Shown here piece by piece: positions 1-64,000 of a stretch of DNA of 64,000 bases. The stretch spans positions 28,478,527 through 28,542,526 of the forward strand of contig OX485808.1 of the NCBI GenBank assembly GCA_950295325.1, written 5' to 3'. Below the pieces are notes generated by a model. It was not told the DNA's origin. It saw only the letters and a program-made list of their open reading frames with translations, and did no database searches. The position numbers were made by a program, and so were the translations under genes. Every line of letters starts with the position of its first letter. Position 1 is the stretch's first letter. The DNA comes from Polytrichum commune. Lineage: Eukaryota; Streptophyta; Polytrichopsida; Polytrichales; Polytrichaceae.

Positions 1-838
1 TACAAGCTTGTGAGTTTTGTGTACATGGGAGTATGCTAGGGTTTTTATATAAGCTCTGAAGGCTTGAGGTCTGCATTAGAGAGTTAATTGAGTGTGCATT
101 TCAAAGGCAATTGAGTGTGCAGTTGTGAGGATTTCTGGGATTTTCAAAGAGAGAAGAAGCAGGGTTTGAAGTGTGCAGCATTTCAATGTAATTAGTTATC
201 CTTGTGGGAGTCCAAATTCGACGGAAATACGGAAATACGGATTCAATTTCCGTATTTTACCCTGCTTGTATAAGGATAATAGGGTCTCTTAGGATAAATT
301 ACTTGTACTAGGAAATAGGGCATTCTAAATCCGCCTTGTGCGATAAAACGAATAAAAATGAGTATTATGACCGGTCCGTCAAATTGGATTGGCGGACCGT
401 TTAATCATGGTCCGAACCGCTGGTCCGGACCGAGTAACGGTCACGCCAAGATTACCCAACGGTCCGGAAGTGGCGGTTACAACGGGTTTATGACGGTTGA
501 GGGAAAACCGTCGGAAAACGGTTGTAACCGTTTTCCGTTAAACCAAACGGTAACAGGGGAAGGAAGAGGGAGGAGGGATATTTAAGGGTCCCTTCCTTCT
601 CCTTCCCACTTTTTTTTCTGATTCACAAAAGGCAAATTGTTGAAAGAACGAGTGGTGAGTTTGTCGTCATTTCGAGCCGCCAGCAGTTGGATTGCTGGGA
701 CTCCGCACTTTTCAGTCACCGGCAGTTGGCTTGCCGGGACTCTGTAGCAATTAGACGGAAGAGAGGGAATCCGGAAGAGAGAGGGAGAGAGAAAGAGAGT
801 TTCCGTAGTCGAGCCGGAAATTGAGAAAGGAGAGGAAA
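1..838. other. Leader region, possible promoter
   Basis: No convincing gene. A TATA-like stretch (TTTATATAAG, about 44-53) lies far upstream of the gag-like gene that starts at 839. The last 250 bases are purine-rich (GAGAGA and GGAAGA runs), as in many retroelement leaders. I infer an element leader; no LTR partner is visible inside the window. Confidence 0.3.
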
Positions 839-1352
839 ATGCCGGAAGCACGGGAAGAGGATCAGAGGGAACCCATCCCGATTCCGCTGAAAGCCCTCAC
901 CCCTGCAATTCCGAGGGAGGATAGGGAGCTGTAGGAGCTCGCGGAAGATCTCCGGGTTATGGGCTGCGCGGGATTGCTCTCCGAACCCTGGAACCTCCGA
1001 GCAGAAGATACCCTCCGAGAATTCAAATTCGAGAGAGGAAATCAGTGGCTAGGAACAAAGAGAAGGGATCCGGAAAATTGGACTCCGGATACTTGGAATA
1101 GGGTCTACGGGTTTCCTAGGAGGATTGCAGAGGGGTGGGCCGGCCGCTGCGACGGCCTGTTCGCCGGAAAATTCAGAGGGGACGCGGATCCGAAGGACGG
1201 CTTCCATCCCGGGAACTGCCGGAACCTGAGAGAGCGGAGGGTACTAGAGTTCCTCCTGCCTATCCTCAATCCGGACAAGCCGAAGCGGATTAGCCTCACC
1301 ATGGCTAACACCCTGTTCGGTGCTATGTCCGGAGTCCGGCCCGTGAACTGGG
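839..1352 (+). pseudogene. gag-like TE structural gene, 5' half
   Basis: First half of a gene that resumes at 3553. Translation from ATG 839 runs in one frame to a TGG codon at 1349-1351 and is broken once by TAG at 932-934, best explained as CAG to TAG. The N-terminus is acidic (MPEAREEDQ). The following segment contains NQWLGTKRRDP, WAGRCDGLF and ISLTMANTLFGAMSG. The frame, codon phase and sense continue into WGLIIQELVGWALPHIG after the 2.2-kb insertion. I recognise the overall pattern as that of gag-like or structural proteins of plant retroelements, but see no catalytic motif and no zinc knuckle, so the function is not assigned. The nonsense codon and the insertion make it a pseudogene. 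Confidence 0.5.
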
Positions 1353-3552
1353 TGATGCACCCCGTGGGTCGTTCCCTTACAATTTAGCTCAAGAAGACTC
1401 ACGGTGAGACATCACGTAAATTTATATTCGCTTGAGAACTACCGTGCCTCATTAATATGTTCGGTCTCTAATTAATAATCCCTCTCTTCTCCTTATGATA
1501 TGAATATAATTATTGGAGTGAATACAATCTCATTATCTTAATTCTTACTCTTAATGTAAGGCATCATTGATAATAAGAATCATTAGATTTAAAGAAAGCT
1601 TCAAGAGGTGTAATAATATCCTTGATAATAATATAGTATTCAATAAATTGTATGAATCCTTAATGTTAGTAGTTCATAAACAATAATCTTATAATGATGA
1701 AGAAGATCTAATATTCTTGAGTCTTCCTTTTTAAACTCAAGTGTTACTACTTATAATATTGTAACTTGACATGTATGCATATAGTAGTTATAATTTCATG
1801 AACACATCATTGATTGTTTTGCAATGTCACGTTTAACATTCAAAGTATTTTAATGACAAGAATAATTATAACTCTCTTGAGGTTTATTCAAGAGAAAGAA
1901 CTCCTCTTTGATTGTTAATGACATCCAACAACTCACAAAGTATCTTAAGAGAAGAAGCACTTTTACTACAAAGTGTTTCTTGATGACGAGAAGATAAACC
2001 TATCTCTCTTGAGTTTTGCTCAAGAGAGAGAGAGATCTTCTCTTGAATAGATAATCCTTCAAATTGTAATGACATCCAACAATTCACAAAGAATCTTAAA
2101 GTAAGAAGCTTCAATAACAATTGTAGTAAGTAGATTATCTTATATCAATATTACTTCATTCATATGTATTCAAACTTTGATATGAATTAATGTCTTCATC
2201 ATTCTTGTTAATCATAAGTTCAACAATCGATATGTAGTATAATATGTATAATACTTATAAGTCAATTATGTAGTTTTCAATAATAAGTTCCTCCTCTTTT
2301 GAAGGAGTTGCAATCGTTAAGTTGTTTTGCTTAAATCATAACATGCATATAATTCTTCAATTATTCAATCACATGTATATTTATAATTCCCTTTTGAGGA
2401 GATCAATGATAAGTTCCGCTTTGAGAGATAATCTTGTTTCCTTCACTCAAGTTGACAATCGCTTTCTCAATTTAATCTCTCTCAAAGTCCAATTGATTCT
2501 CCAATTTGTCTTGAGCGCTTTGTTCTCACCCTCACACTATCTTTTGAGTTCTTTCTTAAAAGAGTCTACTCAATCTACTCTACTCTCGGTTGCTCAATCA
2601 CTTAAGCTACAAAGTACCATTGACGACTCGTAGTTCAAATTGAGAGAGGTAAAAAGATCACACGCATTTGTAGAAAAGATAAGTGTATTGCAAAAGTTCC
2701 TCGAGAGGAGAGTTACAAAAGCTTCAAGTGATTCTTGACACTCAAATTTAAGATAACTTCGTTGTGTAGAAAATGAGGTGTAAGTCTCCTAATTTGCTTC
2801 CCTTATATAGTCTTTTCTCCCTATCCAAAATCTATATTAAGAGTGGTTGTTAACTCCACTTCCTTAGATAACTAACTATCTCCGATATATGTAGATGCTA
2901 TCTATCAAAACGGTTATAACCGTTTTTCCTCTCTAATGTTCGTATCTCTAAGATTCTACTATATCCTCATTGTGGCTACATTACAATCCTTTATGAGATT
3001 TAAATCAAATCTTCATATTGATTGATTCCAATGATTTGTATTTAAAACATACTAGTAGAATCTAACTTTGTCCTATTGGCTTCTTAGTATCTTCATAATG
3101 CCCTTTTCAAAATAGTTCTAACTTCATATTTCAATATTCCTATATGTTCCATAATCATGCTCTTCAAAAATCCTACATTCCTATATACTCCGTAATCATG
3201 CCTCTTCAATAGTCCTTTAAATCCAAAACCTTACATTCCTATATACTCCATAATGCTTAACACTAACTCCTCTATACTAATATAATAGCCTTCTACTTAA
3301 TTCCTAAGTTCTCCTTCACTAAAACTCTGATTGTCCTATACCCGTGGGTAAGGGACCCTATAACCGTGCGACTTCCTTGTATTTCCGTGACAGTGGACCC
3401 TATCACCGTGGCCGAGGTTCGGAGAGCTCTCTTCGGTGTTCTTCGACATTCTTCTTTGTTTCGGTGATGATCTTCTTCCTCTTGGTGATGTTTGATGCCC
3501 TTAGGTGCTCTGTTGTGACTCATTTCTCTCTCATAATGTTGGTACTCAACAT
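1353..3552. mobile_element. 2.2-kb insertion in the gag-like gene, class unknown
   Basis: AT-rich 2,200-bp block that separates two in-phase halves of one reading frame. The tetranucleotide TGGG stands on both sides (1349-1352 and 3553-3556), consistent with a 4-bp target duplication. No splice acceptor AG is available at the right junction, which argues against an intron. I see no clear terminal inverted repeats; the left end begins TGATGCACCCCGTGGG and the right end finishes GTACTCAACAT. There is no long ORF. Two related 180-bp-spaced segments around 1880-2120 share the phrase GACATCCAACAA followed by CACAAAG. It is probably a non-autonomous element. Confidence 0.45.
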
Positions 3553-4608
3553 TGGGGGCTGATTATCCAGGAACTAGTAGGGTGGGCCCTCCCCCATATT
3601 GGCCGGAAACCCTCCTTCCTCTCCCCCTTCATTCTGCATCTCTACCAACATTTCGACTACATCTTGGCAGAGGAGGAGGACCTGCTAACGATAGCGGCGG
3701 ACGAGGTCACCTACAAGCTCCTCCCGGAAGCCGGAGACCTCGAGACGGAAACTTCCAGCGACCCAATCATTCCGGAAGCACCTCCCTCGTCACCCGGAAG
3801 CCCACCGCCAACCATCTCGAGGCCACTCTTTCCTCCTCCTCCTCATCATCATCCGGAAGCCGGACCCAGCCGGGAGACCACGTGGCAGAATGTGGATCTA
3901 TCCGCTTGGGACTTTCCGGAGAATCCCTTCAAGCGGATCCAGGAGGGGATGGAGGACCTGCAAAACCAGTACTACCGGCTGGAACACATCGTCCGAGGGG
4001 CGAACCATGCCCTCGACGACTGCGGACCCGGAAATATTCTCCGGGAATTGGCAAAGAGGGCGGACAGGAAGGAGCTTGAGCAGGCCAAAACGGAGAACGC
4101 CCATCTCACCGCACAGGTAACGGCCATGACTCAGGAGAGCGAGGAAATCCGGAAGTACCACGCGGAGCAGGCAGTGGTCTTCAGTCGGATCCGGGAGCTG
4201 GTGGGGCATCCGGCAGAGATCATCAACAAGGCGCATCTCTACGACCGGATGATGGAGTCCGGAGAGCCCGCTTCCGCCAGACAGACCCTTCCCATCCTCG
4301 TGAAGTACTCACGGACGATGAAGGATCTCCTGGCGGAAATCCAGAAGGTGGTTCCGCCAAGTGGAACACCCCGGCGGGTACTCTATCCGGGTCCGCCTGG
4401 GTCACCAACCGGAACCCTCTACGAGGTAGTTGGCGAGGTCGCTTTGGTTCAGAACCCGCCAACGTCCGCGGGACCCAGTCAGCAGGGAGGCAGCTCTCGG
4501 CCTGCTAGTTCCGGGAGAGCTCCGGAAAGGGTCCGTTCTCCCAAGGTGAGGAGGAAGAGTACCGGGTCTGTCTGTCGTAGCACGGTGGTAACGTATTCGG
4601 TTAATTAA
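3553..4608 (+). pseudogene. gag-like TE structural gene, 3' half
   Basis: Continuation of the frame broken at 1352. From the junction the protein reads WGLIIQELVGWALPHIG, then an acidic stretch and a proline/serine-rich linker (PPSSPGSPPPTISRPLFPPP). Next comes a helical region rich in E, K, Q and A (about residues 150-260 of this half; RKELEQAKTENAHLTAQ and MTQESEEIRKYHAEQ) likely to form a coiled coil. A conserved-looking block follows (SARQTLPILVKYSRTMKDL), then a basic serine/arginine-rich tail ending in a stop at 4606-4608. A coiled coil plus basic tail fits a self-assembling nucleic-acid-binding gag-like protein; this is inference. Base composition is distinctly more GC-rich than the inserted block before it. 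Confidence 0.5.
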
Positions 4609-7600
4609 CCTAATTAACGCGTAAAACGTCAAAACCGTGCCGAGTTCGTTCCCACGAAGAACCTGCGGTTGTTTACAATACAAGAGAGAGGAAATCTTTG
4701 ACTAACACACACACACACAATAAACACCAGAAACTAAGATAGCACAAAACGGATTAAGAAATCCGGGATATTACGGAAATTATAGCACGGAAATTTCCGC
4801 CTTCCCGGTAGTGGACCGAGGTAGGGAACACAACACAAAGTATGGACAAACTCCCACCCTAGAGTAGTAACAACAATAGACTCAGCGTCCCGAATCCATA
4901 GTATAACAACTATATATACTCCATTCTAAGATTCCTTATTACGGGTCATGACTTCCGGGATAAGGTTTCCGCGATAGAGGTAGTGGATATGACCTGTATT
5001 TCCACTATCTGCTAGATTTTTGACCGTGTCACAAGAACCATAATTCTAGTGTTTTAGGCTAGAATGCTCAGAGAGACTTGGTAGTTGTTCATTAGGATTT
5101 CACCTTTTGAGTTGATTTCTTTGGGTTGTCTCCCTATCTCCACTTCCTCTTTCTAACTACTACTCCCTTAGACTAGTGTTACGATGGGGGCAACCCTCCC
5201 TCGGGAAGGTGTCCCACTCAAGTATCCGACGCGTGCCACCCCCTTTGACGGGGGAAAAGGTGGAAGAAGTTTTGGGTCTACAAAACCAGCTTGATCCGGT
5301 TTCCGTGATGGCACAGTTTCCACTATACCACACGCGGAAACCGAATCCTCCCTCGAGAAAGGTGGAAACACAACATCTTCGCTCCTACCCTCACAATGGG
5401 TAGCTCATGTTGTTCCACAGGTCACACAAGATAGGACCTAAGGTTTGTTGATTTCCGTGACGGCGGGGCTAACATAGGGATGGGGCTACCACGCCTACCA
5501 TCCGCGGTGGGAACCAAGTGCCAGTCGCGGCAGGTACATGAGTATTCTAGACCATTCCGTTACTGCTGATCGGTGTGATCCACTGTGGTACTTTTGGGCC
5601 ATCCCCTTTCGAGGGAGCCTAAAAGTATCACACAAGCCCTTCGGTGAAGGTGGCCTGCATTTGCAGGCGCCCAAGCCGAACCCGGATGATAGGTGTATAA
5701 CGTGAGTAGTTAGATTTTTAAGGGAGATTAAATATGCGTCGTAGTACCTCCGGAGGTTAGGCCTTAGTTTTTTACTAGTGTGGCTTTAAACTCCACTAAC
5801 CAATTTCATATCTAGTTCTAACCTTAACCTACAACCTATTCTACGCGCAGACGCACCAGCCTTGAAACCAAGGCAATCCTAATTTGTGAATTGGGATGGT
5901 TCTGATACACCCAACCGGGTGTGACTCATAGCACCCTAACTCAACGAACGGAATAACGACAATTTTATGGACCATTCAATTCTTCCTATTTCTTTATTTA
6001 GTTCTATTTAGTTTTCTAAGCGGGGGAACTTGGCCTAAGTCCCACCCTTCACACAAATTCCTTCTTAATTACTTACTTTTGTTTGCACGTCCTAACTTAC
6101 TACATTATCATATTAGGCATCACCCCTTACCTCGGGTCTCTTGCCAACAAGGGTTTACGATTTATTTGGTATGTTTTGATTGTTAAATGTGTTTACACTG
6201 GATAGACCACGAAATGCAACTCAATGGGACCAGGGTGACGGGCGACCTGTAGGTTCAACCTGTTGCGCAATCTTCATAAATTGGGGCCATTACTCCCAAT
6301 CTATGGGGCCAACAACATAATAGTGGATTCGCGGGTCATTAACCCCACCTTTCCACCAACAACATTCAGAGTGGTTGTGTCGGTGATTAATCCGACTTAC
6401 CACACACGAAACTTGCTAATAAATGAAGCTACTACCACAAAACATACCAAGGGCCCCGAAAACAATGGAATTGGGTACTCCCTTGGCGGTCAAGTGGTCA
6501 AGCCACTTGACCTTACGAGATAGGTGAGTGGGTTTAGAGATGCGTACCTTAGCCGTGCTCCCTCCAATCCTAAATGGAAGGCTTAAGGTTAGTTAATTTA
6601 CCTCAATTTTCCTCGGTTGATTTGGGCTTGATGTAGGCCGAGCCGCTACCTCCTTCCTTGCTCCACTTTCCGAGCGTCGACCTTGCCTCCTTCTTTGTAA
6701 CTAGTTTGGTAGTAAGCGTACCTTAGTTAACAATTAAAATATAAAGTGTTATTCTGCCCTGTAATTTAATCCTAAGCATAATATTTATACTTAGTGCACC
6801 AAATTATCTTTCCAATGATCTAAAAATCACTCTAATCGGATAAGAAATGCAAAAGTTATGAGGGTTGGAAGTGTGAGGTCGATTCAACCGACCCTTCCAA
6901 CCCACCTATCTACCTTCTAACTTCAAAAATTCATAGCACATTCCTTACTACTTGGATCTAGGCTTTCCTTATACCATTGGAAAGCTATGAACAAGCTCTA
7001 ACTAGAAACATTATGACATCAGCAGGTTAAGCTAATAGAAATTCAGCGGACTCCTTGTAACACAGCAGTCAATCAAGAAGGCTTAAACTATGTATCTCGC
7101 CTTCAACAATTCATATCTAATTCAAATCTTAGTCAAATCAAACGTTCTATATGACCCTGGAGAGATATTAAAAAGATGTATTTGATAAAAATATGTGATT
7201 AGAAAGGTAAGCCGAAGTGAACCCAGCAGGTCCTCTGTAATGCAGCAGTCAACCAAAAGTTCTCAAACTATGTGTCCCATCTTGCACAATTCATATCTAA
7301 TTCAAATCATGCTCAAATCAAATGTTCTAAGCCATTTTGGAAAGCTACACAAAAGTTCTACTTGGGAAAAATATAATTTCTTGGAATTAAAATTCCTATT
7401 GGGCTCGCAGGTCTGATCCAGCAGCCGCTACCCACAAGACCACCCAGTTTTTCTACTCCATCTTTGAAAATCCATAACTAATTGTCATCTCAACCAAATC
7501 ACAAATGGGAAACGGCTATGGATAGCTATATGAAATCTCTCTAAGAGAAAAATGATAAGTATCTTGTTCTAGCTTTTGAACTAAGCCTTCAGGGCATTGG

Positions 7601-8396
7601 CAGATGAGGTCTATAATGCCTCTACTCAAAACTCTACCATCCAACCTACCTCTACAAAAGAAGGAATAATTTTGTTGGTGTGTTAATAAACACACAACCT
7701 AACTAGGAGAGAGAGAGTAGAGGAGGTTCTCAAGCCTTTCTTCTAGACCATTGAGAATACATGCTAAAGGATTTTTTCCTAACTACATTGAAGCAGGGCT
7801 TCGCCCAAAAACTAGAGAAAGAGAGAGAGCTACAAGGTGGAAGGAGGGGTTTTTAAACCCTCTCACAAAAGGGTTGGACCCCTCCTCCACCGGATCCATT
7901 TTTCAAACCCTTTCCCGAAATTTTGGCTCGGGAGTTTTCCCGGTTGAGGTTGCCACCCTCTCGCCGAGGTGGCTCCGACAAAAAACCTTTAGAAATCTTT
8001 CTAATTTTTTCCGCCATCGAGTTGGCAAGGGGGCAAGTGGGCAAGTATCCCCCTTGCTCTCTTTCTTTTTTGTCTTCAAAATTCTTCACGCCGATTTTAT
8101 CTTCTTACGTAAAACACCTCCAATAGTCTTGTGTGCCTCACACTAACTAATAAACTAACACTTGCTTAGCTAGCATCTACTAACATTTGCTTAATAACTA
8201 GCATCTACTAATATTTGCTTAGCTAGTTGTTTTTACTAGCTAGCACATTTTTTCTACTTTGCTATCTTCTAGCACTACTTAGTTTCATTTTGACCTTCCT
8301 TCTTCTAGGCTAAATGCTAAATGAACTAATTTTCCCTAAATTCCCTATCAATTCTAACTTTTAATGCTAACATTCTAACTAAAAGTGATCCCGCAG
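4609..8396. repeat. Non-coding TE remnant with a 180-bp tandem duplication
   Basis: I find no supportable gene. Contents: a short CA tract near 4705; a region at 5170-5700 with repeated CGGTTTCCGTG-type phrases; and a two-copy tandem duplication at about 7030-7390 (period 180 bp), whose copies share TTCATATCTAATTCAAATC at 7110 and 7290 and GCAGCAGTCAA-like text. A third, poorer copy may follow near 7450. From 7700 to 8160 are GAGAGA-rich and T-rich tracts. From 8150 to 8290 there are several TAGCTAGC/CTAGCA-rich phrases. This is probably degraded LTR or UTR sequence. Confidence 0.35.
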
Positions 8397-10058
8397 AGTG
8401 GTGGACCACTCAAAGGGTTCACATCCACCTCCAGGTCACGGCATATATAACTTTTGTCAACCGCATATACTTGTGAATGATTCTTTTGTTCGTATTGTGG
8501 AGGAGAAGACAATCACTAGAAAATTCAGCACCAACTACGAAGACATTGTTTACTTTCTGAACAAGGTCTCCCCCTAATTTTCCAATTCACTACAGTATTG
8601 CTTTCATTTTTTCAATGTCATGTTGTAGGTTGGTAGTTGGATTTTTGTGGCATTTTTTCAATGTCAAGTTCTAGCTCGGAACTCCCAGGACTTACATTCC
8701 TCTCCGGTTTAGGTTGGCACTGGACGCCACTTCTACTTTGATGGCAAACTCATTCAGAAACCTGCAGTGGACTTGCTTATTGCTGAGTACCCTGACGGGC
8801 AGAGAGTTCCTGGAGTTTCTAATCCCCCGTCTCAGATCCCACCTTGGAATGAGTACTCCGATACTTTTCTTAAAGTGACCATGGAATTTGCATATTCCTA
8901 CTTGCATGACGATGGAGCCTTCATTCTTTTCTACCCCGACAGTCCCATGGTTCGCAAGGAGATTTCATTATTTTTCAAGAATTACAAGATGAAGGTTCTT
9001 GACGAGTGGACCATCATCAATTATTTGCACCTTGCCAATCCCCTCGTGCCAGCCAAAAATGTTTGTTTCTTGTCCTTCTCTTTTTCCTACTATTTTAACT
9101 AAGTTTTTTCTTCTCTTTCGATTTTTCTTTTTAAGACTTAGCTGATTATTTGATTTACCTTTGCAGACTTTGAAGTTCAAGGCTATTCTTATAGTCAGAT
9201 CTGTCCATACTTCTGAGGCTAGGCAGCCAAAGATCCTCACGATCACTCCAGACCCTTCAGTCCCTCAGGTGGACTTAGCGTGTGATGATGTCCTCTTCAA
9301 TCCTATCACATCCGAGACCCAACTGATTCGTAAAAGCGATGGTTCGCCATGGCGAGGCCCGAAGGAGAAATCGGATGTTCTCATGAAGCTCTTTGTGCAT
9401 GGATTATCTCCTCCAGATGGTATTGTCGCCGACCTAACCGCTTCCACAGGTACCTCATACCCACTTCTCCTTCCTTTTTTACTTTTAATTTTTATACCAT
9501 GTTTCATGTCCTAATTTATCCCATTTCTCCAGGAGCTACTATTCGCACAGCTCGTGCATGTAATCGCCACATTCTGGCTTTAGAGAGTGACTCTATGCTC
9601 TTTTCTGAAGTCCTTGAACCCCTGGCAGTTCCACCTCCAAATGCTTCGACTTTCTCTACTGCGGGCGACCTGAGTGATGATGACGAGACCATTCCAGATG
9701 CCCCTTTGCACGATATATGTGAGTAAGTCCACGCCTTCGTTGGTTGATATTGTTTTCTATTTATCTCTTACTTGTAATCCATCCTTTGTCCATCTCTAAA
9801 TCTTGCTCTGAACATGGCAGTTTGACAAATTCAGGGAGACCGCTACGAACTCCACCTTCAACTTGGTACTTTCCGTCGTCGCCGCCCCCAAGTCCTCGTG
9901 GCTTACCTGTATATGCTAAAGCCATGGCCTTGGCATATGCCCATGGTAGCTCTAGGAATTCGACATCCTTCTTCACTCCTAAGAATCATGTTGACCCTCG
10001 AGTTCTACGCTACTTTGATTTAGAAGCAATGTCGAGCCCTCTATGTAGCAGTGATTGA
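8397..10058 (+). CDS. Beta-class amino-methyltransferase-like protein, five visible exons
   Basis: Exons 8397-8565, 8713-9060, 9167-9449, 9533-9718 and 9835-10058 join in phase with GT-AG introns; the donor at 9719 is GTGAGTAAG. Upstream exons are not resolved, so the start is unknown; the stop is 10056-10058. The product first shows a motif IV-like segment ([11 protein letters not shown]) followed by a helix/strand pattern ([16 protein letters not shown]). Much later comes a motif I-like Rossmann segment ([18 protein letters not shown]) ending in [10 protein letters not shown]. Order IV then I is that of beta-class N4/N6 amino-methyltransferases (the N6_N4_Mtase family), where the usual catalytic tetrapeptide is DPPY or SPPY. 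Here it is EYPD, so activity is doubtful. The C-terminus is proline-rich. AATAAA lies at 10131. It sits next to a second methyltransferase-like gene and is probably TE-encoded or TE-captured. Confidence 0.55.
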
Positions 10059-10271
10059 AGTAATGGCGACCTTCTTGATCATACAAAGTATCTTGAGCTC
10101 CCATGAATTGTCATGGATATAGGCCCCTTTAATAAAAATTGTGTTATAAAACTTTCAAGTTTTCAGTGAAAACCGCGGTCATAGAGCTCAAAAGTTCTCA
10201 AATTCTTGCTCTAGTCCTGATTATAGGGCTTTATTTTCAATACAAAATTTCTAAAAACTGTAGTGGTTATC

Positions 10272-10299
10272 GCTCACCGCTCACTGCTCACCGCTCACA
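10272..10299. repeat. Heptamer microsatellite GCTCACN x4
   Basis: Four tandem 7-nt units (GCTCACC, GCTCACT, GCTCACC, GCTCACA) just upstream of the next gene. The reverse-complement form recurs at 57271-57305. Confidence 0.8.
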
Positions 10300-10759
10300 G
10301 AATAGCATTCCTCGCCTCACGTTTGGTTGTGGATAGTGGAGCAGGAGAAGCTGTCTATTGTCACCGAGCTGTACGAGAAGACGATAAAATTCGAGTACAG
10401 CATCTTCCACATCACTTACGTGCCCACCAAGACGGAAGGGATCGTGGCCATCAACAAGGCCAGGGGAAACAAGCAGGTGGGGGCGGTCAGCCTCGTTTTC
10501 TTAACGTACAATGTGCTTTGGGATGGGCGAGTACCTGTCAAGGCGAATAGTACGTTCAAAAAGATATACAGCATCACCCATCCCCCTCCCAAGGATCTGC
10601 TGCAGGAGACATTGTACACTGTCTTCCCGGGGCTAGAACTCAGAATGGAGTTCTACGTCTCCGTGTTGCAGAGCGTGGCAATAAGCGGAGAGACTGTGTA
10701 CAATGTCTGCGGAGGCAGCAAGTTCATTTACGCTGCGATGGTAAGCTCTCCGTCCAATA

Positions 10760-10781
10760 TTTACGAATGCTCGTTCGTAAA
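10760..10781. repeat. 22-nt palindrome, family A (intronic)
   Basis: Left arm TTTACGAATG, centre CT, right arm CGTTCGTAAA. It lies inside the intron 10741-10881. Confidence 0.8.
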
Positions 10782-10833
10782 GTTCACCTCAACTTGTTTT
10801 GGTTTTTTATTGCATTGTTTCTCGTCGTTGATG

Positions 10834-10855
10834 TTTACGAACGCACGTTCGTATA
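10834..10855. repeat. 22-nt palindrome, family A (intronic)
   Basis: Left arm TTTACGAACG, centre CA, right arm CGTTCGTATA; 53 nt after the previous copy in the same intron. Confidence 0.8.
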
Positions 10856-11876
10856 TTCTAACGTATTTTCTTAGATCTCAGATGATGGGTCTGGTCGTCA
10901 ATAGCTTCGTTGACGCTGTCGACGAGGAGGACTTCCAGGTGCACAGGGCGAAGGCGTCCACGATGGACCTGGAGGACATGTCCCTCCCAAGGACGGACAT
11001 CAACATGCCCGTCGACAAGGGCATGCCCGGCTTGGAGACGGACGACGACGAGCCCGTCCCCTCCGCCAACATCGAGGCGATCATCCGCGCCATAGACGTC
11101 ACGCCTCTCCGAATTTTGGCGCTGTCGGGAAATCCATCCGACGTGCAGGGGACTCCGGGTGGATACACCGGATCGTCCGCGGGGACAACCCAAGATGTCC
11201 TCCCCGCGCAAACGTCTGCAGCAGAGGCATTCGGCACTCCCGGGGAATGCTCGACATCGGTGTCGCCCAGGCCAGTCGTGGTTCCCAAGATGGAGAACCT
11301 CGACCTTTTGGACCAACTCTCCCGTCCGTCGTTGGACCACTTCCGCAACACTAGGCGGAAGATGAAGAAGACCCCCTACGTGGAGCTGCCTCCGGGGGCA
11401 ATCATCGAGGTCTCCGATGAGGATGAGGGGGACATGGAGATAATGGTCGAGTTGGGGGTCGACTTCGACAAGAATAAGCGGGTAAAAGAGGAGGCCCTCT
11501 CCGTCGCCGAGCTTAACGTCAAACTCGAGCAAAAGATGAAGGAGGACATGGCGAAGGCTGCCGAGGAGAATGCGAAGAAGATGTTCGAAATTCAGGAGGA
11601 GCTGAGGCAATCCAACGAGAAGACGGACACCATTCTCGCGATGCTCAAGCGGATGCAGAGCTTCTCCGCGCCCCCCCAGCATGCGTATCCCTTCCCAGGA
11701 GGATACCCAGCCCATTACCCCCCGCCAGGCCAGTACCCCCCGCAGGGCCATTTCCCAGGACGACCATCCCACCAACAGGCGCCCCACCCTACTCCTGTTG
11801 GCACTCCTCCGCCCCCAAAAGTTCCCTCGACCACCTCCCACGATGTTGTCGCGGCGGCCATCCAGGAGGACGAGGA

Positions 11877-11898
11877 TTTACGAACGCGTGTTCGTGAA
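11877..11898. repeat. 22-nt palindrome, family A (inside coding sequence)
   Basis: Left arm TTTACGAACG, centre CG, right arm TGTTCGTGAA. It is read through as DLRTRVRES in the surrounding frame, so it was inserted or evolved without breaking the frame. Confidence 0.75.
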
Positions 11899-12252
11899 TC
11901 TTCAGGTCCTGCAGTCCTCACCCCTCCACCTTCAAGGGTAGGACTGCATTCAGAGACTTTGGAGGATTTTTTTACCGTCGTCCCCAGGGTCGTAGACAGA
12001 CAGGGCAATGACTCTGCGCGACACACTGACATGGTCATTGTGGAGGACACGCAGGGGAGCCCCAATGACGCAGCAGGAGTTTAGGGGATGGACGTGGAAG
12101 AGAACCCTGCGGCGAGGATAGAGGATGTTCGGATGGAGGCACTCGACTAGGGCGCCGAGAACGACGACGCGCTGCGGATCCAGCAAACCCAGGACTCTTA
12201 GTCGGAGCGTGAGGCAGAGGCCATGGAGACGGAGGCGGCTGCGGCTGTGGAG

Positions 12253-12274
12253 GTTACGAACGTGCGTTCGTTAA
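12253..12274. repeat. 22-nt palindrome, family A (inside coding sequence)
   Basis: Left arm GTTACGAACG, centre TG, right arm CGTTCGTTAA. In the frame of the decayed polyprotein it reads EVTNVRSLIV. Confidence 0.75.
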
Positions 12275-12360
12275 TCGTTGAGGAGGGACCTGTTGCTCGG
12301 TCCAGCGCCGCTGCCCCTCCCCCCGATGACGAGGTAACTCTCCTCTGAGAATACCATTTT

Positions 12361-12382
12361 TTTACGAACGCGCGTTCGTAAC
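12361..12382. repeat. 22-nt palindrome, family A (intronic)
   Basis: Left arm TTTACGAACG, centre CG, right arm CGTTCGTAAC; the inner 20 nt are perfectly self-complementary. It lies 30 nt downstream of the donor at 12331. Confidence 0.85.
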
Positions 12383-12651
12383 CTCTCTAACATCGTGATG
12401 TTTTTCTCTTCATTGACATCCAATGGCCCGCGAGAGCCCTCTTCAACGATCCCCCTTAGGGCCGACCAGTTTTGTAGGACACGGCATCATGTTGCCTTAG
12501 GAAAATGTGAGACTATCACGTGAGAAATGTAAATATTCAATGGATTAATATATGAGCCTATGTTATCTGCATCGCATTGCTTCAAATTCTCTGCCCTCGA
12601 CCCCTTCTCGTATGTTGTGGATGTTGATGCGCTTGTTCATTCTTGCATACC

Positions 12652-12792
12652 CACCTCATTCGCGAACGCTCGTTCGTGAAAGGGTGCGACCCACTGTCCA
12701 CCTCATTCGCGAACGCTCGTTCGTGAAAGGGTGCAACCCACCGTCCACCTCATTCGCGAATGACCGCTCGTAAATGTACGTGTAGCCACGCT
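12652..12792. repeat. 47-bp tandem repeat x3, each with a family-A palindrome
   Basis: Units start at 12652, 12699 and 12746 with CACCTCATTCGCGAA. Each contains a 22-nt palindrome (12659-12680, 12706-12727, 12753-12774) with centres CT, CT and AC. The first two units are nearly identical; the third has diverged in its right arm (CGCTCGTAAA). Confidence 0.85.
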
Positions 12793-12861
12793 CACGAACG
12801 AGCGCTCGTAAATGATGTGCACCGCCCCCACAGTCTTCATTCACGAACGCTCGTTCGCAAG
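12791..12861. repeat. Two further family-A palindromes
   Basis: 12791-12812 has arms CTCACGAACG and CGCTCGTAAA with centre AG. 12840-12861 has arms TTCACGAACG and CGTTCGCAAG with centre CT. Both are in presumed intron or intergenic sequence before the HAD-like exon. Confidence 0.75.
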
Positions 12862-12992
12862 TGTGCCCTTCAGCACATTTTCCTTGCACTCTCCTCACTT
12901 CCTCGTCTTTTCCCATAATGCATCGTCTTCATTTTCTACGCAAAAATTTCATTATTGGATCATAGCATTAAACTAGTCGTTGTTCATCACAG

Positions 12993-13758
12993 GGCCCCCC
13001 GGAGATAGGTCGCAACCCCTCGACCAGTGGACCTCACACCCGGAACAAGCTTTTCATAGTTTTTGACCTCAACGGGGTTTTGTGTCACACCCAACATATC
13101 CCCAGGGTCCCCACGCATCCCTTCCGTCACCCCAACGAAAGGGACTACGACGGCGAGCTCGACACCCTAATTAACCGCAAGGCTGTCCGCGCCTGTCCCG
13201 GCCTACGGGACTTCCTTCGCGAGGTGGTCGAGTTCGCCCTCGTCGTTGTGTGGAGCTCCATGGTCATGGAGAACACAGAGCCCATCGTGGACTTCTTGTT
13301 CCGTGATCTCCCGAACCCTTGCCTCGTCCTCGGCCAAGAGGACTGCGACGAGCTGCTCGACGAGAAAGGCCAACCGGTGCCCAAGTTTGGCGGTCGAGGC
13401 GGAGGACAACAATTCCTCAAGGTCCTCCGTTCCAGACTCTGGCGAGGCGTCCCCCGTCTGCAAGGGACGCCTCACGGGTGGTGGCCGACTCCCGAGAACA
13501 CCGTCCTCATCGCGACAGCCCCACCAAGAGCGTCTTGAACCCCTGGGCAACGTCATCTTCCCGGACACTTGGACCGGCGATAGGCAAGACACATTTTTGG
13601 TCGATAGGGTAGCCCCCTACCTTAGAAGGCTCGTGCTCCACGCCGGTAGCATCCCATTTTTTGTTAGGTCCAACCCCTTCGGCAATGCGGCACTAAGCCC
13701 CCGCGATAATGTATATAAGAGCATCATGAGGCTCGCCAAAATCAATAAACTGATTTGA
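12993..13758 (+). pseudogene. CTD-phosphatase (FCP1/NIF, HAD)-like protein, frameshifted
   Basis: After an acceptor at 12991-12992 the frame reads NKLFIVFDLNGVLCHTQH, a HAD-type motif I. It lies in the context usual for FCP1/NIF phosphatases, which hydrolyse phosphoserine in protein tails; the family motif is DxDx(T/V). Here the second aspartate is asparagine (DLNGV), so catalysis is doubtful even before the breaks. Motif II is seen as VVVWSSM. Then come LVLGQEDCDELLD and GGGQQFLKVLRS, and PENTVLI leads into motif III. Two apparent single-base losses near 13512 and 13547 shift the frame; the downstream part (NVIFPDTWTGDRQDTFLVD to the TGA at 13756) is in another frame. The neighbours suggest it is part of the same TE cassette as the methyltransferase-like genes. 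Confidence 0.6.
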
Positions 13759-13869
13759 AATGCCTCCATGTCTTTGCTTGTTATCATGTGGTTCACATAT
13801 CTAATGCTTGCTCTATTTTTGGATGTCTTTTGTTGTTGTGATTGTTGTTTTTCTTGTTCTTGCCCATAG

Positions 13870-14845
13870 TTTGCCCCCATATGCGACGCCCCTGGAGTCG
13901 ACGGCCCGTCCCGTCCCCTCTTGCCCCCTGCCTCCCCTTCCCGCGACGTCACGGACTTCCAAATGCCATCCCTCTACCAGTTCTCGGCGGTGGACGCGGC
14001 CTCGGCCGTGGATTACTCCTGCGACGTCGGCATCGTCAACAGCCCGCCCCCCGCACTTCTCGCCCGCGCCTACGCCCCGTCGCCCTCCCCCCTCTCCAAG
14101 GAAAAACGGACGCTCGTTCGTTTGGGGCACCTCTCGCCCTCTAAGGACGACATCGTGGCTCGTCGAGGGCCGAGCCGGCATCTCCGCATGGAAGGCCCCC
14201 GTTGCCACACCTCCTCTGCCGACTCCGTGCCTCCCCCCGCAACGTCCTCCGTGATCGTGGGCCCTCCACGCCTCGACTCCCCCCCGCCATTCACCAATGC
14301 AATAGTTCCATCGGCTCTGGATGCTCCCGTCGACGCCCCCCTCGTTCCCACCGCCCCCCGCATGGACGTCCCCAAATCCAAGGTGCAAACCCTCAACCCT
14401 AATCCCCTTTCCCGCTTTTGCTTCCCTTGTCTTCCGTGTGCGTGCCGTTCTCTTTACGAGCGCCCACCCCAAACCGCCCTCATTATTTTCCCCACTCCAT
14501 TCCTATTCTTATCTTCCTATGGCGTTGTGTCGCAGGTGGCTACTCGCTCCCTTGGTGCCCGGCCCTCCTCCACGGTCTCATTGGATAGGCACGCCCTCAA
14601 GGCCGCATCATCCGAGTCCGATCGTTGTTTGGCCCTCCGCCGTAGCGGAAGACATTCCCTCTCGCAAATGCACTCGTATTCCACTCACAATACCACTCCG
14701 TAAAATTCGGGAGCGCGTCCGGAAATTTGGAAGAATGACACGTATTCCGGGTCCGTCAACAAAAACGGTTATAGCCGCGGGCCTGAAATTTTCAGAGCCA
14801 TTTGAGGCTGCCAAAAACAAGGCCAAGGCCGCGAAAATAAATTAG
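13870..14845 (+). pseudogene. Proline/serine-rich tail exons following the HAD-like gene
   Basis: Low-complexity coding-like sequence, C-rich, with frames that switch at plausible splice sites. An acceptor CCCATAG precedes 13870. A segment rich in P, S and A (VNSPPPALLARAYAPSPSPL) follows. A likely intron runs from a donor near 14382 to an acceptor CGCAG near 14535. A basic end (RKIRERVRKFGRMTR, ending AAKNKAKAAKIN) stops at 14843-14845. A degenerate family-A palindrome (arms AAAACGGACG and CGTTCGTTTG, centre CT) is translated at 14103-14124. There is no recognisable domain. The basic tail would suit nuclear localisation or DNA binding; this is inference. Exon boundaries are uncertain. Confidence 0.3.
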
Positions 14846-15754
14846 TAGGACGGACTAGTGGGAATAGAAGCGTACTAGTGGGACGGACTCCCCAAATGCG
14901 CTTAGGTGTAGAACATATTAGTGCTTACTTTCTATTCTATTTCAAGTTACTCAAGACATTGATGGTATTTCTATTATAATTGTATTTCAATCATATTGAA
15001 TTCAAACAATTTCCAATCATTCCCCGCATATTTCCCTCCATTCATAACGATTTCTCATTTCATACGCAACTATTTTCATGTATGCTTCATATTTTTGCTC
15101 ACTTTGATGCCTTTATATCTAATAATTGTATCCAAAATTATACATATTTGACTTTTAGGTTGTCATTTCTGGTCCAAATTTGAAAAGTGCGTCCTTAAAT
15201 AGTCTCATAATCAACAAAAAGTCTCCAATTACCGAATATAGTGTTATTTAGAATCACTGGGATCTTGACCAACTATGCCCAAACAACTTCTCGGGCATTG
15301 GTGCAGATTCTCTTCACCCTACCCTTTTGTTTGACATCACAAATTTTCAAGCACTGATGTATTTCGTAATTATCTGCGTCAAAATTTATTATAACTAGCG
15401 ATGTATAATGCAATAATCTTATAATCTATGAATCGTTCTTATCTAACAATTTACTTCGTGGTAGCAGAATGTGGCACATCTTTTAAATAAATAAGAAAAT
15501 AATGCAATTACAACGCACTAATGAGGAATCTATGATCTCATTTTAGCATTTTATTGTTCTGACATGATAAATTGTTTTCCTGAAATTTGTGATTTAATGT
15601 CTTCATCGTAACGAGACAGTGTTGTCTTGCATGTCATGCAAAGAATCTTGGCTGCACTAGTTTGGATTCATGTCGTCCCAGTCCATTGCACATGTGCATA
15701 TATGAATCAATATCTTGGATGAACCCAACCCCCATGCACCCATGTCCTTGTGAA
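14846..15754. other. No gene seen
   Basis: AT-rich sequence without a supportable ORF or repeat structure. A direct repeat, TACTAGTGGGA-like text, occurs near 14850-14885. It leads into the LTR remnant at about 15755. Confidence 0.5.
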
Positions 15755-15945
15755 CCCGCCATAGTCCCAGGACAACGCTCCACTCAAATTGCCATAACTC
15801 TTAGCTCACACCTCCGATTGAGGTGATCTTGAGCATTCTAGAATCACCACGCCACGAGCTACGCATAGCTCATGGCCTTACCCTTGTGCATCCTAGTCTC
15901 CGTGGGTGGGAGGTGTTCCCAACGCCCGGGGCCCTCACCCACACT
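15755..15945. repeat. LTR remnant, left part (interrupted by CACTA)
   Basis: Aligned with the 973-bp LTR at 32262-33234 this matches its distal third (phrases CCATAACTC, CTCACACCTCCGATTGAGGT, AATCACCACGCCA). The remainder resumes at 41432 after the CACTA element. It is older than the other copies: the strong palindrome of the intact LTRs is mutated here (TAGTCCCAGGACAACGC). The upstream two thirds of the LTR are missing. Confidence 0.8.
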
Positions 15946-15979
15946 CACTACAAAAAATTGGGCGCACAAATGACTGCAA
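15946..15979. repeat. CACTA left terminal inverted repeat
   Basis: About 34 bp, imperfectly matched to the right end. Conserved parts are CACTAC, AAAAA, a GGG core and ATGACTGCAA. Confidence 0.9.
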
Positions 15980-16940
15980 TAAATGACTCACATTGAGTCA
16001 TTCAAGAAAAAAGTGACTGCACGGTGACTAAGGGTCCTTGGAGTCATTGTGGACAAGTTTTAGATCGTGACTTCAATTCAGTTATCACCATCCACTTCAA
16101 CGGAGGATGGATTGAAAATGTCGGGGGTCTGTAGGGCAACAGAGTTTAGGCGGGAAATGACTTTTAAGATTTCGGGCAGGGTCCCTTATTCCGCTCTGCC
16201 CGGATGACGTGGCATGCCAGCTCAGTATACTGCGTTGTCACTCTTCAGTTGGAATTCAGTCATGTTTAGAGTGACGTGGACTGCCCAGTCACCTTCAGAG
16301 TCAGTCACAAAGAATTCATTTGTTAGTTTCGCATTTAATATGTTTTGGTCCACGTGGCATTTGCTGCAAAATGATTTTGAAGTTGGCAGATAGTCATTTA
16401 TATGGCGCTAAGTATCACTTCGTCAAGTGCACAAAGTGACCATTAAGTCACAAGTGCGTCACGTTTGTGTACTGTATGAGAAGGGTCCCTTTAGCTGAAG
16501 AGTCACAATGATGTCATAAACAGTTGCTTCTTATAGTGGGTACGGTGACAAGCAACAACATGGCTTGCTCTGGCAATAACATAATTCAGAACGCAAGGAA
16601 GCAATACACTACGGGACACGGGCAAATGCATTCATGGGGAACAACGTTAGCTGCATGGGTAGTTTACGAATAAATGTACATCAACATACTCCTGCACCAA
16701 TGCCGAAACACGGCAAGGAAATACAACAATTCTCTAATCCATTCATGCATGACATGGCACCTTCAACTTAGGTAAAAAAGGTTGAGTCGGGAGTACAGGG
16801 TGGTTGTCCATGAAATGCCAACTTAAATGTGGAACTCAATTTCTGCGCTTAAAGATACAAATTACCGTTTCTCATAGAAGACTCACCATAAGAAATGCAC
16901 CACACTAATCCTATGCTACAAATCACTACCATGTTACCAC
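15980..16940. promoter_or_regulatory. CACTA left subterminal region
   Basis: No gene. Many copies of TGACT, AGTCA, GTCATT and AGTCAC in both orientations, densest at 15980-16510. In CACTA elements such subterminal motifs bind the TNPA/TNP1-type protein. From 16550 on the motif density falls and this is probably the 3' UTR of the minus-strand gene. Confidence 0.6.
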
Positions 16941-19900
16941 TCACATATTGGCCTTAAGGTATTTCTGGTCCCATATAGTAGATGTCCCTTTCACATCCTC
17001 AATCTTCTCTTGCTCATCGTCAGAATTGGGAAACATGAGCTTCACCCCTGGAATCAAAATTTCATGTACATCTATCTTCAACCAATTTTCGGGGATGTCC
17101 TGGAAGTGAAACTTGTGTTTCCCTGGAATCCCACTAATCTTCCCGATTGCGACTTTGTGGCGGATGGCGCGCGGGTTCATGAGGAAGACTTCATCGCCAA
17201 TCCGATGCTGTACAAAATGTCACCAATTAGTTGTCTAGTGTTTGGGGGTTTCATGCACGGATAAGACATTCAGCAAGGGTACGGTTGAACAACATGCTAC
17301 CTGCTTCGTGGATGGTATAGAAGCTTTCTTCTCTGCGGCGGAAGTAGCCTTTGGTTTCAGTTCTTTCTTCTACACCTTCACCTGCACAGGCATAAGACTC
17401 AGTAGCATGCGACAATCATTGGATGTGAGGGGGGCTGTCCAGGCCGACGACGGGCGGGAGATTACCTGCTGAGGTGACCTCGGTGGTCTCCTGGACCTCC
17501 TTTGCATAGGAAACCCCGCGGCTGGTAATGCTTCTGCAGGCTTCTGGGGAGCGGTCGGTGGCGATGCTTGGGAGTCGAAATCCTTTCCGGCAGACACCTC
17601 GCTATTCAATTCCTCTTGCGCTGCGGGGCCACCGTCCTCGGAATTGCTGTCACCGGAAGGTCCTCCACTATCAGGAGTTTTGGGCGTCTTAACAACACCT
17701 TCGGCGGCTACAACCGGCACGTTTTCCTCAGTTCGCGAAGAGGGCATGTCGTGAACGGCCGTTGGACACTTAGTAATGTCAGCCTCATTCGTGGATGTTG
17801 GTGGATCATGGGAGGGATGTTGTGTTCCGGGCACCTCCATCGTTGGGTCCGCCACGTCCGCTTCACTGGGCCCCTGCCTAATCTGTTCTTGGGCCTCCTG
17901 CACTACATTTAGGACCGATCTTGACGTGTCCAGTTCAGACACGCACCGTTCTGCAGCTTCTGCCAATGAATCCACGTCAAGGTCAGTCACAAAGGGGAGG
18001 TCATCATTAGAAATTGATATATCCTCGCTCGCAAGCTTCCGTGTAGTTTGACCACCTTCCTTCCTCCCAGTTGTAGACACAACTTGCTGCTTCTCCTTTC
18101 CCGCTCCCTTCCTTGGTTTAGAGGCTTGCTGTTGTTGGTTCTCCAATGCAGATTCTGTCATGGAGGGGCTGCCTTCGTCCAACAACTTCTACTTCCCTGC
18201 AATGGTCTTGAACATGGTGCGCAATTCCTCCATTGCCACGGCCTGGGCTTTGGAATGCGATAGGAATTGGTCAAACTTGACTTCCACCTCCTTCTTCCAA
18301 GACTCCAGGGATTCCAATCGAGCCGACTCACCTTCCCCACTTATCTGATCACACGAAAGAGCAGAAGATAAATCCGAAAGTCATGTGAGAGTTAGGACAA
18401 AGTCACCACATATGACTCGGTCATCACGAAAGACGTACACCCAACTTATTAGTCACCTTTATGCAACTAAGCAGCAACTACTGAGTGACTGCATTTCAAC
18501 TTCAACAATATGGATAAACGAATTGCCACTGCCACTGTCACCCTTACATTTTTTGGGCCGCCGCGTGAGGAACTTGCCACCCTCGTTTCGGCCACATCTG
18601 TGATTCCCGGGCTAGTTTCACGCCCCTCCCTCTGCAAACATGTAAGCAGGAAGCTATTAGCACGAAGTACCTGCAAGGAATACTAAATCGCAGCAAGCCT
18701 GAAACGGTTGAATTGGACTCTCACCAATCGTGCTTCCCGAGAAGCCCTGCCTCTCCTCCCTACGAGTGCATCACTGCGAACGCTTCGTTGAGCAGCCGTC
18801 ATCTTCTGTGCTTTAATCTTCTGCGCATCTGTGCTCCAGTATGCCTTCAGGTTGGCCCACTCTGCATCGCTGATGTGAAGAGGAGGCGCGGTGTCCTTGT
18901 CTTTGAGCCACCAAAGTTTCAGTCGAGCTCTCTCTGCCTTCAAGTACTTCATCACAGACAGTCGGAAGCTGTGAATGCTCAAGGGATTTCCTAAGTACTC
19001 GAATTCATTGTCTAGGGCAGCTCTAAGTCTTTGCAGCGTGTGATCCTCGTGCTTGGACCACGAAACAACTGACATGTCCAGGCATTTCGGCACCAATTCC
19101 CGTAGGGCTTCATCCCATGCGTTCTTCCCCTCGCAAGTCACATCCACTTCTCCGCTTGGTAGAACGAAGACTCGATTTGGTTTCCTCCCAGCTGTAGCTC
19201 GTTGTCGACTCTCCAAATCGTACTCAACTTTCCTCTTTCGCCTGCATAAGCGCTCTGCACTGTCTGGGGCTAGGTCAACAACAGCTTGGCCTTGTAAGGC
19301 TGAACTCTGGCCAGACCAAGGAGCAGCATATGATGGTGGCAGCCCTGCAACCCAAGGGTTTGTGCCGGTCGCCTGGCTAGGAACGTAGTGGCCTGGGACC
19401 CAAGACCAATTGGGCTGCCCGTAAGATTCCAATGGAGATTGACGAGGAGGAGGCCGCGGTGCAATCTTCTGTGGGGGCAGAACAGGCGTTGGGTTCTTCT
19501 TCCTTGGCGCCCGGCGATTCGACAGGCGTTCAGAGTCGGAAAGGTCAGCATCCTCTTCGGATGAATCAACGAGCCTGAGTATTGATGCTGCAGCAACAAT
19601 GTGGAGCACATGACGTGCGAGAGCTAGATTAGGGTGCACCGACTAGGGTTTGGAGATCAGCCAAGCATCACCCAAAACTTGCTTAGTTGAAAACAAATGC
19701 ATGGCCCAACCCAAACCCTAAACCATACAGTTGAGGAGCGAAGTGTTTTTTTACCTGCGGCTCTATCGAATCTGTTGGATTGCCGTTCTACATGTCTACA
19801 AGCAATGGCGAGGTTTAGGATACCTGTGGCAATGTCCTCGTCATTGGTATTCGTCGCCTCCGATGAGGACCCACGCAGGCTCGACATTTTCCCGTTCTCC

Positions 19901-20136
19901 TCACCCCGCTTTTCAACCGGATCTCTCCCGGGATCCTTTATTGCCGCTTGCCCTCCAAGATAAAGTCGCCTTCCACTTCGACGCACAGGTATATCATCGT
20001 TGTTGTTGGGCTTCTCTGCAAATCGGACCTGCTTGGGCTTCGCTTTGGAGGCCTCCCTGCGTCTCCCCCAAAAACCTAAACCATAAGGCCTCCCACACGC
20101 ATGAATCAAACACGCCAACCACAGGCACAAAAGCAC
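16941..20136 (-). pseudogene. TNP1/TNPA-like CACTA accessory protein, six exons
   Basis: Minus-strand exons that join in phase: (start uncertain, about 20136)-19824, 19587-18725, 18631-18548, 18344-17466, 17381-17301 and 17207-16941. The first exons are basic and proline-rich. The second exon ends in a region resembling the plant Transposase_24 family (SDAEWANLKAYWSTDAQKIK, then GRRGRASREARL). Exon 4 begins with a helical part (SWKKEVEVKFDQFLSHSKAQ) and becomes a low-complexity acidic linker. The last exon matches the TNP1/En/Spm C-terminal domain (HRIGDEVFLMNP, ending GTSTIWDQKYLK). Such proteins bind the subterminal motifs and assist transposition. Two in-frame TAG codons (18189-18191 and 17370-17372) interrupt it, the second plainly CAG to TAG. 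Confidence 0.7.
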
Positions 20137-20881
20137 AATCTAAACTAACTCAACTTAGACAGAAGACGATGGCACTGTCTGTCATGTTTATGATCTTGTC
20201 ATTCGGAGACTGACCAAAGGGAGAAGAAGACAAACAGCGGGTAGGGTTTGGCAAGACTCTCACGTGGCTACAATGCTCAACCTTAAAATCTCGATTGGTC
20301 CTCCACTTCCCTCTGACTAGTTCCCAACTTCTGATCCACTATGACGTCACTCATTTGTAGTCACGTTCTAGTCAGGAGACATATCATGTGACTTCCCTGT
20401 ATCCGAATGCCAACTGCTGCATAGTCCACTGGAGGTAAGGACTCACAGACTGCAATAACTTCCACTCAACCTTAAAAATGCGCCGCCATGAGAGCCAAAC
20501 CTTGAGTACTCACCACTCCTGTAGAGCTGCCATAACCGGAGCCAATCTCTTCTGCACCTCCGCCACGTTACGGTCGCGGGCAAGCTCGTAAGCATTCTTT
20601 TCTGGCGGCGTGCCCTCCATCTCCGATTCCATGAGCTGCGATAAGTGCTAGATCGTCCTATTCCTCGGAAATTCTGGGCTTTGTAGGACGTGGTTGCTTA
20701 CATGACAACTCGCTGAAGTGAAAGTCACCTGTACAAGCAAGACACACAAACCACAACAAAAGTTCGAAATGCACCAAGTCCGCAGACTCTCTCTATCTTT
20801 CACGGAAATGTAGATGTGAAATTAGCCTTCCTCTGTGATGTGAGTTTAAGACTTCCCTTGCTAATGTACGGTGCTTGATTC
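20137..20881. promoter_or_regulatory. CACTA central intergenic region, left part
   Basis: Before the Sola-like insertion this joined 29423-29882 to form the roughly 1.2-kb spacer between the divergent TNP1-like and TNP2-like genes, so both promoters should lie here. Several GTCAC/GTGAC motifs are present (for example near 20340-20450). No ORF. Confidence 0.45.
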
Positions 20882-20898
20882 GGGTAGAAGCACGCTAA

Positions 20899-21838
20899 AC
20901 TAGTACAAAAATGTTGTCACAGTGTACAATTTCAGAGGAATGTTGCATTCAATTGGGTGTGGATTTCAATGTAGCATCTCTTTGAGGGATAACATGGAAT
21001 AATATGGTTGTGGATATAGATGAGCAATAATTACTCTAGTTTCTATCAAGAAACTCATCATGGTTTGACCGTGGTGAGTATATTTGTATACCATTGGTTC
21101 CCTGTCACACAGTATATTTTTGATGAAAAAGGACTTTGTTTTGTGAGTTCCATGTTATATTTTTCTATGACTCTTTTGTGACATGTGTAATATATATAAA
21201 TGAAGCATACTTTGTTGAAGAATTGCAACATTTGCACTCCAGTCAACGGTTAATGAAAGAAATTGGGGTTATATTTGTAAGTGCTTGAATCATGGTAAAA
21301 CAAAATGTTTTTGGGCATTTTAACTTCTGCCCGTATAAATCAGAGAGTACATTACGTGGGCTTAAGGGTTTTTTTGGGAACAAACGCTTTTTCTTTCCAG
21401 ATATCTGATCTAAAAAAAAATGCGCACAGGCAGGGTGCATATACCATATGTACTGCCATAGTAGTTTAACATACTTCGTCAAGGTCATTCGGCCAATGGC
21501 AGATGCCCACGTGGCATTCTCTATCTTACTATATCGTCTACAGTCCTGTCAATGCTATTGCAGGCAAATGCTGCGTCGGATAAAAATGGAAAGCGCGTGG
21601 GTCTGTTGGGTGTCTATGTGGGGCCGCGTCATTCGACGTTAGGGTTGACAGGTGGTGGCTGAATGGGACGTTACAATGGGCTTGTTGTTTTTCGTTAGGG
21701 TTTTGGGATTTTGCTGCACGTCACGCACGAGGTGAGCTTGCGTTTTGCTAGGGTTCGCAATTTTGTGGTCTCCGACGTCTGTGGCTAATTGTTGTTGGAA
21801 TCGACACCGACAGGGGGTTTAGGGGTCGTGCTTGCAAT
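20899..21838. other. Sola-like element, left non-coding end
   Basis: AT-rich subterminal DNA followed by a G-rich leader just before the ATG at 21839. No ORF supported. It presumably contains the transposase promoter. Confidence 0.4.
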
Positions 21839-22669
21839 ATGGGCAACACAAGAGCCCAAGATCGTCGTCGGGGTGTTAAACGGCCTGGACCTGCCCAGAG
21901 AGCGCACTTACAGTCACCTCTTCAACCTACCGCTTCTCTTGTAGCAGCAAGGGAGAATGCTGCAGAACGCCAACGACAATGTAGGGCAAGGAAGATAAAT
22001 CTGAATCTAAGGTCTGAGCAGATGGCATTATTGAGGGAGGGTGGAGAATTGATAAATACTGGTCGACGGGATGTCCTTAGAGTATCAACCAAAATTTGTT
22101 CTTTCATTGTAGCTGAGTTGGAGAACGATTGTGCTGGTTCGCGTTTTCGAGCGGCTGTTTTAGAAGCAGTTCTCAGGAACAATGCCATTGCTCCACATTT
22201 GCCGGAGTATTATAGCTCTGAATTGGAGGCCAAGGCTACTCATTCATTTATTCAGTCTTATAAGAAAGAGTTGCAAATGTTGAAAAATGCGAGCTCTGCA
22301 GAGAAGCTTGTGAGGAAGACGACCTTGCTGGAAGCCGCAGTGAATAGCGACGCCACTGGCGTCCGAGCCTTGTCGAGAGTGTTGGGGACGAATCCCCAAA
22401 ATATTTCCTCTGCCATTCATAGACGAAGAACACTTGAATCAAGTGGATCCTCCATTTTCAAGTTGGCTGAGAGGAGAAGGAGGGATGGTGTTCTGAGGGG
22501 GACCAGAGAAGTTGTGATCGCTTGGTGGACTTCAGAAACTCGTGTGAGTCCCAATAAGAAAGATGTGACCAGAAAGCGGTTGGGGCCCAAAATGTACGAT
22601 CAGCACGCTACCCACCTTCTATTGGAAAGTCAAGTATGCGATCTGAAGTTCTTCCTCAAGTGGACATGA
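21839..22669 (+). CDS. Accessory or N-terminal exon of the Sola-like transposase
   Basis: ATG 21839 opens a basic, helix-rich frame of 276 codons. The start is very basic (MGNTRAQDRRRGVKRPG). A helical middle contains AARENAAERQRQCRARK, and a segment resembling a helix-turn-helix (TGVRALSRVLGTNPQNISSA) is followed by RRRTLESS. A DNA-binding role at the element's ends is plausible but inferred. The frame may be spliced near 22635 (CAA then GTATGC) to the large exon that begins before 23277, since homologous transposases are usually one long protein; I could not find a junction in the right phase. The alternative is two separate proteins. No internal stop. Confidence 0.5.
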   Translation: MGNTRAQDRRRGVKRPGPAQRAHLQSPLQPTASLVAARENAAERQRQCRARKINLNLRSEQMALLREGGELINTGRRDVLRVSTKICSFIVAELENDCAGSRFRAAVLEAVLRNNAIAPHLPEYYSSELEAKATHSFIQSYKKELQMLKNASSAEKLVRKTTLLEAAVNSDATGVRALSRVLGTNPQNISSAIHRRRTLESSGSSIFKLAERRRRDGVLRGTREVVIAWWTSETRVSPNKKDVTRKRLGPKMYDQHATHLLLESQVCDLKFFLKWT

Positions 22670-23276
22670 AAATTCATGTCACCCTTTAACAACCATTGTT
22701 CTCTCATAATGTTTTAAGCAGTTTCAAGAATTCATCTTGGGGTGTAAGGTTGTTTTTAAATCTGTTATCAGCTCTCCACATAGTACTCATAGTATTTGCT
22801 GGTTTGGTACATATCGTATGATAGGTGGTATTGCTAAAACATTGTCACACCCAATAGTGTACGAGAACTACCTTCAAAGTACTCTACTTATGGTGTCCAT
22901 ACAATGCCATATACTTATGGTACTGCTAGTGCTGTGTAATTTACAATGCTAGTATACACAATGATGATTATTGTGTACCATAATGTATATTGCCTGCCTC
23001 ATCTTAGTATACATTAGATACCTCGGTAGTGTCAGTAGTCTCTGTCTGAAGTCCTAGGAGTATGAATTCCTTATTCATACTTGCATTTTCATAGTACTAC
23101 AATGTACTACTCAAAGCTTTCATTATACACCATACACAAAGGGTTAGTAATGTGTAGTCCTGGAAAGTCATTGGACTACTTTTGGGTTCTGTATTTCTTC
23201 CCACATATCCCTTACCCATACTCCTTGTATAGTATGTGGTAGTACAAATTTAAAGTACAATGGACACAAATATATT
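22670..23276. other. Probable intron or spacer of the transposase gene
   Basis: About 600 bp without an ORF, rich in AGTAC/GTATAC-type phrases. A plausible acceptor (CTTGTATAG) lies near 23233, after which the frame is open into the DDE exon. Confidence 0.4.
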
Positions 23277-25214
23277 GTGCACGCTTCATTCTATGAGCGT
23301 TTTCTTCAGTCTCACCCTGATGCTACCATTTCCATGCGTGCGTTCGAGTGCCTGAAGCCTTTTTTTGTCAAAAAGTGTAAAGACCGAAATGTCTGTTGCT
23401 GCAAGTACCATGTTGAGATTGACATGCTACGGGAGGCAGTCAACACAATGAGGGATGCTGTGAAGGGAGTACACTCTACCATTTCTTGTACTTGTTCATG
23501 TCCAGTTTGTTACAATTCCGATGATGATTCTTGTTGTGCGCATTTGGGCAAATGCGATGGAGTTACTAAATTCTGGGAGCAGATTGTATGTCCAAAAGGG
23601 GAATCAGAGGAGTTCCATAAGCTAGAATGTTTGATGGGTGAATGTTCCAATTGCGGTGCACATACTCTCCAATTGTGCCCTTTAGAGGTATCATCTCCGT
23701 CTTTTGCTTTGAAGTGGAGGTGTTTCAGCTACGAGGTGGTTGGAGTAAACGATGATGGGGAACCCAGAAAACGAATTAGGGAGGTTTTCATGGAAACCTC
23801 TTGCCTTAGTTTTTTTGAGTATTTGAAGCCAAAGTTGCGGGAGTTTGTTAGTCACAACTTCATTGCAAGGTGGCAGGATGTCCACTGTAGGATTAGTATG
23901 AAGGAGTTACCTGCTGATGCTATCCTCTCCCATGTTGATTTTGCCGAGAACTATTCGTTTGAGATCCAAAACGAAATTCAATCCATGCATTGGCATTCTT
24001 CCCAGATTACAATTCTTGTTCACATAACTTATAGATTGGATGCATTGACTAATAGCATGGTGAAAGAGAGTCACTTCTATGTGTCAGACGATAAAACCCA
24101 TTACACCTTATTTGTACAACATTGCTTCTTGCAGCATTGGGAGTGGTTGAAATTGCAAGGGGTCAATGTAGCTCGTCATTGGGTTTGGAGTGATGGTTGT
24201 GCCGGGCAATTTAAAGGTTCGAGGCCCATGTATTTTGTTAGCAGATACCCAGGCCTTACTGGAGGGTGTGTCATGTCGTGGAATTTTTTTGGTACAGACC
24301 ATGGGAAAGGCGAATGGGATGGAGCAGGCGCTGTTGTGAAGAGGGCTTTGCGTACAGAGCAACTGCACAACCCCTGGCGGAAGCTACAAGATGCAAGAGA
24401 TGCTGTTGATTTCTTGAAGGAGACTATGGAGGGCATTGTGGACAATTCGAGTGGTGGAAACAAAATAGCGTCTCATAGGTACTTTCACCTTATTGAGCCT
24501 GCCGATGTAGATCGTCGGCACCTTCACGGATGTGACACCATCGTCGGCTCTAGAAAATTGCACTCAATCCAAGGAGTGTCAATTTCTGATCCAACATTGC
24601 TAATGGTAAGGCAGTTGTCTTGTTTTTGTACTCCCTGCATGGACGGTGATTGGGCAGCTTGCGAGAAGATGGCCCATGTCCAGCCTTGGAGGGTTATTAA
24701 ACTTGTTCCAACAGATGTATCATTTGTAAGGGAGCAGATGATTTCATGTCAGGCTCAAGCTGGAGAATCAGAGCCATGGGATTACGTCACTGAAGAGACA
24801 CTAGGAGACTTGGTGTTTGCTGGCGATAATTTTGCAGTTCCGGCGATCGAAGGTAATGCAGAAGGGGTGGACTTCTACATTCTTCAATGCCAAAGGAGAA
24901 AGCAGATCGTAAGGGAGAAATTTACATGTATTTGGGGTGGGCAATTCGATGTTGGAGAATATGTCATTGCAGGAACCTACTATCAGAAATGGGGGAGTAG
25001 CCCTAATTCATATGTGTACTTGAGGAATTCCAGAGTAGCTTATATCGATGCCTCCTTAGTTATTGCATGCAAATTTCAGATGGTCCCAGCTGCTCATAGA
25101 GTAAAGGGTGATGAGCCTGTTTACCAATTGTTAAGTGAGACAATTGATGTAATTACAACAAGCCTAGAGGCTCTACAATATTATGAGGAAGTTTTTAAAC
25201 TCCCCCCTTCATAA
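23277..25214 (+). CDS. DDE-type transposase of the Sola-like element
   Basis: An open frame of 645 codons, unbroken to TAA at 25212-25214; the exon probably starts about 40 nt earlier at a splice acceptor. An N-terminal cysteine-rich part (CCCKYHVEIDM, SCTCSCPVCYN, ECSNCGAH) probably binds zinc. The catalytic RNase H-like core shows three acidic sites: SHVDFAENYSFE (first Asp), WVWSDGCAGQFKG (second Asp) and FFGTDHGKGEWDGAGAVVKR (third). The spacing and surrounding words (AENY, SDG.GQFK, HGKG..DG) match a widespread family of eukaryotic DDE transposases. A C-terminal region of about 230 residues includes a Cys cluster (SCFCTPCMDGDW). It should cut and join at the 17-bp termini. With no internal stop it may be young or still functional. 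Confidence 0.7.
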   Translation: MHASFYERFLQSHPDATISMRAFECLKPFFVKKCKDRNVCCCKYHVEIDMLREAVNTMRDAVKGVHSTISCTCSCPVCYNSDDDSCCAHLGKCDGVTKFWEQIVCPKGESEEFHKLECLMGECSNCGAHTLQLCPLEVSSPSFALKWRCFSYEVVGVNDDGEPRKRIREVFMETSCLSFFEYLKPKLREFVSHNFIARWQDVHCRISMKELPADAILSHVDFAENYSFEIQNEIQSMHWHSSQITILVHITYRLDALTNSMVKESHFYVSDDKTHYTLFVQHCFLQHWEWLKLQGVNVARHWVWSDGCAGQFKGSRPMYFVSRYPGLTGGCVMSWNFFGTDHGKGEWDGAGAVVKRALRTEQLHNPWRKLQDARDAVDFLKETMEGIVDNSSGGNKIASHRYFHLIEPADVDRRHLHGCDTIVGSRKLHSIQGVSISDPTLLMVRQLSCFCTPCMDGDWAACEKMAHVQPWRVIKLVPTDVSFVREQMISCQAQAGESEPWDYVTEETLGDLVFAGDNFAVPAIEGNAEGVDFYILQCQRRKQIVREKFTCIWGGQFDVGEYVIAGTYYQKWGSSPNSYVYLRNSRVAYIDASLVIACKFQMVPAAHRVKGDEPVYQLLSETIDVITTSLEALQYYEEVFKLPPS

Positions 25215-25662
25215 TTTTTGCACTTCATTTGAAATATCATTGGCAATAGGCATACAATGACATAAGTACGTCTTACACCTTCAAAATTCAACTGGAGGAT
25301 GCCACTGATGTGACACATGAATCAAACAAGCTTGTATTCATAACTCTATTCAGTAAATATCAATACAATTGATCATGACTTGATATAATCCGAGTCAACG
25401 ACTTTAAACCAGATTAGGGCATGCTATAATTTGAGTTGATATAATCTGAGTCAAGGACCCTAAAACTCTCTACATGCTTCAATCTGCATAAAACTACCCT
25501 ATATGCTTCAATTTGCCTAAAACTACTCTAGATGCTCATATGTACTCTCAAATTATGCACAAACTCAAGTGAGTCACGGATACCCAATAAACCACCAAAA
25601 ATTTGAGTTTATAAAGGGTTCTGGTACAGGGTAACTCCCTCAAAATTTCACCCTATCCTATC
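25215..25662. other. Spacer between convergent genes
   Basis: No gene. Contains a doubled phrase (TTGATATAATC.GAGTCAA at about 25381 and 25436) and probable 3' UTRs of both converging genes. Confidence 0.5.
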
Positions 25663-28600
25663 CTACTTCTTCTTCTTTTTTGTCTTCTTCGGTCCGCTTC
25701 TCATGACCTCCAGCGTTTCCGAAGGCCCATCTGCTTGGGTCCTAATCTTCTCGAATTTTGATTTGTTCCTCGTGGTTATGGAAGTAGGCTTGCCACTAGT
25801 TTCAACATCTACATCGCTCCTAGTCTTCTGTGACGCTACTAGGGTCTTCCCCGGGTCTTCCACAAATGCTGGTGGCCTACATACTACTCCCTTGCTGGCT
25901 TGTTGCTTGGTGAGCTCTGCAATTGTGGCCTTCAATTTGGCCACCTCATCATCCTTGGACACGTCAAGTTTCGGGTTGTCCTCTGCACGGTCAATTTCTG
26001 CATCCTTTCCTCGAGGTCTATCATTGACCTCTTCTTGCAAGGGCTCATCGTCAGCACTTGAAGCTTGAGAACCATGTTCTTGGGTTTTCCCCGGGGTGCT
26101 GACAATTGTGTCATTAACAGCCTGCAGTTGATTCACCTCTGTAGCAATCGCTTCAGATGATTGCCCCGGAGCATCTGCACCCTTTGAAATGCCTAAAACC
26201 AATGTCGTGAATAACGACTTCTGAGGAGACTTGGACGGCGACTTCGTCGGAGTAGTTACTCCATGTGGAGCCTCAGTAGATGTAAGTCGAGAGGACGTCG
26301 TCGGAGTAGTAGCTGATGGTGCAGCCTCAGTAGATGGGAGTCGAGAGGGTGGCGAAAGTACACTTTTTGTTCCTGAGGGTGGAACCTGTGCTTAACTAGT
26401 CTCCCCCAAGCTGTATGTCCCTGTGCAAACCTTTGTTCCTGAATGCGGTATCTGTGCTTGACTAGTCTCTCCCAAGCTGTACGTCCCTGTGCACACCGAA
26501 GCCTGCCCAGCAAATGGCTGTTGAGAGGACCCTGCAATTAATAAACCAAAGCATAAGAAACAATTCACTGACAAAACCCCAAAGCATAAGAAACAATTCA
26601 CTTATATACGTGATTAAGTGTATAAGACTACAATATAGCAGTGAGTGGCATAATAACATAGTCTAATAATGAATCCTGAGTGCAAAACATATTTAAAATA
26701 TGTGTATGTACTTATGAGTACACAAAGCATACAGGTAAAGTAATCTTGCAATGTATGCTGATAGACCCATTATTACACTGAAATGTACTAATCAGACTAT
26801 ACCTGATTATAACTAGTGTATGAATCTTGAGTGCAAAACACATTGAGAATATGTGCATATACTTCTGAGTGCCCAAAGCATACAGGTAAAGTACTCTTGC
26901 AATGTATGCTGATAGACCCATTATTACATTGAAATGTACTATTCAGACTATATTTGATTATAACTAGTGTATGCCTCATGAGTGCAAAACATACTCAGAA
27001 TATGTGCATATACTTCTGAGTGCCCAAAGCATACTGTAAAACTACTGTTATTATGTATGTTAATAGACTCAGTAGTACATTGACATATACTAAGTGTACT
27101 ATTTGCGAGTGTAACTAGTGTACTATGTTGAAGCGTTATAAACACTTCAATATACTACAATTCACAGAGCATGTGTACTACAAGTATATTCTAATACAGA
27201 ACATGTCAAACCCTAAACCCAATATTGACATTGTGTACATTAAATGAGTCACAAAAACAAGATGCTCAAGTAGATGGAAGCATACCAATGTCTGCACCAC
27301 TCAGCTTGGCAGCAGCTGTTCTCTCTGATAGAGCCAGCTTTCTTTGGAGGTCGCAATCCAGTGCATCGGCCTTCTCTTCAAGACTAATGGGAAGTTCCCC
27401 AAAGCCAAAACTTTTGTACCAGTCTGGATGAACAACTGAACATGATTTTTCTACACACTTTACTGATGTACTAAACCAGGACACAGCACACCATGGGTGG
27501 TATACATGGCGGCAGCTACACACTAGAATGTCATTGTAAGAAAATGGGCAATCACACAAAACGCAATTCGTTACCATTATAGAATCACTATCCATCAGCT
27601 CTAACTCTAGTGAGTTGCACATGGGGTGGGGGTGCAAAGCCAGTCCAGGCCGTCCACTTCGTAAATTGGACAACTGCTTGGCCAGAATAGATTGTTGACT
27701 CACGAGGAACGCTTCCCTCCGCACCAACTTCTCATGAAGAGAGGCTTGGAGTTGCTGGTCAGCAACAATGGCGTTGTACTCACCCTCTGTCCTCTTGAAA
27801 GTGGCCTCGTAGAAGTCAAAGGTCATCTGCATTGTCGGCAACTCGTTCAGCTCGGTACAACCCTCAAGCTTCTTCTTGTACTCCTTGCAGGTCGCATCCA
27901 TGGAGTCCAGCATTATGCGGACACCCTCCACCTTAGAGTCCAGGCGTTGCTTCTCTTTCACAGCCGTGTCCATATCAATCCTCAGAGCAAGCAACTCCAA
28001 TTCAACCAGACGTTGAAGGTCGTTGCTCTCTCGCTTTTTTTTCTCAATCCAGGAGGAACTCTGTCCACCCACCCCTCCACACGGCAACTCACCGGGCTCT
28101 CCCTTCACAAGGACATCACCTTGCATTAAAGTGTCCATATCTTCTTCCTCCAAAATGTCACTGAAATTCCTTTCAGTGAGTGCCGCTTTCATCTCCAATG
28201 CGGCCTTCATTTTCTTTTGCCATGCACTATGCTGATTTCGGTTTGTGATGTGAGCAAAAGATGCCCAATCAACATCTAAACCCTTCACTACATCAGCGAC
28301 AATACCAATTGCGAATTCTTTACCTATGAGCTTAGTTTTGATTAGAGAAGGTTTATGGTAGACTATAGGATACAGTCTAGCAATGGCAGACTTAACCTTA
28401 GGATTCTTGACATCCCCAAACCAAAACCCTGACTTGCCTCGCTGTGGCCCAAACACGGAGGTCAGATCGCTCTGGAGGATCTCTCTGGTGTCTCTGGACT
28501 TGTGAGGATTGATCCCTGTCCCATTCAACCCAAAACTATCCCTAAAATCCTCGAAAGACAATGCAGGAGGAGGTGCACCTCTCCGCAAAACAACAATTTT

Positions 28601-28684
28601 GTCATCTACGTCGTCCACAGTGGTAAGGTGGAGCTGTTCATCATCGTCAGGAACAACGTCCTGTTTTTTCTTTTTTTTCCCCAT
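25663..28684 (-). pseudogene. RING-like zinc-finger protein of the Sola-like element
   Basis: Starts at ATG 28684 (MGKKKKKQDVV, a nuclear-signal-like lysine run). Exon 1 runs to about 27287, where a donor (GTATGC) follows GADIG. It holds a long coiled-coil region (SWIEKKKRESNDLQRLVELE to ILAKQLSNLR) and then a RING-H2-like finger: CVLCDCPF, then CSCRHVYHPWC, then CVEKSC. RING proteins usually recruit ubiquitin-conjugating enzymes; a role in transposition is unknown. The C-terminal exon (about 26531-25663) carries two copies of a 22-residue repeat (VCTGTYSLGETS core). The second copy contains TAA at 26392-26394 where the first has CAA. It ends in a lysine-rich tail (SGPKKTKKKKK). The intron (26532-27286) contains 151-bp tandem repeats. 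Confidence 0.55.
26681..27133. repeat. 151-bp tandem repeat, three copies
   Basis: Units start at TGCAAAACA near 26681, 26832 and 26983. Shared phrases include AAAGCATACAGGTAAAGTA and GATAGACCCATTATTACA; the third unit is the most diverged. Located in the intron of the RING-like gene. Confidence 0.85.
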
Positions 28685-29405
28685 TGCTAAACCCTGTGGC
28701 CTGTGTTTGAAACCTTGCCTAAACCCTAAAACCCTAATCCTCACTATGAAGACGTGAAATGAGTGAAGCCACCTGACAGTAAAACCCTAGCTAAAGCCCA
28801 GAGGACCGAAATTGCAACCTTGCTTGAGCAAAACCGTAAACCTCAACATGAATGGAATGAATGCAGAATGCGCGATATGAGTGAAGCCGAATCTACCTGA
28901 ACCCTAGCTAAACCCCAGAGGACCAGTTCTCATTGCGCTTCCCTCATACAACAAAAAACAAAAAAAACAAAACACAGATTTGCAACCAGGACCTCTGTTT
29001 CCCAACGCAACAGCTCCGCTCCGCCTTCCCAACGCCACAACTCCGCCTCACCAACGTCACAGCTCCGCCTCCCCAGCGGCACAAAAAAACGAAAAAAACG
29101 AAATTCCACGACTCTACCCCAGGAGGATTCTCCGCCCAAATCACGAAGCGGGAGAATTTTGAATACGCGCTAAACCGGCGCGCGCCCAGGTTGCCGGGAG
29201 TCTGGCTTGCCCAAAATTGGAAACCTGACGCGTCAATATTAAAGTCCGAAACCCAGTATGTCAACTCCCCATAAAGCCCGTACTCAACGGCCACGATTGC
29301 CCTAGCACAAAGAATCGACGGTGATGCTAGATTTAGAAATCTCAAAGAATTGCCCCAAACTGATGTACTAAACATACTTTGATTTTTGCCCAAAGTGTAC
29401 CAACC
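28685..29405. other. Sola-like element, right non-coding end
   Basis: Promoter and leader side of the minus-strand RING-like gene. Includes two copies of GAGTGAAGCC followed by AACCCTAGCTAAA(G/C)CCCAGAGGACC (about 28770-28807 and 28880-28925). No ORF supported. Confidence 0.45.
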
Positions 29406-29422
29406 TTAGCGTGCTTCTACCC

Positions 29423-29882
29423 ATTCTTGAATAGGTAGTTGGCTTGCTGGCGGCTCCCAATTAATCACCAACTACCGAGGAGGTCGGACGTTTCTGCAAT
29501 GATCTCGCTTTTGAGTGCGTCCCCTAATCCCTACTTTCAAACCTTTTAGCTTAGGGGTACTCTTAGATGACTTAAACTCAAACGGTAATCCGTGAACGCG
29601 GAGTGAACTTCTGTAGTCACTTAGGAGTCCTAGTTGTCGACAATGACTTCCACAAGTCATATTGAAGTCACTGTCATCCAATTCCAGTTAGTCATAAGTC
29701 AATCATAAGTCATTGAAGAGGCATTTTGTAGTCATTCCCATGTGTCAACAAACCCTAAACCCCAAGAATAGAGGTTAGTGACGCTAGTGACAATTAATAA
29801 GTATTTTGTGTCACTAACGTCACAATTAATAAGTCCTTAGTGCTAACTAGAGTTTGTTGATAGTGTTGTGAAGAGGAAAGTC
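29423..29882. promoter_or_regulatory. CACTA central intergenic region, right part
   Basis: Upstream of the TNP2-like gene. Dense in GTCAT, AGTCA and GTCACT motifs at 29640-29850, like the subterminal regions, including a repeated GTGACAATTAATAAGT-type phrase at about 29788 and 29818. Likely promoter and accessory-protein binding sites. Confidence 0.5.
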
Positions 29883-32261
29883 ATGATACCCAGCAGACTA
29901 CCGTTGTCTGACAGTAGAAGGCAGCGATTACGAGATGACAGACTCTGGGTTAGGGAGTTGAAGTGAGCCAGGGAGTGCAATGTTCAGAAATTGCATTGCC
30001 CTTGCATAAATTGTAGGGGGCGTAAGAGACTATTCATACGGAACGTGCGGGAGCACCTCATCCAACACGGTCGACATCCTGATTCACGGATTTGGAGAGG
30101 CCCAGGCGCTAGAGATTCTTCGGATGAAGAGTGGGAACATCAATTCTGGGGACCTATTGAAGCAGATGGTGATGGAGGACATGACGTTGGTGATACAAGT
30201 GCTCCGATTGCACAAAAAACAAATGGGTTGGATGCCACCGTGGACACTTGTGGCATGGTCGAGCAGGCACTACCAACAGTGGACGTTCAGGCATATTCTG
30301 GGGAGCGGCTTGGCGAGGAAGTCAGGGATGCCTTTGGCATTGCTGATGTCGTTCATGAAGAATTCAGGGATGCGGAATTCGGTGACGAAGTAGGGGAAGA
30401 GGAGTGTCGTGATGAGGAACTAGCAGTTGATGTTGATGTTGACAATGGAGACAGTGACCCCCAACTTGACGACAGGGCCCTACAGGATTCACTGGAGCAC
30501 TTATATGATGGGTCTCGTTGCAGCAAGCTTGCGGCCACAGTGTTATTGATGAATTTGTGCACCGTGCACGGAGTGAGCAATCAATGCGCGAACGAGCTCT
30601 TTAGCATTTTGCATCTGCATGTGTTGCCGGAGAACAATACATTGCCGCGATCCCATCATGCCGCAAAGTCCCTTACCGCAAAGTTGGGTTTGACATACAA
30701 CACCATCCATGCATGTGAGCACGGGTGTGTGCTATTCCGGGGACCCCATGAGGATGCACTTCGCTGTCCTAAATGTGGAGGCCGTAGATACCGAGATGAG
30801 GAGCGGCGTTGTTATCCGCTGAAGGTGCTTCGTCACTTTCCCATCATTCCACGGTTGCAGCGCATGTACATGAGTCCGAGCATCTCAAAATTGATGGTAT
30901 GGCATGCAGAGAACCGGAGCAACAAAGACGGAGGGGATGGCTTGGTTAGACACCCCTGTGACTCGAAGGCATGGCGGCATTTTGAGGAAAATGTCGACCC
31001 GAGCTTCACACTTCATCCTCGAAACGTCCATTTCGCTTTGGCAGCCGACGGAGTGAACCCTTACAAGCAAAATCGATCCACATGGTCAACGTGGCCCGTT
31101 CTATTGCTGAATTACAACTTGCCTCCATGGCTAAGCACCAAATTTTTATTTATGATGATGGCTCTATTGATTCCAGGAAAGGAATCTGTGACAGCTGATG
31201 TGTTTGACGTGTACTTAGAGCCTCTTGTGGATGAATTGTTGGAGTTATGGGTTGGAGTGCCTGCTTACGATGTATCAGAAGTTGCAGGCTCGAAGACTTT
31301 CCAATTGCGTGCCATGTTGCTATGGACAATCCATGACTTCCCAGGCTACGGCACCGTTGGCGGTTTTGCTCATCAAGGCTACGTGGCATGTCCTTGCTGT
31401 GGAGAGGATTTAGGCGCAGAGCATTCAACCGAACTTGCTAAGCAAACTTACGGTGGTACTCGACGTTGGCTGCCTGAAGGTCACCCGTACAGGTCACTTG
31501 AAATGAAGGACCACTTCAACGGAGAGATGGAACATCGACCAAAACCAAGGGAAGTGACAGTGGAAGACCAAATTCGACATGCTCTGTAGTGCGAGGCTTG
31601 GAGGGCCGACGGAAATAGGTGGGGTGCTCCTGGAGATCCTTCCAAAGTACATGGTGTGAAACGTCTCAGCATTCTCTTCCGCTTGCCGTATTGGAAGGTC
31701 AGTGACTAGATCCCCATTGATATCTCGTGGAATGACTTAAAAATGACTTTCACTGAACTACATGGGGTACTATCGTAAGTGCTTACTGAGTCACTGCGTA
31801 GTCATACAGACTTTGTAGTGAAGTTGATTTACTCTCAGGAGACTCGGAAATGACTTTTCTCTGTTTGTAATGTTTAGAATCTTCTCATTCGGAACACGTT
31901 GGACGTCATGCACTGCGAGTTGAACCTAGCAAAGAACTTCCTAAAGACCATCGCAGGGAAGAAGGACACCGTAAAAGTTAGAAGAGACTTACAAAGGAGG
32001 AACATTAGACCACACCTGTGGCTAACACCAAACCCACGAAAGGCAGGGAAGATGGTGAAACCACGCGCTTCTTATGTCTTGTCCGATGCAGAATTTGACA
32101 AGTTTGTGAAGTGCATTGAGTCCTTAAAGACGCCTAGTGGTTACTCTTCATACCTTGGGAAATGTCTCCGAAAGAAGAACTTTGGGGGGTTAAAGTCCCA
32201 CGATTACCACACTCTGATGCAGCAAGTAATGCCACTAGCTCTGCGTGGACTGATGGAACCC

Positions 32262-33234
32262 TGTCGCAACCCTTGCTAGCCCCCCTTGACAATCTTGCCA
32301 ATTTTCAATTCTAGCAAAGGTTACGAGCGCTAACCATTCGCATTCCGCCATGCTAATGATTAGCTCCTCCTACCCCGGACCTTATAGTTCATAGGAGGGA
32401 ACCAACCCTCCTACTTTGCTTTTGGGACTCACCCCTTAATCGGTAACCCGTTCCTAGATGTGGACTTCCATCCATGGAAGTCCAATCCCATGTTGATCAT
32501 CGCATTGCCGGAGCAACACTACAACAACCCGAACCATACTAGGCAACTATGGCCTCACAATGGGCCAATGCCCATGGAGGCCTTGCCGTTCGGCCTCGGG
32601 TGGGTGAGGCCACACCACCTCACCCATATAAGCCTCTAGGACTTCACGCGGGGCCCCTACCCCACCGTCAACCAACCTCTTGTCTCTCTACCAAGAGTTG
32701 GGGCCAAGTGGACATTTTCCTTTAGCTGCTGGGCATAGAACCCCCCAGCAGCTTCAGACCATCATAACTTCCTTGTATGATGTCTGATCATAACAACCAA
32801 CCACTCCATCTTCATCTACGCTTCACGTAGATGCCGATGGACTCCTCACTTGCCCCATTCGGGCAAGTATTGAGGAAGTTATGCCTGTTTGAACCTTGGC
32901 AGTCCCGGGAATCGCTCCCAGGCACTGCTGTAACAGGGCGCTGTCCCGGGACAGCGCCTCACTCAAATGGCCATAACTCCTAGCTCACACCTCCGATTGA
33001 GGTGTTCTTGAGCTTTCTAGAATCACCACGCCATGAGCTACGCATAACTCATGGCCTTACCCTTGTGCCTCCTAGTCTTCGTGGGTGGGAGGCGTTCCCA
33101 ACGCCCGGGGCCCTCACCCACACTAGGATCACTTGGGCCCTCTCACCAACGGCGCCACAAGTCCCGGGTGTCACTCCGGGGTCCCCCTTGTGCCCATGGT
33201 GTTTCGGCCACTCCTCATGGAGAGGTGCGCGACA
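32262..33234 (-). repeat. Left LTR (3' LTR of the minus-strand element)
   Basis: 973 bp, ends TGTCGC/GCGACA. Contains a near-perfect GC palindrome at 32937-32958 (arms GGCGCTGTCC and GGACAGCGCC, centre CG) and the intact CACTA target sequence near 33118. Confidence 0.95.
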
Positions 33235-34233
33235 CTCACCCCCACCAAACGGAGTCGATGCCCTCATCGACTATACTTGTAGTCGGCACACCAATTCTCA
33301 AGTTGCCATCCTCTATGGTGCGGCATTGTGTTTACCTTAGGGTGCGAACCCCACAATGCATCTTCAAATTTGGCATAGTCCCAAAGGTGTCGTTACTAGG
33401 TGGTCCGTTAGCGACCTTGGAACTCCTCCAAGGACCTAACCTATACTAGACCCACCTACTTCGGGACTCACATGGGTTGCCCCTCCTTTGGGGCCTCCCC
33501 CGTTAGGCTCCACTAGCCTAACGTGACACATCTAGGCGAGACCTCAACGCTTCCACTAAGTTGTCTCGGTTGCAACTCCGAGATGACTTTCCATTGTTAA
33601 GCCACGCCTCGATCGCACGGGGGTGATGCCAAGTCCCGCCCGACTCGGTTCCCACTTTGCTCTTTCGAGACATGGGTTCATGACTCCAATGCGCCAACTC
33701 TTGTTAGCTCGTGGGTAGCACTTTTATGAGCACGCGCCATCACCTTGCCCCCGCCCGGACAAGCCCACAACTAAGAAGTTTCTTGGTTTTATCCAAGGCC
33801 CCTCCAAGCCATGGCCCCCAATTACTCGGCTTACCCAACCTAGTTTGGCATATCTATTCCCCCTCTTCCATTAACCAAGCACAAGTACAAGACTAGGACC
33901 TCATCTCATACTTTTCTCTTTGCACCACTAAAGTTTGGACTTTATTTCCTCAAGCCAAAGAACAAGTTCATGTTGTGGAGCAATTAACCTCGAAGCTAAG
34001 TGTACTACTAGCGTCTCTCCTCCACTAAAGGAGATTGATGTCCTCATCAATGCCTACGCTTCATTTTATTGGAATGTCTAGCCTTAGTTTATTCAAAGTG
34101 CTTTACCAATTCCTTGGCGTTCACCATGTCCCTTGCCGCCACCTAAGCGATTTCTTTCTACCATTTCACCAAGTACTTCTTTGTACCTTTTCTTTCCTTT
34201 TCACTTGGGCTTCCTACACTTGAGGATGCCCTC
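33235..34233 (-). other. Ty3/gypsy 3' untranslated interior
   Basis: No coding region seen between the polypurine tract and the first integrase remnant. On the plus strand this is C/T-rich text with CTTGCC and CACC phrases, common to this element. Confidence 0.5.
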
Positions 34234-36900
34234 TTACCTCATATTCCAAATAACCTCCACAAGGTCGGGACGTGGCCTAATCACTTCCTTGTGATCGGGC
34301 CACAAGGTGTCGTCCTTAAATGGCTTTAGTAATGAGACATGAAATGTCGGATGCACTTTGATCTCGGGCGGTAATTCCAACTTATATATGTCCTTGAACA
34401 CTTGTTCCACAATGGGAAACGGAGCTCCAATTTCGGACATGAACTTTGGAGTGAGGCCTTCCGGCTAAGTGACATTGTTCACATTCAAGAACACCTTTTG
34501 GCCCACCTCATTCTCCACTTCGCGTCTTCGGCATTGACTTGCACTCCGTAGCACCTTCGGGCTTTCTCCACCAACAACTTGGTCATCTCCAAGACTTGTT
34601 TACCATCCTTGGCCAAGTCCTCACCATCTTGGTTGAACTCTAGTGTTGAATGTGCCCCCTCGAGAGCTAGGTTAATAGGTTGGAGCGCATCCACTCCATA
34701 AGCCACCACCAAAGACCACCCCTTGGTGGCCAAGTGCGTGGCTACATTGCAATTACACTTCGCTCGACCCACATAGTCCGCCCAATCTCCTTGGTCCGCC
34801 CCCACCAAGTTCCTCAAGTATTGCTTCAAGACTCCATTCACATGCTCCGCTTTCCCATTCATTTGGGAATGCAAGGCCGTGCTAAACCTTAGTTTCATTC
34901 CGACCTCCTTAGAGAAATGCATTGAAAATGCACTTGTGAACTTTGGATCTTGATCCCACACAATTACTCTTGGCAACCCGTGGTGCCTCAACCATCCTTT
35001 GAGAAAAGGCTATGCGGTCTCCAACGCGGTGGCGGTTCCCACAATCGGCACCATGTGTGCCAACTTGGCAAACCGCTCTACCATCAACAAGATGGCATCA
35101 TACCCATGTGACTCCGGCAAACTTGTGATCAAGTCCATGCACATACTATGCCATGGCGCCGACGGGATAAGCAACGGTTGCAAGAAACCGCCTTGCTTTT
35201 GGTAAGAGGCTCGGTTCACTTGGCACTTTATTCACGCCTTCACAAAGTGGGTTATATCCTCCTTTATGCACCGCCAATGGTACCTCCATGACACCATTCT
35301 ATGGCGGTTTTTTTCTTTCTCCTCTATGGCCGGCAATAGGACTATCACATTTTTCCTTCAAAACCGATAGCCTCAACTTGCCTTGAGGCACATACACCCG
35401 ACTTTGCTTGTACTTGAACAATTCGTCCACCAACTTAACCTCTTTGAGCACCTTGCTCTTGCGAAGCTCACCTAAAAGCTTTTGTGCCTCGGGGTAGTTA
35501 ATTTACCCCTCCCGTATCTTGCATCACAAGTTTCCTTCGCCGGCACACATTAGCCACAAGGTTTGGATGGTTCTCATTGCTTGGAACTCATCCGGTCTAC
35601 TTAGCGCATCCGGCACCACATTTCCACGGTCCGGTTTGTGGACCAAATCCACCTTCATAAGCGCCAAACTATCATGCCACCGCAATGACTTGGCGCTCAC
35701 TTGCGCTTGTATACGTTAAAATACTTTTAGGACACATTGTCCATGTAGACCTTTGCTTTGTGCGACCCCAAATAATGTCGCCACATCTTCAAGCAATGCA
35801 CTACGGCAAAGAAGTTCTTTGTCATGAGTTGGTTGTCTTCTTTGACAACCATCGAGCCTCAAGCCCCCATATGCAAAGGCCATCCATCTTACATTAACAA
35901 TCCATCATTGGCAAAGTTACTCGCCCCCGTATGCACCTCAAAAGGTTTGTCAAACTCCATGAACTTGAGCACGGGCGGTGAAGAGAACTTGCTCTTAAGC
36001 TCCCCAAAGACTTGGTGACAAGGCTAGTCCCACTCTTGGGATAGCCATTTCTTTCACAAGTCGGACAAGGTCTTACAACCATCGAGCTTCATGCTCCCAT
36101 ATGCAATGGCCATCTTTTTTTTTTTTACATCCACATCCGCCAAATAAAGTCTCTCGCCCCCGTATGCACCTCAAAAGGTATGTCAAACTCAGCGAACTTG
36201 AGCACGGGCGGCGAAGAGAACTTGGTCTTAAGCTCCTCAATGGCTTGGTGGCACGGCTCATCCCACTCTTGGGATAGCCATTTCTTGCGCAAGCCGGACA
36301 AGGTTCGACAACCATGGAGCTTAATGCTCTCATAAGCAATGGTCATGCATCTTGGATCAACATCCGCCAATGATAAAGTCCTTCGTCTCCATGTGCACCT
36401 CAAAATGCTTATGAAAACCCGGAAACTTAACCACATCTTGTGAAGGGAACTTGCTCTTGAGCTTCCCAAGGGCTTGGTGACAAGGCTCATCCCACTCTTG
36501 GAATAACCATTTCCTCAATAAGTCGAGTAAGGCCCTAGCAACCTTAAAACAAATCTAGAATGAAGTGGTGGTAGTAGTTGGCTAGGCCAACCAATGACCT
36601 AAGCTTTTTTTTTTGAGTCAAGGACCAAATCTCCTCTTGGATTGCCTTGAAATTCTTCATGTTTGTCCACCAACTTCCTTTGTCACCACATGCCTCAAGA
36701 ACTCAATTTCTTCTTGAGCAAAATTGCAATTCACTTCTTGGCGGTAACATTTTGAGCAACACATTGGTGAATACATCCTTGTATCTCACCAACATCCTAC
36801 AAGTATGGTTTGGGGGAGGCCCATCTTTCCTAGCCTCCCCATGAGTTCCTTGAAGTTGCTTCAATTGAACCACGACCATTATGTTTACCATATTTCATTT
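34234..36900 (-). pseudogene. Ty3/gypsy integrase, RNase H and RT remnants
   Basis: Read from high to low coordinates. About 36703-36891 resembles the linker before RT (VRYKDVFTNVLLKMLPPR). 35890-36490 holds RNase H-like fragments (EWDEPCHQAIEELKTKF, VLKFAEFDIPFEVHTGA) in three tandem copies. 35010-35219 gives an integrase core start (PSAPWHSMCMDLITSLPESH). 34485-34991 has the second part of the core (RVIVWDQDPKFTSAF, LHSQMNGKAEHVNGVLKQYL). 34234-34440 has the tail (LPPEIKVHPTFHVSLLKPF). Integrase Asp, Asp and Glu positions can be located, but the frame is broken many times and no RT active-site YxDD is visible. Not functional. Confidence 0.7.
36020..36510 (-). repeat. RNase H-region tandem repeat, about 231 bp x3
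   Basis: The phrase TCCCACTCTTGG recurs near 36028, 36261 and 36490, with shared text between (CGTATGCACCTCAAAAGG, GAGCACGGGCGG). The partial copies extend down to about 35900. A local amplification inside pol. Confidence 0.8.
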
Positions 36901-38325
36901 GGTCCATTAAGATCAAATTCAACTTGGGTCCTCCTACCATAGGAGTCCTTGTTAATTTGAACCTCAATTCTTTGCCATTATGACACATCATAATGCACGG
37001 CAAGCACACCGGCTTGCACCTCACATCTATCATGTGAGTTTCAAAGAAGGCGGCCTTCACAATGACATGCATTTCATCTATTTCACATGGTGTGAAATTT
37101 TGACAAAATTCCAATGTCCCACATTGAAAGGTTACATGCATCGCGGCCTCTTTTGTCTCATGCGGTTCGCCCTTTCCAAACCGCACCTTGGTGGGCTTCA
37201 CCACTCTACCAATCGGCAAACCCCAACTCCCTTGTGAGTTTTGGGGTCATGAAAGAATGCCTTAACTCTTTGTCAACCCATGAGACAAACCTCCCATTCA
37301 TTTGAGCCTCAAGGTACAAAAGACTTGGCCTCGGCTTAAGGCTACTAGCCTTGGCCACAAAGCCATCGTCCAACATTTGGTCCTCGGCAACTTGGCTTGG
37401 CTTGGTCCGCAAAGCCAACTTTAAACATTTCGTCCGCGGGACAAATTGATTTGGTGCCACAAAACCAATTTCTAATAATTTGTCCGCAAAACAAACATGT
37501 TTTGTCTTGGTAGCACCAAGCCACCTTCCCACACTCCGTCCGCGGCACGAACATGAATTGCCTTGGTAGGACAAACCCACCTCCCAACATTCCGTCCGCG
37601 GCACAAGTATGATTTGCTTTGGAAGCATAAAGCCACCTTTCAACATTCCGTCCGCGGCACCAACATGTTCTGCCTAAGTAAAATGGACCAAACAATTTGC
37701 ACTCATTTCTTTGGGACCTACTTTGGCTAAAGCCACTTGTGGTGATGCGCCGCCGAACTTCTCTTTGGAACCATTGGCTTCAATGCTCTTGCAAACTTGA
37801 TGGTCCCCACCGTGTCCTCAAGAAGCCTTGGGGACTTAAACAAGGCATCCACCACCCGCTTTTAAAACCCCACCTAAAAGGATGCATTTCTTAGAAAGCT
37901 CGTCCGTTTTAGGTGTATCCTTCATTTGTGCGTTTGAATAGCGCACATAGGCCTTAAGAGGCCCCGGGTGCCTCATTAGCACCAAATTCATTCCAACATC
38001 AATACCTTCCAAGCATTTCGAATTGAAATTTGAATCCAACATTAATGCCCTCCAAGGTTTTGGGTGCTTTCGGTATTCTAGGCCCCAAATGTTTTTTGAG
38101 GTTTGCGGGAGCCCTTTTCAAAGCACTCCTCCATTTTCCTTACCAAATCCACCTTCATGCCCACCATTGTCATTTGAACCAATGGTATGGTCAAATTCCA
38201 CTTGCACATGATCCTTGTTCCAATTTGAACCTCACAACCTTTTGGAAACCCCGGGCTCACCATCATAACCCGCATTTTTGATACCCATGTTTCCCTCAAA
38301 GTGCGAGCTCAAAACTTGGAACCCT
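36901..38325 (-). pseudogene. Ty3/gypsy gag and protease remnants
   Basis: Minus-strand reading at 36830-37219 resembles a retropepsin-containing segment (MHVTFQCGTLEFCQNFTPC, then ETHMIDVRCKPVCLP), although the DSG-type active site cannot be recognised. 37345-37700 encodes a degenerate run of about 19-residue repeats. 37836-38325 lies next to the primer-binding site, where gag should begin, but is not readable as a gag core. Heavily decayed. Confidence 0.5.
37400..37680 (-). repeat. About 57-bp tandem repeat x4-5 in gag/protease region
   Basis: CCGTCCGCGGCAC recurs at roughly 57-bp intervals (near 37537, 37590 and 37647, with weaker earlier copies). On the minus strand it encodes variants of a short cysteine-containing peptide. 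Confidence 0.75.
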
Positions 38326-38337
38326 GCTCTGATACCA
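38326..38337 (-). other. Primer-binding site (initiator tRNA-Met type)
   Basis: On the minus strand TGGTATCAGAGC, two nucleotides inside the right LTR. This is the usual plant LTR-retroelement site matching the 3' end of initiator tRNA-Met, and it fixes the orientation. Confidence 0.92.
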
Positions 38338-38339
38338 AG

Positions 38340-39312
38340 TGTCGCAACCCTTGCTAGCCCCCCTTGACAATCTTGCCAATTTTCAATTCTAGCAAAGGTT
38401 ACGAGCGCTAACCATTCGCATTCCGCCATGCTAATGATTAGCTCCTCCTACCCCGGACCTTATAGTTCATAGGAGGGAACCAACCCTCCTACTTTACTTT
38501 CGGGACTCACCCCTTAATCGGTAACCCGTTCCTAGATGTGGACTTCCATCCATGGAAGTCCAATCCCATGTTGATCATCGCATTGCCGGAGCAACACTAC
38601 AACAACCCGAACCATACTAGGCAACTATGGCCTCACAATGGGCCAATGCCCATGGAGGCCTTGCCGTTCGGCCTCGGGTGGGTGAGGCCACACCACCTCA
38701 CCCATATAAGCCTCTAGGACTTCACGCGGGGCCCCTACCCCACCGTCAACCAACCTCTTGTCTCTCTACCAAGAGTTGGGGCCAAGTGGACATTTTCCTT
38801 TAGCTGCTGGGCATAGAACCCCCCAGCAGCTTCAGACCATCATAACTTCCTTGTATGATGTCTGATCATAACAACCAACCACTCCATCTTCATCTACGCT
38901 TCACGTAGATGCCGATGGACTCCTCACTTGCCCCATTCGGGCAAGTATTGAGGAAGTTATGCCTGTTTGAACCTTGGCAGTCCCGGGAATCGCTCCCAGG
39001 CACTGCTGTAACAGGGCGCTGTCCCGGGACAGCGCCCCACTCAAATGGCCATAACTCCTAGCTCACACCTCCGATTGAGGTGTTCTTGAGCTTTCTAGAA
39101 TCACCACGCCATGAGCTACGCATAACTCATGGCCTTACCCTTGTGCCTCCTAGTCTTCGTGGGTGGGAGGCGTTCCCAACGCCCGGGGCCCTCACCCACA
39201 CTAGGATCACTTGGGCCCTCTCACCAACGGCGCCACAAGTCCCGGGTGTCACTCCGGGGTCCCCCTTGTGCCCATGGTGTTTCGGCCACTCCTCATGGAG
39301 AGGTGCGCGACA
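38340..39312 (-). repeat. Right LTR (5' LTR of the minus-strand element)
   Basis: 973 bp, three differences from the left LTR. Carries a perfect 24-nt GC palindrome at 39014-39037 (arms GGGCGCTGTCC and GGACAGCGCCC, centre CG). Confidence 0.95.
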
Positions 39313-40718
39313 AACCCGGACCTCGCACGGCTGTCATGAGAATGTGTCGGGTATTTCGCCGGTTGTGCACGAAAGTGTACAATCCCGCAGATTTTCCATC
39401 ACTTGAAGCACATGTGGCAGAGAGCATGGCGTTATTGGAGATACAATTTCCACCCTCATTTTTTGACATCACGACGCACCTCCCATATCACTTGGCAAAG
39501 GAGCTGGACTTGTGTGGCCTAGTTAGTGCCCGTTGGATGTATCCAGTCGAACGTTTTATGAAAGTGTTGAAGAACCATGTCAGGAACATGGCGCGTCCAG
39601 AGGCTTGCATGGCGGAGGGTTACTTGAAAGATGAATGCATAGGCTTCATTACCGAGTACCTCCACCGATTTGAAGGAACTCAAAGACGTGTATGGGATGA
39701 AGATGAAGAATATGGAGATGCTGAGGAGGTCCTGCAAGGGGCAGGGAAACCGTACGTTATGAGTCCAAAGATGAGAGTTGTAGCCCACCAGTACGTGCTA
39801 TCAAATGCCTCGGCTATGCAGGATCTGTTCAGGTAATTTGGAACTGACCATTGTACGTGTTGGCCATGCTTGAAGTGAATATGGAATCGTTGTCGTGCAA
39901 GAAACATTTGGGGATGCCATGCTTATTGAACCATTGTGTGTCCCAATTTCAATCATATCCTGTGACACTCATTACCATGTTTTTGCAGAGCGTGGAGTTT
40001 GGAAGCAGATGAGAATCGGGGAACTCCTGTTCTAGCAGACTGGATTGAACGCACAGTGCAGGCATCTAATTTAGATTTGCGGAAGTCGGAAGACATGGAC
40101 CGGTTTCTCCTGAGTAAGAGGCCATCACAAAGAGCGACTAGGTATGGCAGAGTACTTGCGTTTGGTAACCGCTTTCGAGTGGACGATGACAGCACCGAAC
40201 ACTTGGTGAGCTACAACTCCGGGGTAGCGTCACTTTTTCAGGAGGTGTCCGAGAATTCCAAGGAATCTTCTGTGAACTACGTGGGAGTATTGAAGGACAT
40301 ACTAGAGCTGGATTATGGTGCTCTGACTATGAAGATAATTCTTATGCGATGTGAGTGGATTAAAACCCAAGACAATCGAGGCAACCCCACATACATCCGC
40401 AACGATGCAGGATTCCTTACAGTGAACTTCCGCCACAAACTCCCTCGCCTGGCAGACCCTTTCATCTTTCCGAGCCAGGCGACACAAGTCTTCTTCTCAG
40501 ATGTTATTGAAAGACCTGGGTGGAAAGTTGTGTTACGGAAAGAGGCACGAGCTAAACGGGAAGTGGTGGAGGTTGCAGACGCATTTATTTGCACATCAAC
40601 GGAGAGTACCGGTTTAAGAGCTCCAGACAGATTGCCCGTTCCTGCAGGCACAGTAAATCTAGTTGGTGCGATCGAATTGTCTGAGGAAGACAATTTGCTA
40701 GCAAATGCAGGGTATTAG

Positions 40719-41397
40719 GAATTAATGCAATTTACTAGCCATGGCTGTATCATTCAAGTTGATGCGAAATTATGTTAAGGATTTAGGGTTTTCATGTAGA
40801 TTCATTTTAGGTGCCGGGTCAAGTATTTGTGGCGTGTACATTCTTGTGTGCACTGTGTTCCCAATTTTGTGCAATTATTGAACATATTCAGCCACGAATA
40901 TATCCTCATTGTCATTCCCTAAACAAGGAAGTTCCCCACCCCCCCCCCAAGCAGAAGCTGCGTTGGCATCCAAAAAAATCAAACCCAAGTATTGTGGCGA
41001 TGAAGAACCCTATGACTGCTAATCCGTCACTCAAAAATGACTGCGACCACGTCATCATAACAAACTGCCCGTGAAACTTTTGTGTGATGACCTGGTTGTC
41101 CATGTGAAAACATAGAGTCATTTTGTAGTCAGGTAACAGTGGAATACCCACGCATGGTAAGTCACCGTAGTGGACTTATATGACTGCGAGACTTCGTGAG
41201 ACATCCGTCGTCTCCATCCAGCCTCATCCCAGTCCGTTCAATGGAAAAATGCGGATGAACGTGGCACGTCGCAGCAGGTTCATCTTTAGTCACACTCCAT
41301 CACTATGTAGTGACTCGAAGACCGTGGCTAGAGCTTGAGTAGTGCCAAAAGTGAATCTGGAGTCATTCAAAAGTAACTTCGGACATGAAGTCATTTC
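40719..41397. promoter_or_regulatory. CACTA right subterminal region
   Basis: No gene. TNP2-like 3' UTR, then TGACT, AGTCA and AGTCAC motifs (densest 41020-41400) mirroring the left subterminal region. Confidence 0.6.
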
Positions 41398-41431
41398 TTG
41401 CAGTCATATTTACCCCCGGTTTTTAGTAGTG
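41398..41431. repeat. CACTA right terminal inverted repeat
   Basis: 34 bp, the complement of which reads CACTACTAAAAACCGGGGG and then TAAATATGACTGCAA; compare the left end. Followed by the duplicated ACT. Confidence 0.9.
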
Positions 41432-41543
41432 ACTAGGATCACTTGAGCCCTCTCACCAACGGCGCCACAAGTCCCAGGTGTCACTCCGGGTCCCCCTTGT
41501 GCCCATGGTGTTTCAAGCACTCCTCAAGGAGAGGTGCGCGACA
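41432..41543. repeat. LTR remnant, right part
   Basis: Continues the LTR broken at 15945 (ACTAGGATCACTTGAGCCC...) and ends in GTGCGCGACA at 41543, as do the complete LTRs. Confidence 0.85.
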
Positions 41544-41944
41544 GTGGATCCTGGAGCTATGGAAGGTGTTGAATCAAATGGCTCCTTTGGAGTCTGAATA
41601 GGCTCCACATCAATTCTTGCTCCAGCATCCTTTGACCTCACACGTCGTTGTTTGGCCAAGAGAGTAACTGTCTCCTCCACCCTCTTCCAATCATTGGTAA
41701 AACCACCTTCTGTTGAGCGATCCCCAAGAAGTATGAGAAGTCTATCAGCAACTTGAAGAAATAACTCTACCTTCCTAGTCTCTAGGAGGTGTCTCTCTGC
41801 CAAAGGTAATTGGCTATACTTCTTCTCAAAATCTTTGAGCAGCTCATTTGGGCCCATGTTGTCACCAGGTTGTTGCTCCACCCACTCAAAAAAATACCTC
41901 TTAGTCATTCTCTCCACCTCAAATAGAGTCGGAAAATCACTCAT
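41544..41944 (-). pseudogene. gag core fragment, inverted relative to its zinc knuckles
   Basis: Minus-strand frame starting at ATG 41944: MSDFPTLFEVERMTKRYFF, then EWVEQQPGDNMGPNELLKDF, KYSQLPLAERHLLETRKVEL, LLILLGDRSTEGGFTNDWKR and TVTLLAKQRRVRSK. This is a Ty3/gypsy gag capsid-like core as found in plant elements. Directly next to it, on the opposite strand, begin the zinc knuckles that should follow it. Flipping 41544-41944 would put core and knuckles in the normal order, so I infer a local inversion with one breakpoint at the LTR end. Confidence 0.65.
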
Positions 41945-41947
41945 CGG

Positions 41948-42306
41948 GATTTTGGTGCACTAATTGTCAACAACACGGTCATACGCTTCAATTTTGTAGA
42001 AATGGGCCAAACCGCAATCAACGAACGAACAATAATGGTCCTCAACAAAACCAAAGGGGTCCGAATCAAAATCAAAACCAAGGGAATAATCGGGGCCCTC
42101 CGCCACGTGGACAAACTAACCAAAGTACCGAGAAAAAGGATTTTCACCATCTTTGCGGTAGATATCATGTCATAGGGCAATGTTGGTCGGAAAACCAAGG
42201 TCAAGTGTGTAATAATTGTGGAGGCCCCCACGCGTCCAACCAATGTCGTCATCCGGACAAGGTAAGTGGAGCACCGAACCCTCCAACCAACATGACACAA
42301 CCTTAG
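41948..42306 (+). pseudogene. gag nucleocapsid part with three zinc-knuckle-like motifs
   Basis: Frame: FWCTNCQQHGHTLQFC (CX2CX4HX4C), a Q/N/G/P-rich linker, then HLCGRYHVIGQCW and VCNNCGGPHASNQC (CX2CX3HX4C), ending at TAG 42304-42306. Nucleocapsid knuckles bind the element RNA. The frame then shifts: the reading that continues into protease (GYDLWADLSSLKADITFGQL) is in another phase, so a small indel separates gag from pol. Confidence 0.7.
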
Positions 42307-43022
42307 AGTAGATGGATACGACCTTTGGGCCGACCTTAGCTCACTAAAGGCCGATATCACCTTTGGTCAATTATTAGAGATCTCACCGGTAGCTAGGAAG
42401 ACTTTGAAGGACGGAATGCCCGTGAATAGGAGGGCTAAGAGGCCAAAGACTAGAGTGTCGGCAAGGGTCCAAATGCAAGGAAGAACTCGGGAAGTCAAGG
42501 CGGTGGAGATTGAAGTAACGATAGTGGACAAGGTGGTTCCTCATGTTTTGGTGGATGGTGGAAGTAGTCTCAATATTCTACCGGAGCACACTATGAGGAA
42601 ATTGGGCTTAAGTTTGACGGGTCCTTCGCCATTTGTGATTAATATGGCCAATCAAAGTCCGGTGGTTCCGGTGGGAATTATCAAAGATTGTCGGCTTAAC
42701 ACGGGAGGTGAAGAATACATTGTGACCTTCCAAGTCATTAAGATGCACGACAATAAGGATGCATTTCCCATTTTGTTAGGGCGACCTTGGTTAAGGATGT
42801 CTAACGCCGTAGTAGATTGGGGAGGACACAAACCTTCTATCATCTATGGTCCCGTAGATAATAGAGTCAAGGTCTCTATTGCACCTTTAGGTGGTTGGGT
42901 TAGGGAGGAGATTGATCCAATGTCGGATGAAGAGGAAAATGGCGGAACTAAGGAGGATTTTGAGGATACATTGGTGGAGGTTGTTCAAGACAAAGAGAAG
43001 GCTAAAATGTATTCCCCTAGCG
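42302..43022 (+). pseudogene. Ty3/gypsy protease (retropepsin) region
   Basis: The open frame enters from 42302 (DLWADLSSLKADITFGQLL) and contains the active-site word VLVDGGSSLNIL; the usual motif is D(T/S)G, so the Asp-Gly-Gly here is a variant also seen in plant elements. It continues with FPILLGRPWLR, the ILG-type flap-following motif. At 43022 it is cut by the solo LTR; the same frame resumes at 44003 after one copy of the TAGCG duplication, reading YSPS then GFLGPNFYNQD. Confidence 0.75.
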
Positions 43023-43997
43023 TGTCGCAACCCTTGCTAGCCCTCCTTGACCATCTTGCCAATTTTCATTTCCTAGCAAAGGTTACGAGCGCTAACCATT
43101 CGCATACCGCCATGCTAATGGTTAGCTCCTCTCACCCGGACCTTATAGTTCATAGGAGGGGAACCAACCCTCCTACTTTGCTTTCGGGACTCACCCCTTA
43201 ATTGGTAACCCATTTCCCCAATGTGGACTTCCATCCATGGAAGTCCAATCCTATGTTGATCATCGCGTTGCCGGAGCAACACTACAACAACCCGAAGCAT
43301 ACTAGGCAACTATGGCCTCACAATAGGCCAAAGCCCATGGAGGCCTTGCCGTTCGGCCTCGGGTGGGTGAGGCCACACCACCTCACCCATATAAGCCTCT
43401 AGGACTTCACGCGGGGCCCCTACCCCACCGTCAACCAACCTCTTGTCTCTCTACCAAGAGTTGGGGCCAAGTGGACATTTTCCTTTAGCTGCTGGGCCTA
43501 GAACCGCCCAGCAGCTTCAGACCATCATAACTTCCTTGTATGATGTCTGATCATAACAACCAACCACTCCATCTTCATCTACGCTTCACGTAGATGCCGA
43601 TGGACTCCTCACCTGCCCCATTCGGGCAAGTATTTAGGAAGTTATGCCTGTTTGAACCTTGGCAGTCCCGGGAATCGCTCCCAGGCACTGCTGTAACAGG
43701 GCGCTGTCCCGGGACAGCGCCCCACTCAAATGGCCATAACTCCTAGCTCACACCTCCGATTGAGGTGTTCTTGAGCTTTCTAGAATCACCACGCCATGAG
43801 CTACGCATAACTCATGGCCTTACCCTTGTGCCTCCTAGTCTTCGTGGGTGGGAGGCGTTCCCAACGCCCGGGACCCTCACCCACACTAGGATCACTTGGG
43901 CCCTCTCACCAACGGCGCCACAAGTCCCGGGTGTCACTCCGGGGTCCCCCTTGTGCCCATGGTGTTTCAGGCACTCCTCATGGAGAGGTGCGCGACA
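43023..43997 (-). repeat. Solo LTR inserted in the plus-strand gypsy pol
   Basis: 975 bp, TGTCGC...GCGACA, same family and same coordinate orientation as the LTRs at 32262 and 38340, but visibly more diverged. Exact 5-bp target duplication TAGCG (43018-43022, 43998-44002). No internal region, so it arose by LTR-LTR recombination. Contains the 24-nt GC palindrome (43699-43722) and an empty CACTA target near 43882. Confidence 0.95.
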
Positions 43998-44002
43998 TAG
44001 CG

Positions 44003-44654
44003 GGTTCTTAGGTCCTAACTTTTACAATCAAGATGTTGATGGGGATTTTATACATTGGTCAAGGCAATACACGGAGTCCATTAGCGACGTCATGATGATG
44101 ACTCATAGTTGTATCCTCCAAGATAGGGTGTCTAGAGAAGATTATTTGTCCTTAGAGCCGTGTGAGGTTCTCACGGAGGAGGAATGGGTGAAGGGAGGAC
44201 TCACTCCATGGTTAGATGATATTGAGTTGAGTGATGTGAATTTGGTACATGTAGATGGGACTCAAGATGAGGAGGCCATGTTAGAACTCTCAAAATTAGA
44301 GCCCGCTTTGCATTTTAAAACTACTTCTACGGGCATTATAGTGGGTCATGATGTCAAGGACTACCCTAATGTACCCAACGATTGGTATAGAGATACCGAG
44401 GAGCAAACACGAGTGGTCAAAGAAGATTGGAAGTTTGTGGACGTCAAAATGAAGAATGGGAAAGTTAGACCAATGAAGATGGGCTCTAAACTCGATAAGA
44501 AGGAGATTATGGAGTATAGCGACTTGATAGATGAGTTTAGTGATACCTATGCTTGGTCATATGATGAGCTCAAGGGCATTCCTAGAGAGATGGTTGAGCA
44601 TCGTATTCCGTTAGTTCCGGGCTCTAAACCGGTGAGACAAAATAGAGAAGGATG
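44003..44654 (+). pseudogene. gypsy pol linker before RT
   Basis: In-frame continuation after the solo LTR: acidic linker (VHVDGTQDEEAMLELSKLEP), then DLIDEFSDTYAWSYDELKGI and REMVEHRIPLVPGSKPVRQ, the conserved lead-in to the RT domain. A one-base shift near 44650 separates it from RT. Confidence 0.75.
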
Positions 44655-45212
44655 AATCCTAGATTGCAATTATTGGTCAAGGCAGAATTAGAGAGGTTGT
44701 TGCAGGCTGGGTTTATAAAGCCGGTAGAGATTACGGATTGGGTTTCTCCTATGGTGTTAGTGAAAAAGAAAAATAGGAAGCTTAGAGTTTGTGTAGACTA
44801 TAGGAAGCTCAATGATTGTACGCAAAATGATCACTTTCCTTTGCCGTTCATTACCTTGTTGTTAGAGGAGGTAGGGGGTCATGAGAGGTACACATTCATG
44901 GATGGATACGCCGGCTACAACCAAGTAGCCATAGCACTAGCGGATTTGCACAAGACGGCATTTACAACACCTTGGGGGACTTTCATATGGGTGGTGATGC
45001 CATTTGGTTTATGCAACGCACCGGCAACGTTCCAACAACTAGTCATGTATATCTTCAGCGACTTGCTCTTCAAATCCATGACGGTTTATATTGATGATTT
45101 TAGTACCCAATCTAGTACTAAGGAGCATGTACATTGTGTAAGAGAGGCCTTAGTTAGGTGTAGGCAAATGCGGTTGGCATTAAACCCGGAGAAGACATTT
45201 CTAGGGGTATAA
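44652..45212 (+). pseudogene. gypsy reverse transcriptase
   Basis: RT palm and fingers: ELERLLQAGFIKPVEITDWV, LRVCVDYRKLND, PLPFI, YAGYNQVAI, TPWGTFIWVVMPFGLCNAPA and the active site VYIDDF (YxDD form YIDD). Ends at TAA 45210-45212, which fits CAA to TAA because the next frame continues directly (GVLLGYVVSENG). It would copy element RNA into DNA; it is non-functional now because of upstream and downstream breaks. Confidence 0.9.
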
Positions 45213-46748
45213 AGGGGAGTTTTGTTGGGTTATGTTGTGAGTGAAAATGGGAGAGAATCGGATCCCGACAAGATCGCGGTCATTGATGGGTTAGAAACTC
45301 CGAAAAATGCCAAGGGGATCTCGAAGTTGTTAGGTCATGTGGGGTGGTATAGGGAGTTGATTCCGGATTTTGCAAAGATAGCGGTCCCTATCATTCAATT
45401 GCTCAAGAAGGATGTTAGATTTGTTTGGACGGATGAGTGCCAAAAAACCTTTGTTGAGTTGAGGTCCAAATTGAGCACTTATCCCGTCTTAAGGCCCCCA
45501 GATTGGGAAAAGCCTTTTCATGTGTATTGTGATGCCAGCAATGTAGCGGTCGGTAGTGCCTTGTGTCAATCTACGGGAGAGAAGGGGAAGGATCTACCCG
45601 TAGCTTACGCTAGTAAGCAATTGACTTCCGCGGAGAGGAATTACTCCACTACGGAGAGAGAGTGTCTAGCCATGGTATTTTTGGTCAAGAAGTTTAGGCA
45701 CTATCTTATTTGTAATCCGGTAGTATTTTTTGTAGACCACATGGCCATTAAGTATTTGGTCAACAAGCCGGAGTTGAGTGGAAGGTTGGCTAGGTGGGTT
45801 TTGTTACTTGAAGAGTTTGATTACACGGTAGAATATAAACCGGGTCGCATGCATTTACAAGCCGACCACTTGTCTAGATTGTCGGAGGAGATGGGCACTA
45901 CGCCAATAGACGATAGCCTCATGGATGATAGATTGTTTGTAGTCACGTCCACACCGGATTGGTATGCCGGAATTGTAGAATTCTTGACCACTCAACAATT
46001 ACCATCCGAATGGACCAAAGAGGAGAAAAGAAAGGTTAGAGTCAATAGTAGGCACTTTGCCGTGATAGGCAATAGATTATTCAGGAGAGGAGCGGATACC
46101 ATCTTGAGAAGATGTGTATCGCAAGTAGAGGTTCCGGATATTCTAGAGGCATATCATGATAGTGCTTGTGGAGGGCATTTTTCTGGCCAACTTACCAGCC
46201 AGAAAATCCTTAGAGCGGATTACTTTTGGCCTACATTATTCCAGGATTCACACGACTATGTTAAAAGGTGTGATGCTTGCCAAAGGTACGCTAGAAATGA
46301 TCTTAGGATGGAGATGCCATTACACATTTCATTACCACTAGTTCCCTTTGAGAAATGGGGAATAGATTATGTAGGGGAGGTCCATCCCCACTCTTCGAGG
46401 GGGATGGCCTACATTGTTGTAGCTACCGAGTATTTGACTAAATGGGCGGAGGCTAAGGCGGTCAAAACCGACACGGCCGCACATGCCGCTACATTCATGT
46501 ACGAAAATATCATTACTAGGTTTGGGGTCCCAAAGATTCTAGTTAGTGATAGAGGAACTCATTTTCTTAATGACCTCATTTCCGAGATGACTCAAAGGTT
46601 TAAAATCGACCATAGGAAGACAACTCCCTATCACCCTCAAACTAATGGCCAAACCGAGCGAGTGAACGGAATTCTAGTCGGCATTTTACGCAAGACGGTC
46701 ATCGATTCAAAGAGAGATTGGGACGTAAAGCTAAACGCGGCTTTGTAG
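45213..46748 (+). pseudogene. gypsy RNase H and integrase
   Basis: Continues RT (LLGYVVSENGRESDPDKI). RNase H: FHVYCDASNVAVGSALCQ (first Asp), YSTTERECLAMVF (Glu), FFVDHMAIKYLV and LQADHLSRL. Integrase: HHCC finger (YHDSACGGHFSG...KRCDACQR), then the DDE core KWGIDYVGEV, ILVSDRGTHFLND and YHPQTNGQTERVNGIL with all three acidic residues present. It ends at TAG 46746-46748 in LNAAL-stop-AYRT, where related elements have Trp (TGG to TAG). Confidence 0.9.
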
Positions 46749-47207
46749 GCTTATCGGACAATTTACAAGGTGACAACACAAGCAACTCCGTTTTCTTTGG
46801 TGTACGGTATTGAGGCTACACTTCTTATTGAATTTGAGGTAGAGTCATTAAGGGTTGCAATAGGGACACGCCTCAACGACAATGAGTCTTTGAGAAATAG
46901 GCTAGAGAATCTAGAGGAGTTGGATGAGAAGAGGCGGAGGGCCGCTCAACACATGGAGGCAATCCAAAGACGAAGGAAGGTTATTTTTGACAAGCGTCAC
47001 AAGAAGAGAGCATTAGAGAGAGGAATGTTGGTTATGCTCCAAGACGGGAAGAAAAAGGATTTTCCGGGGAAGTTTGATACGGTTTGGTTAGGTCCTTACA
47101 TTGTGGCGAATACATGGTCTAATAACTCGGTGCAATTGGAGACACTCAACGGACAAAGCTTCCCGACGCGAACGGCCGGAAGTAGGTGCAAGCAATTCCA
47201 CACATGA
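46749..47207 (+). pseudogene. gypsy integrase C-terminal region
   Basis: In-frame continuation after the TAG: AYRT, TQATPFSLVYGIEATLLIEF, a helical segment rich in R/E (LENLEELDEKRRRAAQHM) and the C-terminal binding-type segment ending FPGKFDTVWLGPYIVA. No chromodomain is seen. Stop at 47205-47207. Confidence 0.8.
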
Positions 47208-47266
47208 AAACGACTTGACTTCAAGCAAGACATTCTAAGAGTCGGTCCCAGATGGTCGCCAATAAT

Positions 47267-47831
47267 GTGAGCCCAAAATTGATGCCCACATTGGTTGTTA
47301 ACACTTGTAAAACATTACAAGTGGTGTTTTGGTGATTTATGATTATTCACAAAAATATAAAAAGAGTGAAGCTTGAAGAAAGCTTAGTTTGAAGCATTAG
47401 GCTTTTGTGGAGTGGATTTAAGTAGGAGAAGGACAAACCTTGGTAAAGTGTGGTAGGTAGAAAGCCAAGGTTAGTTAAATGTTTGAATTAGGATCCTTGT
47501 TGATCATTTGAGGGAGGAAGGCTTAGGAGATAGGATAAGAGCCTACAAAGTAGGAGGAGATCTTGAGGGCTTATCGTGAGCCTTGAGGGTGCTCATCCCC
47601 TCAAACTCACTATATAATCCCTCATTCTTTCCTCATTCATCATCTCTTTCCTTCGTGCTCCTTGGCACTCCACGTGTTATAAGTGTGGGTGCGTGGGAAG
47701 CAAAATAGGAGCACGTGTGTGTGCATTACCTATCCATGGATACCAAGAACTCATTTTTTGGACTTCATATGAATTTTTGAGAGCCAAAAAACCGAGACTA
47801 TGTCCAAACTTCCAAACTTCCAAACTTCGAG
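47267..47831 (+). repeat. Possible 3' LTR of the plus-strand gypsy element
   Basis: Starts TGTGAGCCCAAAATTG some 60 nt after the pol stop. Contains a TATA-like box (ACTATATAATCC, about 47609-47620) and pyrimidine-rich transcript-start-like text. No second copy or CA end can be shown because the next repeat begins at 47832, so this is tentative. Confidence 0.4.
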
Positions 47832-47998
47832 ATTAAGGAGTGTAAGAAGACATAGTATAGACTTGGCTAAGTTGCGTATATTCCAACGATAGATTGGAAT
47901 CATACATTGTGTTACAAAGAAAGAAATCTCTACATGTCATTATAAACTTCTCCATTCGGGCTAGGACGAAATTGAAGGGTTGAGGCTTTTTGGTGACA
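47832..47998 (-). repeat. 167-bp inverted repeat, left copy
   Basis: Outer end ATTAAGGAGTGTAAGAAGAC, inner end TTTTTGGTGACA. The reverse complement matches 56173-56339 over its whole 167 bp with about ten differences. Confidence 0.9.
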
Positions 47999-48037
47999 GC
48001 GGGCTTGACCAAAACCCTCGACCCCTTGACATACAAT

Positions 48038-48122
48038 GTTTGGGTCGACCGACCCAAACCCCAACCCCATCTTGGCCGGCTGGAGGTTGACCATGAGAAG
48101 GTTTGGATCGGTCGACCCAAAC
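48038..48122. repeat. Two family-C palindromes
   Basis: 48038-48059: arms GTTTGGGTCG and CGACCCAAAC, centre AC. 48101-48122: arms GTTTGGATCG and CGACCCAAAC, centre GT. They lie 40 nt inside the inverted repeat, in the leader of the transposase gene. Confidence 0.9.
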
Positions 48123-48311
48123 CCCCTCCCAAAATGTTTTTTGGAACTTGCGCAAAATATTAGGAATTCACATTGTAGTTGTGTTGCAAATGTCTTTATC
48201 CTCGGTGTCCCCATTTATCATGATGTCTTGCATTTTTCGATATTTGATTCTTTCGAACCCTTACATGGTGTGCATGTTTGTTGAGGTTTCATGTGCATGT
48301 GTGTAGGCGAA

Positions 48312-51300
48312 ATGGAGGGAGCTAGTGGAAGAGGGGATTCCTTCTCTGAAGACATGGGCAACTCCCATTCTTCGTCTGGGAATGACCTAGACATTGTCGG
48401 GGAGGATAGTTTTGGTGACAGTACAGATGAAGGTTATTTGGGGAGTCCTTCGCCATCTGCCCCTTCTTGCCCCACTGTGGAATGTGTTGGGCTTTCACGA
48501 GCTTCATGGGTGAATTTGGATGGGGTACTTGTTAATGACAGTGGAGTTGCTGTGGCGGAGGGTATATGTCGTAACACACATCTACAAGATTGCATTGATG
48601 AAAACCCCCTTGGCACCGAGGACGTTGGAGTTGTTATATTGGAATCACTCGTACATTCCGAAGTTAATCCAACTCATAGGTTCTCGTTGCGAAGGTGGCC
48701 GTTGAGGAATGTGACAATTGATGGGGTTAATTTGTATGAGCATGAGCGACGACACATCCAAATCCAACAGGAGCTCCAAGCAAACATTCGGCCACGCAAA
48801 GGCCTACGGAAGTACGAAACATTGGCACGTCCTACTCCGTCTGCAAATGAGTGTAAACGTCAAAGGTTGCTCTGTGAGGAGTCTATTAGAGAAGTTGCCA
48901 CAAAGGATTGTTGTGTACATCGTTGTTGCCAATTGTTCCCAAGGGATAAATTGAAGGCCATCCGCGAGGAAATGTGGCTTGGAGATTTCCGTCTAAGATC
49001 CACCAAAAAACTTGATGTCCATAGGGCGATACATGTGAACGGAGCGGGTCGAAAGGTCATCACCCTTGAGAGCATAGACGTGTGTTGTACGGCATGGTAC
49101 ACCATTCACGGTGTGTCGAAAGCGGAATTTTATAGACAAGCCGCGTATGCCAAGGAAGGACGCGGGTCCTGTCACCATGGGAATACGGGCTTAAAGAAAC
49201 CAAGGGAAGCAACGAGACAAGCAATAGCCACTCTGGCAACCATCATTGTCCCCCTTGCCGATGCAATGCCGCACAAAACACGCACACTCTCAACCGGTGA
49301 AAAGGTTGTGGAGAAGGTTCTTCCTACAGGCACGAAATGGAAAGACATATTGTTGGACGTAAACGCAGTTGGCGAGAAGGCTGGGTTGGACCCTATTTCG
49401 TTGTCGAAACTGAGTGCAATAAAAAAATCTCACTTTAGCGAATACATCACAAAAAGACGAGGCGACAAATTTGCCCGTTGTTCCAAATGCGAGAAGTTGA
49501 AACGCCTTCGAGATGCACACACGATGGGGACAGAGTCCTATGCCGCACATCAAATGAACTATTTCAAGCATGTGAACATGCAAGAGGCACACCGTAATGA
49601 TTACTACACAAATAGAGCTTTGTCCATCTCTAGGCCTTTGGAGGTCCTTACAATCATCCATGACAAAATGGACCATGCCAAAACAGCCTCACCATGTTTT
49701 GCAAATCGAATCAAAGCCACGGACGGCCTTTTTAAGCTTCCTGTATCGGTTACAGGTGATTTCAATAACAATTGCATTGCATTACCTAAACACAAATTTG
49801 TGCTTTTAGGTTTGTACTTGGGGCCATAGATGTACACCATGTGAATTTTTTGGTGTTATAGTTGAATATTAAACCATTGGGTTGGCTTTGCAGGGATGAT
49901 TGCACATGGACACGGTGATGTCAAGTATGCTCATTATGCTCTTGATTTGTATCCGGCGGATTCAAACCACACGATAGGGTCATTTGCAAAGCTTTTACGT
50001 GATTTGGAGAAACCGCCGTCCTATTCATCAAGATTGTTATTTGAAAACTCGGGATCAACACCTCTATATGAAGCGGTCTTGGATGGAAGAGATGTATGCG
50101 TGCACTCATTGCCGGAGCCACCAAGTGAAGATGTGATAGCCAAGAATTTGCCCCCAACTCTGCGTGTCCAATTGGACAATTGTGCGAAGGACAATAAAAG
50201 TAGATATGTTTTTGCATATTGGTCGTTGTTGGTTGCGAAAGGCATTTTCAAGGAGGTTTTTGTGTCCTTTCTATTGGTAGGCCACACACACGACGATATC
50301 GATGCATCTTTTGGGCGTTGGAGCATGAAGTTGCGCGAGGAGGATTTTCCAACAATCCCATTGTTGATGAAGTCGTACATGGATTTGGAGAACATTCCCG
50401 TCATCCCCCATATGATCGAGGAGGTTCCCGACTTCAAGGTATTTATAGAACCGTATATTCGAAGCGGAGCTCACCGATTGATCGGACATACGAAGGCACA
50501 ACAATTTCGGTTCTACGTGCGTGACGATGGTGTCCCCGCCATGCAATACAAGTTGTTGTGCACGTCACAAGACTGGAGCCCGCCGGAGGGTCTCCTTGTA
50601 TGGCGTGTTGATGGGGAGGGAAGGATGATGTTGCCTGACGGAGAGCCTAAGCCTTGCAAACCAGTACCCATGAAGAATTTGGAGGACATTTGTAAAGGCA
50701 TATCAGGCTTCATACAATATTGGGAGAGTTTGAGGGTAACGGATGTTGGTGGATCGTGTTGGCTTCGTTACGGAAGTTGGATACAATATTGGACACGTGT
50801 TCGTGGCGCTTTGGCAAACCTTCATCAAGATACACCCCTTACTTTAAGGCATGGGTTTTGGCCACAAACACGTGTCAATGTACAAGCTTCGGAGGCTAGT
50901 CTTTTGGGAAATGGAGAGGTTCGAGAGGAGTTTGATGTGGATGACCATTACGTGGGGCCTGCTAGTAGTCATCCGCCACCATCTTTCCGCATTGCAATGG
51001 ATTGTCATGAAGGTTATATGCTCATTTTGCGTCCTGGAGATGAGACATATGCAAAGCCAGTGTGGGTGGCAAGAGCTTTGTCCAATCCAAATTTTGTAAC
51101 TTCCAGCCCTCATTTTCGACAAATACAAGTAGAGTACTACCGACCGACAGCACGGAATGAAGATGTTGTTCGGCATTATACAGGCTGGGATACAAACCAA
51201 CACTTTCGGTGGAAGGTGGATTCTGAGCATGGTCCATCTTGGGTAGATACAGATTCCATATTCATAGCATGGAAACCACGGAAAAATCATAGTGGATCAG

Positions 51301-51380
51301 TGTCCATCCCTCAAAAGTACATAACTTTTGCAAAAGACAACCTTGCTCGGATCGTAGAAGAAGCAACCCACGTTGAATGA
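48312..51380 (+). CDS. DUF7869-type DDE transposase-like protein, two exons, apparently intact
   Basis: Exon 1 48312-49755, intron 49756-49893 (GTGATT...TTTGCAG), exon 2 49894-51380; about 976 residues with no premature stop. ATG 48312 is chosen (MEGASGRGDSFSED); an in-frame ATG at 48291 is possible. An acidic N-terminus precedes FSLRRWPLRNVTIDGVNLYE. A Cys/His cluster follows (TKDCCVHRCCQLFPRDKLKA), then VHGNTG-like text HHGNTGLKKPRE and a CX2C pair (CSKCEKLKRLRD). The putative catalytic sites are HDKMDHAKTA (Asp), VQLDNCAKDNKSRY (Asp) and LVGHTHDDIDASFGRW (Asp/Glu), the hallmark words of DUF7869. I infer an RNase H-fold transposase; the family is poorly characterised. The C-terminus holds PKPVWVARALSNPNF. 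Flanked by 167-bp inverted repeats; a second, broken copy lies at 55214. Confidence 0.72.
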
Positions 51381-52217
51381 GAAGTTGGTAGGATTGTGTT
51401 AGCATGATTATAGTGTAAACAGTAATTCGATGAATATATATTACTCATATGTGTGCTCCTCAAACTTGGGGCAAAGTTTGGGTAGAACTTGCGAATGCTA
51501 TATTGTTTGGGGTTGGATGAATATCCATTTACTATATTTCAATACAATTGTGAAGTTCATTTTTTTATTAAGTTTGGGACTAAATTTTCCATTGAAGAAA
51601 TATGCATTTATTGCATGCACTTTGTATGTTGCAATGTCTATATTTTATTGACCATGCTAATAATAGAAATCATTTTATATGTTTCTTGGGTGAAACTAGT
51701 TTGGAGTGCTCTATCCAAAGTGTTTTTGTTGATGAAGTTGGTGTTGAGTGCTCTACCATATGTGCTTATGTCCACACATAATAGATTTGGGATATTAGAA
51801 CATATAATATATTTGAGATTGTTCGCAATATAGTCTCGGAACACGGAATGTTGTTTGATCCATATATTAATTTGAGACTATAGAAAGTCTCAATTTAACG
51901 AATATAGTGTTCCTTCATATCATTATAAACTTGAGGTCACATCAAAGGATAACAAGTCCCGGCTAAATCTTGTACTTGCCTCTAAGGGGTATATTTTACC
52001 CAGCCAAATAAAGATTAAAAAAATGAAAGGTAAGGTTGCGCATATAGGGTAATTAGGATTGCCATTGACAATTTGATAAATCTTTGTTCTATGTCACCTA
52101 CTTTTTCACCACTTACTGTCTTGAAGTATAATTTGTGAACAGAAATTTGCTTGACTTTTGAAATGTTTATGGTTTTATTTTAGAGAATATTGGGCCTTGA
52201 CATGAGTGGGGAGTCGT

Positions 52218-52660
52218 TTATAGGGTTTAGGGTTTAGGGTTTAGGGTATCCCCCTTGTGTCACCGACTTAATATTGCTTGCCTTATTACTATTTGGATAC
52301 CCTACCCTCCCTTTCTGTCCATTATATTTTATGGGTTAATAGTGTTACGTAGAACAACAATTGGTATAATTGTTTGCTTGCTTGTTTTGAATTACTTTCC
52401 ATTTAAGCCTTGACCTGTATCAGGAGTTGTTAAGTTAACCATGCTTGCACCCCTATGTCCACATGCTTGTTTAGGGTTGGGTGGTTATAGGGTTTAGGGT
52501 TCAGGGTACTACGTATGAACGTATGTGAGTATCCCCCTTGCGTCACCAACTTAATATTGCTTGCCTAATTACTGGGTGGATACCCTACCCTCCCTTTCTC
52601 TCCATTATGTTTTTTTGGGCTAATAATGTTACTTGGAGCAACAATTGGTATTGTTTGAGT
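52218..52660. repeat. Two-copy direct duplication, about 280 bp apart
   Basis: Copies at about 52218-52376 and 52489-52660 share the TTTAGGG start, ACTTAATATTGCTTGCC, GGATACCCTACCCTCCC and CAACAATTGGTAT. The second copy has an extra segment ACTACGTATGAACGTATG. Confidence 0.85.
52221..52246. repeat. Interstitial telomere-type repeat
   Basis: Nearly four units of TTTAGGG. A single degenerate pair recurs near 52482-52502. Plant-type telomere unit, interstitial. Confidence 0.9.
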
Positions 52661-54288
52661 ATTAATTAATGTAGGTAATGTACATGAGGTACTAAAAAAT
52701 GTTTTTCCTCACGTATAGTACATGAAGAAGGCTAGTATAATTAGTTTTTTTGAAGTAAATGTTGATGTACGGAAGGGGCCTCTAAGGTTTAGAGGGAAAA
52801 TTGACAATTATATTGAATTTAATGCAACCCATGTTACCTAGGACAATAGGTGTGCTACTATCATGACCTTACGGTAATCAAAGTTTGTGTATCAGATATC
52901 AATACAATTATGTATAGGTGTGTATAGGTGGGTACATTAAACATGTTGGATGGTAAGGCAGTGGCCAATGTAATTATAATATTAAATGCAAGACGAGAGG
53001 AGATAGCATGATATTATGGTCAATACCATTACATTCTATGCAAAACAATAAAGTAGTTGCTAATTTAATCTTGATTACATGTATTTTTATACTCCATGTA
53101 CTATTGTTGTTGTGGTGGTTGATTTCACGGGTAGGTCACTCTAAGGCATTTTTGTGCACCACGTGCGGCTGGGGGTTTTTTGTTTTGGGGCTATTTACCT
53201 TCAAGGGCTGAATTAAAGCCTCCCTATAATTACTTAAATTTCAAAAATGGCCCATTTGTTTGCACCCTTCCATTACTTATATTGTCCAAGTCACTGTAAT
53301 TTTTTGTACTCTATATTCCTTTTAAGTAATAAAAGCTAATCTACTTCCTAATGCATTGACGAGTGTTAAGGGAAACCATGGAAACAAAGAAGGGTGCAAA
53401 CAGTAATATCATTGCAAACAAAGTTATGAAGAAAACACATAGGAGACTATAGCAAACATACTAAACATACCTTCTAGGATCCTTATTTTCAGCCCCTATA
53501 TTAATTTTACAAAAAAATAATGGCCCACATTTTATGTCCATCTAACTTACTTATAATGGGATTGTCTACATTTAATGGCCCCTTCATTATTTGGAATTCC
53601 TTTATAATTTTTATTTCAAATGATTTTAATCCTCTCTATATTATGCCGCACGTCGTTTTTAAAATGCACTAAGTGACCTACCCGTGGTTGATTTTTCACA
53701 AGATTCTATAATTTTTTGTCTACGTTTTTTAAAATGTACTCTTCATATTATGTACTCCAATATTATAAACCACCCCTCAACAATGTTTATTGCACATATA
53801 ATATTAGCCAATTTACTTTGTTGTATACCACAAATACATAGATGCCTTTTTCTTTGTCATTATGTGGACTCATGGTCTATGCATGTTGTCCACATGAATA
53901 CACATTCCATTGTAAGGCTGGCACACGGAATGTAGTAATGTTAGGTTTGTATTTATAGGACATAGTTGGTGGCTGGTATCCTATGTTGGAAAACGGATCC
54001 AAGGGAAAGCGATCAGTACTTAAGGGGACACCCCCCACCGTCGGGACTCTTTTTGCATCTCAGCTGTGGGTTGCGCTCTTGTAGTGTGCTCCTGCTACAG
54101 ATTTTGTGCAAGTAAAGATCCTATTGCAATGGACCTATTATACCCTAAACCCCAAGTCCTGAGCCCATTAGGGTAGACAATTTGTATTTGGGTTGCACTC
54201 TCCTTGTAGTGTGCCGATTTTTTTAAAATTTCGGACAGTTATCCTTTCTGGTGCAATGATCCTACTTTCACGCCGCAAATCACGGAGT

Positions 54289-55070
54289 TTTACGGACGCG
54301 CGTCCGTAAACCTTAAACATATTGGCTCATTGAACCTTTATTTGTTTGAGCCAATACTCATGTACGTTGAGGTTTATGGATGCGTGTCACAACGACAATA
54401 TATTACCATGGAAGTTTACGGACGCGCGTCCGTAAACCGTAAACCCCTTGGCACGTTGGACATTGTATTTAGGCTAGTAATGATGTCCACAGAGGTGTAT
54501 TCCTTCGAGCACTATCTTTATGCTAGGAATGAGGTCCACAGAGGTTTACGGACGTGCGTCCGTGAACCTGGAAACCTTTGTTACCATAATGTTGACCATG
54601 TGCCATGTAGACTGAGTCTGCACTGAGACTGTACGGTCATGAAGGGTTGGGAGCTCGCATCCCTTAGCCTACATCACCCTATGTCATAGTATAATATTTT
54701 GACATTGATTAAACATTTTAGGAAGCGCGTATGGCCATATTCAATCCTCTTCAAATGTCATGAGTCGTCAGGGCTGTGTATACATGGCCGTGTTTGGAGG
54801 ACGTCTTGCTTCCTTGAACCTCTGTCTAGGACTACATTGATGTTTGTCATACGGATGTTTACGGACGCGCGTCCGTATACCTATGTTGTGGTTGAGCATG
54901 ATACTGAACTCTGTGCACGAGCCGATTAACGGATGCGCGTCCATAAACCAGTGATGTTTTTGTTGCCTCCACCTTTCCGCTCCTATGAACACATAAATGT
55001 ATCCGTATGCGCGTGTGCTTGCGTTGCTGATGTTGTTACATGGAGGTATACGGACGCACGTTCGTATACC
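54289..55070. repeat. Array of six family-B palindromes
   Basis: Copies at 54289-54310 and 54415-54436 (both perfect; arms TTTACGGACG and CGTCCGTAAA, centre CG), 54545-54566 (centre TG), 54858-54879 (centre CG), 54926-54947 (centre CG, arms mutated) and 55045-55070 (extended arms, core GTATACGGACG / CGTTCGTATAC, centre CA). A worn seventh copy is near 54372. They are irregularly spaced in the leader of the second DUF7869-type copy. Confidence 0.9.
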
Positions 55071-55213
55071 AATACTAGCTTTGTTTCCAAGCCATGAAAG
55101 CCACTAGTGTTCACATTGTATTTCATTGACAATAATAAGCGTTAGGGCTATCCATGACATTTAATGAATGGGATATTTTGACACACTCTTCATTGGGCTT
55201 TCTTGTAGTGGCC

Positions 55214-56172
55214 ATGGATTCCAACGTCGGTGATAGTGGGGTTGATTTTTCTTCGGAAGCGTCAAGCTATGCTAGCGAGTTTGAAGTTGTCGTGGAACAA
55301 GATACTACAATTGGTGTCGCCAATGTAGAGGATGAATTCCTTCCACCATGTGAGGGTTATTCGCGGGAGTAGTGGATTGATCTTGATGTCGTCCTACTCA
55401 ATGGATGTGGCGTCCCCGTGGCTGATGGTGTTTGTCGGAACTCGAATCCTACGGATTGTATTGATGCAAATCCCCTTGGGGAAGAAGATGTGGGGGTGTG
55501 CATTTTGAATTCCTTACATCCGTTGGAAGTGCCTACTGGTTGGAGATTCTCTCTTCGTCGATGGCTGTTGCGTAGTGTTCTTCATGATGGTGTTAGCTTG
55601 TGGAATCATTCCCGCCGTTTTAATCAAATGCAATCGGCTTTGTTCGCCACAATGCGCCCTAGAATAGGTCGGCGTAAATATGATTCCGTTCGTTTGCCTC
55701 GTGAACCCACGCAACGTCGTCGAGATCAAACATTGGGAGACGCATCTATTAGGTCCGTAGCAACAAAGAATTGTTGTGCAAAGAGATGTTGCCAACTATT
55801 TCCCCGTGACAAAATCAAATCTTTGAGACAAGAGATGTGGCTCATGGACTTTCGTATGCGATATGCAAAGAAACTTGAAGTCCATCGCAACATGCACCTT
55901 GATGCCGAAGGTCGTAAGGTTGTGACCATGGAGAATGTAGAGGTATGTTGCAAGGCATGGTACATTGTACATGCAGTTTCAAAGGCAGATTTTTATAGGT
56001 TCCGGAATTATTCGATGCAAGGACGCCGTTCTCGGTTCCATGGCAACTCTAGCACAAAGAAGCCTAGGGAGGTAACACTCCAAGCGGCTGCAACACTATC
56101 AACCATCATTATGCCATTGGCAGATGCGATGCCACACAAGATGCGGACTCTACCGTCGGGGGAAAAGGTTGT
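55214..56172 (+). pseudogene. Truncated second DUF7869-type copy
   Basis: ATG 55214 (MDSNVGDSGVDFSSEASS). The frame matches the N-terminal 40 percent of the 48312 gene: LDVVLLNGCGVPVADGVCRN, NPLGEEDVGVCILNSL, FSLRRWLLRSVLHDGVSLWN, VATKNCCAKRCCQLFPRDKI and PLADAMPHKMRTLPSGEKVV. One in-frame TAG at 55370-55372 aligns with a Ser codon of copy 1. At 56172 the homology stops abruptly where the right 167-bp inverted repeat begins; the entire catalytic half is missing. Protein identity to copy 1 is roughly half to two thirds by eye, so the two are not recent duplicates. Confidence 0.8.
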
Positions 56173-56339
56173 TGTCACCAAAAAGCCTCCACCCTTCAAT
56201 TTCGTCCTAGCCCGAATGGAGAAGTTTATAATGATATGTAGAGATTTCTCTCTTGGTAACACAATGTATGATTCCAATCTATCGTTGGAATATACTCAAC
56301 TTAGTCAAGTCTATACTATGTCTTCTTACACCCCTTAAT
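56173..56339 (+). repeat. 167-bp inverted repeat, right copy
   Basis: Begins TGTCACCAAAAAGCC and ends ACACCCCTTAAT. See the left copy at 47832. It is translated as the tail of the truncated ORF (stop 56336-56338) only by accident. Confidence 0.9.
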
Positions 56340-57470
56340 ATCGGCTAATGTCACATCCTTGTACTTCTCTAAAGTCCACCCGGCCGCTTTGGCCACGCAT
56401 GCCTTCAAAGATATCCCTCTTATAAAGCGAGTCCTTGCCGTCGACTCCACACTATTACATGAGTTCTCGCTTATTGATTCCATGAATTACACAAGTTTAA
56501 GTATTGATAAATATTTGTCACTTATTGTAGTTTTTTCCTCACGCTTCAACCACTATATTGGTTTAATGAACTAATTGTTATCCCTAATGGAACCAAACAA
56601 ACTTCCTTTGTTCTCCTAGACTTTACTAGCTAATAGTGTAACTTTCCCATTACTTCTCGGAATGTCATGAAATTTTATCTATAACTAAGGAGACAAAGCA
56701 AAAAACATCTCACCAATTTGTGAGCCTATCCCATTTTCTGTCCGACAGTTATGACCATTTTAGTGTGTCAGTCTACCCAGATTTCAGAATGTCATAACTT
56801 CCTTTCACAGGCTCCAAAGAACTTCAAATTTTGGGAGCAATCACAAAAACTAATTGTTTATGACCCCCTGAAATTTCAAACTATTTTCATATTTCTGCCA
56901 AAACGTTATGGCCTTTTTAGTCTGCAACTCTTTAAAATACTTCAGAATGATATATCTCCTTCTCATCTACTCGGAATGACTTGAAATTTGTACTACAACT
57001 AGGAAACCTAAGAACAAAACATCCCTCAAAATTTCATGCGTTTCCAAGCCTTTGTCTAGGAGTTATACCTATTTCAACTTGAAAATGTAGGCAAAGTTCA
57101 GAATGTCATAACTGCTGCTCTAGTACTCCAAACATCCTCAGATTTTGACCATGTTCATATAAACAAGTTGTTTACTAACCCTCTAAATTTCAACGAAGTA
57201 TCTTCTTCTTCTCGGAAGTTATGCCCCTTACAACCTAGACTACTCAAGAAATACCGAGGGAAGCTATCTTATGAGCGATGAGCAGTGAGCGGTGAGCGGT
57301 GAGCAGTAACACATAAGCAATGAGCAGTAACATATGAGCAATGATTCCAAACTTAGTAAAGACACACGGGTTTAGGGTACACAACCAAAATTTTGACAAA
57401 TTAATTGCATATTTTCAATTGTAAATTGCCAATATTTTAAATGAAGCACAAGTGAAAGGGCCCTATTTCC
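56340..57470. other. Decayed coding scrap and degenerate repeats
   Basis: On the minus strand 56345-56440 reads RFIRGISLKACVAKAAGWTL then EKYKDVTLA, coding-like but unassigned. From 56640 to 57240 a phrase of the type AATGTCATAACT...CTCCAAA/CTCGGAATG...CTTCAAATTTTG recurs about every 170-180 bp, a decayed tandem array similar in style to that at 7030-7390. No gene. Confidence 0.4.
57271..57305. repeat. Heptamer microsatellite GTGAGCR x5
   Basis: Units ATGAGCG, ATGAGCA, GTGAGCG, GTGAGCG, GTGAGCA. Reverse complement of the type seen at 10272-10299. Confidence 0.8.
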
Positions 57471-57472
57471 AT

Positions 57473-57720
57473 GGATCATTTAAAACACTTTCAATTCATT
57501 ATTGATTTTTATTATAATAATCCAAACCAATACATGTCATTTATTGACATCCTTATACATGTAGTTACAACCAACACTTGCACAACTGCTCACATTCCAC
57601 AACACCAGCAAGTTCAAGTAGGTGCATAACCTCATTATACGTACATGTAGGTGCCATAATTGTGAGCCACTCAAACTGCTCACGGGTTGAATTAAGGCCC
57701 AGAATCTACAAATGAAAGGA
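57473..57720 (-). repeat. Duplicated 3' end of the SWIM transposase gene
   Basis: A degenerate copy of about 58028-58215: shared TTTTTATTATAA.AATCCAAACCAA, ACATGTCAT, ACCAGCAAGTTCAAGTAG and TATATGTAGGTGC-like text. It is the coding end plus 3' UTR of the minus-strand transposase, so it marks a second element end or a local duplication. Confidence 0.75.
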
Positions 57721-57764
57721 AATTAGATATTAGAAATAATCAATATGTAGGTAACTACTAGGTT

Positions 57765-57955
57765 TTGAGACATCCGCCTGTGGATGCGAGTTGTGTAAGA
57801 GACTGGTATTAGGTCTGTATCAACCCGGGTTCGAATCCGGTTGGTTACATTGACTGGTGCTATCCCAAATTGAGCTAGTGATAAAGTAGGAATAATCTAT
57901 AGGCGGATACCAAGAAGACGTTACTACGCGGATGTACGTAGAATCTTCTCAATTA
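57765..57955 (+). mobile_element. Possible tRNA-derived SINE-like sequence
   Basis: Contains a good Pol III B-box (GGTTCGAATCC, 57828-57838) within a T-arm-like context (AACCCGG and CCGGTT), preceded by GGATGCGAGTTG as a weak A-box candidate. It ends in an AT-rich tail (AATTATTTTTTATTTTT). It cannot be folded as a complete tRNA. Lies between the two copies of the transposase 3' end. Confidence 0.3.
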
Positions 57956-58140
57956 TTTTTTATTTTTAGAAACTTGTTATTATTTATCCATGTCAATCAA
58001 TCAAACCGCTCACGGTTGGGTCGTACTGAATCATTTGAAATACTTCCAGCCCATTGCTGATTTTTATTATAAAAATCCAAACCAAAACATGTCATATTTT
58101 GACATTCAAATATATGGTACTTAATAGATCATTTGCAATA

Positions 58141-61100
58141 CTATTCACACTCTACGATACCAGCAAGTTCAAGTAGTCGCATGACCTCGTTATAGGTATA
58201 TGTAGGTGCATGAATGAACTTGTCACTCTCGTAATCCACCTTGCACAAAAATCTAAACACATAATAAAGATGTTTACAATACACCCATTTTCCTTTCTTT
58301 CCCAATGCATGAGAGGACATTTTCGTGAAATCCGGGCATGTGCAATGCGGGATGTCGCCAATTGTGACATGGTAGGTGATATCCTGCTTGGAGACAATGT
58401 TGATTATCACTCCAAAGCCCGGATATGGAATGGCAGTGACCCCAACCACATAGTAACCCTCCATGAGTCCGGCGCTCTCCCATTTGTTTTTGTGATCCGC
58501 TAGCGGTGCTGTTGGATTACGACGCACTGTCTTCCCAAACCTGAATGTAGGGTGGGCGTCCGGGTTTGGTGGCATAGAAAAATGCGAGCGAGGGATGGGA
58601 AGAGTTGCGATTGATGAAAGCCTACGACGAGGGGACAATGCCTCCCTCTGCTGTAGTTGAAATCCAGCATCTTCAAGTGCCAAAACCTCCTTTCGCGATA
58701 GATTGGTACCTATCTTCACCGGCCACGTGTTGGGTACTATAGGCCAGTCCAACACATGTTTCTTCTTATTGCCACTCACACAACGTTTGATGTCGTCAGG
58801 GCAAAACCAAAATTCATACTCCACATTGTTGGGAGAGCGAAATTCCTTCCTGAGTCCTTTGTATGTTGGAGCAGGTGTGCCATGTTTCCCAGTCCCGACT
58901 TTGGCATTGCACATAGTCCCTGTGATGGCCTGCAGTGCCCAACATCGTTTGGCTTAGTTGGGTGGTAATCTTGCAATGTGCCAGTTGGAAGCAAGACAAT
59001 CAGTCTCTAACACGGATGTAGTATGAGCCACACCATGAATTGCAGAACTTAACGATTCCTCTATGCGTTGACGAGTTGCTCGGGTGTTCGGACGGGGAAT
59101 GGAATAGTTCACTTTGTCGGGTCGATGAGAGTCACAATCAGCACCCGGTGGTAGGTTGAGTTTGCGTTTGGTGGAACCAAAGAGCTCTGACCCTTCCAAT
59201 GCACAATCTCTAGTGTTGACGTCTTCTGCCCCTGGATAAGACTTCATGGCATCGGCCAACATTTTTGGATCTCCACATCTTGCAGCCGCTTTGAGTTTCA
59301 AGGATGCCGAATCAAGACCTTTACCATCAGACGCCCCTTTCAACCATGTCCGGTAATTTGCAATTTGCATGAAAGCACGGATCATGTCGTCCACTGTAGC
59401 TTCATATAAACAAGTCATCTTGTTGCCGGACTGTTGGAGCCATTTGTTGTGTACAGTCTCTGCAAGGTTGCATGTTGGCATTTTCGCACGCTCTTCTATT
59501 GTCATATCCTATGAACAACACACAAATACAAGGATAAGACAAACATAAGATAGATTATATATTTAGGTTTGGGTCGTTCAACCCAAAATGGCTGCCACGT
59601 TTGGGTCGAACGACCCAAACTGTTTGCGTAGTTTGGGTCGTTCGACCCAAACTATTTGTTGTTTGTTGTGTACAATCTCTGCAAGGTTGCATGTTGGCAT
59701 TCCCGTACGCTCTTCTATTGTCATATCCTATGAACAATACAGAAAGACAAAGATAAGAAAAACATAAGATATATTACATTGAATAATGAAGTTTGATATG
59801 TACAAGTAGCATATGGCCACCCCATTGTCTCTAACGAAAGTGCCAAAATCCCAACCACTCTGAAAGGCCAAGGATGCCTTCCTCGGAGGCAGCTCCAGAT
59901 GACAACCACCAAGAACGAATCACATGGTACTTGGTCTCAGCGTCGTCCATTGTTTTCGCGTCTTTGTAATCCTTGCATATTTGTTTGTGTTGAAATTGCA
60001 AGGATGGTTTGATATACTTGTAAGCTCACGTGCAACCATGGGTAGACTTGGATCACCATCCCCGTAAATCGCCCTCACCGCATTCCAATTAGCTTGAGCA
60101 CTATCAGCCATAAACCCTATGAAGTTTACGTATGGTACACCATTTTCTGCCATGACAGCATTCAAATTTTCCCAAAAGAGAATTTGTGCTGCACCATCTT
60201 CAGATTGCATGTCACAACACGCAATAGTCAACACTTTACAATATCGACTGTCGTACACATGGCAAGCCATGGTCGTCCAGTCCTTCAAACGTTTGACATG
60301 GTCAAACATAAATCATGAATTCTCCATATCCCCACCGACTTGCATCCTCTTCACAAGCTCCACACCACTACCTGGAAGGTCTACAGACATCTTAAAAACA
60401 AACACTTTGTCCTTTGACTGCCCTGGGAACCGACTACCATGGACGAATTTGAAAGCAGAGTGGTCTTTGAGCGCCATAATACTATCCATAGTTCCCATTC
60501 CACTACGCAAAAAACGCTTTGATCCAGATACAAAGTTACGACAATTTGGAGACGCAACAGTGCTGAATTTGTCCATGACGACCTCTAGGGATGAACCAAC
60601 CAAGTGATGGCCTTCGACATTTGCGGGAGATTTGAGAAGGTAATCGGCCAAGAATTGTTTGCTCGCCGCCATAACTATGGCTGAATTTTTTGCTGTGGGT
60701 GTTTTCAATACTTCATTTGCAACTCATTGGTATGCCATGTCCAATGATTCACGGCATGTGCCATTGGCCACAGGGTGATCATGTACACCAAGATGAATGC
60801 AAGCCCTGGACATTCCAACGGATGTGGAATGGATGTATATGATTTGAGCATTACACAAAGTAATGCACACAGGTGTGGAACGACATACCTTACACTCGAC
60901 AGTGGACTTAGTAGGGGGAACAACACCCACAACAAATGGGATAGGAGTTGAACCGGCCCATTCAGTGTTGTTCCGGAGGCCCCCATTGCGATTCATGTAA
61001 TCACAGTAGTCATTATGACATTGGAGATGACCAGCACAAGTAGAGCGCCGGAAGGACAGTCCAAAGTCATTTTGGATATTCGTGGTTTTGGTGGTGCACC

Positions 61101-61897
61101 AAGGGTGACCGTCGCACATCTTGTCCATGCCGTCCATTGAGCGACCATACGTACTTGGAGCTTTGAGTGCCACAAGAGGCAAGAGAAACAAAATATCACC
61201 ATTAAAAGAAGATGGTAAGTACTTGACTTCACGAACATCTATACTGTCAAAATCAATGGATGCAAGATCGGACTTTGATCTTTTTCTTGACTTTGTCAGC
61301 TTCAAGGCATCAACCATAGTCAACCCTGTAGATGAAGGTGAAGGGTGTAGTGGAGGACGTTGAGAAGGTGAGATTTTGGGAAACCACCTTCTTGTACATA
61401 AGACCGCAAGGGGATTTGGCTACATGTATAGGAAGTTGGGAAGGACTAGAATGAACACTTCTAAATGGAAATGACGATGTGTTTGAAAGATCAACAGATG
61501 CACAAATGTCATCTTCTGAATCTGATAGCACAAACACACTATCATCAAGGGGTTCCACCTTAACAGGTGCGATAGAGGGAATTTGAACTGTGGATGTACC
61601 GGATTCGTTTGTCAAAATGACAGTTGAAGCTTGCATCTGAGACTCAGAAAGTCCTATCATCCTAAATGAACCAGGTCCTAAGATCCACATAAAACCAACA
61701 TCAGTTCTATTTTTTGGAACCAAAATCGTTTCATACACCTCTCCATCTGCAGAGTACATCTCATGCTCTAAATACATGGTTCCTATCTGGAGGTTGAATC
61801 TCAAACTAAGTAAATCCTCTGAAACACTCACATGACCATCATCTTGGAGTGGCAAGATGAAGGGAACAAAAGATCCATAAGCTCTAATGGTAGCCAT
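58141..61897 (-). pseudogene. SWIM zinc-finger transposase (MULE-like), decayed
   Basis: Minus-strand gene starting at ATG 61897 (MATIRAYGSFVPFILPLQDD). A basic/acidic N-terminus is followed at 61323-60724 by a Cys/His-rich part (DKMCDGHPWCTTKT, CAGHLQCHNDYCDYMNR) and SMGVHDHPV-like LGVHDHPVANG. The core (60708-59920) contains DYLLKSPANVEGHHL, RLKDWTTMACHVYDSRYC and the acidic site NFIGFMADSAQANWNAVRAI. Then, frameshifted, HVIRSWWLSSGAASEEGIL. The 3' exon begins at 59508 (DMTIEERAKMPTCNLAETVH). The end holds a SWIM finger (HCTCPDFTKMSSHALGKKGK, then VYCKHLYYVF), CxCx(n)CxH, as in MULE and related transposases. In-frame TGA 60724-60726 and 60313-60315 and TAA 58954-58956 look like Trp and Gln codons mutated. 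The junction near 61387-61325 is an intron or frameshift, unresolved. Confidence 0.7.
59444..59777. repeat. 115-bp duplication flanking a triple family-C palindrome
   Basis: Copies 59444-59558 and 59663-59777 share TTGTTGTGTACA, GCAAGGTTGCATGTTGGCAT and CTCTTCTATTGTCATATCC, i.e. the acceptor and first codons of the last transposase exon. Between them are three palindromes with arms GTTTGGGTCG and CGACCCAAAC: 59567-59588 (right arm worn, centre TT), 59599-59620 (centre AA), 59631-59652 (centre TT). Confidence 0.9.
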
Positions 61898-62419
61898 AGA
61901 AAATCAAAAGAACATATGAACAACACATCACAAAAATATGAGGTGAATGTTGGTTTTGTATAGAGTTGTGTGAGGAAATGAATGGAAATGAAAACGTATG
62001 ATACAATAATGGATGGAGATGAAAGCGTGTGATACATAGCATCTAATAATACAGAAGTGGACATAACACAATAATAGTCAGAGAATATTTACGAGCAAGA
62101 TATACACAAAATGGCGTCAAATACTAAAAGTATTGGAAGAAAACAAAAATATATATGTGTGGACTGACGTAGATGTAGAAAGAATTAAAATTGGTTGGAA
62201 AAATAAATTATTGCTTATTATGAATAGAACAAAGTAGGTGTCAAAAAATTTTGGCGGATATAACAAAAATAAACACATAATGACAAACGCGTCGAAATAT
62301 CTCGCTCATTGAACGCCAATTACAACATGTGATCGTAATATACGCCGGATTTTGTGAGATAGATACATTGGAAGAATAAATGATAGTACCTGATAGAAAA
62401 CATATCATAGACACCAACG
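61898..62419. promoter_or_regulatory. Divergent promoter region
   Basis: AT-rich spacer between the minus-strand SWIM transposase start (61897) and the plus-strand basic-protein start (62420). No ORF supported; presumed to hold both promoters. Confidence 0.4.
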
Positions 62420-62700
62420 ATGGTGGACGATGTAGAGAGAACACCCGTGAGGCCGAAGAGAAGACGTAGGAAAGCTTTGTATTTCACTTCCGAGAAAAAG
62501 AGGTTCAGACTGAGTGTGGGAAAGAAGAATGCAAATAAGAAAGGGAAAAGAAACTTGTTGAGTACGGTAGAAGAAACTGTGAAGACACTGGATTTTGATG
62601 CAATGGAGGATGATGAAGGTGCAAAGAGCAAAGAAGATATAGATGATCGTATATCAGAATCCGAATTGAAGACAGGTTCAAAGAAGACGACAAACAAAAA
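62420..62700 (+). CDS. Small basic nuclear-type protein, first exon
   Basis: ATG 62420 opens a 94-codon exon ending in a strong donor (AAAAAG then GTAAGT at 62701). The protein is very basic at the start (VDDVERTPVRPKRRRRKALY), with a nuclear-signal-like RPKRRRRK and a second lysine cluster (GKKNANKKGKRN). It turns acidic in the middle (DFDAMEDDEGAKSKEDIDDR) and ends lysine-rich. It is transcribed divergently from the SWIM transposase, which suggests it is the accessory gene of that element. No further exons could be recognised downstream and no family is recognised. Confidence 0.4.
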
Positions 62701-63573
62701 GGTAAGTCAGTTCAACGTTCACATAATTTGATAGTGCATAAGTTGTAAGTTAGGACGGAGAACCTTGTACGTTCACTCACATATCATGTAGTAGCAATTT
62801 ATAGAGGTTATAAATTGGAGAGGAAAAAACCTATACGTTAATGCACATGGTATATAACAAAAATTTAGGAAGGCTAGAAGTCAGGAGGAGAACGTTCAGG
62901 GTTAATAAGAGCAACTTAGGAGGCGAGAAGTTTGGAGATAAAACCCTATACGTTAACGCACATGGTTTGGAAGAGCAACTTAGGAGGCAAAAAGTTGGGA
63001 GGTAAAACCCTGTGCGTTAACGCACATGGTTTGGAAGAGCAACTTAGGAGGCAAAAAGTTGGGAGGTAAAACGACTAGGAGAGCCTAAAAGTAAACAAAT
63101 ATCTATTGTATGAATTTAAATTGATCTTCAGAGCGTAGGAACAAAAAAACCATTCAAAACGGGGTTAGAATGCAAGAAATGAGAAATATGTCTATTCAAG
63201 TATTCATGGAATACGTTATAGGAGCTAGAAAATGACACAAAATAGCATAATTTTTTTTTTGCCCCGAAACCCAAAATCTACGAGGTGGCCCAAAACAAGG
63301 AAATAGATAGAAGAATAAGAAAAGAAAATGATTTCAAACCAAAACAAAATATAAGAAGATTTTGTAGCTACGGAGATTTAGATAATATAGCATATTTGTT
63401 TATGTTTTTTTGGACCCCATTAGCATTTTTTCCAGATTTTACAAGTTTTGGCAAATCTACCAATTCCAGACAAATTCAAATTCAAATTCAAAAAAAAAAG
63501 TTTTTAGCAAATTCATGTCTCGGCCCTGTGCGATTAACGCACAGGCCTTATGCACTAACGCACAGTGGCCTCA
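62701..63573. repeat. Tandem units of about 60 bp with family-D palindromes
   Basis: Around 62930-63070 a unit GGAAGAGCAACTTAGGAGG...AAAACCC..ACGTTAACGCACATGG is repeated twice and partly a third time. Each carries a palindrome centred on GCGTTAACGC: 63005-63032 is near-perfect over 28 nt, with worn versions near 62943-62970 and 62826-62850. The rest (63080-63520) is A-rich without a gene. Confidence 0.8.
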
Positions 63574-63672
63574 AAGTTGCCAGCGCAGGGTCTACTTGCC
63601 TAGCTAGAGGCTTCACAAAGTTGGGCAAGTAGACCCTGTGCGTTAACGCACAGGGTCTGCGCTGGCAACTTT
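63521..63672. repeat. Compound hairpin with a perfect 28-nt palindrome
   Basis: 63631-63658 is a perfect palindrome (half-site AGACCCTGTGCGTT). Around it AAAGTTGCCAGCGCAG (63574-63589) pairs with CTGCGCTGGCAACTTT (63657-63672), and CAGGGTCTACTTGCC (63586-63600) pairs with GGCAAGTAGACCCTG (63624-63638). A worn family-D copy lies at 63524-63545. Confidence 0.9.
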
Positions 63673-63890
63673 CTAGCGGCTATGCGGGGCACGAAGAGCC
63701 ACGCTAAATATGGCCGCAGGGACGAGTAGTATAAATTGCCACACCTTCAAAGCATTCAGTCTTTTTTCTCTCATCTATCGGACCGGAGCTCGTCGCTGCA
63801 AGCTCTCTCATCTACAGGTGTAGTACAAGGTTTGTTTGTACTTTCGTGATGACTGGGTAATTGCGCATAATTAGGCGTAAATTGCGGGTA

Positions 63891-64000
63891 GTTTGGGTCG
63901 GTCGACCCAAACTGTCTGCCTGGTTTGGGTCGCTCGACCCAAACTGTCCGTCTAGTTTGGGTCGCTCGACCCAAACTGTGAGCATGGTTTGGGTCGTTCG
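63891..64000. repeat. Array of four family-C palindromes
   Basis: 63891-63912 (centre GT), 63923-63944 (CT), 63955-63976 (CT) and 63987 onward (TT, cut by the window end). Arms are GTTTGGGTCG and CGACCCAAAC in all; the spacing is exactly 32 nt, separated by 10-nt linkers. Confidence 0.95.

Follow-up and report, generated by a model that had tools for sequence, protein, structure and literature searches.

Lineage-specific 22-nt palindromes in ParB-type and other multi-copy genes of Polytrichum commune, candidate sites of an element-encoded dimeric protein

The window, that is, the whole 64-kb stretch of DNA analysed here (28,478,527-28,542,526 of its contig; home assembly 408 Mb, 64 contigs), carries gene A at 10.3-13.5 kb, two copies of a DUF7869 gene and a putative MULE-like gene, together with 22-nt palindromes of three families, A, B and C (Table 1). 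With the frame 10306-12084 of gene A as query, 47 relatives were found, mostly in the ena and jgi collections, where they had been called as open frames running into introns; the window copy of the linker exon has stops absent from the relatives, and its frame stops at 12084. For the gene A type, the best resolved of the carriers, models of the ParB and methyltransferase folds lead us to predict a product with a ParB-like and an amino-methyltransferase-like domain, followed by a linker and a NIF-type phosphatase. Sequence searches of PDB gave E values of 0.27 or worse, and NCBIfam gave no match. The ParB-like part has DGQHS at the position of the arginine motif of ParB. A catalytic motif of the DPPY type, [DNS]PP[YFW], as in amino-methyltransferases (N6-adenine, N4-cytosine), was present in none of the 24 proteins having the VWLW strand, and an active methyltransferase was rejected on this ground. 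The DUF7869 copy 1 protein had 97 relatives, of which the nearest named one, from Physcomitrium patens, is a DUF7869 protein with 36% identity, and a literature search on DUF7869 returned no paper. At 59.4-59.8 kb the two copies of a 118-nt duplication flank a C array, which we read as lying in an intron of the MULE-like gene, for which Pfam gave only SWIM (E 0.042); behind the C array at 63.9 kb, the gene past the window has, in our reading, the methyltransferase-like stretch NGRVVDLTCSTGAS. Because the ParB-type and other carrier genes are multi-copy, we take them to be mobile elements.

Table 1. Genes and palindromes of families A, B and C in the window.
Feature	Position	Strand	Basis or remark
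Gene A methyltransferase-like exon, 3' part	10306..10740	+	86% identical to P0124 (alignment A2); upstream exons missing here
Gene A intron with two A sites (predicted)	10741..10881	+	GT...AG borders; relatives' frames end YAAMV, restart MLGLVVN here
A palindrome, centre CT	10760..10781	.	palindrome scan
A palindrome, centre CA	10834..10855	.	palindrome scan
Gene A linker exon	10882..12333	+	relatives P0098-P0117
Exonic A palindrome, centre CG, reads LRTxVR	11877..11898	.	relatives' LRTxVR here, x = R, H, S, I, A or L
Exonic A palindrome, centre TG, reads TNxRS	12253..12274	.	relatives' exons TNxRS, x = A, E or D
Gene A intron with six A sites (predicted)	12334..12992	+	GT...AG borders
A palindrome, centre CG	12361..12382	.	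palindrome scan
A palindrome, centre CT, 47-nt tandem repeat	12659..12680	.	palindrome scan
A palindrome, centre CT, 47-nt tandem repeat	12706..12727	.	palindrome scan
Decayed A palindrome, centre AC	12753..12774	.	sequence inspection
A palindrome, centre AG	12791..12812	.	palindrome scan
A palindrome, centre CT	12840..12861	.	palindrome scan
Gene A NIF-type phosphatase exon	12993..13538	+	Pfam NIF E 6.1e-07, 29.7 bits, cut-off 21.8
C palindrome, centre AC, leader of DUF7869 gene copy 1	48038..48059	.	palindrome scan
C palindrome, centre GT, one arm base altered	48101..48122	.	palindrome scan
DUF7869 gene copy 1, two open frames	48285..51380	+	Pfam DUF7869 E 2.2e-41 in second frame
B palindrome, centre CG, leader of DUF7869 gene copy 2	54289..54310	.	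palindrome scan
B palindrome, centre CG	54415..54436	.	palindrome scan
B palindrome, centre TG	54545..54566	.	palindrome scan
B palindrome, centre CG	54858..54879	.	palindrome scan
Decayed B palindrome, centre CG	54926..54947	.	sequence inspection
B palindrome, centre CA	55047..55068	.	palindrome scan
DUF7869 gene copy 2, truncated at 56172	55154..56172	+	59% identical to copy 1 over 268 residues; P0042 89%
Decayed C palindrome, centre TT	59567..59588	.	palindrome scan
C palindrome, centre AA	59599..59620	.	palindrome scan
C palindrome, centre TT	59631..59652	.	palindrome scan
C palindrome, centre GT, upstream of gene starting past window	63891..63912	.	palindrome scan
C palindrome, centre CT	63923..63944	.	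palindrome scan
C palindrome, centre CT	63955..63976	.	palindrome scan
C palindrome cut by window end, centre TT	63987..64000	.	complete in adjoining DNA

The 22-nt palindrome families described in the first-pass annotation are real: perfect palindromes (10-nt arms, 2-nt centre) numbered 16 in the window, against a mean of 0.1 and a maximum of 1 in ten Markov controls, and 31 with 9 or 10 arm pairs intact, against a mean of 2.8 and a maximum of 4. The 8-nt half-site TTGGGTCG makes a palindrome six times in the window, and in ten controls no half-site did so more than once. Six of the 16 perfect palindromes (32462, 32937, 38540, 39015, 43225, 43700) are located inside three copies of one larger repeat, so the palindromes at 32-43 kb were set aside as separate sites; of the remaining ten, six belong to C and two to B, the other two being at 514 and 63634. 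Families A, B and C are not explained solely as pieces of larger duplicated repeats, because their arms persist despite divergence of flanks, spacers and centres. A palindrome AACGGTT is also present elsewhere in the window.

The copy numbers given by that annotation were reproduced, with at least ten of A at 10.7-12.9 kb (ten between 10760 and 12861), six of B (five good and one decayed at 54926) and nine of C, a tally that includes the decayed 59567 and 63987, the latter cut by the window end and completed by adjoining DNA; the centre dinucleotides differ between copies as it described. Its statement that the arms stay constant is too strong for A, because the outer bases vary and the best copies have 9 of 10 pairs intact, the inner bases being common to the copies. 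The C arms are indeed invariant in the five good units of the arrays at 59.6 and 63.9 kb, where 9 of 12 centre and spacer columns vary (p 8e-6); including the decayed sixth unit, 2 of 20 arm columns vary versus 10 of 12 centre and spacer columns (p 6e-5).

The proposed location mainly in introns and leaders also holds, with eight A sites in the two probable introns of gene A, but two A copies (11877 and 12253) are located where the relatives have coding exon. In the tails of the relatives, the A palindrome appears as peptides in three frames, LRTxVR (the frame in which A and B are indistinguishable), YERxFV and TNxRS, and all three occur within the one tail of P0134. With peptide patterns that were relaxed after some tails had been inspected, 24 of 40 tails from these and further relatives (917 residues; 16 tails without) had a total of 34 palindrome peptides, of types A/B, C and F, a number that omits P0146 (two more sites) and decayed forms (e.g. 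P0123, P0129, P0131), while residue shuffles of the 40 tails gave 0.06 on average and 2 at most; B-specific peptides numbered 0 in these tails. The residue over the centre fits a free NN in LRTxVR (9/9), YERxFV (8/8, only S, P, T or A), TNxRS (8/8) and the C and F peptides (9/9). Among the gene A relatives, flanks and centre change while the arms persist in all three reading frames; therefore, the nucleic acid is conserved and not the protein.

The constraint is thus one at the DNA or RNA level. RNA hairpins in introns, leaders and exons that act on splicing, silencing or translation would be one explanation, in favour of which all well-placed sites are probably transcribed and a site commonly lies 15-20 nt downstream of a 5' splice site. 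We nevertheless give it very little chance: the centre, which would form the loop, varies freely, the arms keep their sequence and not just their pairing, and arm changes across the 22 sites compared were 21 one-sided versus 3 symmetric, only 8 of the 21 leaving a G-U pair in the plus-strand RNA. A search of Rfam returned no match.

In the home assembly, C had 9,231 perfect copies and its reversed control pattern 0. The exact C pattern occurred 0 times in viral_contigs and in genome_contigs, the A/B pattern 0 times in viral_contigs, and no protein relatives were confirmed in either collection. With gaps of 0-12 nt allowed, the spacing between arms was exactly 2 nt in all 264 perfect pairs (C 241/241, A 23/23) counted in 249 kb, made up of the window and 44 loci, many of them picked for bearing such sites. 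This fixed spacing, the free centre and the excess of one-sided changes support the geometry of a dimeric protein's site, as the first-pass annotation had suggested, but its other branch, a recombinase or cleavage site with a 2-nt overlap, found no support. Crossover or cleavage sites, or self-spreading palindromic insertions, would account for very many copies, a variable 2-nt centre and a site number differing between copies of one gene; they are scarcely credible as an explanation here, as the sites hold their places in introns and exons and keep their positions across lineages with different arms, extra copies are tandem duplicates that include the spacer (steps 32, 39, 45-48), and a Pfam scan of 28 proteins, a subset of the ORFs from elements mapped in part, recognised no recombinase.

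The arm follows the protein lineage. A protein search with P0143 as query reached the upstream exon, and the relatives bear different arms in their read-throughs: A peptides in P0146 and P0147, C peptides (FGSxDPN, VWVDRPK, LGRST) in P0148, P0149 and P0150, and LRPRGRK in P0140 and P0145, which implies the arm TTTACGGCCG (arm F). Arm F, predicted from peptides alone, had 27 genomic occurrences (control 0), with the centre CG in 25 of them. The best 30 of 89 scored C-lineage loci contained 303 C sites when one mismatch was allowed, A, B and F sites being absent from them, and all 30 had C sites both before and after the exon (4 to 11 upstream, 2 to 8 downstream); six A-lineage loci, hand-picked from 86 scored, contained 43 A sites and no B, C or F sites. 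These 36 loci are not independent cases, because copies within a lineage are close relatives. Relatives that share an arm class were 72-81% identical in the upstream exon. Across classes the identity was 47-48% for A against the F-type relative, with 2 of 10 arm bases different, and 33-38% for C against the others, with 4-5 different. The F-type relative in this comparison is P0143, whose read-through is too short for a site and whose 69% identical relative P0145 shows LRPRGRK. In the C-lineage gene L062 the order was ParB-type exon, C sites, methyltransferase-like exon, C sites and linker exon, with one C site inside the open frame of the linker exon (3537) and another just beyond the end of the frame (3606). 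Gene A has the same order, its exonic A sites being located in the last third of the linker exon.

That lineages of one gene in one genome use different arms, with no mixing in the 36 loci, argues against host transcription or chromatin factors whose sites were adopted by several mobile elements. C is common to unrelated genes (ParB-type, DUF7869 and MULE-like), and the AACGGTT palindrome resembles a plant Myb site, both of which speak for host factors; even so, we see little chance for this explanation. A transposase-like DUF7869 protein as the reader, with sites that regulate or assemble transposition, is unlikely. The comparable case is TnpA of En/Spm-type CACTA transposons, an element-encoded protein with many short subterminal sites in its own element. 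Our candidate would likewise be element-encoded with many short sites in its own element; unlike those of TnpA, the sites run through introns and exons and are not known to lie at element ends, and the gene is not a CACTA gene. The DUF7869 leaders carry C in copy 1 and B in copy 2 (copies 59% identical), and two metagenome contigs may bear both DUF7869 and ParB-type genes, because contig sizes of 17,575 and 19,915 recur for both proteins. However, sites are scattered through the introns and exons of the ParB-type gene, and the 97 DUF7869 relatives, whose frames reach little leader, showed no A, B or C palindrome peptides.

Halves of 10 nt at a fixed distance, a free middle, independent changes of the halves, many copies per gene and an arm private to each protein lineage suggest a dimeric protein that the element itself encodes. 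We consider it probable that each palindrome pairs two half-sites for a dimeric DNA-binding protein that recognises them by sequence. This protein is most likely the ParB-like/methyltransferase-like product of the element itself, and anti-silencing is its likely purpose. Each of two subunits would read one 10-nt arm and leave the two middle bases unread; leaders, introns and some exons would carry the arm of their lineage many times over, and the protein would thereby load only onto elements related to its source. Like VANC in VANDAL transposons, it would then serve to keep or mark the element's chromatin against silencing, and it may load and spread in the manner of ParB. Further, we tentatively envisage, on the doubtful side of even, a eukaryotic parS-like system in which a fusion of ParB-type and dead methyltransferase parts would load on thousands of lineage-specific palindromes running through the introns and exons of the elements that encode it and so mark and protect the chromatin of these elements in trans, with co-evolution of protein and site towards private specificities, and with DUF7869 and MULE-like genes sharing or exploiting it.

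ParB, Noc and KorB are bacterial proteins with palindromic sites, on which they load in a CTP-dependent manner and from which they spread. The multi-copy palindromic sites next to or in the gene resemble theirs, and the ParB-like N-domain fold, a prediction from models, would make ParB-type proteins the nearest by fold, whereas the eukaryotic multi-copy gene, the 22-nt site with a free centre, the methyltransferase-like fusion and DGQHS do not. VANC is the anti-silencing protein of VANDAL transposons (PMC5735166; PMC10398659), and is the nearest worked-out case; its motifs in Arabidopsis are described in introns and upstream regions, with tandem growth, family-specific and also found in an unrelated transposon (PMC5735166). 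The likeness lies in short lineage-specific motifs in many copies and variable number, in introns and upstream of multi-copy genes, with tandem growth, and in the recurrence of a motif in an unrelated transposon (here C with DUF7869 and MULE-like genes). Unlike VANC motifs, the sites here are 22-nt palindromes with a free centre and some are coding, and the candidate protein is ParB-like and methyltransferase-like; neither VANC domain, DUF1985 or DUF287, was reported by Pfam in the scanned parts of gene A and eight relatives. The system would work like both VANC and ParB, and we claim membership in neither. Retrotransposons of charophytes and dinoflagellates bear Dnmt3, a C5-cytosine enzyme discussed in relation to silencing (PMC5890265); they share with our case a methyltransferase-type domain on mobile elements in a silencing context. 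In our case, however, the predicted fold is amino-methyltransferase-like and lacks DPPY, and it comes with a ParB-like part and with palindromes of its own.

No paper in a literature search, judged by its title and the opening of its abstract and with subscription journals largely outside the search, described such lineage-specific palindromes with ParB-type mobile genes. If our reading is true, transposons have a second, differently built way to recognise their own DNA, via a bacterial partition-type protein, and a single genome provides a set of private DNA addresses, A, B, C and F, to which protein lineages correspond; therefore, specificity switching and escape from silencing would be directly testable in it. 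That each gene lineage has its own tag suggests that mobile DNA labels itself so as to be recognised by the protein it encodes.

Among the 30 C loci, the number of motifs shifts between related copies via tandem repeats with regular steps. The C step of 32 nt in the window is not general, other arrays having steps of 34-39, 45-48, 57, 64 or 78 nt, and helical phasing (32 nt being about three turns) was rejected on these steps.

Beyond the window, 17 C sites (22-nt palindromes of family C) were found in the fetched locus L014, where they follow one another at a step of 78-79 nt between 1501 and 2771, their centres drifting among AG, AT and AC, and this array is satellite-like. Within the window, the C array at 59.6 kb is flanked on either side by the copies of a 118-nt duplication (59443-59560 and 59662-59779, 91% alike). 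A 171-nt inverted repeat was also identified at 47828-47998 and 56173-56343 (95% complementary), the latter copy of which abuts the truncated second copy of the DUF7869 gene.

In the DNA past the window end, a gene carries a second methyltransferase-like stretch, placed behind the C array; its ORF is listed below with two CACTA-type genes.

Coding features in the window and in locus L061
Feature	Location	Position	Note
ORF	L061	about 3358-3816	gene past window; second methyltransferase-like stretch
CACTA-type gene	window	29967-31589	Transposase_21, E 5.3e-65
CACTA-type gene	window	39126-39836	DUF4218, E 6.2e-32

About five copies of a further kind of palindrome, CCCTGTGCGTTAACGCACAGGG and its variants, were observed at 62828-63660, and a probable TATA box follows them near 63730. 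In addition, AAAACGGTTRTAACCGTTTT palindromes are present at 514-535 and 2906-2927, and their half-site is similar to a plant Myb (mitotic) site. TGAGCGG-type tandem repeats lie on opposite strands at 57255-57344 and 10266-10314, the latter at the 5'-side cut of gene A, the multi-copy gene bearing family A palindromes.
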